From IMG/VR virus record IMGVR_UViG_3300046747_000467, positions 1 to 45,433 of that record: 45,433 nucleotides of DNA. One strand, 5' to 3'. The DNA is from a virus. Shown here one piece after another: positions 1-45,433 of this stretch. The notes beneath the pieces are model-generated. The model made no database searches. It was not told where the DNA came from and saw nothing but the letters and a program-made list of their open reading frames with translations. How positions within the stretch are numbered: position 1 is the first letter of the stretch; each line of letters begins with the position of its first letter. A program made the translations under genes and the position numbers.

Positions 1-127
1 CGACCGTCGTAGTGCTTCCCGTCGAACTCTTCGCAGGGGTACTCGGGGTCACGGATGCCAACGGTGCCGAAGAGCGGCGGCCCGTTGTTGACGAAGCGGA
101 CGAGGTTTTCCCAGTCGTGGAGCGCGT
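1..127. repeat. Terminal direct repeat, left copy (assembly circularity)
   Basis: Bases 1-127 are identical to 45307-45433, beginning CGACCGTCGTAGTG and ending GGAGCGCGT in both. A minus-strand gene reads straight through the join (stop at 45156, start at 134), so the two ends are one place in a circular map. This implies a unit genome of 45306 bp. A genuine short terminal repeat cannot be excluded from sequence alone. Confidence 0.95.
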
Positions 128-134
128 CGTTCAC
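1..134 (-). CDS. Small Cys-rich protein spanning circle join (5' part)
   Basis: First part of a 94-residue protein whose gene begins with GTG at 134 and continues past base 1 to a stop at 45156. The GTG overlaps the TGA of the preceding gene (GTGA at 131-134), the coupling used throughout this operon. It starts (M)NDALHDWENLVRFVNNGPP. The remainder has CxxC-type cysteines that look zinc-binding. Function not recognised. Confidence 0.75.
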   Translation of the reverse strand, partial: MNDALHDWENLVRFVNNGPPLFGTVGIRDPEYPCEEFDGKHYDG

Positions 135-367
135 TGCTTCCCCCTCCCCCGCTTCGCCGCGGGCTTCTTGGGTGCACGAGCTGGGCGGGAGGCGACGGAA
201 CGGACGACTTCCTGCGCCTCCGTCAGTCCGGCGGAGCGGCAGTCCCACCCGAACCGGATGCGTTCTGACAGGCCCGGGTCGTTCGCGCGCTGGAGAAATT
301 CGCCGTGGAGAGTGTCGAGCGCATCCAGAACGGCCGCCACGCTAACGGTCGCTGCTACTCGGGGCAT
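131..367 (-). CDS. Small basic-tailed hypothetical protein
   Basis: This 78-residue protein starts MPRVAATVSVAAVLDALDTL and ends in a Lys/Arg/Pro/Ala-rich tail (RAPKKPAAKRGRGKQ), suggesting a nucleic-acid contact. I chose the ATG at 367 over an upstream one at 397, because the upstream one would translate the promoter at 374-402. The ATG lies 6 nt after the -10 hexamer, so the transcript would start at or next to the start codon and be nearly leaderless. No family recognised. Confidence 0.7.
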   Translation of the reverse strand: MPRVAATVSVAAVLDALDTLHGEFLQRANDPGLSERIRFGWDCRSAGLTEAQEVVRSVASRPARAPKKPAAKRGRGKQ

Positions 368-373
368 GGGCTC

Positions 374-402
374 TGTATAGCAATGTATAGCAAGCAAGTC
401 AA
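374..402 (-). promoter_or_regulatory. Sigma70-like promoter with tandem 10-bp element
   Basis: On the minus strand: TTGACT, a 17-nt spacer, then TATACA, close to a consensus host promoter. The spacer and -10 together form a perfect tandem duplication of TTGCTATACA (374-393). The start codon of the 131-367 gene follows 6 nt after the -10. The same tandem element recurs at 1453, 8540, 8574, 42559 and, in degenerate form, 43047. Confidence 0.75.
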
Positions 403-440
403 CCTATCGCCATCCGGGTGTTTCCTTTGGAGCGCCCCTT

Positions 441-950
441 TCAGAGTTTGGCCGGATGGCGACGGGTCTCGCGGCGGGATGCCGCAGAGTCTTTGAGGAA
501 GGCGACGCGCCGGAGCTCGCGCATGGCGTCTCCCGGCATCAGCTCCCCGCTCATGACCTTCTTGGCAAAGCTATTGGTCCAGGCCATCAACTGGCGACGG
601 GCGTGCTCCCTCCGCACCACAGCCACCTCGTTGTCGATGCGCACCCGAACCGGGGTGACGTCCATCATCTCCCGAAGGCGGAGGGCTTGGATCTTCCAGT
701 CGCCATTGCCGAGGGCTTGCAGGGCCATGGCGACCCTGTTCGGCGTAATGGCGAGGTCGGCGTTCTCGGTGACGCAGAGGGCATCGAAGCAAATGTGGAG
801 GAAGGGGTCGGAGAAGTGCTTCACCTCGAGCCGCACTTCACTCGGGAGGGACTTCCCCTCAACGAGATGGACGATGATGAGCCGCTCCGCCGTGTGCGCC
901 TCGAAGGACAGCTTTTCAGCAGAGGCCACCGCTTCGTCGACTTCACACAT
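441..950 (-). CDS. Hypothetical protein, 169 aa
   Basis: Begins MCEVDEAVASAEKLSFEAHT. It has a mixed alpha/beta first half and a strongly basic helical C-terminus ending RRETRRHPAKL. The start at 950 overlaps the stop of the 26-codon ORF upstream by 8 bp (ATGTGTGA), pointing to coupled translation. I do not recognise a family. It is the largest gene in this early minus-strand stretch. Downstream there is a non-coding gap of about 70 bp holding the promoter at 374-402. Confidence 0.75.
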   Translation of the reverse strand: MCEVDEAVASAEKLSFEAHTAERLIIVHLVEGKSLPSEVRLEVKHFSDPFLHICFDALCVTENADLAITPNRVAMALQALGNGDWKIQALRLREMMDVTPVRVRIDNEVAVVRREHARRQLMAWTNSFAKKVMSGELMPGDAMRELRRVAFLKDSAASRRETRRHPAKL

Positions 951-1023
951 AGCGATACCCCGTCAGCCAGCCGTGAATCTTGAACAGCACCCAGAGGGCC
1001 CCCTTCGCTGCCCCGTCGCTCAC
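943..1023 (-). CDS. Mini-protein, 26 aa, possibly amphipathic
   Basis: GTG start at 1023, preceded by GGAG, overlapping the TGA of the upstream membrane protein (GTGA). The product is (M)SDGAAKGALWVLFKIHG followed by WLTGYRYV, aromatic and hydrophobic with a few charges. It could be a membrane-active or membrane-surface peptide. The evidence is the chain of stop/start overlaps on both sides. Small size keeps confidence moderate. Confidence 0.5.
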   Translation of the reverse strand: MSDGAAKGALWVLFKIHGWLTGYRYV

Positions 1024-1136
1024 GGGCGCTTCTCCAGAGCTGCCAGTCGCCGCTCATGATTTAGGAACGAGATGTAGTTGCCGACGGCCAGGATGATGAC
1101 CGCGACAACGAGGAAAGCGACGCTCCAGTCGCTCAC
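1020..1136 (-). CDS. Single-pass small membrane protein, 38 aa
   Basis: GTG start at 1136 overlaps the upstream stop (GTGA). The product is (M)SDWSVAFLVVAVIILAVGN followed by YISFLNHERRLAALEKRP: one transmembrane segment at about residues 5-22, then a charged cytoplasmic-looking tail. It could be a holin-like or superinfection-exclusion protein or an envelope modulator. It lies in the early operon, far from the endolysin, which argues against being the main holin. Confidence 0.65.
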   Translation of the reverse strand: MSDWSVAFLVVAVIILAVGNYISFLNHERRLAALEKRP

Positions 1137-1453
1137 GGCATCACGCGCCTATCGTTCTGAAGCCAGGCGTCGGGTCGCTGATACGTCGCCAGGTCAGGCC
1201 CGGGGCTCCCCTTGCATTCGGGGCAACGACACGGGCGCCCCCGCTTGTCCTCGCGCCGATGCTCCATCCCGAAGCAGGTCCCGCACATCTGTCGCGGCGG
1301 GTTCTGCTCGCCATCGAGGGAACGGTCTACCGGTGTGCCGTCCCGCACGCAGACGATGCACCGCCTCTCGTGCCCCCCTGACTTGCTCCCGAAGAACCGG
1401 TACGCCTTCCGCTTGCCACACCCTGCGCAGACCTTCCGAGGAACTTCACGCAT
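1133..1453 (-). CDS. Multi-zinc-ribbon protein
   Basis: A 106-residue protein starting MREVPRKVCAGCGKRKAYRF. It has four cysteine pairs in order: CAGC, CIVC, CGTC and CRCPEC, with a KRKAYRFFGSKSGG linker after the first. This is the layout of tandem treble-clef or zinc-ribbon folds. Such small phage proteins often bind nucleic acid or host polymerase, but the target cannot be read from sequence. The ATG at 1453 sits on the last base of a tandem TTGYKATRCA element (1453-1472), so expression may be locally controlled. Confidence 0.75.
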   Translation of the reverse strand: MREVPRKVCAGCGKRKAYRFFGSKSGGHERRCIVCVRDGTPVDRSLDGEQNPPRQMCGTCFGMEHRREDKRGRPCRCPECKGSPGPDLATYQRPDAWLQNDRRVMP

Positions 1454-1472
1454 GCATAGCAATGTATCACAA
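1453..1472 (-). promoter_or_regulatory. Tandem 10-bp element (copy 2)
   Basis: The minus strand reads TTGTGATACA TTGCTATGCA, two 10-mers of the same element as at 374-393. The second ends on the first base of the start codon of the zinc-ribbon gene. No good -35 hexamer is visible at the usual distance, so it may act as an operator more than as a promoter. Confidence 0.55.
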
Positions 1473-1481
1473 GCCGGCGCG

Positions 1482-1874
1482 TCATTCGAGGAAATGTGCA
1501 CACTCGAAACACGGCATGCTGCGGAACGACACGGCCCCACATCGGTAGCACTTCGACGGCGCGAAGAATTCCCCCGGCGTCGTGGTGGCGCCTTTGACGT
1601 TGTGCGTCCGGCACTCCTCTGGAGTCAGAGGCTTTAGAAGGACGAGAGCTCGACCGCGAGTTCCCAGCTGCCCGGTGCATTCATCCCAGTGGACGCGTCC
1701 CCGAGCCTTCAGTCGACGAAGGGTTTCGCTGACGGCGTTAGTCGAAACGATACCGAGTTCGGCGGCAATCTCGCGCCAGGTAGGCGCCCACCCCTTCTTG
1801 GCGAACAAGCGTTCGACAGCTCCGAGCATGCGAGCCTGGGAGCGGGTCAGCTCTGCAGGTGTATCTCTAGCCAT
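1482..1874 (-). CDS. LexA-type winged-helix protein with C-terminal zinc ribbon
   Basis: A 130-residue protein. Residues about 8-65 resemble the LexA DNA-binding domain: LTRSQARMLGAVERLF, then WAPTWREIAAELGI and AVSETLRRLKARGRV. The LexA autoprotease domain is absent. Instead the C-terminus has a four-cysteine ribbon, CYRC...CFEC. It is likely a DNA-binding regulator. ATG at 1874 was chosen because the LexA-like domain begins just after it; it overlaps the upstream gene by 28 bp. Confidence 0.8.
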   Translation of the reverse strand: MARDTPAELTRSQARMLGAVERLFAKKGWAPTWREIAAELGIVSTNAVSETLRRLKARGRVHWDECTGQLGTRGRALVLLKPLTPEECRTHNVKGATTTPGEFFAPSKCYRCGAVSFRSMPCFECAHFLE

Positions 1875-1990
1875 CGGAGTGCGTCCTGGTCGTTCAGATG
1901 GGTGACGGTGAGCCCTAGCCATCGGCAGAGTCTACGAATGGAGGCGGGCTTCACGCCCGCGCGCCGAAGGTCATGAGCGATGGGTCTCAT
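1847..1990 (-). CDS. Small helix-turn-helix-like protein, 47 aa
   Basis: MRPIAHDLRRAGVKPASIRR, then LCRWLGLTVTHLNDQDALRW. The middle looks like a helix-turn-helix (ASIRRLCRWLGLTVTHL), but the protein is too short to assign. The start at 1990 overlaps the previous stop (ATGA). Confidence 0.55.
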   Translation of the reverse strand: MRPIAHDLRRAGVKPASIRRLCRWLGLTVTHLNDQDALRWLEIHLQS

Positions 1991-2217
1991 GGCTCGAGCA
2001 GCTTTTGCTTGAAGGCTTCCCCGAACCGAAGCGCCCCTGTCGGCATCTCCTCCAGTTCCTTGTCGTTCAGGTAGGTCTCCTCGGTGGCACCATGACACGC
2101 CACGTAGAACTTCACCCGACAGGTCATCGAGTCGTAGGTCCGCACGAACGAATCGACGGGCTTGTTGCATAAGGCACACCGCGGACGCGGGAGTTCAAGA
2201 TTCACCAGCTCGCTCAC
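1987..2217 (-). CDS. Small zinc-binding hypothetical protein
   Basis: 76 residues, beginning MSELVNLELPRPRCALCNKP. CALC plus a later C and C-H pair could form one zinc site. It is overlapped on both sides by ATGA junctions with neighbouring genes. No family recognised. Confidence 0.7.
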   Translation of the reverse strand: MSELVNLELPRPRCALCNKPVDSFVRTYDSMTCRVKFYVACHGATEETYLNDKELEEMPTGALRFGEAFKQKLLEP

Positions 2218-2414
2218 TTCGCCCCCCGCAACTCACTCTCGCTGACCCCCAGGGCCTCCGCGAGCTTGATGGCCCCCAGCCTACCGAGGGCGAAGTCCCC
2301 CCGCTCCAGGTTGGCGATGTAGCGCTCCGACATCCCCGCCAAGCAGGCGAGATTTCGCTGGGAGAGCCCCTTCTCTTTGCGCAAGCGCCTGAGGCGCACG
2401 ATGAAGTCGCTCAC
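2214..2414 (-). CDS. Xre-family HTH regulator, 66 aa
   Basis: GTG start at 2414 overlaps the upstream stop (GTGA). The whole protein is an HTH_3/Cro-CI fold: SDFIVRLRRLRKEKGLSQRN, then LACLAGMSERYIANLERG and an AIKLAEALGVSESEL helix. It has no second domain, so it is a Cro-like minimal repressor/activator. It is the second of two Xre-type proteins in this operon; a third is encoded at 4793 on the other strand. Confidence 0.85.
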   Translation of the reverse strand: MSDFIVRLRRLRKEKGLSQRNLACLAGMSERYIANLERGDFALGRLGAIKLAEALGVSESELRGAK

Positions 2415-2641
2415 AGCTTTATGACCTCTCCGCGCTCGCAGTAACGAAGACCGCGAACGATGTGGGTCCAGTTCATCGGCAGCTTCAGCAGCGTCGCGTC
2501 GCTGAGCAGGCACATCGCGAAAGCGAACTCGTTCAGGGCTCGCTCCGTCTCCGTCGCCAGATACGCATGAAGGCTTACGAGGCGAAGGGCTTGGAAGGGG
2601 TCGGGGTGGAACTCGAACGTCGGTTCGTCGTCGCGACTCAT
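2411..2641 (-). CDS. Hypothetical protein, 76 aa
   Basis: ATG at 2641 overlaps the upstream stop (ATGA). It begins MSRDDEPTFEFHPDPFQALR and is mostly helical and acidic at the start. No recognisable family. Kept because its start and stop both overlap neighbours in the operon pattern. Confidence 0.65.
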   Translation of the reverse strand: MSRDDEPTFEFHPDPFQALRLVSLHAYLATETERALNEFAFAMCLLSDATLLKLPMNWTHIVRGLRYCERGEVIKL

Positions 2642-2847
2642 GGTGTCCCCGTTTCTGCCCAGCGGTTCCACCCCGCAATGGCAGCATCGGCGATCTCGCG
2701 ACGCTCCTCGGGTGTGAACGGCGTCTTCGGTGTGAGCGCATCGCAAAAACCGTAGGGCATGAACCGAAGCCCACCACGCGGCCTTGGCGCAATCAGCTCC
2801 GGCTCTACGTCGTCCATCTCCAGCCCGCTTTTCAGCGTCCAGGTCAT
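2638..2847 (-). CDS. Hypothetical protein, 69 aa
   Basis: Begins MTWTLKSGLEMDDVEPELIA. The C-terminal half has FTPEERREIADAAIAGWNRW, an amphipathic helix seen in many small phage proteins. Coupled by ATGA to both neighbours. Function unknown. Confidence 0.65.
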   Translation of the reverse strand: MTWTLKSGLEMDDVEPELIAPRPRGGLRFMPYGFCDALTPKTPFTPEERREIADAAIAGWNRWAETGTP

Positions 2848-3050
2848 GACAATTCACCCGCCCCGTTGAGAGCCCTTATCAGCATCCACTGCAACTTTTC
2901 CTGCATGCCAGGGTCCACCGTGCCGCAAAGCCGAATCAGGGCAGACGAGAAAGCAAGCTGACGCTCGTCTCTCGACTCGATGGCCAAGAGCACCTCCTCG
3001 AGAGCCCGAACCGCTTCCGAGAATCTATCGGTCGCCTCATCGCTGGTCAT
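2844..3050 (-). CDS. Hypothetical helical protein, 68 aa
   Basis: Begins MTSDEATDRFSEAVRALEEV and looks all-helical. ATGA overlap with the preceding gene. No family recognised. Confidence 0.65.
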   Translation of the reverse strand: MTSDEATDRFSEAVRALEEVLLAIESRDERQLAFSSALIRLCGTVDPGMQEKLQWMLIRALNGAGELS

Positions 3051-3316
3051 GACTCCTCCAGGAAGGCGTCAAGCTCACCCCGGAAAGCGTCATCCTCGAT
3101 GTGCTCCCAAGACCGGCGCAGTAGCTCCTCCGCCCTGGCCAGGCGCTCCGCGAGTCTCGGATGGAGGTCCCAGGCCATCTCATGAAGGTCAAACTCCTCG
3201 TTCAGCTCGAAGCGCTCATCCTTGTGCCGGAACTTCTCCCCATGGGGCAGCGCCTCCACCCGGCGCAACTCGGCCTCAGCCTGACGAACCAGCTCCAACT
3301 CTTCCGACAGCTTCAT
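3047..3316 (-). CDS. Acidic coiled-coil hypothetical protein, 89 aa
   Basis: The ATG at 3316 overlaps the upstream TGA as TGATG, matching the other cassette junctions here. A GTG one codon earlier is possible. Begins MKLSEELELVRQAEAELRRV and is rich in Glu, Leu, Arg and Ala, so probably a long helical hairpin or coiled coil. Function unknown. Confidence 0.65.
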   Translation of the reverse strand: MKLSEELELVRQAEAELRRVEALPHGEKFRHKDERFELNEEFDLHEMAWDLHPRLAERLARAEELLRRSWEHIEDDAFRGELDAFLEES

Positions 3317-3340
3317 CACGGCTCCCCCTCCCCAGTCAGC
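3314..3340 (-). repeat. Gene-junction cassette, copy 1 (diverged)
   Basis: The minus strand reads GCTGACTGGGGAGGGGGAGC then CGTGATG. It encodes the end of one gene (LTGEGEP), the purine-rich ribosome site and the TGATG stop/start overlap with the next. It is the most diverged of three copies. Confidence 0.8.
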
Positions 3341-3525
3341 ACCGACCGAATAGCCTCAAGCAACGGCTTCCCCAGCCGCCCGTCCACCGAGTAGGACAGC
3401 ATGAGCACCGCATGGAGGAATGCCCCCGCCCGCACGTCCGCCGGCAGCGCCTCGAGCCTGTTTCGAAAGGCTTCCAACGCAGGCCGTAGCCCCGGGTCCA
3501 GCTCATGTAGGTTCAGATGCGCCAT
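3316..3525 (-). CDS. Hypothetical protein with LTGEGEP tail
   Basis: 69 residues, beginning MAHLNLHELDPGLRPALEAF and ending VLTGEGEP. The tail and the following ribosome site are a near copy of those ending the two upstream genes (see junction cassettes). The N-terminal codons were chosen from the TGATG overlap at 3525 and the AAGGAG before it. Confidence 0.65.
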   Translation of the reverse strand: MAHLNLHELDPGLRPALEAFRNRLEALPADVRAGAFLHAVLMLSYSVDGRLGKPLLEAIRSVLTGEGEP

Positions 3526-3549
3526 CAGGGTTCTCCTTCCCCAGTCAGC
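3523..3549 (-). repeat. Gene-junction cassette, copy 2
   Basis: The minus strand reads GCTGACTGGGGAAGGAGAAC then CCTGATG, encoding LTGEGEP, an AAGGAG ribosome site and a TGATG stop/start overlap. Nearly identical to copy 3 at 3849-3875, although the genes on either side are unrelated. Confidence 0.85.
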
Positions 3550-3851
3550 GTCCACCCGTCGACATAGGCGGTCGCCCGGATGAGGTAGTTCATGAGGAAA
3601 GCCGGCTTCTCGTCCCGGTTCACCGCCGCCTTCAAATCCCGAAGGAACCGAGAGCAAATAGTCGCCCGCTCCCTCCACTCCAACGTAGGAGCATCAGCTA
3701 CCTCGAGAGCCCCCCCCGGCAGGTCGTGCCCAGAGCGGCTTACCCCGTCCGCCCCGAACCACACCAGGTCGACTCGCCCCGTCTCCCTCGCCGCGGAAAC
3801 AGTCATCAGCGGCCCACCAGACCTAAAACGAACAACATCGCCTACTTTCAT
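3525..3851 (-). CDS. YodC/DUF2158-like protein with C-terminal extension
   Basis: 108 residues. The N-terminus MKVGDVVRFRSGGPLMTV matches the signature of the small DUF2158 (YodC-like) family, an SH3-like barrel whose role is not settled. Residues 50-100 form a helical extension. It ends TLTGEGEP. A paralogue with the same N-terminal signature is encoded at 4066-4374, with an Xre regulator between them. Confidence 0.75.
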   Translation of the reverse strand: MKVGDVVRFRSGGPLMTVSAARETGRVDLVWFGADGVSRSGHDLPGGALEVADAPTLEWRERATICSRFLRDLKAAVNRDEKPAFLMNYLIRATAYVDGWTLTGEGEP

Positions 3852-3875
3852 CAGGGTTCTCCTTCGCCAGTCAGC
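3849..3875 (-). repeat. Gene-junction cassette, copy 3
   Basis: The minus strand reads GCTGACTGGCGAAGGAGAAC then CCTGATG, one base different from copy 2. It ends the Xre gene and starts the DUF2158-like gene at 3851. Confidence 0.85.
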
Positions 3876-4066
3876 AGCCACTCCAGCCTGACCCCCAAAA
3901 CCTTCGCCATCCTCACCGCCACCTCCGACCCCATCGGGTGCCCCCGCCCCTCCAACTGCTGGACGTAGGTAGGCCCCTTCTTGAGCAGGTCAGACAGCTT
4001 CCGCTGGGACAGCCCCTTCCCCTCGCGAATCTCCCGCACCCGGTCCGCTATCGCCGAGAACCCCAT
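3851..4066 (-). CDS. Xre-family HTH repressor-like protein, 71 aa
   Basis: Starts MGFSAIADRVREIREGKGLS; the HTH core continues QRKLSDLLKKGPTYVQQLEG and ends LGVRLEWLLTGEGEP. It is a single Cro/CI-type HTH with no protease or multimerisation domain. The ATG at 4066 overlaps the upstream stop. As second gene of the leftward early operon, facing the divergent region, it is a prime candidate for controlling the switch with the plus-strand Xre protein. Confidence 0.85.
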   Translation of the reverse strand: MGFSAIADRVREIREGKGLSQRKLSDLLKKGPTYVQQLEGRGHPMGSEVAVRMAKVLGVRLEWLLTGEGEP

Positions 4067-4374
4067 CAGTTCGCCCTCGCCGCCGGCCCCGCCAAGAACG
4101 AATCCACCCGGTGGAGCAACTGATTCGCCGCCTCCACGGTCGCCCCCTCCTTCAACACCACGGCGCACTCCCTCAGGAGCTCCCGAGCCCGGGAAGCCTG
4201 AGACGGCGTCGGCTTGTACGGCTCCGCAAGCTCCAGGACTACCTCAGGGTAATCCCTACGCTGCGGAACCCCGGTCTGGTCATGCCAGCAACACCAGAGC
4301 CCGCCAAGGGCCGTAGCCTCCACGACCATCCGGTGCCCATTGCTTTTCAGCCTCACAACGTCGCCTGCCTTCAT
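4066..4374 (-). CDS. YodC/DUF2158-like protein, 102 aa
   Basis: First gene of the leftward operon. N-terminus MKAGDVVRLKSNGHRMVVEA fits the DUF2158/YodC-like motif, and a tryptophan- and cysteine-containing strand (GLWCCWHD) follows. The second half is helical. The ATG follows a TATAGT -10 hexamer by 6 nt, leaving no room for a ribosome-binding site, so the mRNA would be leaderless. Paralogous in its first 20 residues to the gene at 3525-3851. Confidence 0.75.
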   Translation of the reverse strand: MKAGDVVRLKSNGHRMVVEATALGGLWCCWHDQTGVPQRRDYPEVVLELAEPYKPTPSQASRARELLRECAVVLKEGATVEAANQLLHRVDSFLAGPAARAN

Positions 4375-4380
4375 GCAGGA

Positions 4381-4410
4381 ACTATACAGCGCAGGACTGA
4401 TACTGCATAG
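4381..4410 (-). promoter_or_regulatory. Likely promoter of leftward early operon
   Basis: The minus strand has TATAGT at 4386-4381, and 17 nt upstream TATGCA (weak -35), with an AT-rich stretch (AAATTTTCGAA) further upstream. The start codon of the 4066-4374 gene follows after 6 nt, the same geometry as at 374-402. This spacing suggests a leaderless transcript. The -35 is poor, so an activator may be involved. Confidence 0.5.
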
Positions 4411-4506
4411 ACCCGGATTCGAAAATTTGCGCGGTTGAGGGGTCCCCCCCTCTCACCCCACCCCTCCCCCCAGGGGGTACCAGGGGCCTGCCGCAGCAGC
4501 GTGCGC

Positions 4507-4553
4507 GTGCGGCCAGCGAGCCGGACTCGTGTACGGCCGGCGGGCCGGAGCCT
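4507..4553. repeat. Two tandem imperfect 23-24 bp GC-rich repeats
   Basis: Unit 1 (4507-4530) begins GTGCGGCCAGCGAGCCGGAC. Unit 2 (4531-4553) begins GTACGGCCGGCGGGCCGGAG. They share a GGCC-GCG-GCCGGA core, and a third unit starts (GTACGC). They could be protein-binding iterons, but two copies are weak evidence. Confidence 0.5.
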
Positions 4554-4726
4554 GTACGCAAGGGCAGCGCTGAACGGATGGGAGCAGACCAGCGCAGCCG
4601 CAGAGCAGAGGCAACCCCCGGGATTCATGCTAGAAGAGCAGGGCCGGAGAGTGGGGACGACACCTCCAAGTGGCGCAGTGGACAGTGACGCCGGCTAGTC
4701 GGTCGAGAGGGGCACCCCGGGATTCG

Positions 4727-4744
4727 GCATACGGAGCCGTATGC
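4727..4744. promoter_or_regulatory. Palindromic operator candidate A
   Basis: GCATACGG AG CCGTATGC is a perfect 8-bp inverted repeat with a 2-bp centre, about 50 bp before the GTG of the rightward Xre gene. A close relative with the same ATACGG and CGTATGCTA segments lies just upstream of the portal gene (37727-37744). A dimeric HTH protein is the likely ligand. Confidence 0.65.
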
Positions 4745-4750
4745 TAAAGC

Positions 4751-4768
4751 TGACAGCGCCCACTGTCA
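4751..4768. promoter_or_regulatory. Inverted repeat TGACAG-N6-CTGTCA
   Basis: A perfect 6-bp inverted repeat with a 6-bp spacer, 25 bp before the start codon of the 4793 gene. GGACA-N5-TGTCC at 5064-5078 is similar in sequence and lies just before the next gene, so both may be sites for the same small repressor. Confidence 0.55.
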
Positions 4769-4792
4769 TTCCCGACCTGCTACGGTAGAGCG

Positions 4793-5026
4793 GTGCATCA
4801 GGGCTACGCCGCTGCCTTTGCCCTACGCCTCCGAGCAGCAAGGGAGTCTCGGGGTCTCTCTCGCTGTAGGCTCTCCTCAATGGCCGGGCTAGGGTCGACT
4901 GAGGTTCGCTGGATAGAGGGGGCGGGTTGTGGGGCGCGGGGGCCTCATGCTTCGACCGTGGTCCGCCTGGCCCGTGCGCTGCGGGTCGACCCGGGCTGGC
5001 TCCTGGTCGGCGACTCCGACGAGTAG
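4793..5026 (+). CDS. Xre-family HTH regulator (rightward operon)
   Basis: 77 residues, GTG start. The protein has the Cro/CI HTH pattern: FALRLRAARESRGLSRCRLS, then a recognition-helix region GLGSTEVRWIEGAG and the C-terminal helix VVRLARALRVDPGWLLVGDS. The loop between is unusually Gly- and Cys-rich. It is first gene of the rightward operon and is bracketed by inverted repeats, consistent with autoregulation and with opposing the leftward Xre protein. Confidence 0.8.
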   Translation: MHQGYAAAFALRLRAARESRGLSRCRLSSMAGLGSTEVRWIEGAGCGARGPHASTVVRLARALRVDPGWLLVGDSDE

Positions 5027-5061
5027 CTGCATTCCTGCAGTCCCGAACTGCACCGATGCAG
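5027..5061. promoter_or_regulatory. Nested inverted repeat hairpin after Xre gene
   Basis: Starting immediately after the stop codon: CTGCAT (5027-5032) pairs with ATGCAG (5056-5061), and inside it TGCAGT (5036-5041) pairs with ACTGCA (5047-5052). No U-run follows, so it is not a classical terminator. It could be an attenuator, an mRNA-stabilising hairpin or a DNA operator. Confidence 0.55.
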
Positions 5062-5063
5062 GT

Positions 5064-5078
5064 GGACAGTGAGTGTCC
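5064..5078. promoter_or_regulatory. Inverted repeat GGACA-N5-TGTCC
   Basis: A perfect 5-bp inverted repeat 22 bp before the ATG at 5100. It resembles the TGACAG-N6-CTGTCA site at 4751. Possible second operator for the rightward transcript. Confidence 0.4.
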
Positions 5079-5099
5079 GGGGAGTAAGCTGGAGCTCCC

Positions 5100-5438
5100 A
5101 TGACGAACTACGAAGCAGAGGCTGAGTTGCTGGACGAGTACAACGCGCAATGGGGCGACCCGAGGCGTTGCTTGCGGCACGGGGTGACCATCTCGTCCAA
5201 CGATGGGATGCACGACGGACTGTGCGGATATTGCGAGGCGGACGCGGATATCGAGGAGGAACGAGTCATGAGCGTAGACGACATGATGAACGCCATCGAC
5301 ACGAACGGTTGCCTCGAGCTCCTCCTCTCCGCCCTGCGCTCCCTCAATGCGCCGGCCCGTAACAAGCGGGAGCGGGCCATGTGCGTCTCCCTCTTCGTTG
5401 ACTGCCTCGGCACGGCCATGGCGCTGGCTGGCAGGTGA
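5100..5438 (+). CDS. Hypothetical Cys-containing protein, 112 aa
   Basis: ATG preceded by GGAGCT. Starts MTNYEAEAELLDEYNAQWGD. A zinc-site-like CLRH...CGYC pattern lies around residues 24-45. The C-terminal half is helical. No family recognised. Confidence 0.7.
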   Translation: MTNYEAEAELLDEYNAQWGDPRRCLRHGVTISSNDGMHDGLCGYCEADADIEEERVMSVDDMMNAIDTNGCLELLLSALRSLNAPARNKRERAMCVSLFVDCLGTAMALAGR

Positions 5439-5443
5439 CTCGC

Positions 5444-5489
5444 TTGCCGGGTAGACGCTCCCTCTACGGACGGTGCGTCTGCCGGGCAA
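5444..5489 (+). promoter_or_regulatory. Large intergenic hairpin, copy 1
   Basis: TTGCCGGGTAGACGC (5444-5458) pairs with GCGTCTGCCGGGCAA (5475-5489): 13 Watson-Crick pairs, one G-U and one mismatch, around a 16-nt loop. It ends 19 nt before the next start codon and is homologous in sequence and layout to the hairpin at 6246-6289. There is no U-tract, so an RNA processing, stability or translational role is more likely than termination. Confidence 0.7.
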
Positions 5490-5508
5490 ACGAGCCCTTG
5501 GAGGACCT

Positions 5509-5868
5509 ATGACCATTCGAACCATCATCCTTTCCGCCCTGCTCGCCTCGTCGGCCATTGCCGCACCGAAGGCGCCGAAAGCCCACCTTGACTACCTCGT
5601 GTGCACGGTCGAGGCCGGCAAGGTCCACGTGTGGGAGATTGAAACCACTGCGCCGAAAGCCCTCGCAACGGCCAAGCTACTCGACCGGACGCATGCGAAC
5701 GGCAACGCGCCTCACCTCGTCATTGTCAGCGACTCGGCCGAGTACGAAGCGCCCAAGACCCGGACCGAAGCGCAGTGCGCGAAGCTTGCTCCGGCCACGG
5801 ACTCTTACGACGCACTGAATGACCCCAAGTGGATGGCAGCGTGCGAAGCGGGCAAGGTGCTTCCGTGA
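5509..5868 (+). CDS. Exported hypothetical protein with signal peptide
   Basis: 119 residues. The N-terminus MTIRTIILSALLASSAIAAP is a typical Sec signal peptide with an AIA cleavage motif near residue 19. The mature part is hydrophilic with three cysteines (VCTVE, AQCAK, AACEA). The ATG at 5509 is supported by GGAGGA 5 nt upstream. Phage-encoded periplasmic proteins often alter host envelope traits such as superinfection resistance, but there is no family match to say so here. Confidence 0.8.
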   Translation: MTIRTIILSALLASSAIAAPKAPKAHLDYLVCTVEAGKVHVWEIETTAPKALATAKLLDRTHANGNAPHLVIVSDSAEYEAPKTRTEAQCAKLAPATDSYDALNDPKWMAACEAGKVLP

Positions 5869-6242
5869 CCTGCTACGTAGGCGAGGGGGAACTGATCTGC
5901 GAGGACTGCGCCGTCGACATGTCCGACGACGAGATGGCCATTGGGGGCGAAACGGATTCCCCACCGCATTGCGCCTATTGCCATCGGCCGCTCGGTGATG
6001 ACTTCGAGCTCACAAGCGAGGGGAAAGCCTACGTAATGCAGGCTATCCGCGATGCTCTCAAGCGCGGCACCCGGAACGCCCCAAACGGGCACCTCGAAGG
6101 GTACTACGCCGGCACTGGCCCCCATGCTGTTTTGCGAGATTGGGTCGACCTATGGCTCGATCGCGGACTCTACCGGGCCGACAAGCGCGACAGGCGAACC
6201 GTTGAATTGTTCATGCACTGGACGAGGGGCGAGGCCAGCTAA
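5865..6242 (+). CDS. Zinc-ribbon hypothetical protein, 125 aa
   Basis: GTG start at 5865 overlaps the previous stop (GTGA). Begins (M)TCYVGEGELICEDCAVDMS. CEDC at about 12-15 and CAYC about 24 residues later form a probable zinc ribbon. The C-terminal half is helical and charged. Function not known. Confidence 0.7.
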   Translation: MTCYVGEGELICEDCAVDMSDDEMAIGGETDSPPHCAYCHRPLGDDFELTSEGKAYVMQAIRDALKRGTRNAPNGHLEGYYAGTGPHAVLRDWVDLWLDRGLYRADKRDRRTVELFMHWTRGEAS

Positions 6243-6245
6243 CCC

Positions 6246-6289
6246 GCCCGGTTGACGCTCGCTCCCTTCGGAATGAGCGCCAGCCGGGC
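6246..6289 (+). promoter_or_regulatory. Large intergenic hairpin, copy 2
   Basis: GCCCGGTTGACGCTC (6246-6260) pairs with GAGCGCCAGCCGGGC (6275-6289): 13 Watson-Crick pairs, one G-U and one mismatch, around a 14-nt loop. The left arm and the loop (CTCCC..CGGA) match the hairpin at 5444-5489. It starts 4 nt after one stop codon and ends 29 nt before the next ATG, so it is confined to the intergenic space. Confidence 0.7.
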
Positions 6290-6318
6290 CGATTAGGGCC
6301 CTACACGAGGAGACGACA

Positions 6319-6657
6319 ATGGCTAAGCGTTACATCGGGGATGCTGTAATCCGCATCGCGTACCATGACGAAGGTGACTACCGGGGGACCATCTCAGCGG
6401 GGGGCAAGTGCTGGCGCTTCCGTGACTTGAAAGCGCCGGCTATCGGCCATGGCGCGGGAGTCGGCTATGACTCCTCGAAAGCCTACGACGAGATGGCGTC
6501 GAGCGCGGTCGGGTTCGGCGGCTACTACACGACGCACAATCGCGGCGAGGACTGCCCGGAGTGGGCTCCCCCGGCTGAGGTGGCGGACGCCATCGATGAG
6601 GCTGCCAGCTGGGCGCAAGACGACTCCGGTGAGTACCAGGTTCGGAGGCGCCCGTGA
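6319..6657 (+). CDS. Hypothetical protein, 112 aa
   Basis: ATG with GAGGAG upstream. Begins MAKRYIGDAVIRIAYHDEGD, a beta-rich N-terminus with YRGTISAGGKCWRF, then a Gly/Tyr-rich centre. It may be a small beta-sandwich protein. No family recognised. Confidence 0.7.
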   Translation: MAKRYIGDAVIRIAYHDEGDYRGTISAGGKCWRFRDLKAPAIGHGAGVGYDSSKAYDEMASSAVGFGGYYTTHNRGEDCPEWAPPAEVADAIDEAASWAQDDSGEYQVRRRP

Positions 6658-6821
6658 ACGCGCATCGATTCGCAGGACGTGACGGACTACGCCTCACCCT
6701 CACCCGCAAGGGGGGCGTTTACCTCGTAAGCATCTCCCGGGACGGTGACCGTCGGGAGGAGCCCTACAGCAATCGCGAGGACGCTTGGGAGCGTATCAAC
6801 GCGCTACGGGGGGAGTCGTGA
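6654..6821 (+). CDS. Hypothetical protein, 55 aa
   Basis: GTG start overlaps the previous stop (GTGA), and its own stop overlaps the next GTG. The product starts (M)NAHRFAGRDGLRLTLTRKG and continues GVYLVSISRDGDRREEPYS, a short beta-strand pattern. Supported by coupling on both sides. Function unknown. Confidence 0.6.
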   Translation: MNAHRFAGRDGLRLTLTRKGGVYLVSISRDGDRREEPYSNREDAWERINALRGES

Positions 6822-7129
6822 AAGCGTTGCTGCCCTGTCCGTTCTGCGGGGCGCACAATCTCGAGAATCTCTATGCCGCCGAACGCGGAACGCTGTCTCC
6901 GGTGCATTGCATCGACTGCGGAGCAGCCGGACCGCTCGCGTCTCGTCTCGATGGGCGCAAAGGGCACGACCTTGCGAATGGGCTCGACGCTTGGAACGCG
7001 AGAGCCGACGAGAGCCTGCGGCCTCATCAGTTGCGCTCGCTCGCCATCCTGCTCGGATTGTCCCGCGACGCTTCCTTCGCCGAATGCTGCGCCACACTGA
7101 CCTCATTGCTTGACAAGGTGACCCCATGA
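6818..7129 (+). CDS. Lar-family restriction alleviation-like protein
   Basis: 103 residues, GTG start overlapping the previous stop. The layout matches the Lar family: LLPCPFCGA at the N-terminus, CIDCGAAGPLAS in the middle, then a DAWNARADE helix. Lar proteins reduce cleavage by host type I restriction enzymes (E. coli Rac prophage Lar). The C-terminal 35 residues form an additional helical tail. Many Lar-like zinc ribbons are only sequence relatives, so the antirestriction role is inferred. Confidence 0.75.
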   Translation: MKALLPCPFCGAHNLENLYAAERGTLSPVHCIDCGAAGPLASRLDGRKGHDLANGLDAWNARADESLRPHQLRSLAILLGLSRDASFAECCATLTSLLDKVTP

Positions 7130-7461
7130 AACAGCCCGCCAACGAAACCTGTCTCGCCGTAGAGCTCTGGCTTGCCCGGCGGGATACCCGCAACGGCTCC
7201 GTCACTCCCTTCGGTGCGGCCAAGATAGCCGCGGAGCTCTGTCGGCTCGGGCGGCGCTTCAAGGCCCTCTCAGAGCGGCTCTGTAACGAGCCTGACCCCA
7301 CGGGTCGAACGGGGCGTAGTCGCGACGCGGTGACGAAGGGCATCCTGAAACTCTGCGAGCCCTTCCACGCAGTGCCTGACTCTCACAGCTCGGGCCTGAT
7401 TGTGATCTTGCGAACGAAGGGCCCCGGCAGTCGCGGGACCGAGGAGACGGCGCTCCTATGA
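7126..7461 (+). CDS. Hypothetical protein, 111 aa
   Basis: ATGA overlap with the Lar-like gene. Begins MKQPANETCLAVELWLARRD. Basic and helical centre (KIAAELCRLGRRFKALSERL), possibly an HTH-like nucleic acid binder. No family recognised. Confidence 0.65.
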   Translation: MKQPANETCLAVELWLARRDTRNGSVTPFGAAKIAAELCRLGRRFKALSERLCNEPDPTGRTGRSRDAVTKGILKLCEPFHAVPDSHSSGLIVILRTKGPGSRGTEETALL

Positions 7462-7775
7462 AAGCTTCATTCGTTGCCCTGCTGCTCGCCTCGTGTGGTG
7501 GCGTCGCTGTTAGCCCCACATCGCATCAGGAAACCCCGCTTGACCGCTACGTAGACGCCATCTGCGTTCGCCATGAGCTCTGCGGCTCGCCCTATGCCCC
7601 TGTCTCATCGGGGGGCATCGATACGGGCGACTGTCGCGAGTCGGTTCGCCTGTTCGAGACTGAGGTCGTCAAGGTGGACACGGACGCTTGTCTCGATGCC
7701 ATGGCCGTTGCGGTCAAGGCCGACACCTACCCTTGTTTTGCGGCCGGCTACTGGCCGAAGGAGTGCGCGCGATGA
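7458..7775 (+). CDS. Cys-rich lipoprotein
   Basis: 105 residues starting MKASFVALLLASCGGVAVSP, a type II signal peptide with lipobox LLASC at residues 9-13. The mature part has six further cysteines (ICVRHELCG, DCRES, ACLDA, PCFAA, KECAR), which suggests disulfides in the periplasm or outer leaflet. Lipoproteins of lysogenic or early phage genes commonly block superinfection. The pattern resembles secreted proteins of myxobacteria, which is only a host hint. Confidence 0.8.
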   Translation: MKASFVALLLASCGGVAVSPTSHQETPLDRYVDAICVRHELCGSPYAPVSSGGIDTGDCRESVRLFETEVVKVDTDACLDAMAVAVKADTYPCFAAGYWPKECAR

Positions 7776-7936
7776 ATCCGAAAGACGACGATACCCAAGA
7801 GCCGACATCATGCGGCTATACCTTTGCCGAATGGCTCCGTTGCGCTGGACGGCAAGACTCCGCGTCATACTGTGACCTTCGCGCAGCCTGGCGAGCAGGA
7901 GAGCTTCCGGACGATTATCGTCAGGAGTCGCCATGA
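7772..7936 (+). CDS. Hypothetical protein, 54 aa
   Basis: ATGA overlap with the lipoprotein gene. MNPKDDDTQEPTSCGYTFAE, then WLRCAGRQDSASYCDLRAAW. Three cysteines and a WLR..W helical motif. Too short to assign. Confidence 0.6.
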   Translation: MNPKDDDTQEPTSCGYTFAEWLRCAGRQDSASYCDLRAAWRAGELPDDYRQESP

Positions 7937-8229
7937 ACACGAAAGAATTCACCGAGAACACCATCCGCGCCGCGGGCGGTACCCTCGAAGCTATCGGGCA
8001 CTTCCGCCAGGGCGAGCTGCACCTAGTCGACCCGAGGGGCCGCGAGCCGCGCTGGACGGGGGTCGTCACCCTCTACAGCGACCCGACGAACCCTCACGCC
8101 TCTATCGAGCTCCACGGCGTCTCGCCCGACTTGTTAGAGGCCCTCTTGCGGCTGCTCGACATGGGGCCGGCCATGGCGGGGGAAGCTCTCTCGCGAGTCA
8201 TTGCGGAGGCTGCGACCTATGACCCTTGA
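7933..8229 (+). CDS. Hypothetical protein, 98 aa
   Basis: Coupled by ATGA. Begins MNTKEFTENTIRAAGGTLEA. An alpha/beta mix with a Leu-rich helix (DLLEALLRLLDMG) near the centre. No family recognised. Confidence 0.65.
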   Translation: MNTKEFTENTIRAAGGTLEAIGHFRQGELHLVDPRGREPRWTGVVTLYSDPTNPHASIELHGVSPDLLEALLRLLDMGPAMAGEALSRVIAEAATYDP

Positions 8230-8458
8230 AGACCACTTGCACACCGCTCTCCGTGCCATCGACGACGCTATCGATAGCCTGGATTCGGGATGCCCCAAGT
8301 TTGCCCTCCGCGAGCCCATGATCCAGGTTCGCCTAGCTGTCGACGCGGCTATCGCTGCTCTCGAAGATTCCGAAGGTCCCTCTCCGCCAGCATGTCGCAC
8401 GCCTCCCGAATCCAGTCCGCTTCCGACATGTCCGGAGCCCTCCGGCGACGCTCCTTGA
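8219..8458 (+). CDS. Hypothetical protein, 79 aa, overlapping antisense RHH gene
   Basis: ATG at 8219. The first 45 residues (MTLEDHLHTALRAIDDAIDS onward) look like a real helical protein. The last 36 codons run antisense to the RHH gene at 8349-8528 and give a Pro/Ser-rich tail, so the tail is probably tolerated rather than selected, or the true protein is shorter. Confidence 0.55.
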   Translation: MTLEDHLHTALRAIDDAIDSLDSGCPKFALREPMIQVRLAVDAAIAALEDSEGPSPPACRTPPESSPLPTCPEPSGDAP

Positions 8459-8528
8459 GCGCTCGCTGATACCGGTCCGCCCGAGCTTGTTCGATGCGTA
8501 CCGGCTGGAGAACTACGTCCTTCGTCAT
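8349..8528 (-). CDS. Ribbon-helix-helix (CopG/Arc-like) regulator, 59 aa
   Basis: A minus-strand gene inside the rightward operon region. Product: MTKDVVLQPVRIEQARADRY, then QRALKERRRRAPDMSEADWI and REACDMLAERDLRNLREQR. The order of a beta-strand with alternating residues (VVLQPVRIE), a first helix, an S-x-W/I turn and a second helix (DWIREACDMLAERDL) is the classic RHH metJ/Arc fold. It is divergently transcribed from 8618, with two tandem TTGYKATRCA elements in the 90-bp gap. RHH dimers commonly bind tandem repeats one helical turn apart, so autoregulation and a dispersed regulon are likely. Confidence 0.75.
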   Translation of the reverse strand: MTKDVVLQPVRIEQARADRYQRALKERRRRAPDMSEADWIREACDMLAERDLRNLREQR

Positions 8529-8539
8529 GGTCCGACCTT

Positions 8540-8559
8540 AGCATAGCAATGCGATGCAA
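8540..8559 (-). promoter_or_regulatory. Tandem 10-bp element (copy 3), before RHH gene
   Basis: The minus strand reads TTGCATCGCA TTGCTATGCT, ending in a TATGCT -10-like hexamer 11 nt before the RHH start codon. It is placed to control the RHH gene. Confidence 0.6.
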
Positions 8560-8565
8560 GGAACC

Positions 8566-8593
8566 TTGACGGATTGTTATGCAATGTGATACG
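8566..8593 (+). promoter_or_regulatory. Rightward promoter with tandem 10-bp element (copy 4)
   Basis: TTGACG at 8566-8571, 16-nt spacer, GATACG at 8588-8593. The spacer and -10 form TTGTTATGCA ATGTGATACG (8574-8593), a diverged tandem element. It leads to the small gene at 8618 and the ERF/nuclease/helicase operon. A 14-bp gap separates it from copy 3, and the two point in opposite directions. Confidence 0.65.
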
Positions 8594-8617
8594 TGACCGA
8601 ACACCCAGGAGAACACG

Positions 8618-8791
8618 ATGAACCTCACCCGATCCGACATCCGAAACCTCGAAAGCAACGAGAAGGCGGCCCGCCCGAACCGATTCACCGGTAAGTGGCG
8701 CGGGCAGTACTTCTTCAAGGGCTACCTCTGGAACGGCCCGCCAAACCATATCGGCAATCGCAGCGAGGGGCACCCGGTGACCACCCTATGA
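8618..8791 (+). CDS. Hypothetical protein, 57 aa
   Basis: ATG preceded by AGGAGAAC. Starts MNLTRSDIRNLESNEKAARP and continues NRFTGKWRGQYFFKGYLWNG. First gene after the rightward promoter at 8566, and it overlaps the ERF gene (ATGA). No family recognised. Confidence 0.65.
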   Translation: MNLTRSDIRNLESNEKAARPNRFTGKWRGQYFFKGYLWNGPPNHIGNRSEGHPVTTL

Positions 8792-9585
8792 CCGATCATT
8801 CCGACACGATGCTCCCGCCTCCCATTCTTGCTCCCGTCGCTTACAAGCGAAGCGAGTCCCTCGTTCACCTTGCCCCGGCACTGGCCAAGGCCATGGGCGC
8901 CATGGGGGCAGCGGCGAAGGATTCCACGAATCCCCACTTCAAGAGCAAGTATGCCGACCTCGCCTCGTGCCATGGGGCAGCGGTGGGCCCCTTGACCGAT
9001 AACGGGCTCTCGTTCCCCATGTTCCCGATGGTCGAGCCGGCCTCCGAAGGGGTCGTGGTGACCATTACCGCCCTCCTACTCCACGAGTCCGGGGAGTACT
9101 TCGAGGGGAGCATTACCATCCCGACGAAGGATGCTCATGCCCAGGCCATCGGGTCGGCCATGACCTACGGCCGGCGGTACCTGTACTGCATGGTCGGCAT
9201 CGTGGCGGACGATGACGATGGGAACGCCGCGGTAGGGCGCCAGGCTCCCCCGGAGAAGCGCCGCGAGCCCCCCCCCGCCCCGAAGGCCAAGGAGACCCCG
9301 AAAGCCTCTGAGCGGCCGGCTGAGGCGGCCCCGGAGGATGACATGAGGCCTCACCCCGAGGCCAAGGCTACCGACGACCAGACCAAGCGGACCAAGGAGC
9401 TCCTGAAAGCGCACGGCTTTGGACCGGGGGAGCGCAACGCGGGGATGCAGGGCGCCTTCGCGAAGCATGTCACCGGCAGGATGCCAGCTGACCTCACGGT
9501 AGCCGATGCGGACTTACTCATTGCCACGCTGAGGGATGCGGGACTTCGAGGGGATGCGCTCGAGGCTATTGGGGGGCACCCGTGA
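8788..9585 (+). CDS. erf: ERF-family single-strand annealing recombinase
   Basis: 265 residues. The ERF superfamily core is clear: LAPALAKAMGAMGAA, then NPHFKSKYADLAS and the signature AQAIGSAMTYGRRYLYCMVG at about residues 119-138, followed by DDDDGNAA. ERF proteins anneal complementary single strands during phage recombination and genome circularisation. A Pro/Lys/Ala-rich linker (about 150-195) leads to a helical C-terminal domain. It is followed within 225 bp by a Cas4-like nuclease gene, the usual partner arrangement. Confidence 0.93.
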   Translation: MTDHSDTMLPPPILAPVAYKRSESLVHLAPALAKAMGAMGAAAKDSTNPHFKSKYADLASCHGAAVGPLTDNGLSFPMFPMVEPASEGVVVTITALLLHESGEYFEGSITIPTKDAHAQAIGSAMTYGRRYLYCMVGIVADDDDGNAAVGRQAPPEKRREPPPAPKAKETPKASERPAEAAPEDDMRPHPEAKATDDQTKRTKELLKAHGFGPGERNAGMQGAFAKHVTGRMPADLTVADADLLIATLRDAGLRGDALEAIGGHP

Positions 9586-9809
9586 GCGCCTTCCCGCTCG
9601 ATGAGCGCTATCGCAATGACGACGTGTTCCGCACGCTGGTGGATGTATTCCGCAGCATAATAGCGAATGCGGAAGTGACCGGGGTGGCGGATCCGGGGGA
9701 GCTACGAACGGCGCTGACGTATGCCTGCGTCTTGCGTGAGCTGTACCGAACCAACACCCGTCTCGTTTTTAACCCTATCACCGGTGAACTCGTGAAGGTG
9801 CCGACGTGA
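9582..9809 (+). CDS. Hypothetical protein, 75 aa
   Basis: GTG start overlaps the ERF stop (GTGA). Begins (M)SAFPLDERYRNDDVFRTLV and is mostly helical. It sits between the ERF and nuclease genes, so it may be an accessory of that pair, but has no known family. Confidence 0.65.
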   Translation: MSAFPLDERYRNDDVFRTLVDVFRSIIANAEVTGVADPGELRTALTYACVLRELYRTNTRLVFNPITGELVKVPT

Positions 9810-10786
9810 TTGAGGGGAATCGTTTGTCCAGCCTGCCCCTCGCCCGCTACTGCGGGCAGGCCCCACTGCTCGGTGCCGCCGTCGATGAGAGCGGGCGCGC
9901 TGCTCTCCGGGGAACCGCCTTCCACGCCAACGCAGCCGGCGTCAAGGGCGACCACATGGCGCGACTCACGCCCGAGGAGCGAGCCGAGGTAGAGGCGGCG
10001 CATCGCCCCGCCCCGGTTCGCTACAAGGTTGCCCCCGGCGTGGAGGTTGACCTCCACTATGAAGACGCATCGAAGGAGCAGGAGGTCACGCTCAAGCAGG
10101 GCGACGTCGTATCGGTCGGTCACCTCGACCTTGCGTGGGTCGTGGAGGTCAACGGCTTCCGTATCGCCATTGTCGGGGACATCAAGTGGTCGGAGTTCAC
10201 CGACGAGGACGGGCCCAAATCCCTTCAGGTTCAGGCCTACGGCTTCGCGTGGGCACTGAAGAACAACTGCACTCACTTCCTTTGCGGCATCTGGGCTGCG
10301 ACGGAAGGGGTGTGGTCGTGGGGGGAACTCATCGAGGTGGACGGCTTCGAGGCGGCGGACATCTGGCGCGACATCGCCTTCGCCATGGCGAACCGGGGCG
10401 GCCCTCACGTTACCGGGGCGCACTGCCGACGGTGCTGGAGTCGCTTCCGGTGCCCCGCTTACCTCATGCCCCCCGAGGTGGCCTCGAGCTCGCTCGCTCC
10501 GTTGACTGACGAGCGTCTCATCACTCCGGAGCGTCTCCTGGCTCTGAAGGTGGCGAGGGACCGAGCGGCAGGGACTCTCGAGGCCGTGGACGAGTTCCTC
10601 AAGGATGCGGCTATCAAGATGGGCGGCATCCCAGACGGTAATGGGAAGGTGTGGCGCTCGACCATGACGAAGGGGCGAGAGTCGCTCGACCAGAAGGCTC
10701 TGAAGGAACACTACGGAGAGGATGCTCTCAAGGCATTCACGAAGCAGGGGAAGCCGTTCTCGACAATGCGCTGGGTGAACGAATGA
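9806..10786 (+). CDS. Cas4/RecB-like PD-(D/E)XK nuclease with putative Fe-S cluster
   Basis: 326 residues, GTG start coupled to the previous stop. Motifs in order: RGTAFH near residue 38, SVGHLDLA (Asp about 108), IVGDIKWSE (Asp125, Lys127) and QVQAYGFA (Gln141/143, Tyr145), the RecB/Cas4 nuclease signature. Four cysteines are placed as in Cas4 and AddB: one N-terminal (RYCGQ, about 16) and three C-terminal (CRRC and CPAY, about 207, 210, 216). It probably resects DNA ends to feed the ERF annealing protein. The residue numbers are hand counts. Confidence 0.85.
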   Translation: MIEGNRLSSLPLARYCGQAPLLGAAVDESGRAALRGTAFHANAAGVKGDHMARLTPEERAEVEAAHRPAPVRYKVAPGVEVDLHYEDASKEQEVTLKQGDVVSVGHLDLAWVVEVNGFRIAIVGDIKWSEFTDEDGPKSLQVQAYGFAWALKNNCTHFLCGIWAATEGVWSWGELIEVDGFEAADIWRDIAFAMANRGGPHVTGAHCRRCWSRFRCPAYLMPPEVASSSLAPLTDERLITPERLLALKVARDRAAGTLEAVDEFLKDAAIKMGGIPDGNGKVWRSTMTKGRESLDQKALKEHYGEDALKAFTKQGKPFSTMRWVNE

Positions 10787-10956
10787 CCTACGAGTTTTTC
10801 ACGACCAGGCACCTGAAGATTGGGCAGCTGGCCCCGCCTGACATGCGCGATGGCTGGGACCTCGTCGGCATTGCGGTGGAGACTGTCGCTACCTCGATAT
10901 TCGGGGAACCGAACGAGCGCATCGTCGCAGCGTGGAGAAGGGAGGCGTCGCGATGA
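10783..10956 (+). CDS. Hypothetical protein, 57 aa
   Basis: ATGA overlap with the nuclease gene. MTYEFFTTRHLKIGQLAPPD, then MRDGWDLVGIAVETVATSIF. Small alpha/beta protein of unknown role, coupled between the nuclease and the ParB-like gene. Confidence 0.65.
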   Translation: MTYEFFTTRHLKIGQLAPPDMRDGWDLVGIAVETVATSIFGEPNERIVAAWRREASR

Positions 10957-11948
10957 AACACATCGGCATCCGCAAGGTGAAGCTGAAGAACCTCATCCTC
11001 CCGGGCGACTTCAAGAAGCGCCTGAAAGAAGAGTCGTCCCTCAGCATGGCGGAGAGCATCCGGCAGCACGGGTGCCTCTATCCCCCGCTCATGTCGACGG
11101 ACCTGGAGATTCTCGACGGCCTGACGCGCACCGCGGCCCATTTCATCCTCGACGAGCACGAGATGTCCACCCATATGGTCGAGGTCGAGAAGTGGGAGCG
11201 GGACATCATCATGCGGGTGCCGAACCTCGAACGCCGTCACGACCCCGAGGAGCGAGCCCGCCTCATCAAGGAACTCCACGCGATGTATTCGGACATCGCC
11301 AACGGCACCCCGACCATCACGGGTGACGACGTGCAGTCAGGGCAGACGCTCTTCGACATGGTGGAGAAGGGCGAGCTCGAGATAGTAGAGGCCCGCCATG
11401 GCTTCCCCAAGCGCCCCGAGGGCATCGTCCTGGCGCAAGTGGCCAAGGACATGAAGATGTCCCCCGGGGCCGTCAGGGCGAGCCTACGACGGAAGCCGAA
11501 GCCGAAGAGCGAGTCGACCCTCCCCGACATCGAGACGTGGGGGCTCACGCTCCCTGAGGCCCAGGTGAAGGAACTCCGAAAGGTACAAGTCAACTTCGAC
11601 GACGCGGGGCACAAGCTCTCCTATGCCTTGGGGCGACTGAAGGACGCCAAGGGCTTCGTGCCGGAGGGGAAGCTTCAGCGACTCCGGGCGGCTGTCGAGG
11701 AAGCGTGCTCGTTCGTCCGCAACGCGAGGCCGGAGTGCGTCTGCGCGTACTGCAAGATGGATCCCGAGAAGCAACCGAACTGCGGGGCTTGCTTCGCGAC
11801 GGGCATCCTGCCGGCGAACGCGGTCAAGGCCATCCCGCCGGAGCTGAGAGGCGTGGCTCTGTCTCCGCTGGGGGCGAGCGACGCCTCGTCCGACGAGGAG
11901 CTGGGCGGAGTGGTCGTCGATGCGGAAGACCCGTGGGGGCTCACATGA
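10953..11948 (+). CDS. ParB-like nuclease-domain protein with zinc ribbon
   Basis: 331 residues, ATG preceded by GGGAGG. The N-terminal 130 residues fit the ParB/Sulfiredoxin fold: VKLKNLILPGDF, then SMAESIRQHGCLYPPLM and LEILDGLTRTAAHFIL. A central helix-turn-helix-like region (VLAQVAKDMKMSPGAVRASL) follows, then a C-terminal zinc site CVCAYC...CGAC. No ParA gene is present, so plasmid-style partition is unlikely; a DNA-binding or nuclease role in replication is more likely. Confidence 0.8.
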   Translation: MKHIGIRKVKLKNLILPGDFKKRLKEESSLSMAESIRQHGCLYPPLMSTDLEILDGLTRTAAHFILDEHEMSTHMVEVEKWERDIIMRVPNLERRHDPEERARLIKELHAMYSDIANGTPTITGDDVQSGQTLFDMVEKGELEIVEARHGFPKRPEGIVLAQVAKDMKMSPGAVRASLRRKPKPKSESTLPDIETWGLTLPEAQVKELRKVQVNFDDAGHKLSYALGRLKDAKGFVPEGKLQRLRAAVEEACSFVRNARPECVCAYCKMDPEKQPNCGACFATGILPANAVKAIPPELRGVALSPLGASDASSDEELGGVVVDAEDPWGLT

Positions 11949-12292
11949 CCGCCGACTGGTTCAGCGAAGAATGCCATTGCGGCGCCGAGATTGAATTCCC
12001 TGCCGATGCGGATGGGCTCGTCTTCCAGGATGAAGCCGTGTGGTGTCTCGAGTGCGGCTGCGCAAACCACATCGATATCCAGGAGTCCGCGGAGAGCGAC
12101 GTCGGCACCGCAAGCGCGACGACTGACGAGTATCGCGTCATCAATGTCGCTCAACCTCGATGCAACGGGGTCTGTGGAGCATGCCCGGAGTACCTCCGGC
12201 ATGAACCGCTATGTCGACTCAACTGCGAGCGCGTGCCGGTGACATGTCGCGAGAGCGCGGCGGCGCGAATTGCTGAGGGGGAGACACCATGA
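11945..12292 (+). CDS. Cys-rich zinc-binding protein, 115 aa
   Basis: ATGA overlap with the ParB-like gene. Contains CHCG, CLECGC, CNGVCGAC, CRLNC and a final C, in total about eleven cysteines, so two or three metal sites are probable. The first half, with WFSEECHCGAEIEFP, looks like a zinc ribbon. No family recognised. Confidence 0.7.
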   Translation: MTADWFSEECHCGAEIEFPADADGLVFQDEAVWCLECGCANHIDIQESAESDVGTASATTDEYRVINVAQPRCNGVCGACPEYLRHEPLCRLNCERVPVTCRESAAARIAEGETP

Positions 12293-12573
12293 ACCTCGAC
12301 GACTTGGATGAGGACCCGAAGCTCGAAGAGGTCAAACGCGCCGCTCGCATCGTTGCGGCTGCCGTTCGGTGGAGCGATACCATCCTTGGGCTACAGGCCA
12401 TGCACGACGAGCACGCCGGCCGCGGTGGCGTCACTCCCCTGACCGGCTTCCTCTCCCAGCTCGGGTCCTTCGTCTATGGGCTCCGCTGCCTCAATGGCGA
12501 TGCCGCCTTCAAGTCCTACGCGCCGGAGCTGTACTACGGCTGGCACGGGCGGACGCCTCCGGAGATGCGATGA
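12289..12573 (+). CDS. Hypothetical protein, 94 aa
   Basis: ATGA overlap. Starts MNLDDLDEDPKLEEVKRAAR and is helical, ending in a Tyr/Trp-rich segment (YAPELYYGWHG). Unknown function. Confidence 0.65.
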   Translation: MNLDDLDEDPKLEEVKRAARIVAAAVRWSDTILGLQAMHDEHAGRGGVTPLTGFLSQLGSFVYGLRCLNGDAAFKSYAPELYYGWHGRTPPEMR

Positions 12574-12806
12574 CTCAGGGTCTCATCAGCAAGTGGCAGC
12601 AAGCGCGGTTGCTAGCGGACCAGTTCATATATGACGGGCCAGTGCTCGGGAATCCGCGCAGTGAGCGCTACCGGTACCGCCGCAACGGTGTCGAGCTGGC
12701 GGATGTGGTCGATAGTTTCTTGGGGCGACATCAACTGCTCCGTGACTGCCGGATGCTGCTCGAGCAGATTGATGGGGTAGAGGCGTTCGCTCGGTGGTGC
12801 CAATAA
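12570..12806 (+). CDS. Hypothetical protein, 78 aa
   Basis: ATGA overlap with the previous gene, and its TAA overlaps the helicase ATG (TAATG). Starts MTQGLISKWQQARLLADQFI. Helical with a RYRYRRNG basic patch. It could be a helicase accessory, by position only. Confidence 0.65.
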   Translation: MTQGLISKWQQARLLADQFIYDGPVLGNPRSERYRYRRNGVELADVVDSFLGRHQLLRDCRMLLEQIDGVEAFARWCQ

Positions 12807-14548
12807 TGGACCTCTCCCTCGACGACGAGCCCATCGAATGGGCTCAAGCCTCCCTGTTCACCCCTCTCCCTCCAAAGCCCATCCGAGAGCAGCCTCTCGC
12901 CCCAGGGGTGAAGGCTCGGGACTACGGGCTGAGGTGGTACCAGGAGGAAGCAAAGGACGCCGTCTTCCGTTCACTCAGCGAGCACCAGTCGTGTCTCGTG
13001 GTGAAGGCTACGGGGCTCGGGAAGAGTCGGCTGCTTGCTGCCATCGCGGGGGACTGGGAGGGCGACGTCTTGGTGCTCGCCCATCGCGACGAGCTCATCC
13101 GACAGAATGCCGCCACCCTCGAGCAGATTACCGGCGAGCAGGTCGAGATAGAGCAGGCGGACCAGAGGGCCTCGAGTCGAGCGCGCATCGTCATGGCCAG
13201 CGTGATGACGGTGAAGAGCAAGGCACGAATGGATCGCCTCGGCAAAGATCGCTTCTCGCTCATCATCACGGATGAGGCGCATCACGGAACGAGCGTAAGC
13301 TACCGGAAGGTCTACGACTTCTACTCGAGCGCGAAGCATCTCGGGGTCACCGCCACCCCGGATAGGAGCGACGAGAAGGCCCTCGGACAAATCTTCGAGG
13401 ACGTCGCGTACTGCATGGATATCCGCGAGGGCATCGAAGCGGGCTACCTCGTCCCCATCATCGGGCGGCACTGCGACATCGCCGAGGTGGACATCTCCGG
13501 CGTCGACACGAGCAACGGGGACCTCGTGGCGGGACAACTCGACGAGGCGATGCTGAAGGGCGTGGAGGGCATCGTGAAGCAGACTCTCGAGCACTATCCC
13601 GACCGGAGAGGCCCATGCTTCTTCCCCGGCGTGAAGTCGGCCGAGTTCGCTGCGCAGCGCTTCAACGCCCTCCGCCCAGGCTCTGCCGTGTTCGTCTCCG
13701 GCAAGACACCAGAGGACGAGCGACGCGAGGCGGTGCGCGACTTCAAGGAAGGGCGCTACCAGTACTTCTGCAACGTGGGTATTGCGATCGAAGGTTTCGA
13801 CGACCCATCCAGCGACATGGTCGTTCACGGGTGCCCCACGAAGTCCCGTAGCCGCCACGCTCAGATGTCCGGGAGGGGGACTCGGTGTCTCGCCAAGGTT
13901 GATAGCGTCCCCGGCAGGGAAGGCTCTCAGAAGCGCCGGGCGCTCATCGCCTCCAGCGCGAAGCCGAACACGGTGCTCCTCGACTTCGTGGGCAACGTCG
14001 GAAGGCATACCCTCTGCTCCCCCGAGGACCTCCTGGGCGGCTCTTTCACCGAGGAGGAGGTGGCGCTCGCCAAGAAGAAGGCGAAGGCTGGAGGCGACGT
14101 CTTACAGAACCTCCAGGCGGCCCGCGACGAACTCCGACGGGTGGCGATGAAGGCGCAATCCCAGGTGAAGGCGACCATCTCCACCGTGGACCCCTTCCAG
14201 CTTCTCGACATCCCGGACGGGGAGGACACCGTCAGCCTCCGCTTCGGCTACCGCCCCGCCACCGAGGGGCAGCGCGCCGCCCTGCTCAAGATGGGCCTCA
14301 AGGAAGGGGACCTCTCCACCGTCAGCCGGAGCTCCGCCTCGAAGCTTCTCGACGAGAGGGGACGTCGCATCGAACAAGGGCTCGCCAGCTTCAAGCAATT
14401 GCGAGCGCTGTCGAAGTACGGCATCACCGACAAGTCGCTCACCTTCGAGGCAGCCAAAGGAGCAATGGACTATATCCAAGGGAACGGATGGAAGGTACAG
14501 GACCCCGCTCGCCTCCATGACATCCTGTACAGGGAGACGACGCGATGA
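12806..14548 (+). CDS. SF2 DEAD/DEAH-box helicase
   Basis: 580 residues. Motifs in order: RWYQEEAKDAVF (Q-like), KATGLGKSR (motif I, about 67-75), ITDEAHHG (II, about 154-161), GVTATPDR (III, about 180-187), and QMSGRGTRC (VI, about 353-361). This is the SSL2/RAD25 type found in many phages. C-terminal 200 residues are helical and lack a known domain. It probably unwinds recombination intermediates or restarts forks. The start was chosen from TAATG overlap. Confidence 0.93.
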   Translation: MDLSLDDEPIEWAQASLFTPLPPKPIREQPLAPGVKARDYGLRWYQEEAKDAVFRSLSEHQSCLVVKATGLGKSRLLAAIAGDWEGDVLVLAHRDELIRQNAATLEQITGEQVEIEQADQRASSRARIVMASVMTVKSKARMDRLGKDRFSLIITDEAHHGTSVSYRKVYDFYSSAKHLGVTATPDRSDEKALGQIFEDVAYCMDIREGIEAGYLVPIIGRHCDIAEVDISGVDTSNGDLVAGQLDEAMLKGVEGIVKQTLEHYPDRRGPCFFPGVKSAEFAAQRFNALRPGSAVFVSGKTPEDERREAVRDFKEGRYQYFCNVGIAIEGFDDPSSDMVVHGCPTKSRSRHAQMSGRGTRCLAKVDSVPGREGSQKRRALIASSAKPNTVLLDFVGNVGRHTLCSPEDLLGGSFTEEEVALAKKKAKAGGDVLQNLQAARDELRRVAMKAQSQVKATISTVDPFQLLDIPDGEDTVSLRFGYRPATEGQRAALLKMGLKEGDLSTVSRSSASKLLDERGRRIEQGLASFKQLRALSKYGITDKSLTFEAAKGAMDYIQGNGWKVQDPARLHDILYRETTR

Positions 14549-14889
14549 AGCGGCGCAGAGTTCCGAACAGGGCGCATCTGGAGATGATCCGAATGCAGCC
14601 CTGTCATGTCCTGCTACGTGTAGCCGAACTGCGGGCCTCTTGGTTCGATACGAAGCTGACTCGCAACGCGCTACTGCAATGTGATGGGCGCGTTGACCCG
14701 CACCACGTCACCTTCGGGCGAGGCATGTCGCAGAAGGTCGACGACGAGGAGACCATCCCTCTCTGCCGGAAACACCACGGCCATCTCCATGATGGGAAGG
14801 GAGTCTTCCGGTGGGCGAAGAAGACGGACCGCCGACAATGGCAGGAGGAAGCGATGCTGCAATATAAGCCGTGGGACGATGTCTTCTGA
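14545..14889 (+). CDS. HNH nuclease, DUF968-like
   Basis: 114 residues. Contains RVDPHHVTFGRGMSQKVDDE, ETIPLCRKHHGHLHDGK and a downstream W-K-K segment, which matches the DUF968/YbcO-type putative HNH nucleases encoded near NinB/NinG in lambdoid phages. The two His of DPHH and CRKHH are the metal and catalytic positions. A resolvase-like role in recombination is plausible. ATGA overlap with the helicase gene. Confidence 0.85.
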   Translation: MKRRRVPNRAHLEMIRMQPCHVLLRVAELRASWFDTKLTRNALLQCDGRVDPHHVTFGRGMSQKVDDEETIPLCRKHHGHLHDGKGVFRWAKKTDRRQWQEEAMLQYKPWDDVF

Positions 14890-15193
14890 GCGCTACCGCG
14901 AGGAGCGCCGGAAGCTGTCGCAATGGATCCGAGCTTGGACCGCTATCCCGGCCTCGATCGCATCTTCTTCCGGTGGGGCGTCTCCGCCGGAGTCCGTTCG
15001 GCGAGCTCGGCAATCTCCCGTGAGTACCGCTGGAGGTCCCCTCGGAGCTTGTCCATCGCCGCCTGCTCCATCAGCTCTCGCTCGGTGCGGACCGATGACA
15101 CCTCCTCCCAGTCCCCTTCCGGTGGAGGGAGAGACGCTGGCGGAGGCTCCGACGGAGCCCGCGGGATGGCCGCTGCCTGAGCGGTGCGCGTAA
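14879..15193 (+). CDS. Possible short gene convergent with lysis genes
   Basis: ATG at 14879 overlaps the HNH stop. Product starts MSSERYREERRKLSQWIRAW, a plausible helix, but residues after about 25 are Ser/Pro-rich and antisense to the minus-strand gene 14943-15323. Either only the beginning is real or it is a spurious tail. Low confidence. Confidence 0.3.
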   Translation: MSSERYREERRKLSQWIRAWTAIPASIASSSGGASPPESVRRARQSPVSTAGGPLGACPSPPAPSALARCGPMTPPPSPLPVEGETLAEAPTEPAGWPLPERCA

Positions 15194-15323
15194 TCTGACG
15201 CTCCCACCTCCCCCGGTAGTCGGCCCTCTCGGACATGGCCCACTTGATGATGCTGCCGGCGGTCCCCACGACGAGGACGCCCAGCCCTACGACGTATTGA
15301 ACCGGGACGGCGAAGTCAGTCAC
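14943..15323 (-). CDS. Small membrane protein, lysis-associated
   Basis: 126 residues starting MTDFAVPVQYVVGLGVLVVG. One transmembrane segment at about residues 8-26, then a long charged helical domain with a Pro-rich stretch (PPPASLPPPEG). It ends the late operon next to the endolysin and a coiled-coil gene, the classical spot for holin or spanin. It could be a pinholin-like or inner-membrane spanin subunit; its sequence alone does not say which. Confidence 0.65.
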   Translation of the reverse strand: MTDFAVPVQYVVGLGVLVVGTAGSIIKWAMSERADYRGRWERQITRTAQAAAIPRAPSEPPPASLPPPEGDWEEVSSVRTERELMEQAAMDKLRGDLQRYSREIAELAERTPAETPHRKKMRSRPG

Positions 15324-15583
15324 CCGTCCAGAGTAGCGCCGTTCACCGGTCCCGGACGTAAGGTCTTCTTCAAATCCCGAAGGTCGTCCTCGAGTTTCCC
15401 GATGCGACGCTCCGCGTTGTCCTGGAATGCCTTCAGATCGCCGATGTCCTTGTAGCCCGCCCGGATGAGGGCCGAGTTCTCGTTCAGGGCGGCCACCATC
15501 TCCCCGAGCTTCGCCGAGAGTTCCTCGTAGGCCAGCTTCGGGTCCCAGGGGGCTGGTTCGGTGTCGCGTTCATCGTATTCCAT
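15320..15583 (-). CDS. Coiled-coil protein in lysis cassette, 87 aa
   Basis: ATGA-coupled to 14943-15323. Begins MEYDERDTEPAPWDPKLAYE and contains heptad-like NAERRIGKLEDDLRDLKKTL. No signal peptide or membrane segment, so it is not a classical spanin by itself. Position suggests a part in lysis timing. Confidence 0.65.
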   Translation of the reverse strand: MEYDERDTEPAPWDPKLAYEELSAKLGEMVAALNENSALIRAGYKDIGDLKAFQDNAERRIGKLEDDLRDLKKTLRPGPVNGATLDG

Positions 15584-16157
15584 CGGACTCCCCGAACAGG
15601 CCGCTCTGGACCCAGTCGAACTGGTCTTTCACGCCCTTGGTGTAAAGGCCGAGGTCGGCGGTGAAGTAGGAGTTCTTCCTGAGGCCCTGGCAGTAGCCCC
15701 CCACGTCACCCCGCTCTGCCGCCTCCCAGGCCGCCTGGTAGCGGTTCGGGCTCGGGGGGTGGCTCGCGGTGCCCAGGAACCGGACGAAGGCTTCAAAGCC
15801 ATCTACGGGGCTCTGGTAGGCGGCGAAGCCGTTGTCCCCTAGACGCGCCGCGACATCCGCCGGGGCGGGGCTCCCGGCTCGGTCCATCCAGGCGCCATGG
15901 CGAAACCAGTACTCGTGGCCGTCGACCACCTCGGAGGCTCCCTCGATGCTGGTGGTCCCCGCGTTCCCGTGGCCTCGGAGATTCCCGGCGTTCCAGCACC
16001 ACATCGACTTCCAGCGACCCGTTTCGAGGGCAGACTGAGCGACGAGCATGCAGAGCAGGCGTTCGCCGGGGGGCTTCCCAAAGACCTTCTCGTGCGCCTG
16101 GAGGCAGGCCACGGAGGCTTCCGCGAGGGAGAGCGGGGTGCGGACGGCGGGGGTCAT
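15570..16157 (-). CDS. Endolysin, GH73/FlgJ-like glucosaminidase
   Basis: 195 residues with ATG at 16157 overlapping the previous stop (ATGA). ERLLCMLVAQSALETGRWKS, then MWCWNAGNLRG, matches the FlgJ/GH73 peptidoglycan hydrolase fold; Glu45 in QSALETG is the catalytic position. RYQAAWEAAERGDVGGYCQ and YTKGVKDQF look like the helical C-terminus. No signal peptide or cell-wall-binding domain, so release would need the neighbouring holin. Confidence 0.85.
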   Translation of the reverse strand: MTPAVRTPLSLAEASVACLQAHEKVFGKPPGERLLCMLVAQSALETGRWKSMWCWNAGNLRGHGNAGTTSIEGASEVVDGHEYWFRHGAWMDRAGSPAPADVAARLGDNGFAAYQSPVDGFEAFVRFLGTASHPPSPNRYQAAWEAAERGDVGGYCQGLRKNSYFTADLGLYTKGVKDQFDWVQSGLFGESDGIR

Positions 16158-16432
16158 ACGATCATGAACCGGAACGTGTAGGTCGTGTTCGCGATGACTA
16201 TCGGCGCCGCCGTCGGATTGGTGATGACGACGTAGGGTCCGTTGCTCGCGGAGATGCACTGCCCCACGATGAGCGAGCTCGACAGGGTCCCGGCAGCGCC
16301 ATCGACCACCGTGCACGTGGCGTGCTGCGAGGTCGTGAACCCGTCGATGACCGCCTGGACCCGAATGGTCACCCCGGCGTTCACCGTCTGGTTAATCGTC
16401 ACCGGAACGTCCGTCATTTTCCAGATGTCCAT
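16154..16432 (-). CDS. Small beta-rich virion-like protein, 92 aa
   Basis: Begins MDIWKMTDVPVTINQTVNAG and is almost all beta strand with alternating Thr/Val, ending NTTYTFRFMIV. Resembles small phage tail or fibre-associated beta-sandwich proteins. GGAGA ribosome site upstream. Confidence 0.65.
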   Translation of the reverse strand: MDIWKMTDVPVTINQTVNAGVTIRVQAVIDGFTTSQHATCTVVDGAAGTLSSSLIVGQCISASNGPYVVITNPTAAPIVIANTTYTFRFMIV

Positions 16433-16444
16433 CGCATTCTCCAG

Positions 16445-16510
16445 TTACAGTCCAGGGCTTCGCTTGTAGTCCCGATAGGCGTCACGCAGCCAGAGCCAGA
16501 GTTCTTTCAT
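16445..16510 (-). CDS. Possible mini-ORF, 21 aa
   Basis: MKELWLWLRDAYRDYKRSPG, then L and stop. Aromatic and amphipathic, lying between the fibre gene and the next gene. No clear ribosome site. Tentative. Confidence 0.3.
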   Translation of the reverse strand: MKELWLWLRDAYRDYKRSPGL

Positions 16511-16519
16511 TGGGGGCTT

Positions 16520-19084
16520 TCAGGCAGCATCGGCTAGCAGCCAACCGTAGAAGAGCTCACGGGCTATGACGGGTGGCTGAGACAGCGTCCCGAAGTTCAC
16601 GAGGACCGCGCGCCACGTCGCCGCAGTGAAATTCGCCGCGGTGCCGCCGCCAAGGAAACAGCCGACGGCATACCGGTCAAGCGTTGCGGTGACCGTCGTT
16701 TGCGCAGCTGCGTTGCAACTGGTCACCACAGTGTTCAGTCGAATGGTGATGGTCGAGCCCGTGTAGATCCATTCGATGATGTTCGCGACCCCGGTGCCGA
16801 TGGCCTGAACGGTTGCCGACGGGGTCACGCTTGAGCCGCTGTCTCCGATCCGTGTGCATACGAGATTGTTAGCCGTCACCACGGTTGAGCAGTTGTGGAA
16901 GCCCTGACTCGCTGTGGTGGAATGGCAGAGCGAGGAGACCTGCTTCGTGCCGATAGATGCGTGCTTCAGAATATGCAGCTGGTACCAGGGCTTTGAGAGT
17001 CCGCTCGCCCCGGCCGCCGCTGCGTTCGCTGTGAAATACTGCGTCGTCCCGTTGAGTGTGACGCACCCTTTGTTCCCTGTGCCCCAAGTGGCTCCCCATG
17101 TTGGGCTCGCGACGCCCGCCAGGTCCACGCCGCCGAGTTGCGACGTCCACGCAGCGACGGTGCCCCCTCCGCCCGTGTACGCCGCGTCAGCGAGCCATGC
17201 ATGCGTCAGACAGGTCTCGTCGATGGTCTTGCCCGAGTTCGACCATGCGGGCTTCGAAGTATACCCGAGCGATGGGGCGAGGTTGTACTCGAGGAATGCG
17301 TGCCCTCGCTGCGAGGGGTGCAAACCGTCCACGGAGAGGTACGTCGAGGTCATGAGCGACGGGCCAGCCACGATGGAGCAATACGAGCTCCGGGTGGATT
17401 GCACGGTCGTGAGCGCCGTTCGGTAGTCACCGCACGTGCTCCCTGAGCCGTTTGCCGTCTCCGTGGTGCGAGTGAGTGGCGTGACCAGGATGAGCGAATC
17501 GGCGGGGAACGCGATATGGAAGGCGTCGCAAAAGGCGGCGACCTGCGTTTGGAATGTCGCGGCGGCCCATTCGTTCAAGCCGTAGTCATTCGTTCCGAGG
17601 GCCACGACGGTCCGGTTGCTGCTCGTGCCGTCGCGCATCGTCGCGAGACGAATGAGCGTCGCGACGATAGTGGGAGTGTCGGCAGCGATGTCTTTCCATG
17701 CTCCGTAGCCGAAGCCGTCGACCGTTACCCCTCCGATGTTCGCGCGAATGAGCATCGCCGCGCTTGCCGTCGTCGGAGCGATGGCCGCCTGGCCTGCCCC
17801 TATGATCGAGTCCGCTACGATGATAGTCCGCTGCGTCGGCGCGGCGGGGTTGATGCCGATGAGAGTGATGGGCGTAGAGGTCGGCACGCGAATCGCCTGG
17901 ATGCACGTCCCGCGACGTGTCCCGTTTGCGGCGAGAAGCGACTGGATGCCGTCGATCATTGTGAACGATGTTCCGGCGGTGAACCTGCCAGGAAGCCAGT
18001 CCGCGGCGCGCAGGAGCCCGGCCTCGTTGATCCACGTCCCGGCCCCTTGCGGGACGCCATTGGTGAGTAGCCCCGTGCAGACGAGCCCCGCGGCTCCAGC
18101 CAGCGTATCCGCCGCGACGTGCATCCCCATTCTCGACGGAGTCCCCGAGGTGGTGAACGAGATGCGGGCGAAGGGGTTCCGCAGTGTGTACGTCCCGGAG
18201 CCGCCCTGATACGTCCGCGTGATACTGAGGGCGTTGTCGTAAAACCACGAGGTCTGGACGTTGTAGATGTATTCGGCTTCGATCGTGTTCTTGGCGATCG
18301 TGCCCGAGACAGTCCAAGTCGTAGGCGCCGCGCCGGCCCCGGCCGTCGTCGTGCCCGCAATGCCGTTCCAGTCGGGGGCCGCCTGCCAGAGGCTCTGGAG
18401 GGTCCCGAGTCCTGCCGACACCAGAGCATGAGGAAGGTACCGCTCCGTCGCATTGACCTGCCCCGTGATAGCCACGAGGTTCGCGTCGCTCTCCGCGGTG
18501 CCTGTCTTGTGTGCGACGTAGAGCACGCGCCCGTCGACCATCGGCTGGCCTCCGGCCACGCGCGCCGTGTTGATGCCGCCGACAATGTATTGCGCGGTCG
18601 CTCCCGCGTTCGAATAGGTGAACCCGGTAGCAATGAGCTCGGCCGCCGTAACCCCGTTGACCGAGTATCGAATGGACCCGCTAGCGGTCACGGTCCAGGC
18701 TACGACGGTCACCCCAGGTGAAACCGCTGTAGAAAAGGCCCCGGGGCTTCCGCCGACGGGGAGCAGAGTCATCGCCCCGTCGAACCGGTATTCGAAGTCC
18801 CACCCCGTCGTGTTCGTGCAATTCGAGAGGATGGTCTGAGCGACGGTGTTGTATGGCGCCGTCGCTTGCTCGATCTCCGGGTAGCACTCGAACGCGACGA
18901 CGATGGTCGTACCGATGACGAGGTCTGGCCCCGAATTTGTGACGGTGAACTTGTTCGACGACGATGTAAACGGGCCGACGCTAGCCGATGCGGTAGAGGT
19001 GGCCGCCGCAGTAGGCGTAACGGGGCCATTCCCCCCGCCGCCGTGGTGGCGGCGCCCCATCCGCCCGCCAGGTCGACGAAACAT
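16520..19084 (-). CDS. Tail fibre/spike with SGNH esterase and LamG-like domains
   Basis: 854 residues. N-terminal part (1-400) is beta-rich, Gly/Thr-rich, and may attach to the tail or form the fibre shaft. Residues about 420-600 contain SGNH hydrolase blocks: IIVADSIIG (Ser about 426), a Gly-rich turn near 457, VVALGTNDYG (Asn about 499) and VDGLHPSQRG (Asp586, His589). Residues 610-850 look like a concanavalin/LamG domain, a carbohydrate-binding fold. The likely job is to deacetylate or de-esterify host surface glycan. Confidence 0.85.
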   Translation of the reverse strand: MFRRPGGRMGRRHHGGGGNGPVTPTAAATSTASASVGPFTSSSNKFTVTNSGPDLVIGTTIVVAFECYPEIEQATAPYNTVAQTILSNCTNTTGWDFEYRFDGAMTLLPVGGSPGAFSTAVSPGVTVVAWTVTASGSIRYSVNGVTAAELIATGFTYSNAGATAQYIVGGINTARVAGGQPMVDGRVLYVAHKTGTAESDANLVAITGQVNATERYLPHALVSAGLGTLQSLWQAAPDWNGIAGTTTAGAGAAPTTWTVSGTIAKNTIEAEYIYNVQTSWFYDNALSITRTYQGGSGTYTLRNPFARISFTTSGTPSRMGMHVAADTLAGAAGLVCTGLLTNGVPQGAGTWINEAGLLRAADWLPGRFTAGTSFTMIDGIQSLLAANGTRRGTCIQAIRVPTSTPITLIGINPAAPTQRTIIVADSIIGAGQAAIAPTTASAAMLIRANIGGVTVDGFGYGAWKDIAADTPTIVATLIRLATMRDGTSSNRTVVALGTNDYGLNEWAAATFQTQVAAFCDAFHIAFPADSLILVTPLTRTTETANGSGSTCGDYRTALTTVQSTRSSYCSIVAGPSLMTSTYLSVDGLHPSQRGHAFLEYNLAPSLGYTSKPAWSNSGKTIDETCLTHAWLADAAYTGGGGTVAAWTSQLGGVDLAGVASPTWGATWGTGNKGCVTLNGTTQYFTANAAAAGASGLSKPWYQLHILKHASIGTKQVSSLCHSTTASQGFHNCSTVVTANNLVCTRIGDSGSSVTPSATVQAIGTGVANIIEWIYTGSTITIRLNTVVTSCNAAAQTTVTATLDRYAVGCFLGGGTAANFTAATWRAVLVNFGTLSQPPVIARELFYGWLLADAA

Positions 19085-19539
19085 CAGGTTCCCGTGTACC
19101 CTGCCGGCGGCTCAATGGGCGGGCTCGTGAGCGAGAGTCGGATTTTGCCCACCGCCGCCTTGATGATCAGGTAGCGGGCAGAGGGCTTCTCTTCGCGCTC
19201 CGTATTCGCCGGGAGCATATCGCACTGTCGCGATGGGGTCGTATCGGCGTTCTTCGACCCGTCCGCATTGGTGGTGCTGGTCGCTGCGTCGTCCACCGTG
19301 TCCGTGCTGGCGATGGAGTAGAAGTAGTAGACGATTTGGTCGCAGATGATCCGAAGGAACTGGTTCTTGTACCGAGTCCCGAAGTAGTCCAGCAAGTCGA
19401 TGGGCTGTGACGCTGCGGTCGTCGTGATGACGGCTATCTGCCGGGTATTCGCATGCGTGCCCATCGTGGTGAGCTGCGCCGCTCCGTTGATGGGGCCCGA
19501 CCGGTTTGCGGCTCGCGCCATGTCTGCATCAGCTGCCAT
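19084..19539 (-). CDS. Hypothetical virion-associated protein, 151 aa
   Basis: Begins MAADADMARAANRSGPINGA. Sequence QFLRIICDQIVYYFYSIA suggests a beta-sandwich with an aromatic core. Ends with a Pro-rich tail (PPIEPPAGYTGT). ATGA overlap with the fibre gene suggests it is a fibre partner or chaperone. No family recognised. Confidence 0.65.
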   Translation of the reverse strand: MAADADMARAANRSGPINGAAQLTTMGTHANTRQIAVITTTAASQPIDLLDYFGTRYKNQFLRIICDQIVYYFYSIASTDTVDDAATSTTNADGSKNADTTPSRQCDMLPANTEREEKPSARYLIIKAAVGKIRLSLTSPPIEPPAGYTGT

Positions 19540-19543
19540 TTGA

Positions 19544-22093
19544 CTACCTTCCCAGATGAAGCTGCCGAAGGACAGCGTTCCGTTGCTCTTTGGTGAGGAC
19601 TTGAAGCGCGTTCGGCCTATGAGGGCTCTGCGCTACCCCGAGCGCCACCCCGGGGCCGTAGTCGCGCGCCATCGTCGCCCAGGGGTAGAGATGGGTCATC
19701 CCGAGCTTCGCCTGCCCCTCCAAGGTGAAGGGCAAACCCCTCTGGTTGAGCTCTTGAGCCCCCCGGACCGTCTCGATGTTCTTCAGGCGGGCGAGCGCTT
19801 CGGGGTCCTTGTTCGCGATGTTCTCGCGAGCTCGGCTTGCCTCGTCGGTCCCCGGGGCGCCGTACTGGCGCATCGAGTCGGCCATGTCCTTGCGGACCTC
19901 TCCGGGCTTCGGGGCCTTTGCGGTCTCGCCGATGCGGGACATGTCCGCTTCGTGCTCGCCCATCATCCGGTGAAAGTTAGAGTCGACAGCTGACACGCCG
20001 GAGACGGTCTTGTTCATCGCATGGCGCGCCCCGGACGGCGTTTCTTCTCGGACCTCGACTTCGGTCGAAGGGATCTCCCCGAAGCCCTTCTTGGGCCAAG
20101 GCAGCGTCCCTTTTACTTCTCGGATAGAACGCTGGAGATACCCAAGGTCCTCCGGAGTAATGCCCGAATCGGCAGCCTTCGCCGCCTTGTCGATCGCTTT
20201 CTCGATACCGAAAATCTGCCCGGCATCAGTCGGCCGGGGGATGATGGCGACTTTCTTCGTGCTCATCCCATCGGGAATTTCAAATCCCAGCTGACGGGCT
20301 TTAGCCACGGGGACAAGCATCATTCCCTCGCGGCCGGAGCGCTGCCCCACTGTGGGTCGAGCTACCTCGTAGATTTGGTTCAGCCAAGACACGTACTGCC
20401 CTCGAGCGCGCTCCGCACCCGGAAGGGCTGCAGGGAGTTCTCCCGTTACCAAGGGGCGAATCTTGTCCGGCCCCGTCCCCTTCTGGACCAAGTCCATGAG
20501 GGCTTCACCGAGCGCTGTAGGCGCCACGGGGGTCTTGCCTTCCGGCGTATTCCCTAGCTTGCCCCGGAACTGCTCGAGCCCCTCTCCGATGACCTTGCCG
20601 CGGTTCTCCGCCATGGGTGTGAGCATGTTCGTCGCAGAGCGCGCAGCAGCGTCCAGCGGGTCCCGCATCACCGGCTCGGGCTCGTACCCAATAGGCTCCG
20701 GCGTAAACCGCTGGGGCCCCGGCTTCTCCCCGGCATGAGTCATCACCGGCTTGGTAAAGCCTTGCCGGAGTCTCTTGGTGCCAGCGGAGTATTCTCCGGC
20801 CCCCATTGGCTTTATCCCAGCGGGGACGCGCGACTCCGCGTCTTGGACATCGCGCTCGTAATCGGCGACGTCCTTTACTTCCATCGGGTGCGGCGGCGTG
20901 GTTACGCGCTCCCGCGGCTCGCCCTCTGGAACTGGCGGAGGCTCCATCCCGGGGTGCCATTCGGGCTCCGGAGGGTATTGATGACCCAGCGAACGCGGGG
21001 CCGCCATGTCCATGCGGTCTGTCAGTGCCTGGGTCAGGGGAGCCTGGTGCATTGCCGGACGATTGGGGTCTGGGCGGGGCTCCCCACGGAACGACTCCGC
21101 CGCGCGCTGAGGGACTCTCACCGGGCCAACTGCCTGCAGGCCGTCTTCCACCGGGGTAAGCCCCATCTTCGAGATGGTTTCCGGGCCCGCTCCGAGAAAT
21201 CGAGCGAACGCGCTGAGGCGGTCCCCAGCATAGTCCTTGACGCTGTTGCCGAGCTTGCCGCCTCCCGCCAAGAGAGCCTTGACCGCGGGCATCTCGCTGA
21301 CGTGCCCCGTGAGAGCATTTGCAGCGCCGGGGATGGCCCCGAGCCCTATCCCGACAGCCCCAGCCTCCGCTGGCTCGAGGACGAGCTTTTCTCCGGAGGT
21401 CTCTCCGCGAACCGCGTTCTCCGTCAGCTTTTGCCCAGCTGCCGCCGCTCCAACGGGGAGGGCCTTGAGCGCTGCCCGGCCGAGGGTGGACCCGGCTTTC
21501 GCGGTCCCCATAGCGGTCTCCACCCCGTGGTTCATCAGCGCGGCGAGACTCCACGGGCGAGCGGCGAGGGCTGCGCTGCCGATGGCGTAGCCAGGGTGCG
21601 CGGCTTCGTTCTCCGCAACGACCTTGCCGAGGCTGGGGCCTTGGCCGGGGAGTTGCCGCTCGAGAGCGACATCGCCACCGTAGTTGCCCATGGTCCCCTG
21701 GAACATCGGGGTAGCTCGCTGCTCGGGGCTGACGCCCTTCTCCAGATAGGAGCGCGCAAGCCCTCCGGTGATGACAGGCTCCGTTCCGGAGGCCATCGCG
21801 CCGAGACGAGGGGCTATCTCTCGCGCGTCCCTGCGATAGGTATCCGCTATCGCCTCAGCGTGAGTCATCTCGCGCGAGCTCTCATCGGGACCACCGGTCA
21901 CTGGGCGCTCCCAGGGGCGGCGAAGGGAGTCCCGTGCAGTGCTCGCCGCGAGGGCCGCAACGTTCTCGGGGTCCGTCGCGGGATTCCCCGCACGCAGCTT
22001 CTCCTTGAGACGAGACTCCACCCAGGCTTTCGCCTCCGGGTCGAGGTCGTACTTCAACTTGATTTTCTGGAGCTGTTCGATGGAGAGAGCCAT
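19544..22093 (-). CDS. Large putative DNA-ejection protein
   Basis: 849 residues, rich in Ala, Gly, Pro and charged residues. It starts MALSIEQLQKIKLKYDLDPE. A Gly/Ala-rich hydrophobic stretch (LVLEPAEAGAVGIGLGAIPG and after) could insert in the membrane. Long repetitive linker of Pro/Glu/Arg follows. In P22 the largest ejection protein gp16 (about 600 aa) sits at the same place at the end of this gene block. Function by position; no sequence match to gp16. Confidence 0.6.
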   Translation of the reverse strand: MALSIEQLQKIKLKYDLDPEAKAWVESRLKEKLRAGNPATDPENVAALAASTARDSLRRPWERPVTGGPDESSREMTHAEAIADTYRRDAREIAPRLGAMASGTEPVITGGLARSYLEKGVSPEQRATPMFQGTMGNYGGDVALERQLPGQGPSLGKVVAENEAAHPGYAIGSAALAARPWSLAALMNHGVETAMGTAKAGSTLGRAALKALPVGAAAAGQKLTENAVRGETSGEKLVLEPAEAGAVGIGLGAIPGAANALTGHVSEMPAVKALLAGGGKLGNSVKDYAGDRLSAFARFLGAGPETISKMGLTPVEDGLQAVGPVRVPQRAAESFRGEPRPDPNRPAMHQAPLTQALTDRMDMAAPRSLGHQYPPEPEWHPGMEPPPVPEGEPRERVTTPPHPMEVKDVADYERDVQDAESRVPAGIKPMGAGEYSAGTKRLRQGFTKPVMTHAGEKPGPQRFTPEPIGYEPEPVMRDPLDAAARSATNMLTPMAENRGKVIGEGLEQFRGKLGNTPEGKTPVAPTALGEALMDLVQKGTGPDKIRPLVTGELPAALPGAERARGQYVSWLNQIYEVARPTVGQRSGREGMMLVPVAKARQLGFEIPDGMSTKKVAIIPRPTDAGQIFGIEKAIDKAAKAADSGITPEDLGYLQRSIREVKGTLPWPKKGFGEIPSTEVEVREETPSGARHAMNKTVSGVSAVDSNFHRMMGEHEADMSRIGETAKAPKPGEVRKDMADSMRQYGAPGTDEASRARENIANKDPEALARLKNIETVRGAQELNQRGLPFTLEGQAKLGMTHLYPWATMARDYGPGVALGVAQSPHRPNALQVLTKEQRNAVLRQLHLGR

Positions 22094-23838
22094 CAGGGGC
22101 CTCCGCTATCCAGCTTTTGCAGGTCTTCGAGAGTGGCCTTCGGTTTCGGCGCAGGGCCAAGGCCGCCCGCACCCGCGAGGCTACGCACTCGGTTCGCATC
22201 GAAGAACGGGTAGCGCCCATAGCGCTCCGCCATGCCGCGCACGACGCCGCGCTGGTACTCCTGATCGGCACTGTCGGGACTCGCCATCTCGAGACCCTGA
22301 ATCTCCGACTCGTAGGCGTTCTGAAGGGCTCCCATGGAGTTCTCCTGGCCCTTCTGGATCACGTCCCACATCTCCGCGCGCTCTTGCTCGGACAGATGCC
22401 CCTCGAAGTGGTGAGCGATGAAGGTATCCGCCTGTTGCTTCCAGTTCTGGAGGCGCTCCGGAGCTCCCGCGTCCTTGTCGCTCAAAGAGCCGGAGTTCAT
22501 GGTCAGCGCGAAGGCGCGCTGGAGCATCGAGTCAGCCACCGTGCTCTGCTTGCCCTTCTCGGCTAGCTGAATGAGTTTCTGGTTGTTCATCGCCGCGAGC
22601 TGCACCTTCTTCATCTCTGGCGAGTCAATGGCGCTGCCGACGGACTTGCGACCCACCTCGTAGTCGAGGACCTCTCCGCGACCAGTGGTCGCTGGGCCCT
22701 TGACGGGGCGATTCGCACCGGCGCGCTGGTTGCCCCAAGAGATGAGCATCTGCTTCGCGGGGTCCTGGAGGAAAGCCATCGCCTTCTCAGGCGTGTTGAT
22801 GCCGTGCTCGGTCACCGCCGTGTTCGCCACGCCGTCGATCCATGCCTTGTCGGCATCGGGGTGGAGAGCCTTCGCGAAGCCCCCGATGACGTCTCGAGCG
22901 CCCTGGAGGTCGGCCGCCTTCATCGCCCCAATGTCGATGGACCCGAAGCTCCGCCCTGGTCGCGACTCCATGTGCTGGCGTTGCTGGACGGCGGCTTGCG
23001 CGGTGGCCTCTGCCGTCGCGGTGGCTTGCTGAACCTTCGGGGCGACTTCCGCCGGGGGCTCACCCTGGTCCGCCAGTTCGCCGCCACCTGAGAGGGCTGC
23101 GTTGATGCGGGCGTCCGAGGTCGCCTCTTCGGCATCCGGGGCGCCTGCGTATTGCTGGAGTGCTCCCGCGAGGGCACCCTTCGGCGGAGCGACCTGCGGT
23201 CCCTTCATCGTTGCCATCTGCTCGCCGGGTTCGCCCGTGTACTTCGATGGGTCGATGTCCGCGGCGACAGGCGTCTGAGCGATGACCGCGGAGGCTGGCT
23301 GCCCCGGCATGGGCTGAGGGGTCACCATCGGCATCTGCGAGCTCTTGATGGCGAATGGAGGCGCCTGGGGGCCTACCGGGTTGCCGTCCATGTCGGTCGA
23401 CGCCATGGCGGGGCCCTGCGGTGCAGCTGGAGGCGGAGCGGCTACCGGCTGCCCGTCCTTGCCGATGAACTCGACGGTCCCGTCCTCCTTCGGGACAGCG
23501 CTGACCCCGAGGCTCTCGAGGTAGGGGAAGTAGATCTCGCCCTTCGTCGGGTCTGCGGCGACGGCGGCCAGGGCGAACTTCAGGCCCTCCTGCTTGTGCT
23601 GGTCGAGGGTCTGCTGGAAGTCCTGCTGTTGCTTCTTGATGAGGTCTTGGTGCTCGGTATCCGCCTGGTCGGCAGTCCGCTTGAACTCGTCCTTAAGACG
23701 CCCTTCCTCCTCGAGGTTGTGGCGCTCGGTTTCAGTAGCTCGCCGCGCGTTTGCGACTGCTCCGCCTATGTCGGCGTTCGACTGAAAGACGTGCGCCGGG
23801 GAGATGAAGCTCGAGAAGTCGATGGGGTGGAAGCTCAT
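22093..23838 (-). CDS. Putative ejection protein with coiled coil, 581 aa
   Basis: Begins MSFHPIDFSSFISPAHVFQS, then a coiled coil at about residues 35-85 (RRATETERHNLEEEGRLKDE and onward), a Pro/Ala linker and an Ala/Gln-rich helical C-terminal half. It lies between two other predicted ejection proteins, with 1-bp overlap to the next gene. Counterpart of P22 gp20 by position. No catalytic motif seen. Confidence 0.6.
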   Translation of the reverse strand: MSFHPIDFSSFISPAHVFQSNADIGGAVANARRATETERHNLEEEGRLKDEFKRTADQADTEHQDLIKKQQQDFQQTLDQHKQEGLKFALAAVAADPTKGEIYFPYLESLGVSAVPKEDGTVEFIGKDGQPVAAPPPAAPQGPAMASTDMDGNPVGPQAPPFAIKSSQMPMVTPQPMPGQPASAVIAQTPVAADIDPSKYTGEPGEQMATMKGPQVAPPKGALAGALQQYAGAPDAEEATSDARINAALSGGGELADQGEPPAEVAPKVQQATATAEATAQAAVQQRQHMESRPGRSFGSIDIGAMKAADLQGARDVIGGFAKALHPDADKAWIDGVANTAVTEHGINTPEKAMAFLQDPAKQMLISWGNQRAGANRPVKGPATTGRGEVLDYEVGRKSVGSAIDSPEMKKVQLAAMNNQKLIQLAEKGKQSTVADSMLQRAFALTMNSGSLSDKDAGAPERLQNWKQQADTFIAHHFEGHLSEQERAEMWDVIQKGQENSMGALQNAYESEIQGLEMASPDSADQEYQRGVVRGMAERYGRYPFFDANRVRSLAGAGGLGPAPKPKATLEDLQKLDSGGP

Positions 23839-25010
23839 CCCGTGCGCCCTCCACCACGCGAGGCGGCATAGGCACTGACCCCTGTCTTTATCCAGTCCCC
23901 GAGCGTGGAGTCGTTGGACGCCTTGTTGTTCGCGTCTGCAGTGGCTCCGCCGGTCTGAGCGGCAATGATTTGTGCCAGTATTTGCTGGTAAGCGTCGATG
24001 GCGGCGGTCCCCACCGAGGTATCCGCCGCTGCGTTCGCCGTGTCTTCGTTGAACAGCCTGTCCTCCGTTCCGAAGATGCGGTCATGGCGCAGCTGCTCCG
24101 CATTCTTGGCAGCGTCGTTGCCGAGGCCGAGCATGTTTGTGTGATAGGTGTCTGCGTTCTTGCCGATATCCGCAATCTGCGCCTGTCGGGCGAGTTGGTC
24201 TGCGTCCGCTGTATGCGCCAAGTCACCGAGCCCCTTCGTCCAATCGAGCTGACTCTGCGCCTGCCCTCGAGACGAGAGGTCTGCCCCTGCTCCGAGGGTC
24301 CCCGCCAGCTGGCCTCGCTGAAGCTGATAGCCCGCTTCGTCCTTCGCTTGCTGCGCGCGGATGCCGCCGATACTGTTGCCGAGCTGGTTCATGCCCACGG
24401 TCGAGCCGTACATGCCCCGAGAGGCCAGCTGGCGGTTGATATCGTTCGTCCCCGTCTGGACCTGTCGGTCGTAGTACGGAGACATGTTCGCAGGCTGCGT
24501 CCCCTGGAACTGCTGATACGCCTCTTCGGCGCGGTTTGATACTCCCGGTCCGCCGCTCTGGTATTTCCCGGCGACACCGTTCCAGTAGTCCGACGATGGA
24601 CTCTGCCCGAGTGCGCCCATGAATCCGGGGTCGTTCATCATGGCGTCGCCATAGCCGCCCTGGCCGAACTTGCTCCCGTCGCCGTAGTTCGTCTCCGCCG
24701 CCCCGGGGGCGGACATGTCGAGGTCGCCTGCCGCATACCCTATCTCTCCCGTCGGGACCCCTTGGGGATCGTAGTACGGGGTAGATGCATCCTTTGCCGC
24801 GTTCGTAGGGGCACTGCTGCTTGGTGCATCGGGCGATGCGAAGTCTCCGGTTGCAGCCCCATAGACGCCGCCGGCTACGCCGCCGATGGCTGCCCCGATG
24901 GGGCCGCCGAGTAGGAGCCCGGTCCCAGCGCCAGCTAGCGCGCCGGTCCCCCAGCCTCCGTTGAAGCCGTGCCCCTTCTCGTCGTCGAATGGGTTCCACC
25001 AGTCGCCCAT
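23835..25010 (-). CDS. Putative ejection protein with glycine zipper
   Basis: 391 residues. Begins MGDWWNPFDDEKGHGFNGGW. Residues about 22-60 form a glycine-zipper hydrophobic stretch (GALAGAGTGLLLGGPIGAAI and onward), which could insert in membranes. The rest is Gln/Ala-rich and helical with QQFQ and NQLGNSIGGI segments. Position and composition match P22-like ejection protein gp7/gp20, though no sequence match is claimed. Overlaps next gene by ATGA. Confidence 0.65.
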   Translation of the reverse strand: MGDWWNPFDDEKGHGFNGGWGTGALAGAGTGLLLGGPIGAAIGGVAGGVYGAATGDFASPDAPSSSAPTNAAKDASTPYYDPQGVPTGEIGYAAGDLDMSAPGAAETNYGDGSKFGQGGYGDAMMNDPGFMGALGQSPSSDYWNGVAGKYQSGGPGVSNRAEEAYQQFQGTQPANMSPYYDRQVQTGTNDINRQLASRGMYGSTVGMNQLGNSIGGIRAQQAKDEAGYQLQRGQLAGTLGAGADLSSRGQAQSQLDWTKGLGDLAHTADADQLARQAQIADIGKNADTYHTNMLGLGNDAAKNAEQLRHDRIFGTEDRLFNEDTANAAADTSVGTAAIDAYQQILAQIIAAQTGGATADANNKASNDSTLGDWIKTGVSAYAASRGGGRTG

Positions 25011-25011
25011 G

Positions 25012-25488
25012 TTACTGCCTCGGGCCGAGCGTGGTCCCGTTGGCTCCGCCTGGCCGCGGGTAGCCGCCGTAGCCGCCGCTCATCATCGGGTTGGCTTGAT
25101 TCGGGGGCGCGAACCAGGCTCCGGGTCGCGTCGGGAAAACCCCGGGCTGGCTATTGATGTCGTGCACCGGGGTCGTGGTGCTCGGGTACTGCCCCGGGAG
25201 CGGGAGTGGCCCAGGCGGCGGCCCCATCTGGGGCCCAGGAGCCCCGTGCCAAGGCGGAGCGGGGGTGCCCCGGTATAGCTGTTGTCCGCCCATCATTGCG
25301 TTCAGCATCCCCTGGCTCGAACGGTAGTTCCCGTGAATCTGCCGAAGGAGATTCTGATAGGATGCGGCCGTTGGGATCTGAGCGCCCTGGAGCTGCGCCG
25401 CCGCATCCTTGAATGCTTGGACCTGGGCGTTTTGCTCGTCGGACTTGTTGAGTCCGAATGCGTTTCCTACGTCGCGCGCTGCTCCCAT
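25012..25488 (-). CDS. Hypothetical Pro/Gly-rich protein, 158 aa
   Basis: Begins MGAARDVGNAFGLNKSDEQN, with a helical first half and then a long Pro/Gly-rich low-complexity tail (APGPQMGPPPGPLPLPG). Its place just after the gp10-like gene resembles the small gp14/gp26 genes of P22, but there is no sequence match. Confidence 0.65.
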   Translation of the reverse strand: MGAARDVGNAFGLNKSDEQNAQVQAFKDAAAQLQGAQIPTAASYQNLLRQIHGNYRSSQGMLNAMMGGQQLYRGTPAPPWHGAPGPQMGPPPGPLPLPGQYPSTTTPVHDINSQPGVFPTRPGAWFAPPNQANPMMSGGYGGYPRPGGANGTTLGPRQ

Positions 25489-25489
25489 T

Positions 25490-26923
25490 TTACGCTCCGT
25501 TCACAGTGAATTCTTCAGTCACCGATGCGAGGATGAGGTCCGCCGCGCCGTCGAACTCGAAGCGCCACTGGCGCCGTCGGTACGACCCGAGGCCGTAGAA
25601 CGTTACCACGGCTTCCTGGTCAGCGGGACTGCCGAACCCGAGTTCGAGGGGTTCCCCCCATGCTCCGAGGTCGTCCCGCCACGAGATGAGCGCTCGAGGC
25701 TCCCCGTTGGCTTCCGCCGTCACCCCGCGCCGAAGAGTGACGCGGACGGCCCGGCAAGTCTTCAGAGAGTCCGTGCCGCGGTTCAAGTGCCCGGTCTCGA
25801 TGTAGGCCCGGATGGGGGTGCCGAAGTCCGTCGCCCCGAACGTGAGCTTCGCCAGGCGCCCGTCGCTCGTGCCCACGAGGACGCCTCCCTCGGTCTTCAG
25901 GTCCGTCTTGGCCGTTACGGGGAAGGGGGTCCAGTTCGACTCGTACTGCGCCCACTGCGCCCAGCCGAAGCCCTTCTGGTAAACGAAGGTCCGGGTGTCC
26001 GTTGGGAAGGTCCAGAAGACGAGGTCGCACGGGCCCACCTTGACCCGGTATCCGAAGCAGTCGGACACCGTCGTCATGGCGTCCAGGGTGCGCTGGATGG
26101 GGTCGGAGATAGGGGCCGTCTGCCGGCCATCGGAGAGCACGAAGCGACGCCTCTGGTCGAGCCAGAGGAACGTGTCGTCGACCCGGACGATGGAGTAGGG
26201 GGCGCCCGCGCCGTACTCGTTGCCAACCACCTGGGAGTACACGAAGGTGGGGTCGGAGGTGTAGGTCTGCAGGCTCGTGGGGCCGAAGACGAAGACCTCG
26301 TTCATCGCGTCAGCGAGCGCTGTCACCCCGTCAGGGCGCCCCTCCGCCTGGAAGAGACCGGAGTCGGAGTTGCCGCCGGCGTTCCATGTCTCGAAGCCGG
26401 AGTAGTCGCTCCCGCTCGAGGGGGCCGAGAAGTTCACCGAGTTCTTGAACGTGACGAGGTCGTTCAGCAGGATGCGCGACGAGTTCGCGATGGTGTGCGA
26501 TGCCACAGGAGGACCGCCGCCGAGTCTCGAGGGAACGCTCGTGGAGAGGATAAGCTTCTCCGGCTCGCCGCCTCCAGCGATGACGAGGATCGACTCGGTC
26601 TCCGCGAACGTCGGGCGCAAGAGGCCGTCGAGGTATTGCGCTGGGGCGCTCGTGAGGCTCACCGAGCCCGTGGGAGTTACTCGATAGAAGCTTCGCCCCG
26701 GGGTTCGTCCAGCGACCGCGTACACCGTGCCGCCGACCGTCTCGTGGAGGCCGGAGATGCCTTGCGAGTTGATGACTGCGGAGCTCCACGAGACGAGCCC
26801 TGGCCTTCGGGTGATGGTCCCATCGGGGAGCGTCACCACGTTGAAAGCAACGACCGTAGAACCCGCCAGCTCCTCGAGCCCTGAAGCTTGCTGATTGCCG
26901 AATGGGATGGGGGCTTCGGGCAT
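25490..26923 (-). CDS. P22 gp10-like tail/DNA stabilisation protein
   Basis: 477 residues. Begins MPEAPIPFGNQQASGLEELA and has the repeating short strands of a beta-propeller: GLHETVGGTVYAVAG, EVFVFGPTSLQTYT, DTFLWLDQRRRFVLSDGR and GFGWAQW. These are typical of packaged DNA stabilisation protein p10, which closes the short tail after packaging. Position between spike and ejection genes fits. Confidence 0.8.
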   Translation of the reverse strand: MPEAPIPFGNQQASGLEELAGSTVVAFNVVTLPDGTITRRPGLVSWSSAVINSQGISGLHETVGGTVYAVAGRTPGRSFYRVTPTGSVSLTSAPAQYLDGLLRPTFAETESILVIAGGGEPEKLILSTSVPSRLGGGPPVASHTIANSSRILLNDLVTFKNSVNFSAPSSGSDYSGFETWNAGGNSDSGLFQAEGRPDGVTALADAMNEVFVFGPTSLQTYTSDPTFVYSQVVGNEYGAGAPYSIVRVDDTFLWLDQRRRFVLSDGRQTAPISDPIQRTLDAMTTVSDCFGYRVKVGPCDLVFWTFPTDTRTFVYQKGFGWAQWAQYESNWTPFPVTAKTDLKTEGGVLVGTSDGRLAKLTFGATDFGTPIRAYIETGHLNRGTDSLKTCRAVRVTLRRGVTAEANGEPRALISWRDDLGAWGEPLELGFGSPADQEAVVTFYGLGSYRRRQWRFEFDGAADLILASVTEEFTVNGA

Positions 26924-26924
26924 C

Positions 26925-28601
26925 TCAGTACTTCTGGATGGCAGCGTCCATCGACCAAAAGGCTCCGGTGCCGTTGGGGTCGATCGAAGTGAACACGAGG
27001 GACCCGATTTGCCCAGCGTTCAGGGTGAACGTGGGGGTGCCCACCTCGAAGCCGTTGGAGCCATCGAGCGTCACCACGGCGATGGGGCCACCCGATCCGT
27101 TCTCATACATCAGCTTCAGCTTGCTGCCGACAGGCATTGTGGTGGCGGTAAGCGTCTGGTTCGCTGTCGTGGTCCTTCCCAGCCAGATGATGCCGTACTT
27201 GGTCGTCTCGAGCGCGAATGGGGTAGCATTCGCCGCAGCGTACTTGTGCCCAGAGTACCGGAGAAAATCGAGCTGAATCTTCGGTGAGTTTACCCCGCCC
27301 GTGACGAGGAACAGGATGTTCGCGAAGGTGCTTTGATAGACGTTCCCGGACTCGACAATCGTAGTGGTCGCGTAGTCGAACGTCGAGAAGTTGATGAGCG
27401 CGTACCCGGCTGACCCGGCTCCAGCGAGAAACCGATTCCCTATCAGGCTAATCTGCGGCCCATTGGTGCCGCCATCACCGGTAAAGCCGACAGCGAACGG
27501 AGCCCCCGCCGTGGACACGATCTGAAATGTGGACGCGACGGCATTCAGATTGATGCAAGCGATCAGCCCGGTGAGCCCTACCGCGGTCCCCGCCAGGCCA
27601 CTGATCGAGCTGTTACGCATCTCGAAAAATGTCGTAGCCGAGATGCCGGTCACAACGAAACCCGGGGAGACTCCGCCTTGCGCCCCCGCGACGACGCTCT
27701 CGTCGATGAGCACGTGTTGCGTGCCGGTCGTCGTGATGTCGATTGTCGCCGCGGTCTTGTTGTCGGAACTCCCGAGAGTGGAGTTCACTAGTGCAATCGC
27801 TCGCACCGTTCCGGTCTGCACGCTGAGCACCGAGCCAGAGTTCGGCACCAGGGGGATGATCGATAGATTCCGAATCTCCTGATACCCACTGCTTGTCCCC
27901 GACAGGCACTCCAAGGCATTCTCGGTCGCGCTGTCCAAGGTGATGATCGACGCGGCCTTCGTAATGCCCCACAGGTGGATGTTCGGGTACCAGTTGAGCG
28001 CCGCCGTCGTGCGATAGATGCCGACCGGAAACACCACGATGCCGCCGGCCTGGGTACTCGCGTAAGTGATCGCAGCCTGAATGGCGACCGTGTCGTCCAC
28101 GACCCCGTCCCCGATGGCCCCGAAGCGCCCGTCCTTCACGTTGATGAAGATGTTCGCCGTCCCCGCCAGTGCCGACTGAATCGTGCTCGTTGTCCCGTCC
28201 GGGAGGAGGACGTTCCAGTCCGTCGACCCGAACGAGGTTCGCACCCCGTCGAGGACCGTCTGCAGGTCCGTCGGGTTGCCCGGGGCTGATGCCGCCGTTG
28301 TGTAGTCCACCCCGGTGAACGAGAGGCTTCGAACCTCCGTCAGAGGGGCCGCGTTCATCTCGGTGAAGGCTCGGACCTGAGTGCCGTCCACCGACGTGAC
28401 CACCACGTCGACCTCTTCGTTGACGTAGACGACGATGCCGCCATTGCCGTCCAGCGCGAAGCCGGAAGCGGGCTGGGAAAGGAGGGTGCCCTGGTAGTCC
28501 GAATAGCAAGTCGCGAGCGAGGCCGAGTTGCGCTCGCGCACATACGCGAACCCGCTGGCTGCGCCGTTGACTCCGCTAGCGAGTGGTCCGATCAGATGCA
28601 T
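26925..28601 (-). CDS. Tailspike with pectate-lyase-type beta-helix
   Basis: 558 residues. The N-terminal 100 residues (MHLIGPLASGVNGAASGFAY onward) look like a virion-attachment domain. The central region NVKDGRFGAIGDGVVDDTVA, then IQAAITYA and GGIVVFPVGIYRTT, is the pectate lyase 3 signature that opens a right-handed parallel beta-helix. The C-terminal part is beta-rich. Such spikes cut host exopolysaccharide or LPS. Substrate unknown. Confidence 0.85.
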   Translation of the reverse strand: MHLIGPLASGVNGAASGFAYVRERNSASLATCYSDYQGTLLSQPASGFALDGNGGIVVYVNEEVDVVVTSVDGTQVRAFTEMNAAPLTEVRSLSFTGVDYTTAASAPGNPTDLQTVLDGVRTSFGSTDWNVLLPDGTTSTIQSALAGTANIFINVKDGRFGAIGDGVVDDTVAIQAAITYASTQAGGIVVFPVGIYRTTAALNWYPNIHLWGITKAASIITLDSATENALECLSGTSSGYQEIRNLSIIPLVPNSGSVLSVQTGTVRAIALVNSTLGSSDNKTAATIDITTTGTQHVLIDESVVAGAQGGVSPGFVVTGISATTFFEMRNSSISGLAGTAVGLTGLIACINLNAVASTFQIVSTAGAPFAVGFTGDGGTNGPQISLIGNRFLAGAGSAGYALINFSTFDYATTTIVESGNVYQSTFANILFLVTGGVNSPKIQLDFLRYSGHKYAAANATPFALETTKYGIIWLGRTTTANQTLTATTMPVGSKLKLMYENGSGGPIAVVTLDGSNGFEVGTPTFTLNAGQIGSLVFTSIDPNGTGAFWSMDAAIQKY

Positions 28602-28604
28602 GGG

Positions 28605-29444
28605 CTACCAGTCAATCCTTGACCCGCCTTGAGCGAGACCAACCTGGAGGATTCCGGTGTCCGCCGTCGCGGTCGTGCGGAACTTCATGTCCGCGCCGTT
28701 GAGCAGCGAGATGCGCTCGAACAAGAAGGCTCGGATTCCTGCCCCATTGCTCGAGTCGAAGGCCCAGTAGTTGGAGAAGCCATCAACCCCGCCGTCGAAG
28801 GTCACGTCCAACATGCGCATGGCATACGGCGACACCGAGTTGACGAATCCGATGGCGATCAACGGCTCCGTGTCTCCGGAGGTCGCGGTGCACACGAACT
28901 TCGTGTTGGAGATGCGGAGGTAGTTGGCGCCGGCTCCGATCTGAATCTTCTTGCCGAGGTCCTTGGTCCCGCACTCGAAGTAACAGCCGTCGATTTCGCA
29001 GCCGTTCGGATCTGTCCCCGCATTCGCATACGTGATCGTCACCTTGTCGTTCGAGGTCGCCCGCTCCTTGAACCAGATGTTTCGGATTCGAAGCCCTGGC
29101 TGCTGGACGTTGAGGCAGCTCCCCGTTTCGTTGCCCGGGGTAATCTTCACCGTGGGGAGCCCGCCTGCGTTGCCTGCCCCGACGATGGTCAGCCCGTCCT
29201 TCGTGATGGCCGTAGCGTCCAGCGTCTCCTGGTGCCCGTCGAGGCATACGATGGTATCCAGTGCTGCGCAGACACTGATCGCGTGCGCCAGCGTCGCCAA
29301 GGGGCGCACCCGGTTGCGTCCGTCGTTACTGTCATTTCCGGTGACGCTATCGACGTACCAAACATCGCCGGACGATTGGAATGCCGCCTGAGTGATGAGG
29401 CTGTCCCCGTTCGTCTCTCCGATGCCCTGGGGCCAGTTCTTCAT
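28605..29444 (-). CDS. Beta-helix protein (paralogue of 30499 gene)
   Basis: 279 residues, start MKNWPQGIGETNGDSLITQA with GGAGGA upstream. Beta-helix rungs include WYVDSVTGNDSNDGRNRVRP, LTIVGAGNAGG and CEIDGCYFECGT. It shares rung-by-rung resemblance with 30499-31437: CEIDGCYF with CCIDNCYI, IQIGAGANYLRISNTKF with IEIGAAAHSFRLSNNRI. Probably a virion surface protein such as a spike or head fibre. Confidence 0.7.
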   Translation of the reverse strand: MKNWPQGIGETNGDSLITQAAFQSSGDVWYVDSVTGNDSNDGRNRVRPLATLAHAISVCAALDTIVCLDGHQETLDATAITKDGLTIVGAGNAGGLPTVKITPGNETGSCLNVQQPGLRIRNIWFKERATSNDKVTITYANAGTDPNGCEIDGCYFECGTKDLGKKIQIGAGANYLRISNTKFVCTATSGDTEPLIAIGFVNSVSPYAMRMLDVTFDGGVDGFSNYWAFDSSNGAGIRAFLFERISLLNGADMKFRTTATADTGILQVGLAQGGSRIDW

Positions 29445-30169
29445 CGCGCTCTCCTCCAAACACCCGGATGGTTCAGCACGAGGCTGAAGCCTGTCCGCTC
29501 ACGTGAATAGCCCTTCGCCTTCAAGAGCAGCTGCGAGGCTTGCCCGGTGAGGCGGAGAATCTTGTCCTGCGCTTGCCCCGTGGCTTCCGCCAGATAGGCC
29601 GCGAGCTGGTTCACGAGGTAGAGCGTCCAGTGCCGCTCGAGCTCCACCGTGTCAGCTCCGCCTGTCGCGTTTGCGAGCAGGTAGTACGCCGGCACCCGGA
29701 GGAAGCCTGCCTCTGGAGGGCGCTGCCAGATGTGCAGCACGACGTTCGCCCCTTGGCGGTCGCACCAGTACATGCTCGGGATGGCTTGGGCGCTTCGACT
29801 ACCGAGCGTCTGCCAGGTCTCCATCGAGATTTGCTGGACCTGAATCTCGCTCGTCGCCGTGTCGGGGTCCTGGTCGGCGGGGATGTATTCCGCCACCCCG
29901 TAGACGTCCAAGATGGCCCCGGGCATCGTGTAGTCGACGACGTCCTGGGTGAGCGGGACGACGTAGTACTTCCGTGCCTTGGCGAGCCGCCCCTCGGTCT
30001 CCAGACTCTTGACGATGGTCTCGAGGTAGAGCCGTGCCGCCGACGCCCGGCGCTCCCACTGGATGCCGGAAGCGCCCTGCTCGAGGGGCATCACCGAGGC
30101 CAGGCGGAATGCCTGGAGGACGATTTGGTCGATCGTCAGCTCGGCCGTGGCGGAGGCGGCGATCGTCAA
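29441..30169 (-). CDS. P22 gp4-like head-tail adaptor (TTG start)
   Basis: 242 residues. The TTG at 30169 overlaps the upstream TGA (TTGA), and the product TIAASATAELTIDQIVLQAF then RLASVMPLEQGASGIQWERR aligns with the N-terminal pattern of tail accessory factor gp4 (helical, with an Ala/Leu repeat). The open frame reaches further upstream, but that part is low-complexity and antisense-like. Role: connects portal and gp10 in the neck. Start codon inferred, not proven. Confidence 0.75.
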   Translation of the reverse strand: MTIAASATAELTIDQIVLQAFRLASVMPLEQGASGIQWERRASAARLYLETIVKSLETEGRLAKARKYYVVPLTQDVVDYTMPGAILDVYGVAEYIPADQDPDTATSEIQVQQISMETWQTLGSRSAQAIPSMYWCDRQGANVVLHIWQRPPEAGFLRVPAYYLLANATGGADTVELERHWTLYLVNQLAAYLAEATGQAQDKILRLTGQASQLLLKAKGYSRERTGFSLVLNHPGVWRRAR

Positions 30170-30453
30170 ATGAACACCGTGATGGGCGGCTGAACCGCGA
30201 GGTCGATGGTGCTCGAGCAGTTCCCCGCCTCGCTCTGTCCACGGCGATCCATACGGTCCGCGATGGCCTGAGCATCGGACTCGGCCGCCTCGACCTGGTC
30301 CATGCCGCTGCCCTCGTCGGGGCAATGCAACTGCCCGTCTCCTCCACGGCGGAGGTCAGACCGGTGCCAGTGAACCCCGCAGTCGAAGCAAATGCACTCC
30401 GTGTCGCCGCGGGCGTACTTGCGAGGGTATTTTCTGCCGATAGTCTGGGACAC
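30166..30453 (-). CDS. Zinc-binding small protein, 95 aa
   Basis: GTG start at 30453, preceded by AAGGAG. Contains CICFDCGVHWHR and LHCPDEG, a probable CxxC...C zinc site, then an acidic helical segment. Its stop overlaps the TTG of the gp4-like gene. Function unknown. Confidence 0.7.
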   Translation of the reverse strand: MSQTIGRKYPRKYARGDTECICFDCGVHWHRSDLRRGGDGQLHCPDEGSGMDQVEAAESDAQAIADRMDRRGQSEAGNCSSTIDLAVQPPITVFI

Positions 30454-30464
30454 GGGGACTCCTT

Positions 30465-30488
30465 GGGGCCTGGGCGGCCGGAGGCCCC
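30465..30488 (-). terminator. Possible attenuator hairpin after beta-helix gene
   Basis: GGGGCCT (30465-30471) and AGGCCCC (30482-30488) make a perfect 7-bp stem with a 10-nt loop, in the 45-bp gap between the head genes and the GTG at 30453. There is no U-run, so it may lower readthrough or protect mRNA rather than terminate fully. Confidence 0.4.
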
Positions 30489-30498
30489 GGGGGACGTA

Positions 30499-31437
30499 TC
30501 AGGTGACGACGGCCGGCGTCAGGAGGCCGGAGGTGTTCTTCGTGTCGGTGCCGAAGTTCTGGAAGCACCGAAGGAGGGAGGCCGCGTTGAACTCGATGAG
30601 GTCGCTCACCGGGGTTCCAGCTTCCGACGCCACGAAGTTGTTCGACACGACTCCTGTTGCCGCGAACGCCCCGCATCCGATGCAGGTCTCGGAGGCTGCG
30701 ATGGAGTTCGTGATGGTGTTCGAGTCGATCGTCATCCGGAGGGCCGCCGCCGCGATGCGGATGTTGCCCGTAGTGACCGCGCCGGTTGCGAAGAACATCC
30801 GGTTGCCGACGATTTCGACGTCGTTCGCCACACCCGACACCAGGATACCATCCGTCACCGCGCCGAGGATTTCTCCCACGATGCGGTTGTTCGAGAGACG
30901 GAAGGAGTGCGCCGCTGCACCGATTTCGATTCCGACGAGCGCGTTCAGTACGGCCGTGGTGCCGAAGTTGATGTAACAGTTGTCGATGCAGCACCCCGCG
31001 GCCGTCACGTTGACGCCTCGGGTCACATCGTCCGCCCCGCCCATGATGAGCCGGAGGTTCGCGATGCGCACGTTGGCCACCGAGAGCGCGATGGTCGAGC
31101 CCACGGCGTTCCAGGTGAGCGTCGGCGCCCCGGACTCCCGGACGTCACTGAGGCCGATGATGTGGGTCCCCGCGACCAGGGTGGAGGTCCAGGTCGAGGA
31201 GACGTTCTCGGTATGCCCCGGGAGGACGAAGATGCAGTCGCCCTTGTTCGCACGAGCGAACGGCATCGCTGCCGTGATGCTCGAGTAGAACCGGTTCTTC
31301 ATCGAGATGGGGACCTGAGAGGAGTCGGGGCCCACGAAGCAATACTGCGCTCCGATGGGGACCTGGATCCCAAAGTCCGTCTGTAGACCGAAGGCGTTCC
31401 GGTACGTCGGGACACTGTCTGCGTCGAAAGGCTGCAT
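30499..31437 (-). CDS. Beta-helix protein beside capsid gene
   Basis: 312 residues. Starts MQPFDADSVPTYRNAFGLQT. Rungs HIIGLSDVRESGAPTLTWN, GCCIDNCYINFGTTAVLNAL and VGIEIGAAAHSFRLSNNRI define a right-handed beta-helix. It is a paralogue of 28605-29444 but lies just downstream of the capsid gene, so a head decoration or head-fibre role is possible. Confidence 0.7.
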   Translation of the reverse strand: MQPFDADSVPTYRNAFGLQTDFGIQVPIGAQYCFVGPDSSQVPISMKNRFYSSITAAMPFARANKGDCIFVLPGHTENVSSTWTSTLVAGTHIIGLSDVRESGAPTLTWNAVGSTIALSVANVRIANLRLIMGGADDVTRGVNVTAAGCCIDNCYINFGTTAVLNALVGIEIGAAAHSFRLSNNRIVGEILGAVTDGILVSGVANDVEIVGNRMFFATGAVTTGNIRIAAAALRMTIDSNTITNSIAASETCIGCGAFAATGVVSNNFVASEAGTPVSDLIEFNAASLLRCFQNFGTDTKNTSGLLTPAVVT

Positions 31438-31449
31438 GTTCGGCTCCTA

Positions 31450-32364
31450 TCAGGTACCGCTGCCGATGGCGCCGCGGGGGTCCGTCCATCCGGAGTCCGA
31501 GCGGTAGGAAAGCGAGTAGCTCTTCACTTCCTGCTCGTTGGTGACCCACGACTTGCTCCGCATCTTGCGGCGCCACTTCCACTTGAGGCCGTTGTCGGCA
31601 TCGGTGAGGAAGATCGTGTTCGTCGTGGTGTTCGTCCAGTACGGGACACACACCGGGGTGATGTCCATCTTGTAGACGAAGCTGATGGCCGCGAAGTTGC
31701 CGTTGTCCGGCCGCTTCTCGCTGCCGAGGATTTCGTCCCAGTCCTGCTCCTGCTCCGGCGGGAACACCACCTTCTTCAGGAGGAGGCCATCGATGAAGCC
31801 GTCCCTGCCGGGCATGCGCCGACCGAGGGTTCTCGCTGCCGCCACCAGGGCCACTGAGGCCGCGATGGGCGTCGCGAGGTTGTTCGAGTACGTGTCGCCC
31901 GTGGGGTTCACGTGGGCCGTCGAGAATAGCGGGAGCGCGTCCCAGCCCGGATATGAGCTGTTCCACGCACGAGCGAGGATCGAGGCAGCGTCGTACTCGA
32001 TGGTCTTCACCGCGGCGCGCTTGATGTGCATCGCGAGGTTGATGATTTCGGGATACTTCCCGTCCTCTTCGGCCTCGTCGGAGATGATCATGCGCATCGC
32101 GAACGTGCGCGCGACGTAGCGCTTGGTGTTGCCGGGCGTCAGAACCCCGGTGCCCATCTCGGCGCCTTCGTCCTTCTGCGTGAGGAAGGAAGGGCCGCCC
32201 CATTCCGCGTCCTCGACCCAGGCGTCCTTCATGTTGGAGACGTCCAAGTACTTGGGCATCACCATGTTGGCTTCGAGGCCATCGCGCTTGTCGAGGACCA
32301 CGTTGTCGAGCGTCTCCTTGAAGGAGCGCTGAATCGTAGACTGTGAAGTGTATGCTGCGGACAT
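31450..32364 (-). CDS. Major capsid protein
   Basis: 304 residues. Begins MSAAYTSQSTIQRSFKETLD. Contains an E-loop-like stretch, a long helical P-domain (INLAMHIKRAAVKTIEYDAA) and a PLFSTAHVNPTGD motif that recalls Mu gpT-type coat proteins. Directly follows scaffold and two small head genes. Good ribosome site (GTAGGAGACC). HK97-fold assignment is by composition and position, not by alignment. Confidence 0.8.
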   Translation of the reverse strand: MSAAYTSQSTIQRSFKETLDNVVLDKRDGLEANMVMPKYLDVSNMKDAWVEDAEWGGPSFLTQKDEGAEMGTGVLTPGNTKRYVARTFAMRMIISDEAEEDGKYPEIINLAMHIKRAAVKTIEYDAASILARAWNSSYPGWDALPLFSTAHVNPTGDTYSNNLATPIAASVALVAAARTLGRRMPGRDGFIDGLLLKKVVFPPEQEQDWDEILGSEKRPDNGNFAAISFVYKMDITPVCVPYWTNTTTNTIFLTDADNGLKWKWRRKMRSKSWVTNEQEVKSYSLSYRSDSGWTDPRGAIGSGT

Positions 32365-32377
32365 GCTGGTCTCCTAC

Positions 32378-32998
32378 TCAGATGCCGCTTCCGGCGATGT
32401 CCTGCGGGTTGTTGCAGGTCACGATGAGCTCGACGTTGGTCGCCGAGAAGTCGATGCCCGGGATTCGAGGGACATCCTGGATGCGCCACTGCAGGGTGTT
32501 CGTGGTCGCATGCGTCGAGATGTCGAGCTTCGGATTCGCGAACGTCCCGGGGCTCGTGATGCGGTTGTACGCGAAGTCCACGTTCTCCCCGATGTAGGTG
32601 ACGTAGGTCGCGTAGAGGACCGCGGTGGTGTTGTCGTCCACGATGCACCGGAAGGGGGTGTTCGGGGTGACCTGCTGGACCATCACGATCGACTCGTTCT
32701 GCTGGTTCGCGTACGTCGTCCCTCCGGGGAGGTAGTCGCTCGCCCAGTTCAGCGCCGAGATGGTCGAGTCGTAGAAGGGGTTGATGCTGGTGACGATGCC
32801 GAAGACCACGTTGTTCCCCACCGCGGCGAGGGTCACCGTGCCGTCGTTGATTCGAACGACGGGGTCACCGACGCGGATGTGGACGTTGCCGCCCTTGCTG
32901 CCCTGGTAGCCTGAGGCCACGCGGCAGGGGACCGGCTTCGGGGTGACGCCAAATGGGCCACCTGCGTAACGGAATCCGTAGAGAAGAGGGTTCGCCAT
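32378..32998 (-). CDS. Head decoration/neck-like protein, 206 aa
   Basis: Begins MANPLLYGFRYAGGPFGVTP and is beta-rich with many Asn/Thr/Tyr. The segment NVHIRVGDPVVRINDGTVTL, then FGIVTSINPFY, looks like a small beta-barrel with exposed loops. Located immediately upstream of the capsid gene in transcription order, so a decoration or stabilising role is likely. No family recognised. Confidence 0.65.
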   Translation of the reverse strand: MANPLLYGFRYAGGPFGVTPKPVPCRVASGYQGSKGGNVHIRVGDPVVRINDGTVTLAAVGNNVVFGIVTSINPFYDSTISALNWASDYLPGGTTYANQQNESIVMVQQVTPNTPFRCIVDDNTTAVLYATYVTYIGENVDFAYNRITSPGTFANPKLDISTHATTNTLQWRIQDVPRIPGIDFSATNVELIVTCNNPQDIAGSGI

Positions 32999-33001
32999 GT
33001 C

Positions 33002-33460
33002 TCACTCCCAGGTGCCCAGGTCTTGCACCTGGTCGGTCTTGTTCTGCAGACTCACGCCGGAGACGCGGGGCATGTTCTGCATGGCCCCCGTGCGTCGCCG
33101 CTGGATGATGCTGTCCATGTCGTCGTAGTACTTCTGGCCTGCGCCTCCGTACCAACCCTCGTACCTGGCGCGCTCGTAGCGCTCCTTGTCGACGGACATC
33201 AGGATCGTGTCCTGAAGCGCGATGGGCTCGTTCGGCTTGGACGTCGCGCCGATGATGAGCTTCGGGCCGTCCTCCCTCGTTCGCTCGATGGCCCAGCCGA
33301 GGGCCTCCCGTTGCTGGACGCCCATGTTCATGGAACGCAGCGACACGAACTCGTAGAACCGGGTGGGGTCCTTCGTGTCCGGGTCAATCCGGGATTGGTC
33401 GAAGACGTTCGTTTCGACGGGCTTGGGGTCTTTGCGCGGGGGACGGGCTTGCTTTGCCAA
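33002..33460 (-). CDS. Hypothetical head-module protein, TTG start
   Basis: 152 residues. TTG at 33460 is preceded 7 nt by AGGAG; the longer frame lacks such a site. Begins (M)AKQARPPRKDPKPVETNVF, with an N-terminal basic arm, a central helical part and an acidic C-terminus. Between scaffold and the decoration-like protein, so probably structural. Confidence 0.65.
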   Translation of the reverse strand: MAKQARPPRKDPKPVETNVFDQSRIDPDTKDPTRFYEFVSLRSMNMGVQQREALGWAIERTREDGPKLIIGATSKPNEPIALQDTILMSVDKERYERARYEGWYGGAGQKYYDDMDSIIQRRRTGAMQNMPRVSGVSLQNKTDQVQDLGTWE

Positions 33461-33606
33461 AGGTGGACTCCTCGTCGTCTTGCCGGACCGACGGATCCAC
33501 CTCTCGCGTGCCGGGCCCACCAGCGAGGTTACTGGCGACCGTTCAGGCGCTTTCCCCGGTCAGGGTCCGCACCGTGCCCCAAGCCTTTCATGACTTGGCC
33601 ATCAGG

Positions 33607-34479
33607 TCAAGCGTCGTGTCCGCGAGCCTTTGAGGCGATGGTCTTGTAGTAGTACCGATAGCGCTCTTTCTCGTCGGGAATGCTCTTCCCATACATCGCA
33701 TCTGCCATGCCCTCTTCCGCCTTGGAGAGGAACACCTTCGGGGACGACGCACCGCGTCCTCCTGCGGAGGGCATGCCGGCGAGCTTGCGGCCCATGTTCG
33801 GGTCTGGGCGTCGCCCGCCGATGCCGAACTTCTTCCGCGCCTGGTCCATGACCTGGTCCACGGTCTCCTGGGAGTCCGGGTGTCCGTCATCCATGGCGTC
33901 GTGGTAGCGCCGGAGCGCCCAGCCTGAGGCTTTCTGGTTGGCGAAGACGTCGGAGTGCCTGGCGGTAATGGCCTGCGTCCTCTGCTGCGCCTGGAGCTGC
34001 GCCGGGGTGGGGGCTCGAGCGCGATCCCGCTTGGCGGCGCGGGCTTCGAACTTTCGATCGTCGAGCTTCTGGGCTTCGGCGGCGAACTTCTTCCGGTCAT
34101 CCTCCGTGGCTCTCGCTCCGAGGAGGTTCCACTTCTCGATGAGGATTTGATTCGCGGCCTCTATGTCGGCCAGCTCCTTGTCCTCGGGGAACTCCTGGGG
34201 AGTCGCGGGCTGACGCGCCTGATAGACCTGCTGCTGAATCTCTCCAAGGCGACGCTCGTAGTCGGCGCGCTCCCTTTCCTTCTCGAGGCGGAGGTCGTCG
34301 ATTTCTCGACGGAGGTTCCCTCGCTCGCGCTTCTTCTCCTGGCGAACACTCGGGTCCGCGGTAGTTGGCGCTGGCTCGTCATCGTCATCGTCTTCCGAGA
34401 GGTCCACCTCCACTCCGGGAGGGGCTTCCTCCGGGTCTGGGGTCTTCATCTCGGGGTCTGGGAGTTCGCGTTGTGCCAT
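33607..34479 (-). CDS. Scaffolding protein
   Basis: 290 residues. N-terminus is very acidic (VDLSEDDDDDEPAP) and is followed by a long coiled coil (KKRERGNLRREIDDLRLEKE and onward), a Gln/Ala-rich linker and a basic C-terminal end (KERYRYYYKTIASKARGHD). This acid-to-base helical layout with a basic coat-binding tail is typical of P22-type scaffold. Located between portal and coat genes. Confidence 0.8.
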   Translation of the reverse strand: MAQRELPDPEMKTPDPEEAPPGVEVDLSEDDDDDEPAPTTADPSVRQEKKRERGNLRREIDDLRLEKERERADYERRLGEIQQQVYQARQPATPQEFPEDKELADIEAANQILIEKWNLLGARATEDDRKKFAAEAQKLDDRKFEARAAKRDRARAPTPAQLQAQQRTQAITARHSDVFANQKASGWALRRYHDAMDDGHPDSQETVDQVMDQARKKFGIGGRRPDPNMGRKLAGMPSAGGRGASSPKVFLSKAEEGMADAMYGKSIPDEKERYRYYYKTIASKARGHDA

Positions 34480-34494
34480 TCAGATTCTCCTCTT

Positions 34495-35103
34495 TCAGCC
34501 GTCTGCAGGCGTCCAAGCCTGCTTTGCCTTGCGAGCCTTCGTCTTGCCGTAGTGCCAGCGGTGCTCTTCGGACTCTTCGTCGAACACGAGCGTCTTCGTC
34601 CCGCTGCGGCGCTCTTCCTCGAGGTCCTCCGAGGACACAATGGAGCCGCTGGTGAGGACGAGGCAGGTCACCTGCTTGTTCGCCGCGAAGTCCACAATGA
34701 GCCGATAGGGCGTATACTTCACGAAGCGCACGACGTGGCCGAGGTCGACGCCATTGCTCCGTAGCTCGTCGAGCGCCTTCGGTCCTGCGCCCACGATGAC
34801 GCCGCGAGGGGTCTCGTCGTGCAGACGCTCCTGTGTCACCTCGGGGAGGTAGATGCTTCCAATCTTGTCCGTCTGATGCTTCTCGCCGAGCTGGTAGAGA
34901 AGAACGCGGTCGAACAGCGGGAACTGCGAGAAGCACCCGTCGGGGATGGTGTACTGCAGGCGCCTCTGAGCGAGCAGTGGGGGGAGCTTCATCGCTGCAA
35001 GCGCTTTGCCCTTCGCCATACGAGCCATGCGCGCTTGGCGTAGCTCCTCCACTTCGATTTCACGTCGCGCCACCGCGTCGACATCAGTTCCGCCATCGGC
35101 CAT
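34495..35103 (-). CDS. GroES-like co-chaperonin-domain protein
   Basis: 202 residues. Residues about 62-135 have the Cpn10 order: FDRVLLYQLGEKH (opening strand), IGSIYLPEVTQE (mobile-loop end), RGVIVGAGPKALDE and LGHVVRFVKYTPYRL (late strands). N-terminal 50 residues are basic and helical; a charged C-terminal tail follows. Phage co-chaperonins such as T4 gp31 help GroEL fold the capsid protein; the location in the head cassette fits. Fold assigned by eye. Confidence 0.6.
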   Translation of the reverse strand: MADGGTDVDAVARREIEVEELRQARMARMAKGKALAAMKLPPLLAQRRLQYTIPDGCFSQFPLFDRVLLYQLGEKHQTDKIGSIYLPEVTQERLHDETPRGVIVGAGPKALDELRSNGVDLGHVVRFVKYTPYRLIVDFAANKQVTCLVLTSGSIVSSEDLEEERRSGTKTLVFDEESEEHRWHYGKTKARKAKQAWTPADG

Positions 35104-35364
35104 TCAAATCGATCCTTTCGTCAGCATCCGAATCTGTTGGTCATAGCCAAGGAGCTGCCCGCAGATGCCGCGCACCTCCGGGTCGCTCGAGACCGCCGCT
35201 GCCTTCACGAGCATGTGCAGCATCTGCTCGCGTCTTGTTCTGCATTGCGATGCAAGGTCCTCAGTGAAAGACGAGGTGAGCCATTCGTCCTTCGCCCGGT
35301 CCTTGATCTCCTCGTCCTCTTTCAGGTCGGAGATGCGCTCGGTCATCGTGGTCAGCTTCGCCAT
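35104..35364 (-). CDS. Hypothetical helical protein, 86 aa
   Basis: Begins MAKLTTMTERISDLKEDEEI and is nearly all helix with a Cys-containing middle. It sits between the portal and GroES-like genes. Could be a small head-assembly helper. No family recognised. Confidence 0.65.
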   Translation of the reverse strand: MAKLTTMTERISDLKEDEEIKDRAKDEWLTSSFTEDLASQCRTRREQMLHMLVKAAAVSSDPEVRGICGQLLGYDQQIRMLTKGSI

Positions 35365-35370
35365 GCGTTC

Positions 35371-37713
35371 CTACTGCGGGGGCATCGGGCGAGGGCCCGG
35401 GATGCCTTGGGGTGAAGGACCTTGCGGTCCTGGTGGAGGTCCCTGGGGAGCCCCGTTTGGGGGACGAGGAGGACCGCCGGCCGGGGGCCCGCCAGGGTTT
35501 TTGGGAGCATTGTTCGCCCCCTGCTGCGCCTGCTTGGCTTGCGCCATGGCTTGCGCGGTTTGCGCCTGCATGGCCTGCACCTGCATCGCCTGCATCTGCT
35601 CTGGCGACGGCGGAGGCGGCACTCCGAACTGCTGCGTCGGCGGGGGAGGCTTGCCGAGGTACTGGATGACCTCGCTCTTGCCCGCGGCCTGGAAGTACTT
35701 CACCACCGTGTAGTACTGGAAGCCGAGGTTCGACTGGAGCGCGGGGACCGCCTTCGGCAACTGGATCAGCTGCTCGGCTTCCTGAATCTTCTGCGCCTGA
35801 CTCGCGAAGCGGAGGTCGGCGTTGATGGTCACGTTGTAGTCGCGCTGGTAGAGGCGCTTCGAGACCTGGATGTTCGCGTACTCGCCCTTCTGCGTATCGA
35901 GTAGGTAGACGAGCTCGTCGTCGTCCAGGTACGTCGCGTTCAGCCGAGCGTTGTTCATCAAGACCTGCTTGAAGAACGGGTTGCAGAAATGGCCGGCGGG
36001 CACCGACAGCTGCTTCGTCGCCTGCTCGATGCGGGCCTGGATGCCGCGGAAGGTTTCGCCGCTCTTACCTGACTCACCGGAGAGCACGCCAGGGGACTGT
36101 GCCGAGGAGCCTGCCCACTGGTAGAGCTCCTTCACCAGGTCCATCAGCTGGGGATTCGCGGGCGAGAGCGGCACCTTGTAGATGCTGTCCGCGATGCTCT
36201 TCGTCATGACCCCTTGAACCTTGATGAAGGCTCCGGGGGAGGTCTTGCTGTTCGTCGGAATCTCGACGTTGTCGTCCACGAAGAACGGGGGGACGTTCGC
36301 GAGGGTCGCCGCGTCTCCGAACTGGTTCAGGAGGGTGTCCTCCGCCATGTTCAGGTCGCTCTGGATGCGTCCGAGGGAGAGGCCCAGGTTGCCCGCCATC
36401 GGCTCGAGACAGACGCCATGGGCAAACATCCAGATGGGGTTTCGACGGGGTGGCTCCGGCTGCTCTGCGGGGTCTGTCGGGTCCTTCATCCAGTGCGGCG
36501 GAGAGGGCTCCGGAGGCATCTGCGCCTGCATCTGGTCGTACTGCTGATGAAGCGCCAACGTCTGCTGCCCGAGGGCTTGGACCGCCATCGGGTCGACGCT
36601 CGTTATCCGCTCCCGGTGGCTCACCTCGTCCCCGAGCTGTCGAAGCTGCTCGAAGGACGACTGGTGGATTTCCTGGACCTGGCGATACATCGACAGCTCT
36701 GAGGACTGTCGCTCGAAGCGCTGCTGCTCCTGCCAGTTCACCTCCTCGTGGATCGAGAGGCTCAGGATGGAATCGGTGGCGTGGTCCTGAATGACTAGGC
36801 ACCAGCGCTGCTTGTCGCGGCCGGGGAGCGTGAACCACCCTTCGTGCCAGAGGAGCTTGTATGGGGCTGCGCCGGAGTCGTCGTCCGGCTTCGTGATGCC
36901 CTCCTGGTTCTCTCGCTCCTCGCGGATGGGCGCATCTGGCTCATCGTCGAACGAAGGCTTCCGCTTCTCGAGGACGTTCTCGACGTCGTACCAGACGTCC
37001 CGCATCGATTCGATCTGATGCTTGTACCTGCGAAGCACCTTCGTGTAGTGCGGCAGGTCCGAGTAGTCCGGCATCATCGTGGTGTACGTGTACGGCGTCA
37101 CGAACTCGTCGAGGGTCAGCACCTCGTGACGGTTCATTCGCATCTCGGGGTCCCAGTACGAATGGACCGTGACGTCCCCCACCACGATGAAGTTCATGAT
37201 GGCCTTGGACATCTGGCGCTTGAAGTCCGGAATCTTCTCCGTCAGCTGCCAGTTGCCGTGGAGGGAGAGAATCTGCGCTTCCTCCTCCCCGCCCGGGCCC
37301 GTCGGCATCACGCCGAACATGTTCTTCCCGTCGCCGATGATTTCCGACTCCATGCGCGCCGTCAGGCGGGAGACGTTCTCGAGCATCGACGGGACGTGCA
37401 AGTTCGCCGCGTCCTTCCAAGGCCCCTTCTTCCGCGAGAGGTCGCCGGCAAGTAGGGCGATGTCCTGCGCCACCCGTTCCCGAGCCTGCTCGCTTGAGTC
37501 CCAGTCCGCGTCGAACCTTCGGCGGACGTCCCCGGAGATGTCCTGGAGTGCCTTCTTGCCATCCGGGTGGGCCATGAAGGCTTCGACGAGGTTGGGGTCG
37601 TCGTCGTCGAAAGTGAGCTTTGCGGGCTCTGCGTCGTCCTCGGTCAGGTCGACTTCCGTCAGCCCCTCGATGGGGTCGGATGGATCACTGTCCGGGGACT
37701 CCTCGTCCGTCAT
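35371..37713 (-). CDS. Portal protein, P22-type
   Basis: 780 residues. The pattern SRKKGPWKDAANLHVPSMLE, RLTARMESEIIGDG and VLTLDEFVTPYTYT fits the large portal family of P22-like phages (P22 gp1 is 725 aa). A Gln-rich C-terminal barrel-like region with AQTAQAMAQAKQAQQGANNA and a Pro-rich tail (PRPMPPQ) follows. It forms the dodecameric DNA channel. No good ribosome site precedes the ATG at 37713; the upstream bases instead match operator A. Confidence 0.88.
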   Translation of the reverse strand: MTDEESPDSDPSDPIEGLTEVDLTEDDAEPAKLTFDDDDPNLVEAFMAHPDGKKALQDISGDVRRRFDADWDSSEQARERVAQDIALLAGDLSRKKGPWKDAANLHVPSMLENVSRLTARMESEIIGDGKNMFGVMPTGPGGEEEAQILSLHGNWQLTEKIPDFKRQMSKAIMNFIVVGDVTVHSYWDPEMRMNRHEVLTLDEFVTPYTYTTMMPDYSDLPHYTKVLRRYKHQIESMRDVWYDVENVLEKRKPSFDDEPDAPIREERENQEGITKPDDDSGAAPYKLLWHEGWFTLPGRDKQRWCLVIQDHATDSILSLSIHEEVNWQEQQRFERQSSELSMYRQVQEIHQSSFEQLRQLGDEVSHRERITSVDPMAVQALGQQTLALHQQYDQMQAQMPPEPSPPHWMKDPTDPAEQPEPPRRNPIWMFAHGVCLEPMAGNLGLSLGRIQSDLNMAEDTLLNQFGDAATLANVPPFFVDDNVEIPTNSKTSPGAFIKVQGVMTKSIADSIYKVPLSPANPQLMDLVKELYQWAGSSAQSPGVLSGESGKSGETFRGIQARIEQATKQLSVPAGHFCNPFFKQVLMNNARLNATYLDDDELVYLLDTQKGEYANIQVSKRLYQRDYNVTINADLRFASQAQKIQEAEQLIQLPKAVPALQSNLGFQYYTVVKYFQAAGKSEVIQYLGKPPPPTQQFGVPPPPSPEQMQAMQVQAMQAQTAQAMAQAKQAQQGANNAPKNPGGPPAGGPPRPPNGAPQGPPPGPQGPSPQGIPGPRPMPPQ

Positions 37714-37726
37714 TGCATGAAAACTA

Positions 37727-37744
37727 GCATACGCACCCGTATCT
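37727..37744 (-). promoter_or_regulatory. Operator/promoter-like site before portal gene
   Basis: The plus strand reads GCATACGCACCCGTATCT. The minus strand continues CGTATGCTAGTTTT. ATACG and CGTAT form a 5-bp inverted repeat. It matches operator A at 4727 (shared ATACGG and CGTATGCTA). TATGCT could act as a -10, with 12 nt to the portal ATG. The site also overlaps the terminase stop codon. Confidence 0.55.
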
Positions 37745-39240
37745 CAGCCATACCCCCATCGCACGCCCTCGCCGTCGTCGGGGTCTTCGTCCTCGAATTC
37801 ATCCTTCTTTTTGGCTTTCCGACGCCGCACGAAACTTGCCCCGCGAGATGCCAGTTCTGTCCCGTAGAAAAGGGCATCGACAGGATGGTCATAGCCGCCG
37901 TCCATAGGCTCGTTTGGGTTGTCCGGGTTCGTCTGCACCGACGACATCAAGCTCGTAATCTTTGGGCACTTTCTCTTGAAGAACGTCAGCGCCGGGATGC
38001 CCCCGCGGCGGTCCTTCAGTCGAACGAAGACGCGCCTCGCATTGCCGGCTCGACTCTTCTTGTCCGCCCGGAGCCAATGGACCCCCTTGGCGGCCATCTC
38101 CTCAGCCATGCTCTTCGCTCGGTTGCCGCGCTCTTCCCAGAGCTGAGTGTCAGCCACTCCGATCAGGGGTGAGCGCTTGTCCTTGGCATCGCTGAACCCG
38201 AGGCTCTCCTCGATTGCGCGAATGTTCTCGGCCACCTTCGGGGCGTCCTCGCCCTGGAAGATGTACTCGTAGATGACGATAAGATTGCCGTCGGGGTCGA
38301 GCGTGAACCACAGAACGCACCCCGGCTTCTTGAAGCCCCAGTCCATCGCGCGGAAGACCGGCCACTCTTCCGGTATGTCGTGCTCGGCGATGATGACGTC
38401 TTCGGTCCAGACCTCGGCGAAGAACGCGCCGGCCACGACGTACCAGTCGCCCTTGATGAGCGCCTTCCGGATGTGAGCGGGGCGTGTCTGGAGGTTGATT
38501 TCGTACGCCTTCGCGAACTCCTTGTTCGGGTTGTCCGAGAGGCGGCTCGGGAGGTAGCAGAGCGTCCAGAAGTGCTCCGAGCCATCCTCCAGCTTCACTG
38601 GCGTCTTCAGGATGACGTTGCCCTCTTTGCAGGGCTCGATGAAGCGGTCGCGCACCCAGTTCGGGTTTTCGTCAATGGCGAGGCCCTCCATGCCTTCGAG
38701 GTCGAAGAGCGGGTTCGCCATGCCGCGAATCTTCAGCATCTTCCGCAGGACTGGATCGTCGGTGCGGACGCGCTGAGAAATCATCTGGTACTGCTTCTTG
38801 AGGAACTGTGTGAGCTCATCGAAGCCGAGCCATGTCAGCTCGTCACCCCAGTACCGGTTCCAGTCCCCCTTGTCCTTGCAGTGACCGAAGCGGTAGCGGA
38901 ATCCAGACGTGAAACGGAACTCCTGTTCGTTCTCGTTCCACTTCACCCCCGGGTCGACGAGTGGGAACTCCCGCTTGGCCGCTTCGATGGTCGACCCGAG
39001 CATGGTCGACACACGCCGAAGGAAGAGTGCGTACCCCTTCGAGTGTCCCTTCGGCAGCCAGTACTTGTGGCTCGGGTCAAGCTTGGTGCGCTTGTCCTCA
39101 ATGAGGATTTGCGACAGCGCATCCCAGCGAAGGCAGACCGACTTGCCTCCGCCGGCCGCGCCTCCGCCCAGCGCTTCGTTCGTCTCTAGCGCATGGAACC
39201 GAGCGCCCCATGGGCTAGCGACGTAGGGGGCTTCCGCCAC
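37744..39240 (-). CDS. terL: Terminase large subunit
   Basis: 498 residues. GGGAAGGGKS (about 25-34) is the Walker A-like box, WLGFDEL (about 137-143) the Walker B, and the nuclease has AMDWGFKKP (Asp300), GVADTQLW (Asp364) and YDHPVDALFYG (about 450-460). These are the three acidic positions of terminase nuclease domains. It translocates and cuts DNA during headful-type packaging. ATPase and nuclease motifs are intact. Confidence 0.93.
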   Translation of the reverse strand: MAEAPYVASPWGARFHALETNEALGGGAAGGGKSVCLRWDALSQILIEDKRTKLDPSHKYWLPKGHSKGYALFLRRVSTMLGSTIEAAKREFPLVDPGVKWNENEQEFRFTSGFRYRFGHCKDKGDWNRYWGDELTWLGFDELTQFLKKQYQMISQRVRTDDPVLRKMLKIRGMANPLFDLEGMEGLAIDENPNWVRDRFIEPCKEGNVILKTPVKLEDGSEHFWTLCYLPSRLSDNPNKEFAKAYEINLQTRPAHIRKALIKGDWYVVAGAFFAEVWTEDVIIAEHDIPEEWPVFRAMDWGFKKPGCVLWFTLDPDGNLIVIYEYIFQGEDAPKVAENIRAIEESLGFSDAKDKRSPLIGVADTQLWEERGNRAKSMAEEMAAKGVHWLRADKKSRAGNARRVFVRLKDRRGGIPALTFFKRKCPKITSLMSSVQTNPDNPNEPMDGGYDHPVDALFYGTELASRGASFVRRRKAKKKDEFEDEDPDDGEGVRWGYG

Positions 39241-39546
39241 TCACTTCTTCCAGAACGAGCTCTTCTTCACTTTCGGGTCCGCTTTTTCTTCACTCGCTTC
39301 GGCAGCTTCGCTCCCGGCGGGGTCTCCGCTTGGAACTTCTTCGCTACCACTGGGTTCTGGCTGAAGAGGTACGCTCTCTGCTTCTGGCTTTTGAACGGCA
39401 TCCGGAGACTCCTTGTTTCCCCACACGGTCATCCCATCCCGACCGTTTGCGAATTTGAAGGTCACCGAAAAGCCGGAGAGGCGCGGACCCGCGTGCTCCA
39501 CGGCCGCGACGACCTGGTTGACGATCGACTGTTCTGCGGAGGTCAT
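39241..39546 (-). CDS. Hypothetical protein, 101 aa
   Basis: The start at 39546 overlaps the stop of the polylysine mini-ORF (TGATG). Begins MTSAEQSIVNQVVAAVEHAG with a short beta-rich segment (SGFSVTFKFANG), then an acidic Pro/Ser/Glu tail ending KKSSFWKK. Adjacent to terL, but function not recognised. Confidence 0.65.
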   Translation of the reverse strand: MTSAEQSIVNQVVAAVEHAGPRLSGFSVTFKFANGRDGMTVWGNKESPDAVQKPEAESVPLQPEPSGSEEVPSGDPAGSEAAEASEEKADPKVKKSSFWKK

Positions 39547-39596
39547 CAGTAGGCGCCTTTCATGAGCTTCTTCTTTTTCTTCTTCTTGGTGGCCAT
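39546..39596 (-). CDS. Polylysine mini-protein, 16 aa
   Basis: MATKKKKKKKLMKGAY. Seven consecutive Lys codons (AAG and AAA). The stop overlaps the next start (TGATG), and AGG lies before the ATG. Coupling argues for translation. It may bind DNA or ribosome, or serve as a leader that pauses translation. Tentative. Confidence 0.45.
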   Translation of the reverse strand: MATKKKKKKKLMKGAY

Positions 39597-39602
39597 GTCG
39601 CC

Positions 39603-39959
39603 TCACTTGTAGAAAAGGGTTCCGTCTCCGATGACGTCAACGGAGTCCCATTGTGCCGCCAGGGTAGCACCACCCTGCACTGGGGTCACCGTCACGGCAT
39701 TACCGGAGGCGTCCACCTTCACCACTCGCACCAATGCTTTCCTCCCATCAGCGAGGGTCACCGTCACCGGGCCTGCCGTGGCGTCCACGAGGATGAGGCT
39801 CGAGGCGATGTCCGCCGTGCTCGAGACGCTCATCCCCTCGGAGATGGGGGCGACGACGGCCTGACGGAGCTGGCGAAGGATGGGGAGGAGTTCGAAGTTG
39901 CCGAACCGAAGAAACTCCTCGAGGCTCTTGAACCCGCTACTTCGGACTGTTCCCGACAT
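39603..39959 (-). CDS. Hypothetical protein with beta domain, 118 aa
   Basis: Begins MSGTVRSSGFKSLEEFLRFG, a helical first part, then repeated strands (SLILVDATAGPVTVTLADGR and after). It might be a small virion protein. No family recognised. Confidence 0.6.
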   Translation of the reverse strand: MSGTVRSSGFKSLEEFLRFGNFELLPILRQLRQAVVAPISEGMSVSSTADIASSLILVDATAGPVTVTLADGRKALVRVVKVDASGNAVTVTPVQGGATLAAQWDSVDVIGDGTLFYK

Positions 39960-40182
39960 CGAGTTCTCCTATCGCTTCAAGGATGGCTTCGTAAAGCCTC
40001 TGGCGGATTGCGGGGTACTCGGGGCCGGTGTCGATCCACTTCGCCCGCTGGTCCGCTGAGAGGCTCGCCCAGGTGCGTCGGGCGACTTGCTTGAGGCGGT
40101 CGTCGCCGAGGATGCCGAGAAACTTCTTGTCCGCCTCGAAGGCGACCTGGACCAGGTGCTCGCGACGGACGGGTCCGATCAT
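39937..40182 (-). CDS. Hypothetical protein, 81 aa
   Basis: Begins MIGPVRREHLVQVAFEADKK. Helical with RRTWASLSADQRAKWIDTGP. It overlaps the next gene by 23 bp. Could be an accessory to terminase by location; unknown family. Confidence 0.6.
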   Translation of the reverse strand: MIGPVRREHLVQVAFEADKKFLGILGDDRLKQVARRTWASLSADQRAKWIDTGPEYPAIRQRLYEAILEAIGELDVGNSPK

Positions 40183-40194
40183 GGCGGCGCTCCC

Positions 40195-40707
40195 TCAGTC
40201 GTTCGTGGTGGGATTCACTTCACGATAAAGAATCCCGGCGATCCCCGTGGATGCCGGCATATCGCAGTGAACAGAATCGGCCCCGGGAGAGTGCGACGTT
40301 GTCAGGAAAAGCTGAACCTGGGTGAGATGTCCGGCTGTCGTTATAGCCGCGACGCCTGAGCCCGCTGTCGCGCTCGTCGACGGCGCGTCAGTGAGCAGCG
40401 AGACCTCCTCGACCCTGCACGAAATCTCGCCGGTCGTCGTCTGGTCGTTCACCGCGACCTGAGCGAGTGTGAGCCCGTTCGTGTTCGAGATGTCGTCTCG
40501 GATGAGCGGGCACGTGACCGAAGCGCTCCCGGTCACGACGTTGATGCCGAGATCGGTATAGATGACCGTGGTCCCCGGGGTCGTACTTTCCACGACGCAA
40601 TTCGATCCAGGGATGGTCTTCGCGTTGTACGTCGGAGCCTGCGCCGGCAAGGCACGGACACCGAGGACAGCGACGATCAGCACCAATAACCCAAGTAGCT
40701 TTTTCAT
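40195..40707 (-). CDS. Secreted/virion-associated protein with signal peptide
   Basis: 170 residues. MKKLLGLLVLIVAVLGVRAL, then PAQAPTY, is a clear Sec signal peptide with a PAQA cleavage site. The mature part is beta-rich with three cysteines. Its place among packaging genes is unusual for a secreted protein, suggesting a moron-like insert. No family recognised. Confidence 0.7.
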   Translation of the reverse strand: MKKLLGLLVLIVAVLGVRALPAQAPTYNAKTIPGSNCVVESTTPGTTVIYTDLGINVVTGSASVTCPLIRDDISNTNGLTLAQVAVNDQTTTGEISCRVEEVSLLTDAPSTSATAGSGVAAITTAGHLTQVQLFLTTSHSPGADSVHCDMPASTGIAGILYREVNPTTND

Positions 40708-40733
40708 GACTCAATTCTCCCTTTGCTCAAAAA

Positions 40734-40943
40734 TCACTTCGCGCGCCTCTCGTAGCCCGACTTCATCGCCGATAGCTCGCGGCACTGCTTCTCTAGCGCC
40801 TTCATCTTGTCCAGATGCTCCCCGTAGTACATCCGGGCGTTGTTCTTCACGAGGTCCGCTCGGAGCGCTTCGATGGCGAGCTCCTTCGCTCGAATCTTGC
40901 GCTGTGCTTCCTCGAGAGCTCCGCGGTTGACGGTCGTGGTCAT
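40734..40943 (-). CDS. Coiled-coil protein, 69 aa
   Basis: Begins MTTTVNRGALEEAQRKIRAK, a basic, heptad-like helix over nearly the whole length. ATGA overlap with the previous gene. Function unknown. Confidence 0.65.
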   Translation of the reverse strand: MTTTVNRGALEEAQRKIRAKELAIEALRADLVKNNARMYYGEHLDKMKALEKQCRELSAMKSGYERRAK

Positions 40944-41134
40944 ACGTCCTCGTAGAGCCAGCTCACCATTACCTTGGCCACGCCGCGGTCCGGATCGTCG
41001 AACGTCCACTTGTGCAATACGGCAGCCCTCAGCGGGGCTTCCGAATCTGGAATGCCTTCGCCCACTTCTGCAAGGCCGTTCTCCAGGAAGAACGCGCGCA
41101 GCTGCCCGAACGTCTTTACTTCGCTGAGTTTCAT
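40940..41134 (-). CDS. Hypothetical protein, 64 aa
   Basis: MKLSEVKTFGQLRAFFLENG and later HKWTFDDPDRGVAKVMVSWL. Coupled by ATGA on both sides. No family recognised. Confidence 0.65.
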   Translation of the reverse strand: MKLSEVKTFGQLRAFFLENGLAEVGEGIPDSEAPLRAAVLHKWTFDDPDRGVAKVMVSWLYEDV

Positions 41135-41559
41135 TCCTTCATCTCCACGATGATCTCCTTCATCGGCTCGCCCGAGACGGGCATTTGAACGAGGACGGCG
41201 TTCATCACGCGAGGTCCTGTCTTCTCGGCGGCGCGAACCTTCATGATGCCGCTCATCACAGCCATGTCGACCTTGATGCCCACCGGGGCCTCCTTGGCGC
41301 TCATGAGCCCGTACTTCGCGCACCGAAGGCGATGACGGGCTTGCTCGAGTCCCACCTCCGCCACCCACGCTTCCGACGGCTCTTCCTCGAGGCCCGTTAT
41401 CTCGCTGAAGCGCTGGACGCCGTCCAGGTTCACCATCGCCTGCTCAAGCACCCTGTCCTCGAGCTTCCGGATGCGCGACAAGCGGGAGTCTCCGGATTCG
41501 GCCAGCGGACCGGACGCGAGTCCGGCCAGCGAGTCGGTTTCGAGTTCGTCGAGGTCCAT
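41131..41559 (-). CDS. Hypothetical protein, terminase small subunit candidate
   Basis: 142 residues, beginning MDLDELETDSLAGLASGPLA. Helical with an N-terminal HTH-like stretch (RIRKLEDRVLEQAMVNLDGV) and a beta-hairpin C-terminus. Size and place upstream of terL fit a small terminase, but no direct signature is seen, and four to six genes lie between. Tentative. Confidence 0.45.
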   Translation of the reverse strand: MDLDELETDSLAGLASGPLAESGDSRLSRIRKLEDRVLEQAMVNLDGVQRFSEITGLEEEPSEAWVAEVGLEQARHRLRCAKYGLMSAKEAPVGIKVDMAVMSGIMKVRAAEKTGPRVMNAVLVQMPVSGEPMKEIIVEMKE

Positions 41560-41562
41560 GGG

Positions 41563-41745
41563 TCAGTTTACCTCGCCGCCAAGGCGGCACCCGGTAACGA
41601 ACAGGGAATTCCGATACCTGCTGACTTTTCCGGGTGCCGCCCCGTGAGACGCGGGGGCTAGCCGCTTCTTCCCATGCCCCGCTTTGTCACGACAGTCAGA
41701 TCGTTTCCCGGTGTGCCGGGCTCGGGGCTGCGAACACTTTTTCAT
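41563..41745 (-). CDS. Small basic protein, 60 aa
   Basis: ATG at 41745 overlaps the upstream stop (ATGA). MKKCSQPRARHTGKRSDCRD onward is strongly basic with Cys/His spaced for a possible zinc site. Composition could also be spurious, but coupling supports it. Confidence 0.45.
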   Translation of the reverse strand: MKKCSQPRARHTGKRSDCRDKAGHGKKRLAPASHGAAPGKVSRYRNSLFVTGCRLGGEVN

Positions 41746-42023
41746 CCCAGGCTCACCAGGTCCACGCCATGGACCTCGACCTGACGGACGCCGTAGGACA
41801 TCCCCCGGACTCCAAAAGCCTGCAGGGCGAGCTTGAGGGGGAATTGGTCCTGTCCGGTGGCGGGGTCCACGCATCGAAGGGTCAGGGAGTGGTTGGCTGC
41901 CCCGCGCATGCGGGCCATGCAGCCGTTTGCCTCCGCCTCGGTGTCGAAGGTCTTCCCGGGTAGGGCCACCGTGGAGCCATCGGTCATGGCGACCACGGCG
42001 GTAACCTGGAAGACCGTCTTCAC
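41742..42023 (-). CDS. Hypothetical protein, 93 aa
   Basis: Begins MKTVFQVTAVVAMTDGSTVA, a beta-sandwich-like pattern. Coupled to neighbours by ATGA. Unknown function. Confidence 0.65.
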   Translation of the reverse strand: MKTVFQVTAVVAMTDGSTVALPGKTFDTEAEANGCMARMRGAANHSLTLRCVDPATGQDQFPLKLALQAFGVRGMSYGVRQVEVHGVDLVSLG

Positions 42024-42214
42024 GCGAGGTCGAGCTCCCCCTGCGTCGGGGCCTTGGCCGCCTCGATGGCGGGGGCCACAGCGGGGACTACCCGTGCCGC
42101 CAGGAACTCCACCACGGCCTTACGGGCGGCGGGGTCGGGCAGCATCAGCAGGTGTCGGACACACTGCTCGTTGACGTACATCTCCAGGGCGAAACCGGTC
42201 TTCTTGGTGCGCAT
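42020..42214 (-). CDS. Hypothetical protein, 64 aa
   Basis: Strong AGGAGGACC ribosome site before the ATG. MRTKKTGFALEMYVNEQCVR, then an Ala/Val-rich helix. No family recognised. Confidence 0.65.
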   Translation of the reverse strand: MRTKKTGFALEMYVNEQCVRHLLMLPDPAARKAVVEFLAARVVPAVAPAIEAAKAPTQGELDLA

Positions 42215-42221
42215 GGTCCTC

Positions 42222-42539
42222 CTACGAACTCAGCAGGTCACGAACGACGTCGAGGGCCTCGTGGACCGAGGTCACGACGTAGACTTTTGCCCCGGCACTG
42301 CGTAGCCGCCGATGAGCCTCCACCTGGTCACCACTCGGTACGTTTCCAGTGAGCTTGCATTCAAAGAACACCGCTCGCCCAGCAACAATTGCCCCGATGT
42401 CCGGAGTCCCGGTGGGCGCCCCATGAAGCACACCTCCCCGGACTCGCGGGGAACCGCACTGGATGCGGTAGCTGTAGACGCCGGGGATGCCATTGAGGGC
42501 TTTGATGAGCGGAGACGTGACCTGAGTGCTTTCGCTCAC
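42222..42539 (-). CDS. VRR-NUC family nuclease
   Basis: 105 residues. RVRGGVLHGAPTGTPDIGAI, then VFFECKLTGNVPSGDQVEAH, has the nuclease order G..G..PDI, ECK, Q of VRR-NUC/PDDEXK proteins. Asp (PDIG) and Glu-Lys (ECK) are catalytic. GTG at 42539 lies in the palindrome GCTCACGTGAGC and about 20 nt after a GATACA -10; a longer GTG start at 42662 would cover the promoter element. VRR-NUC proteins act on branched DNA. Confidence 0.8.
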   Translation of the reverse strand: MSESTQVTSPLIKALNGIPGVYSYRIQCGSPRVRGGVLHGAPTGTPDIGAIVAGRAVFFECKLTGNVPSGDQVEAHRRLRSAGAKVYVVTSVHEALDVVRDLLSS

Positions 42540-42545
42540 GTGAGC
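42534..42545. promoter_or_regulatory. 12-bp perfect palindrome at VRR-NUC start
   Basis: GCTCACGTGAGC is a perfect inverted repeat that includes the GTG start codon. It could be an operator or an mRNA hairpin that occludes the start. Palindromes this short also occur by chance. Confidence 0.4.
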
Positions 42546-42558
42546 ACTATCGCACGTC

Positions 42559-42578
42559 TGTATCACAATGCATAGCGG
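42559..42578 (-). promoter_or_regulatory. Tandem 10-bp element (copy 5)
   Basis: The minus strand reads CCGCTATGCA TTGTGATACA. GATACA serves as a -10 about 20 nt before the VRR-NUC GTG; the -35 position is weak. Same element as at 374, 1453, 8540 and 8574. Confidence 0.6.
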
Positions 42579-43046
42579 AATCGACGGATAGTCAGAGTCC
42601 AGCAGGCAGCGGGCACACCGGGATCCCTCGTGATAAACCCCCGTCTGCCTGGGGCTGGTCACGTCCGGTGCTCTTGCTGGAGGGGGTCCCTGTCGGAACC
42701 CATGACTCTGCTCTGCGGTGGTCTACGGTGAAAGGGGGCGCTCACACCCCCGGAGTAACATCACGTCCCGCTTCGCCTTCGTCGCCTCTATGCGCAGTGC
42801 TCCAACCGGCGCCGGGGCCATTACCCGCTCGCCATAGCCGTTAAGCGCCATCCCGTATTCGGGGGCAAAACCCCCTACCGTAGGACGCCGGGACCCTGAG
42901 AACCCTTCCAAGGCTTGATTGGACTTCAGCTTCGGCCCTTGAGGTCGGCCTCCACTGCCAGCAGGGGGCCGTCGCCCCTTATTTCGGCCGCCGCCGTGCA
43001 CCCGGCTAACAGGTACGCTTTGAGCGCCACTGGGAGCGCTTGGCGC
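42579..43046. other. Mostly non-coding region between opposite-strand genes
   Basis: About 470 bp without a convincing long gene. It contains a GGGGG-N5-CCCCC hairpin at 42861-42875, a second GGGGG/CCCCC hairpin near 42733-42750, and one weak 42-codon reading frame (42723-42851). The longer 143-codon frame has biased composition and no ribosome site. A structured RNA or control region is possible. Confidence 0.5.
42723..42851 (-). CDS. Possible small gene, 42 aa
   Basis: MALNGYGERVMAPAPVGALR, then IEATKAKRDVMLLRGCERPL. The product looks protein-like and the codon use fits neighbours. No clear ribosome site. Low confidence. Confidence 0.3.
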   Translation of the reverse strand: MALNGYGERVMAPAPVGALRIEATKAKRDVMLLRGCERPLSP

Positions 43047-43069
43047 TGCATAGCAATGTTCTGCATTGC
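43047..43069 (-). promoter_or_regulatory. Tandem 10-bp element (copy 6, degenerate)
   Basis: The minus strand ends ATGCAGAACA TTGCTATGCA (43066-43047). Overlapping it is a perfect inverted repeat GCAATG-N5-CATTGC (43053-43069). One 10-mer is intact and the other degenerate. It lies between a possible leftward gene and the plus-strand gene at 43205. Confidence 0.5.
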
Positions 43070-43135
43070 ACTTGCTGCGCTGACTAGTCTGGGATAGATT
43101 CCCCGAAGCCATTAGCCTGGCGGGGAGAATCCCCC

Positions 43136-43191
43136 AACCGGCCCGTCGAGTCAAGCCCTCACCCCCCTGAGGTTGACTTTCCGGGCCGGTT
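43136..43191 (+). promoter_or_regulatory. Long hairpin upstream of 43205 gene
   Basis: AACCGGCCCG (43136-43145) pairs perfectly with CGGGCCGGTT (43182-43191), and inside GTCAAGCCCTCA pairs with TGAGGTTGAC with small bulges, leaving a C6 loop. TTTT follows on the plus strand. It could be a rightward terminator or a 5' leader hairpin for the gene at 43205. Confidence 0.55.
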
Positions 43192-43204
43192 GCCTTTTGT
43201 GCCC

Positions 43205-43489
43205 ATGAAGCCTGACCTCCTCCTTCGGTGCCCTCTGCCAGCGGATGGCGGTATCGAGCTCGGGGACGTGTGTCGGTACCTGGGGACCCACATGAAGCTC
43301 CTAGGCCCTCTGGCGAGGAGGGCGCTACCGGAAGCGAGGGAGCGGTGGGATGGCTCCAAATGGCGACTGGCCCCGCTCACGGAGGAGGAGGCCAGCAAGG
43401 TCCTGGAGCGGTACTACTTCGAGGAGGAGGCGAGGCTCAGATCGAGGGGTCTCGCTCGGGAGAAGGAGCGGGCTCGACGGTCCAGGTGA
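43205..43489 (+). CDS. Isolated rightward hypothetical protein, 94 aa
   Basis: Begins MKPDLLLRCPLPADGGIELG and ends in a charged helix (RYYFEEEARLRSRGLAREKE). It is the only rightward gene among the leftward genes of this half. The 3' end overlaps the end of the convergent 43437-43571 gene by 53 bp. The start lacks a clear ribosome site. A longer TTG or GTG start is possible. Confidence 0.5.
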   Translation: MKPDLLLRCPLPADGGIELGDVCRYLGTHMKLLGPLARRALPEARERWDGSKWRLAPLTEEEASKVLERYYFEEEARLRSRGLAREKERARRSR

Positions 43490-43571
43490 ACCCGCAGTGC
43501 GGGCACTCCAGCTCGGCCTCGGACGAGTCGGCTTCCCCCTCCATGTCGCACCGGGGGCACTCGCGAATCAT
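43437..43571 (-). CDS. Small zinc-ribbon protein, 44 aa
   Basis: MIRECPRCDMEGEADSSEAE, then LECPHCGFTWTVEPAPS. CPRC and CPHC with 17 residues between make a classic zinc ribbon. ATGA overlap with the upstream gene. Confidence 0.7.
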   Translation of the reverse strand: MIRECPRCDMEGEADSSEAELECPHCGFTWTVEPAPSPERDPSI

Positions 43572-43807
43572 AGCGCCCACGCCTCCTCCCCTTCCTTCGC
43601 TAGCTCTTTCTGCTCTTCCAGCCATTCTAGGTACCTCACCTCTCTCATGGTCAGCTTACGGTTGTGCCCTGGGGGATGGAATAGGTCGCGGTGGCCTGGT
43701 GGGAGTCTCAGGAGGCGGGCTACCTCGGCATCGAACTCCCTGCGCATCTGACGGCCCTCCTGGTCGGTCAGGGGGCGGTCGTCTTCGCTTTTGCCCCAGC
43801 GGGTCAT
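43568..43807 (-). CDS. Hypothetical protein, 79 aa
   Basis: Begins MTRWGKSEDDRPLTDQEGRQ. Helical and charged with a YLEWLEEQKELAKEGEEAW end. Coupled by ATGA to the zinc-ribbon gene. Confidence 0.65.
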   Translation of the reverse strand: MTRWGKSEDDRPLTDQEGRQMRREFDAEVARLLRLPPGHRDLFHPPGHNRKLTMREVRYLEWLEEQKELAKEGEEAWAL

Positions 43808-44434
43808 TCACTCCCCCTTCGCCGGCTCGTAGGGTGGCATACCCAGCACTCGGAGCGCCGCTTTCGACTCCGGCGAGCACTGACACGAATCCTCGGTGAC
43901 GGTCAGCGCCATCGTCGCCGGGTCTTGCCTGACGCAGAGGCCGCTATGTCGGACCCACCTGTCGGCGAGTCCGCGAAGGGCTTTCCTCGCCTCCTCCAGC
44001 GCGGAGACGGCGGTGTCGCGTTCGGCAAGGAGGGCATTCTCCCGCCACCCCCGACAGCTACACTCCGTCACGCTACACGCCCCCGACGCTTGCTCGTGGC
44101 GCCCCTTCGGGTGACCGCAGAAGGCGCAGGGAGACTCGGGGTCGAATCGCGGTACCAGTCTCTCCCCCGGCGCTGCCTCGGTCATCGTGTCGAGGTAGAA
44201 GCCGCCTTTCTCCTCCCGCTCGCCATCGGAGCCGCGGGGGCGGGGGGCGGGAAGGGGCATCCATGCGAACGCATCGATCGGTTTGCCGCGTGACTCGAAC
44301 CACGTGACCTGTCTAGGGCTCCCGTCTCCGCGATAGCTCCCCTCGCAGACGTACCGAGAGCCCTTGTACTCGTAGGCACAGAGAACGAATCGGAATCGCT
44401 CCGGCAACCGCTCCCTCACGCTGATCCATTCCAC
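43808..44434 (-). CDS. DUF551-like protein with zinc motifs
   Basis: 208 residues; GTG start at 44434 follows a GGGGGAGGGG ribosome site. The first 30 residues (VEWISVRERLPERFRFVLCA) match the DUF551 pattern W-I-S-V-x-x-R-L-P. The middle has CAFCGHPKGRHEQ and CSVTECSCRGW, a Cys/His-rich zinc site, and a coiled C-terminal part. Common in accessory regions of phages and prophages; function unknown. Confidence 0.75.
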   Translation of the reverse strand: MEWISVRERLPERFRFVLCAYEYKGSRYVCEGSYRGDGSPRQVTWFESRGKPIDAFAWMPLPAPRPRGSDGEREEKGGFYLDTMTEAAPGERLVPRFDPESPCAFCGHPKGRHEQASGACSVTECSCRGWRENALLAERDTAVSALEEARKALRGLADRWVRHSGLCVRQDPATMALTVTEDSCQCSPESKAALRVLGMPPYEPAKGE

Positions 44435-44435
44435 G

Positions 44436-44780
44436 CTACCCCTCCCCCTTCGTCGAAGGCGCGAGGGCCGCGTCGATGTCATCAGCAAGCAAAGTCCCCG
44501 CGACGACCCAGTGGTTCACCTGAACCCGCCGCAATAGCTCCTCCAACTTCCCGTTCCGCTCCTCCAGCATCGAGGCGTGGCGGGCGGCGGAGAGGAGGGC
44601 GGGGGCGTTCGACTCGACGAACCTCCCGAGGTCGGTCAAGTAGTCGGTCAGGACCGTGTACGCGATGCCATGATGGACAACGACGCGCTCGCCGTCCTTG
44701 GTCCCCTCGCGAATCATGCGCCGCATTTCGGTGACCGAGGCCACTTTGCTCTCCAGCTCGGTCAGCTCGGCGGGGGTCAC
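44436..44780 (-). CDS. Hypothetical protein, 114 aa
   Basis: GTG at 44780 overlaps the upstream stop (GTGA). Begins (M)TPAELTELESKVASVTEMR and is helical, with an HHGIAYTVLTDYLTDLGRFV middle. No family recognised. Confidence 0.65.
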   Translation of the reverse strand: MTPAELTELESKVASVTEMRRMIREGTKDGERVVVHHGIAYTVLTDYLTDLGRFVESNAPALLSAARHASMLEERNGKLEELLRRVQVNHWVVAGTLLADDIDAALAPSTKGEG

Positions 44781-45166
44781 AGCGCCTCCAATGCTTTGCG
44801 GGCCAGGCACACGGTGCACGACGCGCCGCCATTCGGATCACAGACGCCACGGAAGGGGCAACCGACGGCGACGACCGCTTCCAGCGCCTCCCTCAGCCCC
44901 GCCTTCTCGCGCTCGAGGTCGGCGATGCGGGATGCGAGGCGGGCGTTCTCCCGCCGGAGGTCCTGCACCTCGTTGAGCCCCGGTGCCAGTGCGCGGATGC
45001 CGTCGACCGCCTCCCGGGTCCACTTCGCGTGGGTCGATTGAGCGGCCGCGAGTCGGTCGAGTTCCGTGTCCAGATCGTGCAGGTCCACCCAGGAAAGCGG
45101 GGCCGCGATTGCGATCATTCGACGCAACTGTTCGCGCCGCTCCTTCGTCATCGGTTCACTTGCCAC
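44777..45166 (-). CDS. Coiled-coil protein with C-terminal Cys pair, 129 aa
   Basis: GTG at 45166 is preceded by AGGAG. Leucine-zipper-like NEVQDLRRENARLASRIADL, then EREKAGLREALEAV. C-terminus has GCPFRGVCDP and CTVC, a possible zinc site. Could be a DNA-binding dimer, but no basic region is obvious. Confidence 0.7.
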   Translation of the reverse strand: MASEPMTKERREQLRRMIAIAAPLSWVDLHDLDTELDRLAAAQSTHAKWTREAVDGIRALAPGLNEVQDLRRENARLASRIADLEREKAGLREALEAVVAVGCPFRGVCDPNGGASCTVCLARKALEAL

Positions 45167-45433
45167 GGCCTCTCCTGTCTGCTGCTCGACGCAGCCTGAT
45201 TCTGTCCAGTCTTCCGCCCGCCCCGTACTCCACGAAACGAGGCGAGCTCGGCGCCAGGTGAGAACACTCGACGCACATATAGTGTCCGTCCGAGGTACAC
45301 TTGCCGCGACCGTCGTAGTGCTTCCCGTCGAACTCTTCGCAGGGGTACTCGGGGTCACGGATGCCAACGGTGCCGAAGAGCGGCGGCCCGTTGTTGACGA
45401 AGCGGACGAGGTTTTCCCAGTCGTGGAGCGCGT
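45156..45433 (-). CDS. Small Cys-rich protein spanning circle join (main part)
   Basis: Same gene as at 1-134, read to the stop at 45156 (94 residues in all; the 5' end lies 7 bp past the window end on the circle). Middle: CEEFDGKHYDGRGKC, then YMCVECSHLAP, so five cysteines with a CxxC, probably one zinc site. Ends in an Arg-rich helix. Function unknown. Confidence 0.75.
   Translation of the reverse strand, partial: ALHDWENLVRFVNNGPPLFGTVGIRDPEYPCEEFDGKHYDGRGKCTSDGHYMCVECSHLAPSSPRFVEYGAGGRLDRIRLRRAADRRGRGK
45307..45433. repeat. Terminal direct repeat, right copy
   Basis: Exact copy of 1-127. On a circular map this stretch should be counted once. The assembler overlap, rather than a packaged direct terminal repeat, is the simpler explanation, because 127 bp is a typical k-mer overlap length and the same gene continues through it. 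Confidence 0.95.

Follow-up and report, generated by a model that had tools for sequence, protein, structure and literature searches.

Do the short tandem elements scattered over this viral genome form a single regulatory code, and if so, which protein reads it? The window analysed here is the whole stretch of 45,433 nucleotides of IMG/VR record IMGVR_UViG_3300046747_000467. A preliminary description had listed six sites, each with two abutting copies resembling TTGYKATRCA, and had proposed either a phage-wide regulon run by a small ribbon-helix-helix (RHH) protein or a promoter class read by a host factor.

Architecture of the paired site

All six listed sites are present. The directional consensus describes them unevenly: the sites at 374 and 1453 match it without mismatch and those at 8574 and 42559 with two mismatches, whereas those at 8540 and 43047 depart from it at four positions each. 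The element is better described without orientation than as a directional tandem of decamers. It is a 19-bp paired site, TGYNNNRCA-W-TGYNNNRCA, present in seven copies (Table 1). Each unit is a 9-bp quasi-palindrome (TGY-NNN-RCA); a single base separates the two units and their centres lie 10 bp, one helical turn, apart. The conserved TGY/RCA bases are symmetric and do not depend on strand. Dyad symmetry extends to all 19 bp, with interrupted triplets that are conserved at ±1–3 and ±7–9 from the centre, positions ±4–6 being free.

Table 1. Paired sites, adjoining genes and DNA-binding proteins of the phage
Feature	Position	Strand	Remarks
Site 1	374..392	-	+ strand TGTATAGCA-A-TGTATAGCA, 0 mismatches; over spacer and -10 of a putative leaderless promoter
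Putative sigma70 promoter	374..402	-	TTGACT (402-397), 17 bp, TATACA (379-374); direct reading
Short ORF, 78 aa	131..367	-	downstream of site 1
Site 2	1453..1471	-	+ strand TGCATAGCA-A-TGTATCACA, 0 mismatches; overlaps ATG of Cys-rich ORF
Cys-rich zinc-ribbon-like ORF	1139..1453	-	ATG in site 2, direct reading; no family match in profile searches
Site 3	8540..8558	-	+ strand AGCATAGCA-A-TGCGATGCA, 1 mismatch; upstream of putative RHH ATG
Putative RHH protein, 59 aa	8349..8528	-	candidate site reader: sequence pattern, predicted helices, weak structural matches
Site 4	8575..8593	+	TGTTATGCA-A-TGTGATACG, 1 mismatch; over spacer and -10 of rightward promoter
Putative rightward promoter	8566..8593	+	TTGACG (8566-8571), 16 bp, GATACG (8588-8593); direct reading
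First gene of rightward recombination cluster, 57 aa	8618..8791	+	Erf-like gene next
Erf-like single-strand annealing protein	8788..9585	+	in cluster downstream of site 4
Operator-like site 5	35236..35254	+	TGTTCTGCA-T-TGCGATGCA, 0 mismatches; missing from the preliminary description
Site 6	42559..42577	-	+ strand TGTATCACA-A-TGCATAGCG, 1 mismatch; upstream of nuclease gene
VRR-NUC/Holliday-junction-resolvase-like nuclease	42222..42536	-	GTG start 42536; downstream of site 6; PHROG 93 (1.4e-12), PHROG 5702 (3.2e-9), PDB 4qbo (4e-4)
Site 7	43047..43065	-	+ strand TGCATAGCA-A-TGTTCTGCA, 0 mismatches; mostly non-coding stretch
XRE-type regulators (three)	2214-2414, 3851-4066, 4793-5026		HTH_3 up to 7.6e-12
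LexA-like winged-helix protein	1482-1922		LexA_DNA_bind 2.7e-13
ParB-like protein	10953-11948		PHROG 4715, 5e-4 (weak match)

Five of the seven sites are non-coding and have a predicted start codon at most 45 nt downstream. With 91% of the genome coding, the binomial probability of this placement is 6e-5; some of the starts were called by hand. The claim that the six listed sites point toward a gene is borne out for five; the exception is 43047, where the short ORF (42926-43066, 41-46 aa) is doubtful. Site 5 falls inside ORF 35104-35364 (-), a late coding region. The paired site is best read as a putative protein operator overlapping promoters and start codons, and we infer that a protein binds it and that repression is the effect. 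Very probably the seven elements belong to a single operator class with a single regulator as its reader.

Dispersed centromere- or packaging-like sites, which would mark the genome instead of regulating genes, are a very improbable explanation. A ParB-like protein is encoded, one site is within a coding region and partition is served by both RHH and ParB proteins (PMC5016525), but the sites form no clustered array, no ParA-type protein was noted, and the sites mostly have the start-proximal placement described above. Dispersed sites of the ParB/KorB type are palindromes whose half-sites are contiguous, and a ParA partner is often present.

Discreteness of the class

With at most one mismatch allowed, the symmetric rule finds exactly seven places, the six listed sites and 35236-35254, and no others; shuffled sequences give a mean of 0.27 and a maximum of 2. 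The original tandem consensus at up to three mismatches gives five matches against 0.04 expected from dinucleotide shuffles, and the fifth, 35235-35254, had not been listed. Numerous equal matches inside coding regions had been named as an outcome that would speak against a regulon, and the matrix and rule scans gave only this one.

Taken alone, an unbiased 20-mer recurrence test could not tell the class apart from coding repeats, and spacing and leave-one-out tests were therefore used. Among spacings of 9 to 32 bp, only 10 bp is enriched (4 perfect and 7 near-perfect pairs, compared with 0-1 and 0-4 at any other spacing). In leave-one-out matrix scans each held-out site was within the top seven at 16-31 bits, with a clear gap above the best non-site (at most 12.4 bits). 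Furthermore, unbiased clustering recovered the class independently from a seed at 35234, which had never been listed. Across 80 distantly related phage loci (1.02 Mb) there are 0 perfect and 15 one-mismatch paired sites, against 4 perfect and 3 one-mismatch sites in the 45 kb of this genome.

A chance or compositional coincidence is strongly disfavoured, indeed extremely improbable. The consensus was derived from the sites themselves and some coding-frame repeats score equally high in the 20-mer recurrence test, but the leave-one-out recovery with its score gap, the specificity for 10-bp spacing, the shuffles and the recovery from an unlisted seed all argue against coincidence.

Promoter likeness

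At all six listed sites the last hexamer had been likened to a sigma70 -10 element. The likeness is weak. By direct reading, a -35 element at 16-17 bp accompanies only the sites at 374 and 8574, and every hexamer except TATGCT at 8540 lacks the T that normally ends a -10. A promoter scan of the genome included none of the paired sites among its predictions, and the features that define the sigma70 extended -10 class (TANNNT, a TG extension, and a -35 or a constant start distance) do not characterize the set. Two sites (374, 8575) do cover the spacer and -10 of recognisable putative promoters. At the first, the ATG of ORF 131-367 (at 367) begins 6 nt past the TATACA; the second promoter would serve the rightward genes from 8618, which have the Shine-Dalgarno sequence AGGAGA.

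It is quite unlikely that a host factor, either an extended -10 sigma factor or a response regulator on 10-bp direct repeats, reads the sites as a promoter class or operator. TGnTATACA looks like an extended -10, the two -35 elements are suitably spaced, and comparable exact tandem decamers precede genes in unrelated bacteria, e.g. Sphingobium, and are found in integrative elements of Pseudomonas. However, the conserved bases are symmetric and strand-independent, unlike those of -10 elements, nearly all sites have A or G in place of the final T, and a sigma factor reading a -10 has no need of a second copy exactly 10 bp away. Matches in the databases are also largely simple tandem arrays or AT-rich coding DNA. 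The exact tandem decamer occurs at 13 places in IMG/VR and 40 in GTDB, counts of similar order to a rough chance expectation of ~6 and ~30. The proposal of a promoter class is weak, as the TGY/RCA pattern is symmetric and the -10 likeness asymmetric.

A CII-like reading as direct repeats (TTGC-N6-TTGC) was also considered; 374 fits it, and the remaining sites require the full symmetric units.

Candidate readers

The preliminary description had pointed to a compact RHH gene at 8349-8528. The ORF carries an RHH pattern, with a strand VVLQPVRI followed by MSEADWIREACDML. A single-sequence AF2 model (pTM 0.44) contains helices at 11-30 and 36-58; its N-terminus is of low confidence and has no strand, and a monomer is unable to form the ribbon. 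In structure comparison only two structures reached Z ≥2, both of the RHH fold and both weak matches (ParD2, Z 3.8; NikR, Z 2.9). Foldseek with the same model gave no significant match (E-values above 3). Pfam, NCBIfam and PHROGs, even at E up to 1-10, gave no RHH family match for the ORF, and searches of the genome with the RHH_1 and RHH_3 models were empty; short RHH family models miss divergent members. No homologue was found in IMG/VR, INPHARED or GTDB, and plasmids gave only non-significant matches. The codon score is weakly positive (+2.4 over 58 codons), and 110 nt of the ORF are shared with a + strand ORF (8219-8458) that has a good Shine-Dalgarno sequence. Pattern, helices and position favour the proposed RHH gene, whereas the empty family searches, the weakness of the structural matches and the absence of homologues speak against it.

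The site at 8540-8558 ends 11 nt upstream of the candidate ATG, a placement as expected for autoregulation. RHH-type operators consist of repeated or palindromic units for side-by-side dimers, and the 10-bp-spaced quasi-palindromes have this form. Such a layout is a property of the DNA and does not reveal which protein would bind. An alternation of three conserved and three free positions, with the centre of each unit unconserved, would be a better fit for a two-fold beta ribbon than for a helix-turn-helix half-site. We predict the 59-aa RHH-like protein to be the reader of the paired sites, and give this an even chance.

At least five other phage proteins have real or probable DNA-binding domains. 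An operator read by one of these, XRE-type, LexA-like or ParB-like, in the manner of the dispersed KorB/SopB sites, is unlikely. In its favour, recognised domains are present in these proteins, the end of the LexA-like gene is 10 nt from site 1453, and the full element is itself a dyad. Nevertheless, the conserved triplets and the free positions between them are the reverse of the usual helix-turn-helix dimer half-site, and the starts of the XRE, LexA-like and ParB-like genes are all free of tandem sites. In addition, a separate palindrome pair, CTGCA-N4-TGCAG, closely follows the XRE gene 4793-5026 and is a better fit for that family. Of the phage-wide RHH regulon first proposed, the discrete operator class is supported, whereas the RHH identity lacks a family match and faces these other proteins.

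Proposed mechanism

In the mechanism that we favour, a single regulator encoded by the phage, most likely the 59-aa RHH-like protein, would have all seven elements as its operators. Each 9-bp quasi-palindrome would be the site of one dimer, and two dimers would bind together on one face of the DNA, separated by one helical turn. At its own promoter (site 8540) and at the divergent rightward recombination promoter (8575), the protein would block RNA polymerase; at 374, 1453 and 42559 it would block short leftward transcription units, the nuclease gene included. The complete picture is tentative and falls clearly short of an even chance: an orphan RHH repressor of 59 aa, belonging to no profiled family, governing a genome-wide regulon through a new operator code of two TGYNNNRCA boxes one turn apart, repressing its own gene together with recombination and nuclease genes, and using the late-gene site as a roadblock, in a phage with a P22-type portal.

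If true, this would be a bacteriophage counterpart of the SSV1 F55 regulon in a phage without close relatives, and a tiny repressor too divergent for profile searches would have been found via its operator. It would also provide a clear, testable DNA code of seven sites with exact spacing, and spacing-aware operator scans could reveal regulators overlooked by annotation.

Comparison with known systems

The paired arrangement appears to resemble repressor regulons known from other viruses. Arc and Mnt of P22 are small phage RHH proteins, two dimers of which occupy adjacent subsites about one turn apart. The present phage shares with P22 a P22-like portal and an Erf-like gene. The P22 proteins act in one local immunity region whereas seven dispersed sites are found here, the operator sequences differ, and no sequence match was detected for the 59-aa ORF.

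By analogy, the closest precedent would be F55 of SSV1, an RHH repressor of an archaeal virus (PMC5569661). It too is a small viral protein whose sites are two tandem repeats, located at several early promoters and at its own, and it represses by promoter occlusion (PMC5569661). The F55 repeat, however, is ATAGATAG, in archaeal promoters of an unrelated virus (PMC5569661), and the RHH fold is established for F55 but only a candidate here.

Other systems share single aspects. Omega of pSM19035, like Arc an RHH protein, is a global regulator that places one dimer per repeat on arrays of short repeats, although these are 7-bp heptads in longer arrays on a plasmid rather than a phage (PMC4803016). 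Plasmid ParR is an RHH protein on 10-bp repeats, clustered as a centromere for plasmid partition, whereas the present sites are dispersed and paired (PMC5016525). In mycobacteriophage L5 one repressor has many genome-wide sites (operators and stoperators), some away from promoters; those sites differ in being asymmetric 13-mers whose orientation matters, read by a monomeric two-domain helix-turn-helix repressor (PMC9283540).

Relatives and similar arrays

Neither terminase nor portal identified a close relative of the phage, and INPHARED gave no DNA-level match. Relatives found through Erf are distant, as is the single helicase match, and the Erf loci of distant relatives contain no perfect paired site. 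Rfam and tRNA scans were empty. As leads, a TTGCTATACR array lies between an integrase and a NikA/MobC-type relaxosome gene in two near-identical Pseudomonas elements, and in an Ectothiorhodospiraceae element an array separates an integrase from an AlpA-like gene.

Sequence and number of the tandem element

The preliminary description had listed six dispersed copies of a tandem decamer, TTGYKATRCA x2, and all six were found in the window at the coordinates reported. Its consensus held only in part. Sites 374 and 1453 match without any mismatch and sites 8574 and 42559 with two each, whereas 8540 and 43047 fit poorly (four mismatches each). Allowing up to three mismatches, the consensus retrieves five matches in the window against 0.04 expected, among them a site at 35235-35254 which had been overlooked.

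When the units are aligned side by side, each decamer resolves into one base and a 9-bp quasi-palindrome, TGYNNNRCA. Conserved and unconserved triplets thus come in alternation, with the centre of each unit unconserved. The corresponding rule, TGYNNNRCA-W-TGYNNNRCA, is identical on both strands (its start lies one base further on for two sites, 8575 and 35236). With at most one mismatch it is found at exactly seven places in the window, four of them perfect, compared with a mean of 0.27 and a maximum of 2 in shuffled sequence. Among spacings of 9 to 32 bp, enrichment occurred at 10 bp only.

Since the rule was derived from the sites themselves, a leave-one-out matrix test was performed in which each of the six original sites was withheld in turn. 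Each withheld site was among the seven best-scoring places genome-wide (16-31 bits), the next score being at most 12.4 bits, which bears out the claim of a distinct dispersed element. The remaining member of the seven was in every run 35235, which did not contribute to any training set. With 35234 as seed, an unbiased 20-mer recurrence test likewise retrieved 375, 1454, 8541 and 8573; in this test some coding repeats scored as highly as the sites. In distantly related phages (80 loci, 1.02 Mb) there were no perfect matches and 15 with one mismatch. Taken together, we consider it highly probable that the seven elements form a real, discrete operator class.

Placement in the genome

An exact direct repeat is present at both ends of the record, and the genome is therefore probably complete, circular or permuted, with a length of ~45,306 bp. 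By codon-based gene calls it is 91% coding. Of the seven sites, five fall in non-coding DNA, at most 45 nt ahead of a start codon (binomial 6e-5, an approximate value as several starts were set by hand).

Sites of the tandem element and other features of the window
Feature	Coordinates	Strand	Remarks
Site 374	374		over spacer and -10 of putative promoter TTGACT-17-TATACA; ATG 6 nt further on
Site 1453	1453		overlaps an ATG
Site 8540	8540		ends 11 nt before ATG of putative RHH gene
Site 8575	8575		over spacer and -10 of putative promoter TTGACG-16-GATACG, ahead of rightward Erf (recombination) cluster
Site 35236	35236		within small gene 35104-35364, adjoining portal gene
Site 42559	42559		ahead of VRR-NUC-like nuclease gene
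Site 43047	43047		seventh site; in mostly empty stretch
Putative RHH gene	8349-8528	-	59-aa putative protein
Opposite-strand ORF	8219-8458	+	strong GGAGG Shine-Dalgarno
Small XRE-type regulators	2214-2414, 3851-4066, 4793-5026		three in one phage
CTGCA-N4-TGCAG palindromes	5027-5040, 5048-5061		both perfect; 21 bp apart
Stretch with little coding signal	42580-43230		~650 bp; contains the seventh site
20-nt inverted repeat	43135-43154 / 43173-43192		within the preceding stretch
Direct terminal repeat	1-127 = 45307-45433		~127 bp, exact

The stretch with little coding signal, which also harbors the inverted repeat, gave no match in Rfam.

Promoter or operator

According to the preliminary description, the last hexamer of all six sites resembles a sigma70 -10. 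This reading did not hold up as a general one: a -35 is also present only at 374 and 8574, and the usual final T is missing from nearly all of the hexamers. Furthermore, none of the sites was listed by a promoter scan of the window. At 374, the ATG follows so closely upon TATACA that a leaderless transcript is suggested. The conserved bases of the element are arranged symmetrically, which is the pattern expected for binding by a dimer. From these sequence features we read the element as an operator which would overlap promoters and start codons.

The candidate reader

By analogy with known RHH (ribbon-helix-helix) operators (omega, ParR, F55), two units one turn apart would be accommodated better by two side-by-side RHH dimers than by one helix-turn-helix dimer. 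The closest precedent is F55 of SSV1, a viral RHH repressor which binds paired tandem repeats at its own promoter and at several early promoters (PMC5569661); a viral RHH repressor with paired repeats is thus already known.

The product of the small gene proposed to encode the reader does show an RHH-type sequence pattern, but is recognised by no family model. A single-sequence structure model shows two helices after a low-confidence N-terminus, and structure comparison gave Z of at least 2 only with the RHH-fold proteins ParD2 and NikR, both at low Z. The coding signal of the ORF is weak and no homologues were found in the collections searched. The same phage encodes alternative candidate readers, namely the three XRE proteins, a LexA-like protein and a ParB-like protein. 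An XRE protein is better suited by the separate CTGCA-N4-TGCAG palindromes, which sit between the third XRE gene and a gene at 5100 and are likely a second operator pair. Reading of the tandem sites by this RHH-like protein, as originally proposed, is in our judgement evenly balanced between true and false.

The opposite-strand ORF shares 110 nt at its tail with the putative RHH gene. Up to this overlap the codon score of the opposite-strand ORF is positive, and inside it negative. A family search found no tyrosine integrase in the phage.

Similar arrays in bacteria

Database scans also retrieved tandem-decamer matches in bacterial loci. In integrative elements of Pseudomonas (L113, L133) and of an Ectothiorhodospiraceae (L122), tandem TTGCTATACR or TTGCGATGCA arrays separate an integrase gene from a gene for a NikA/MobC-like or AlpA-like protein; these small proteins may bind to the arrays. 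In Sphingobium (L137:4254-4300), a flavin reductase gene lies close to a series of four to five TTGTTATGCA-type units in tandem, and an ORF starts a few nt downstream of the series.
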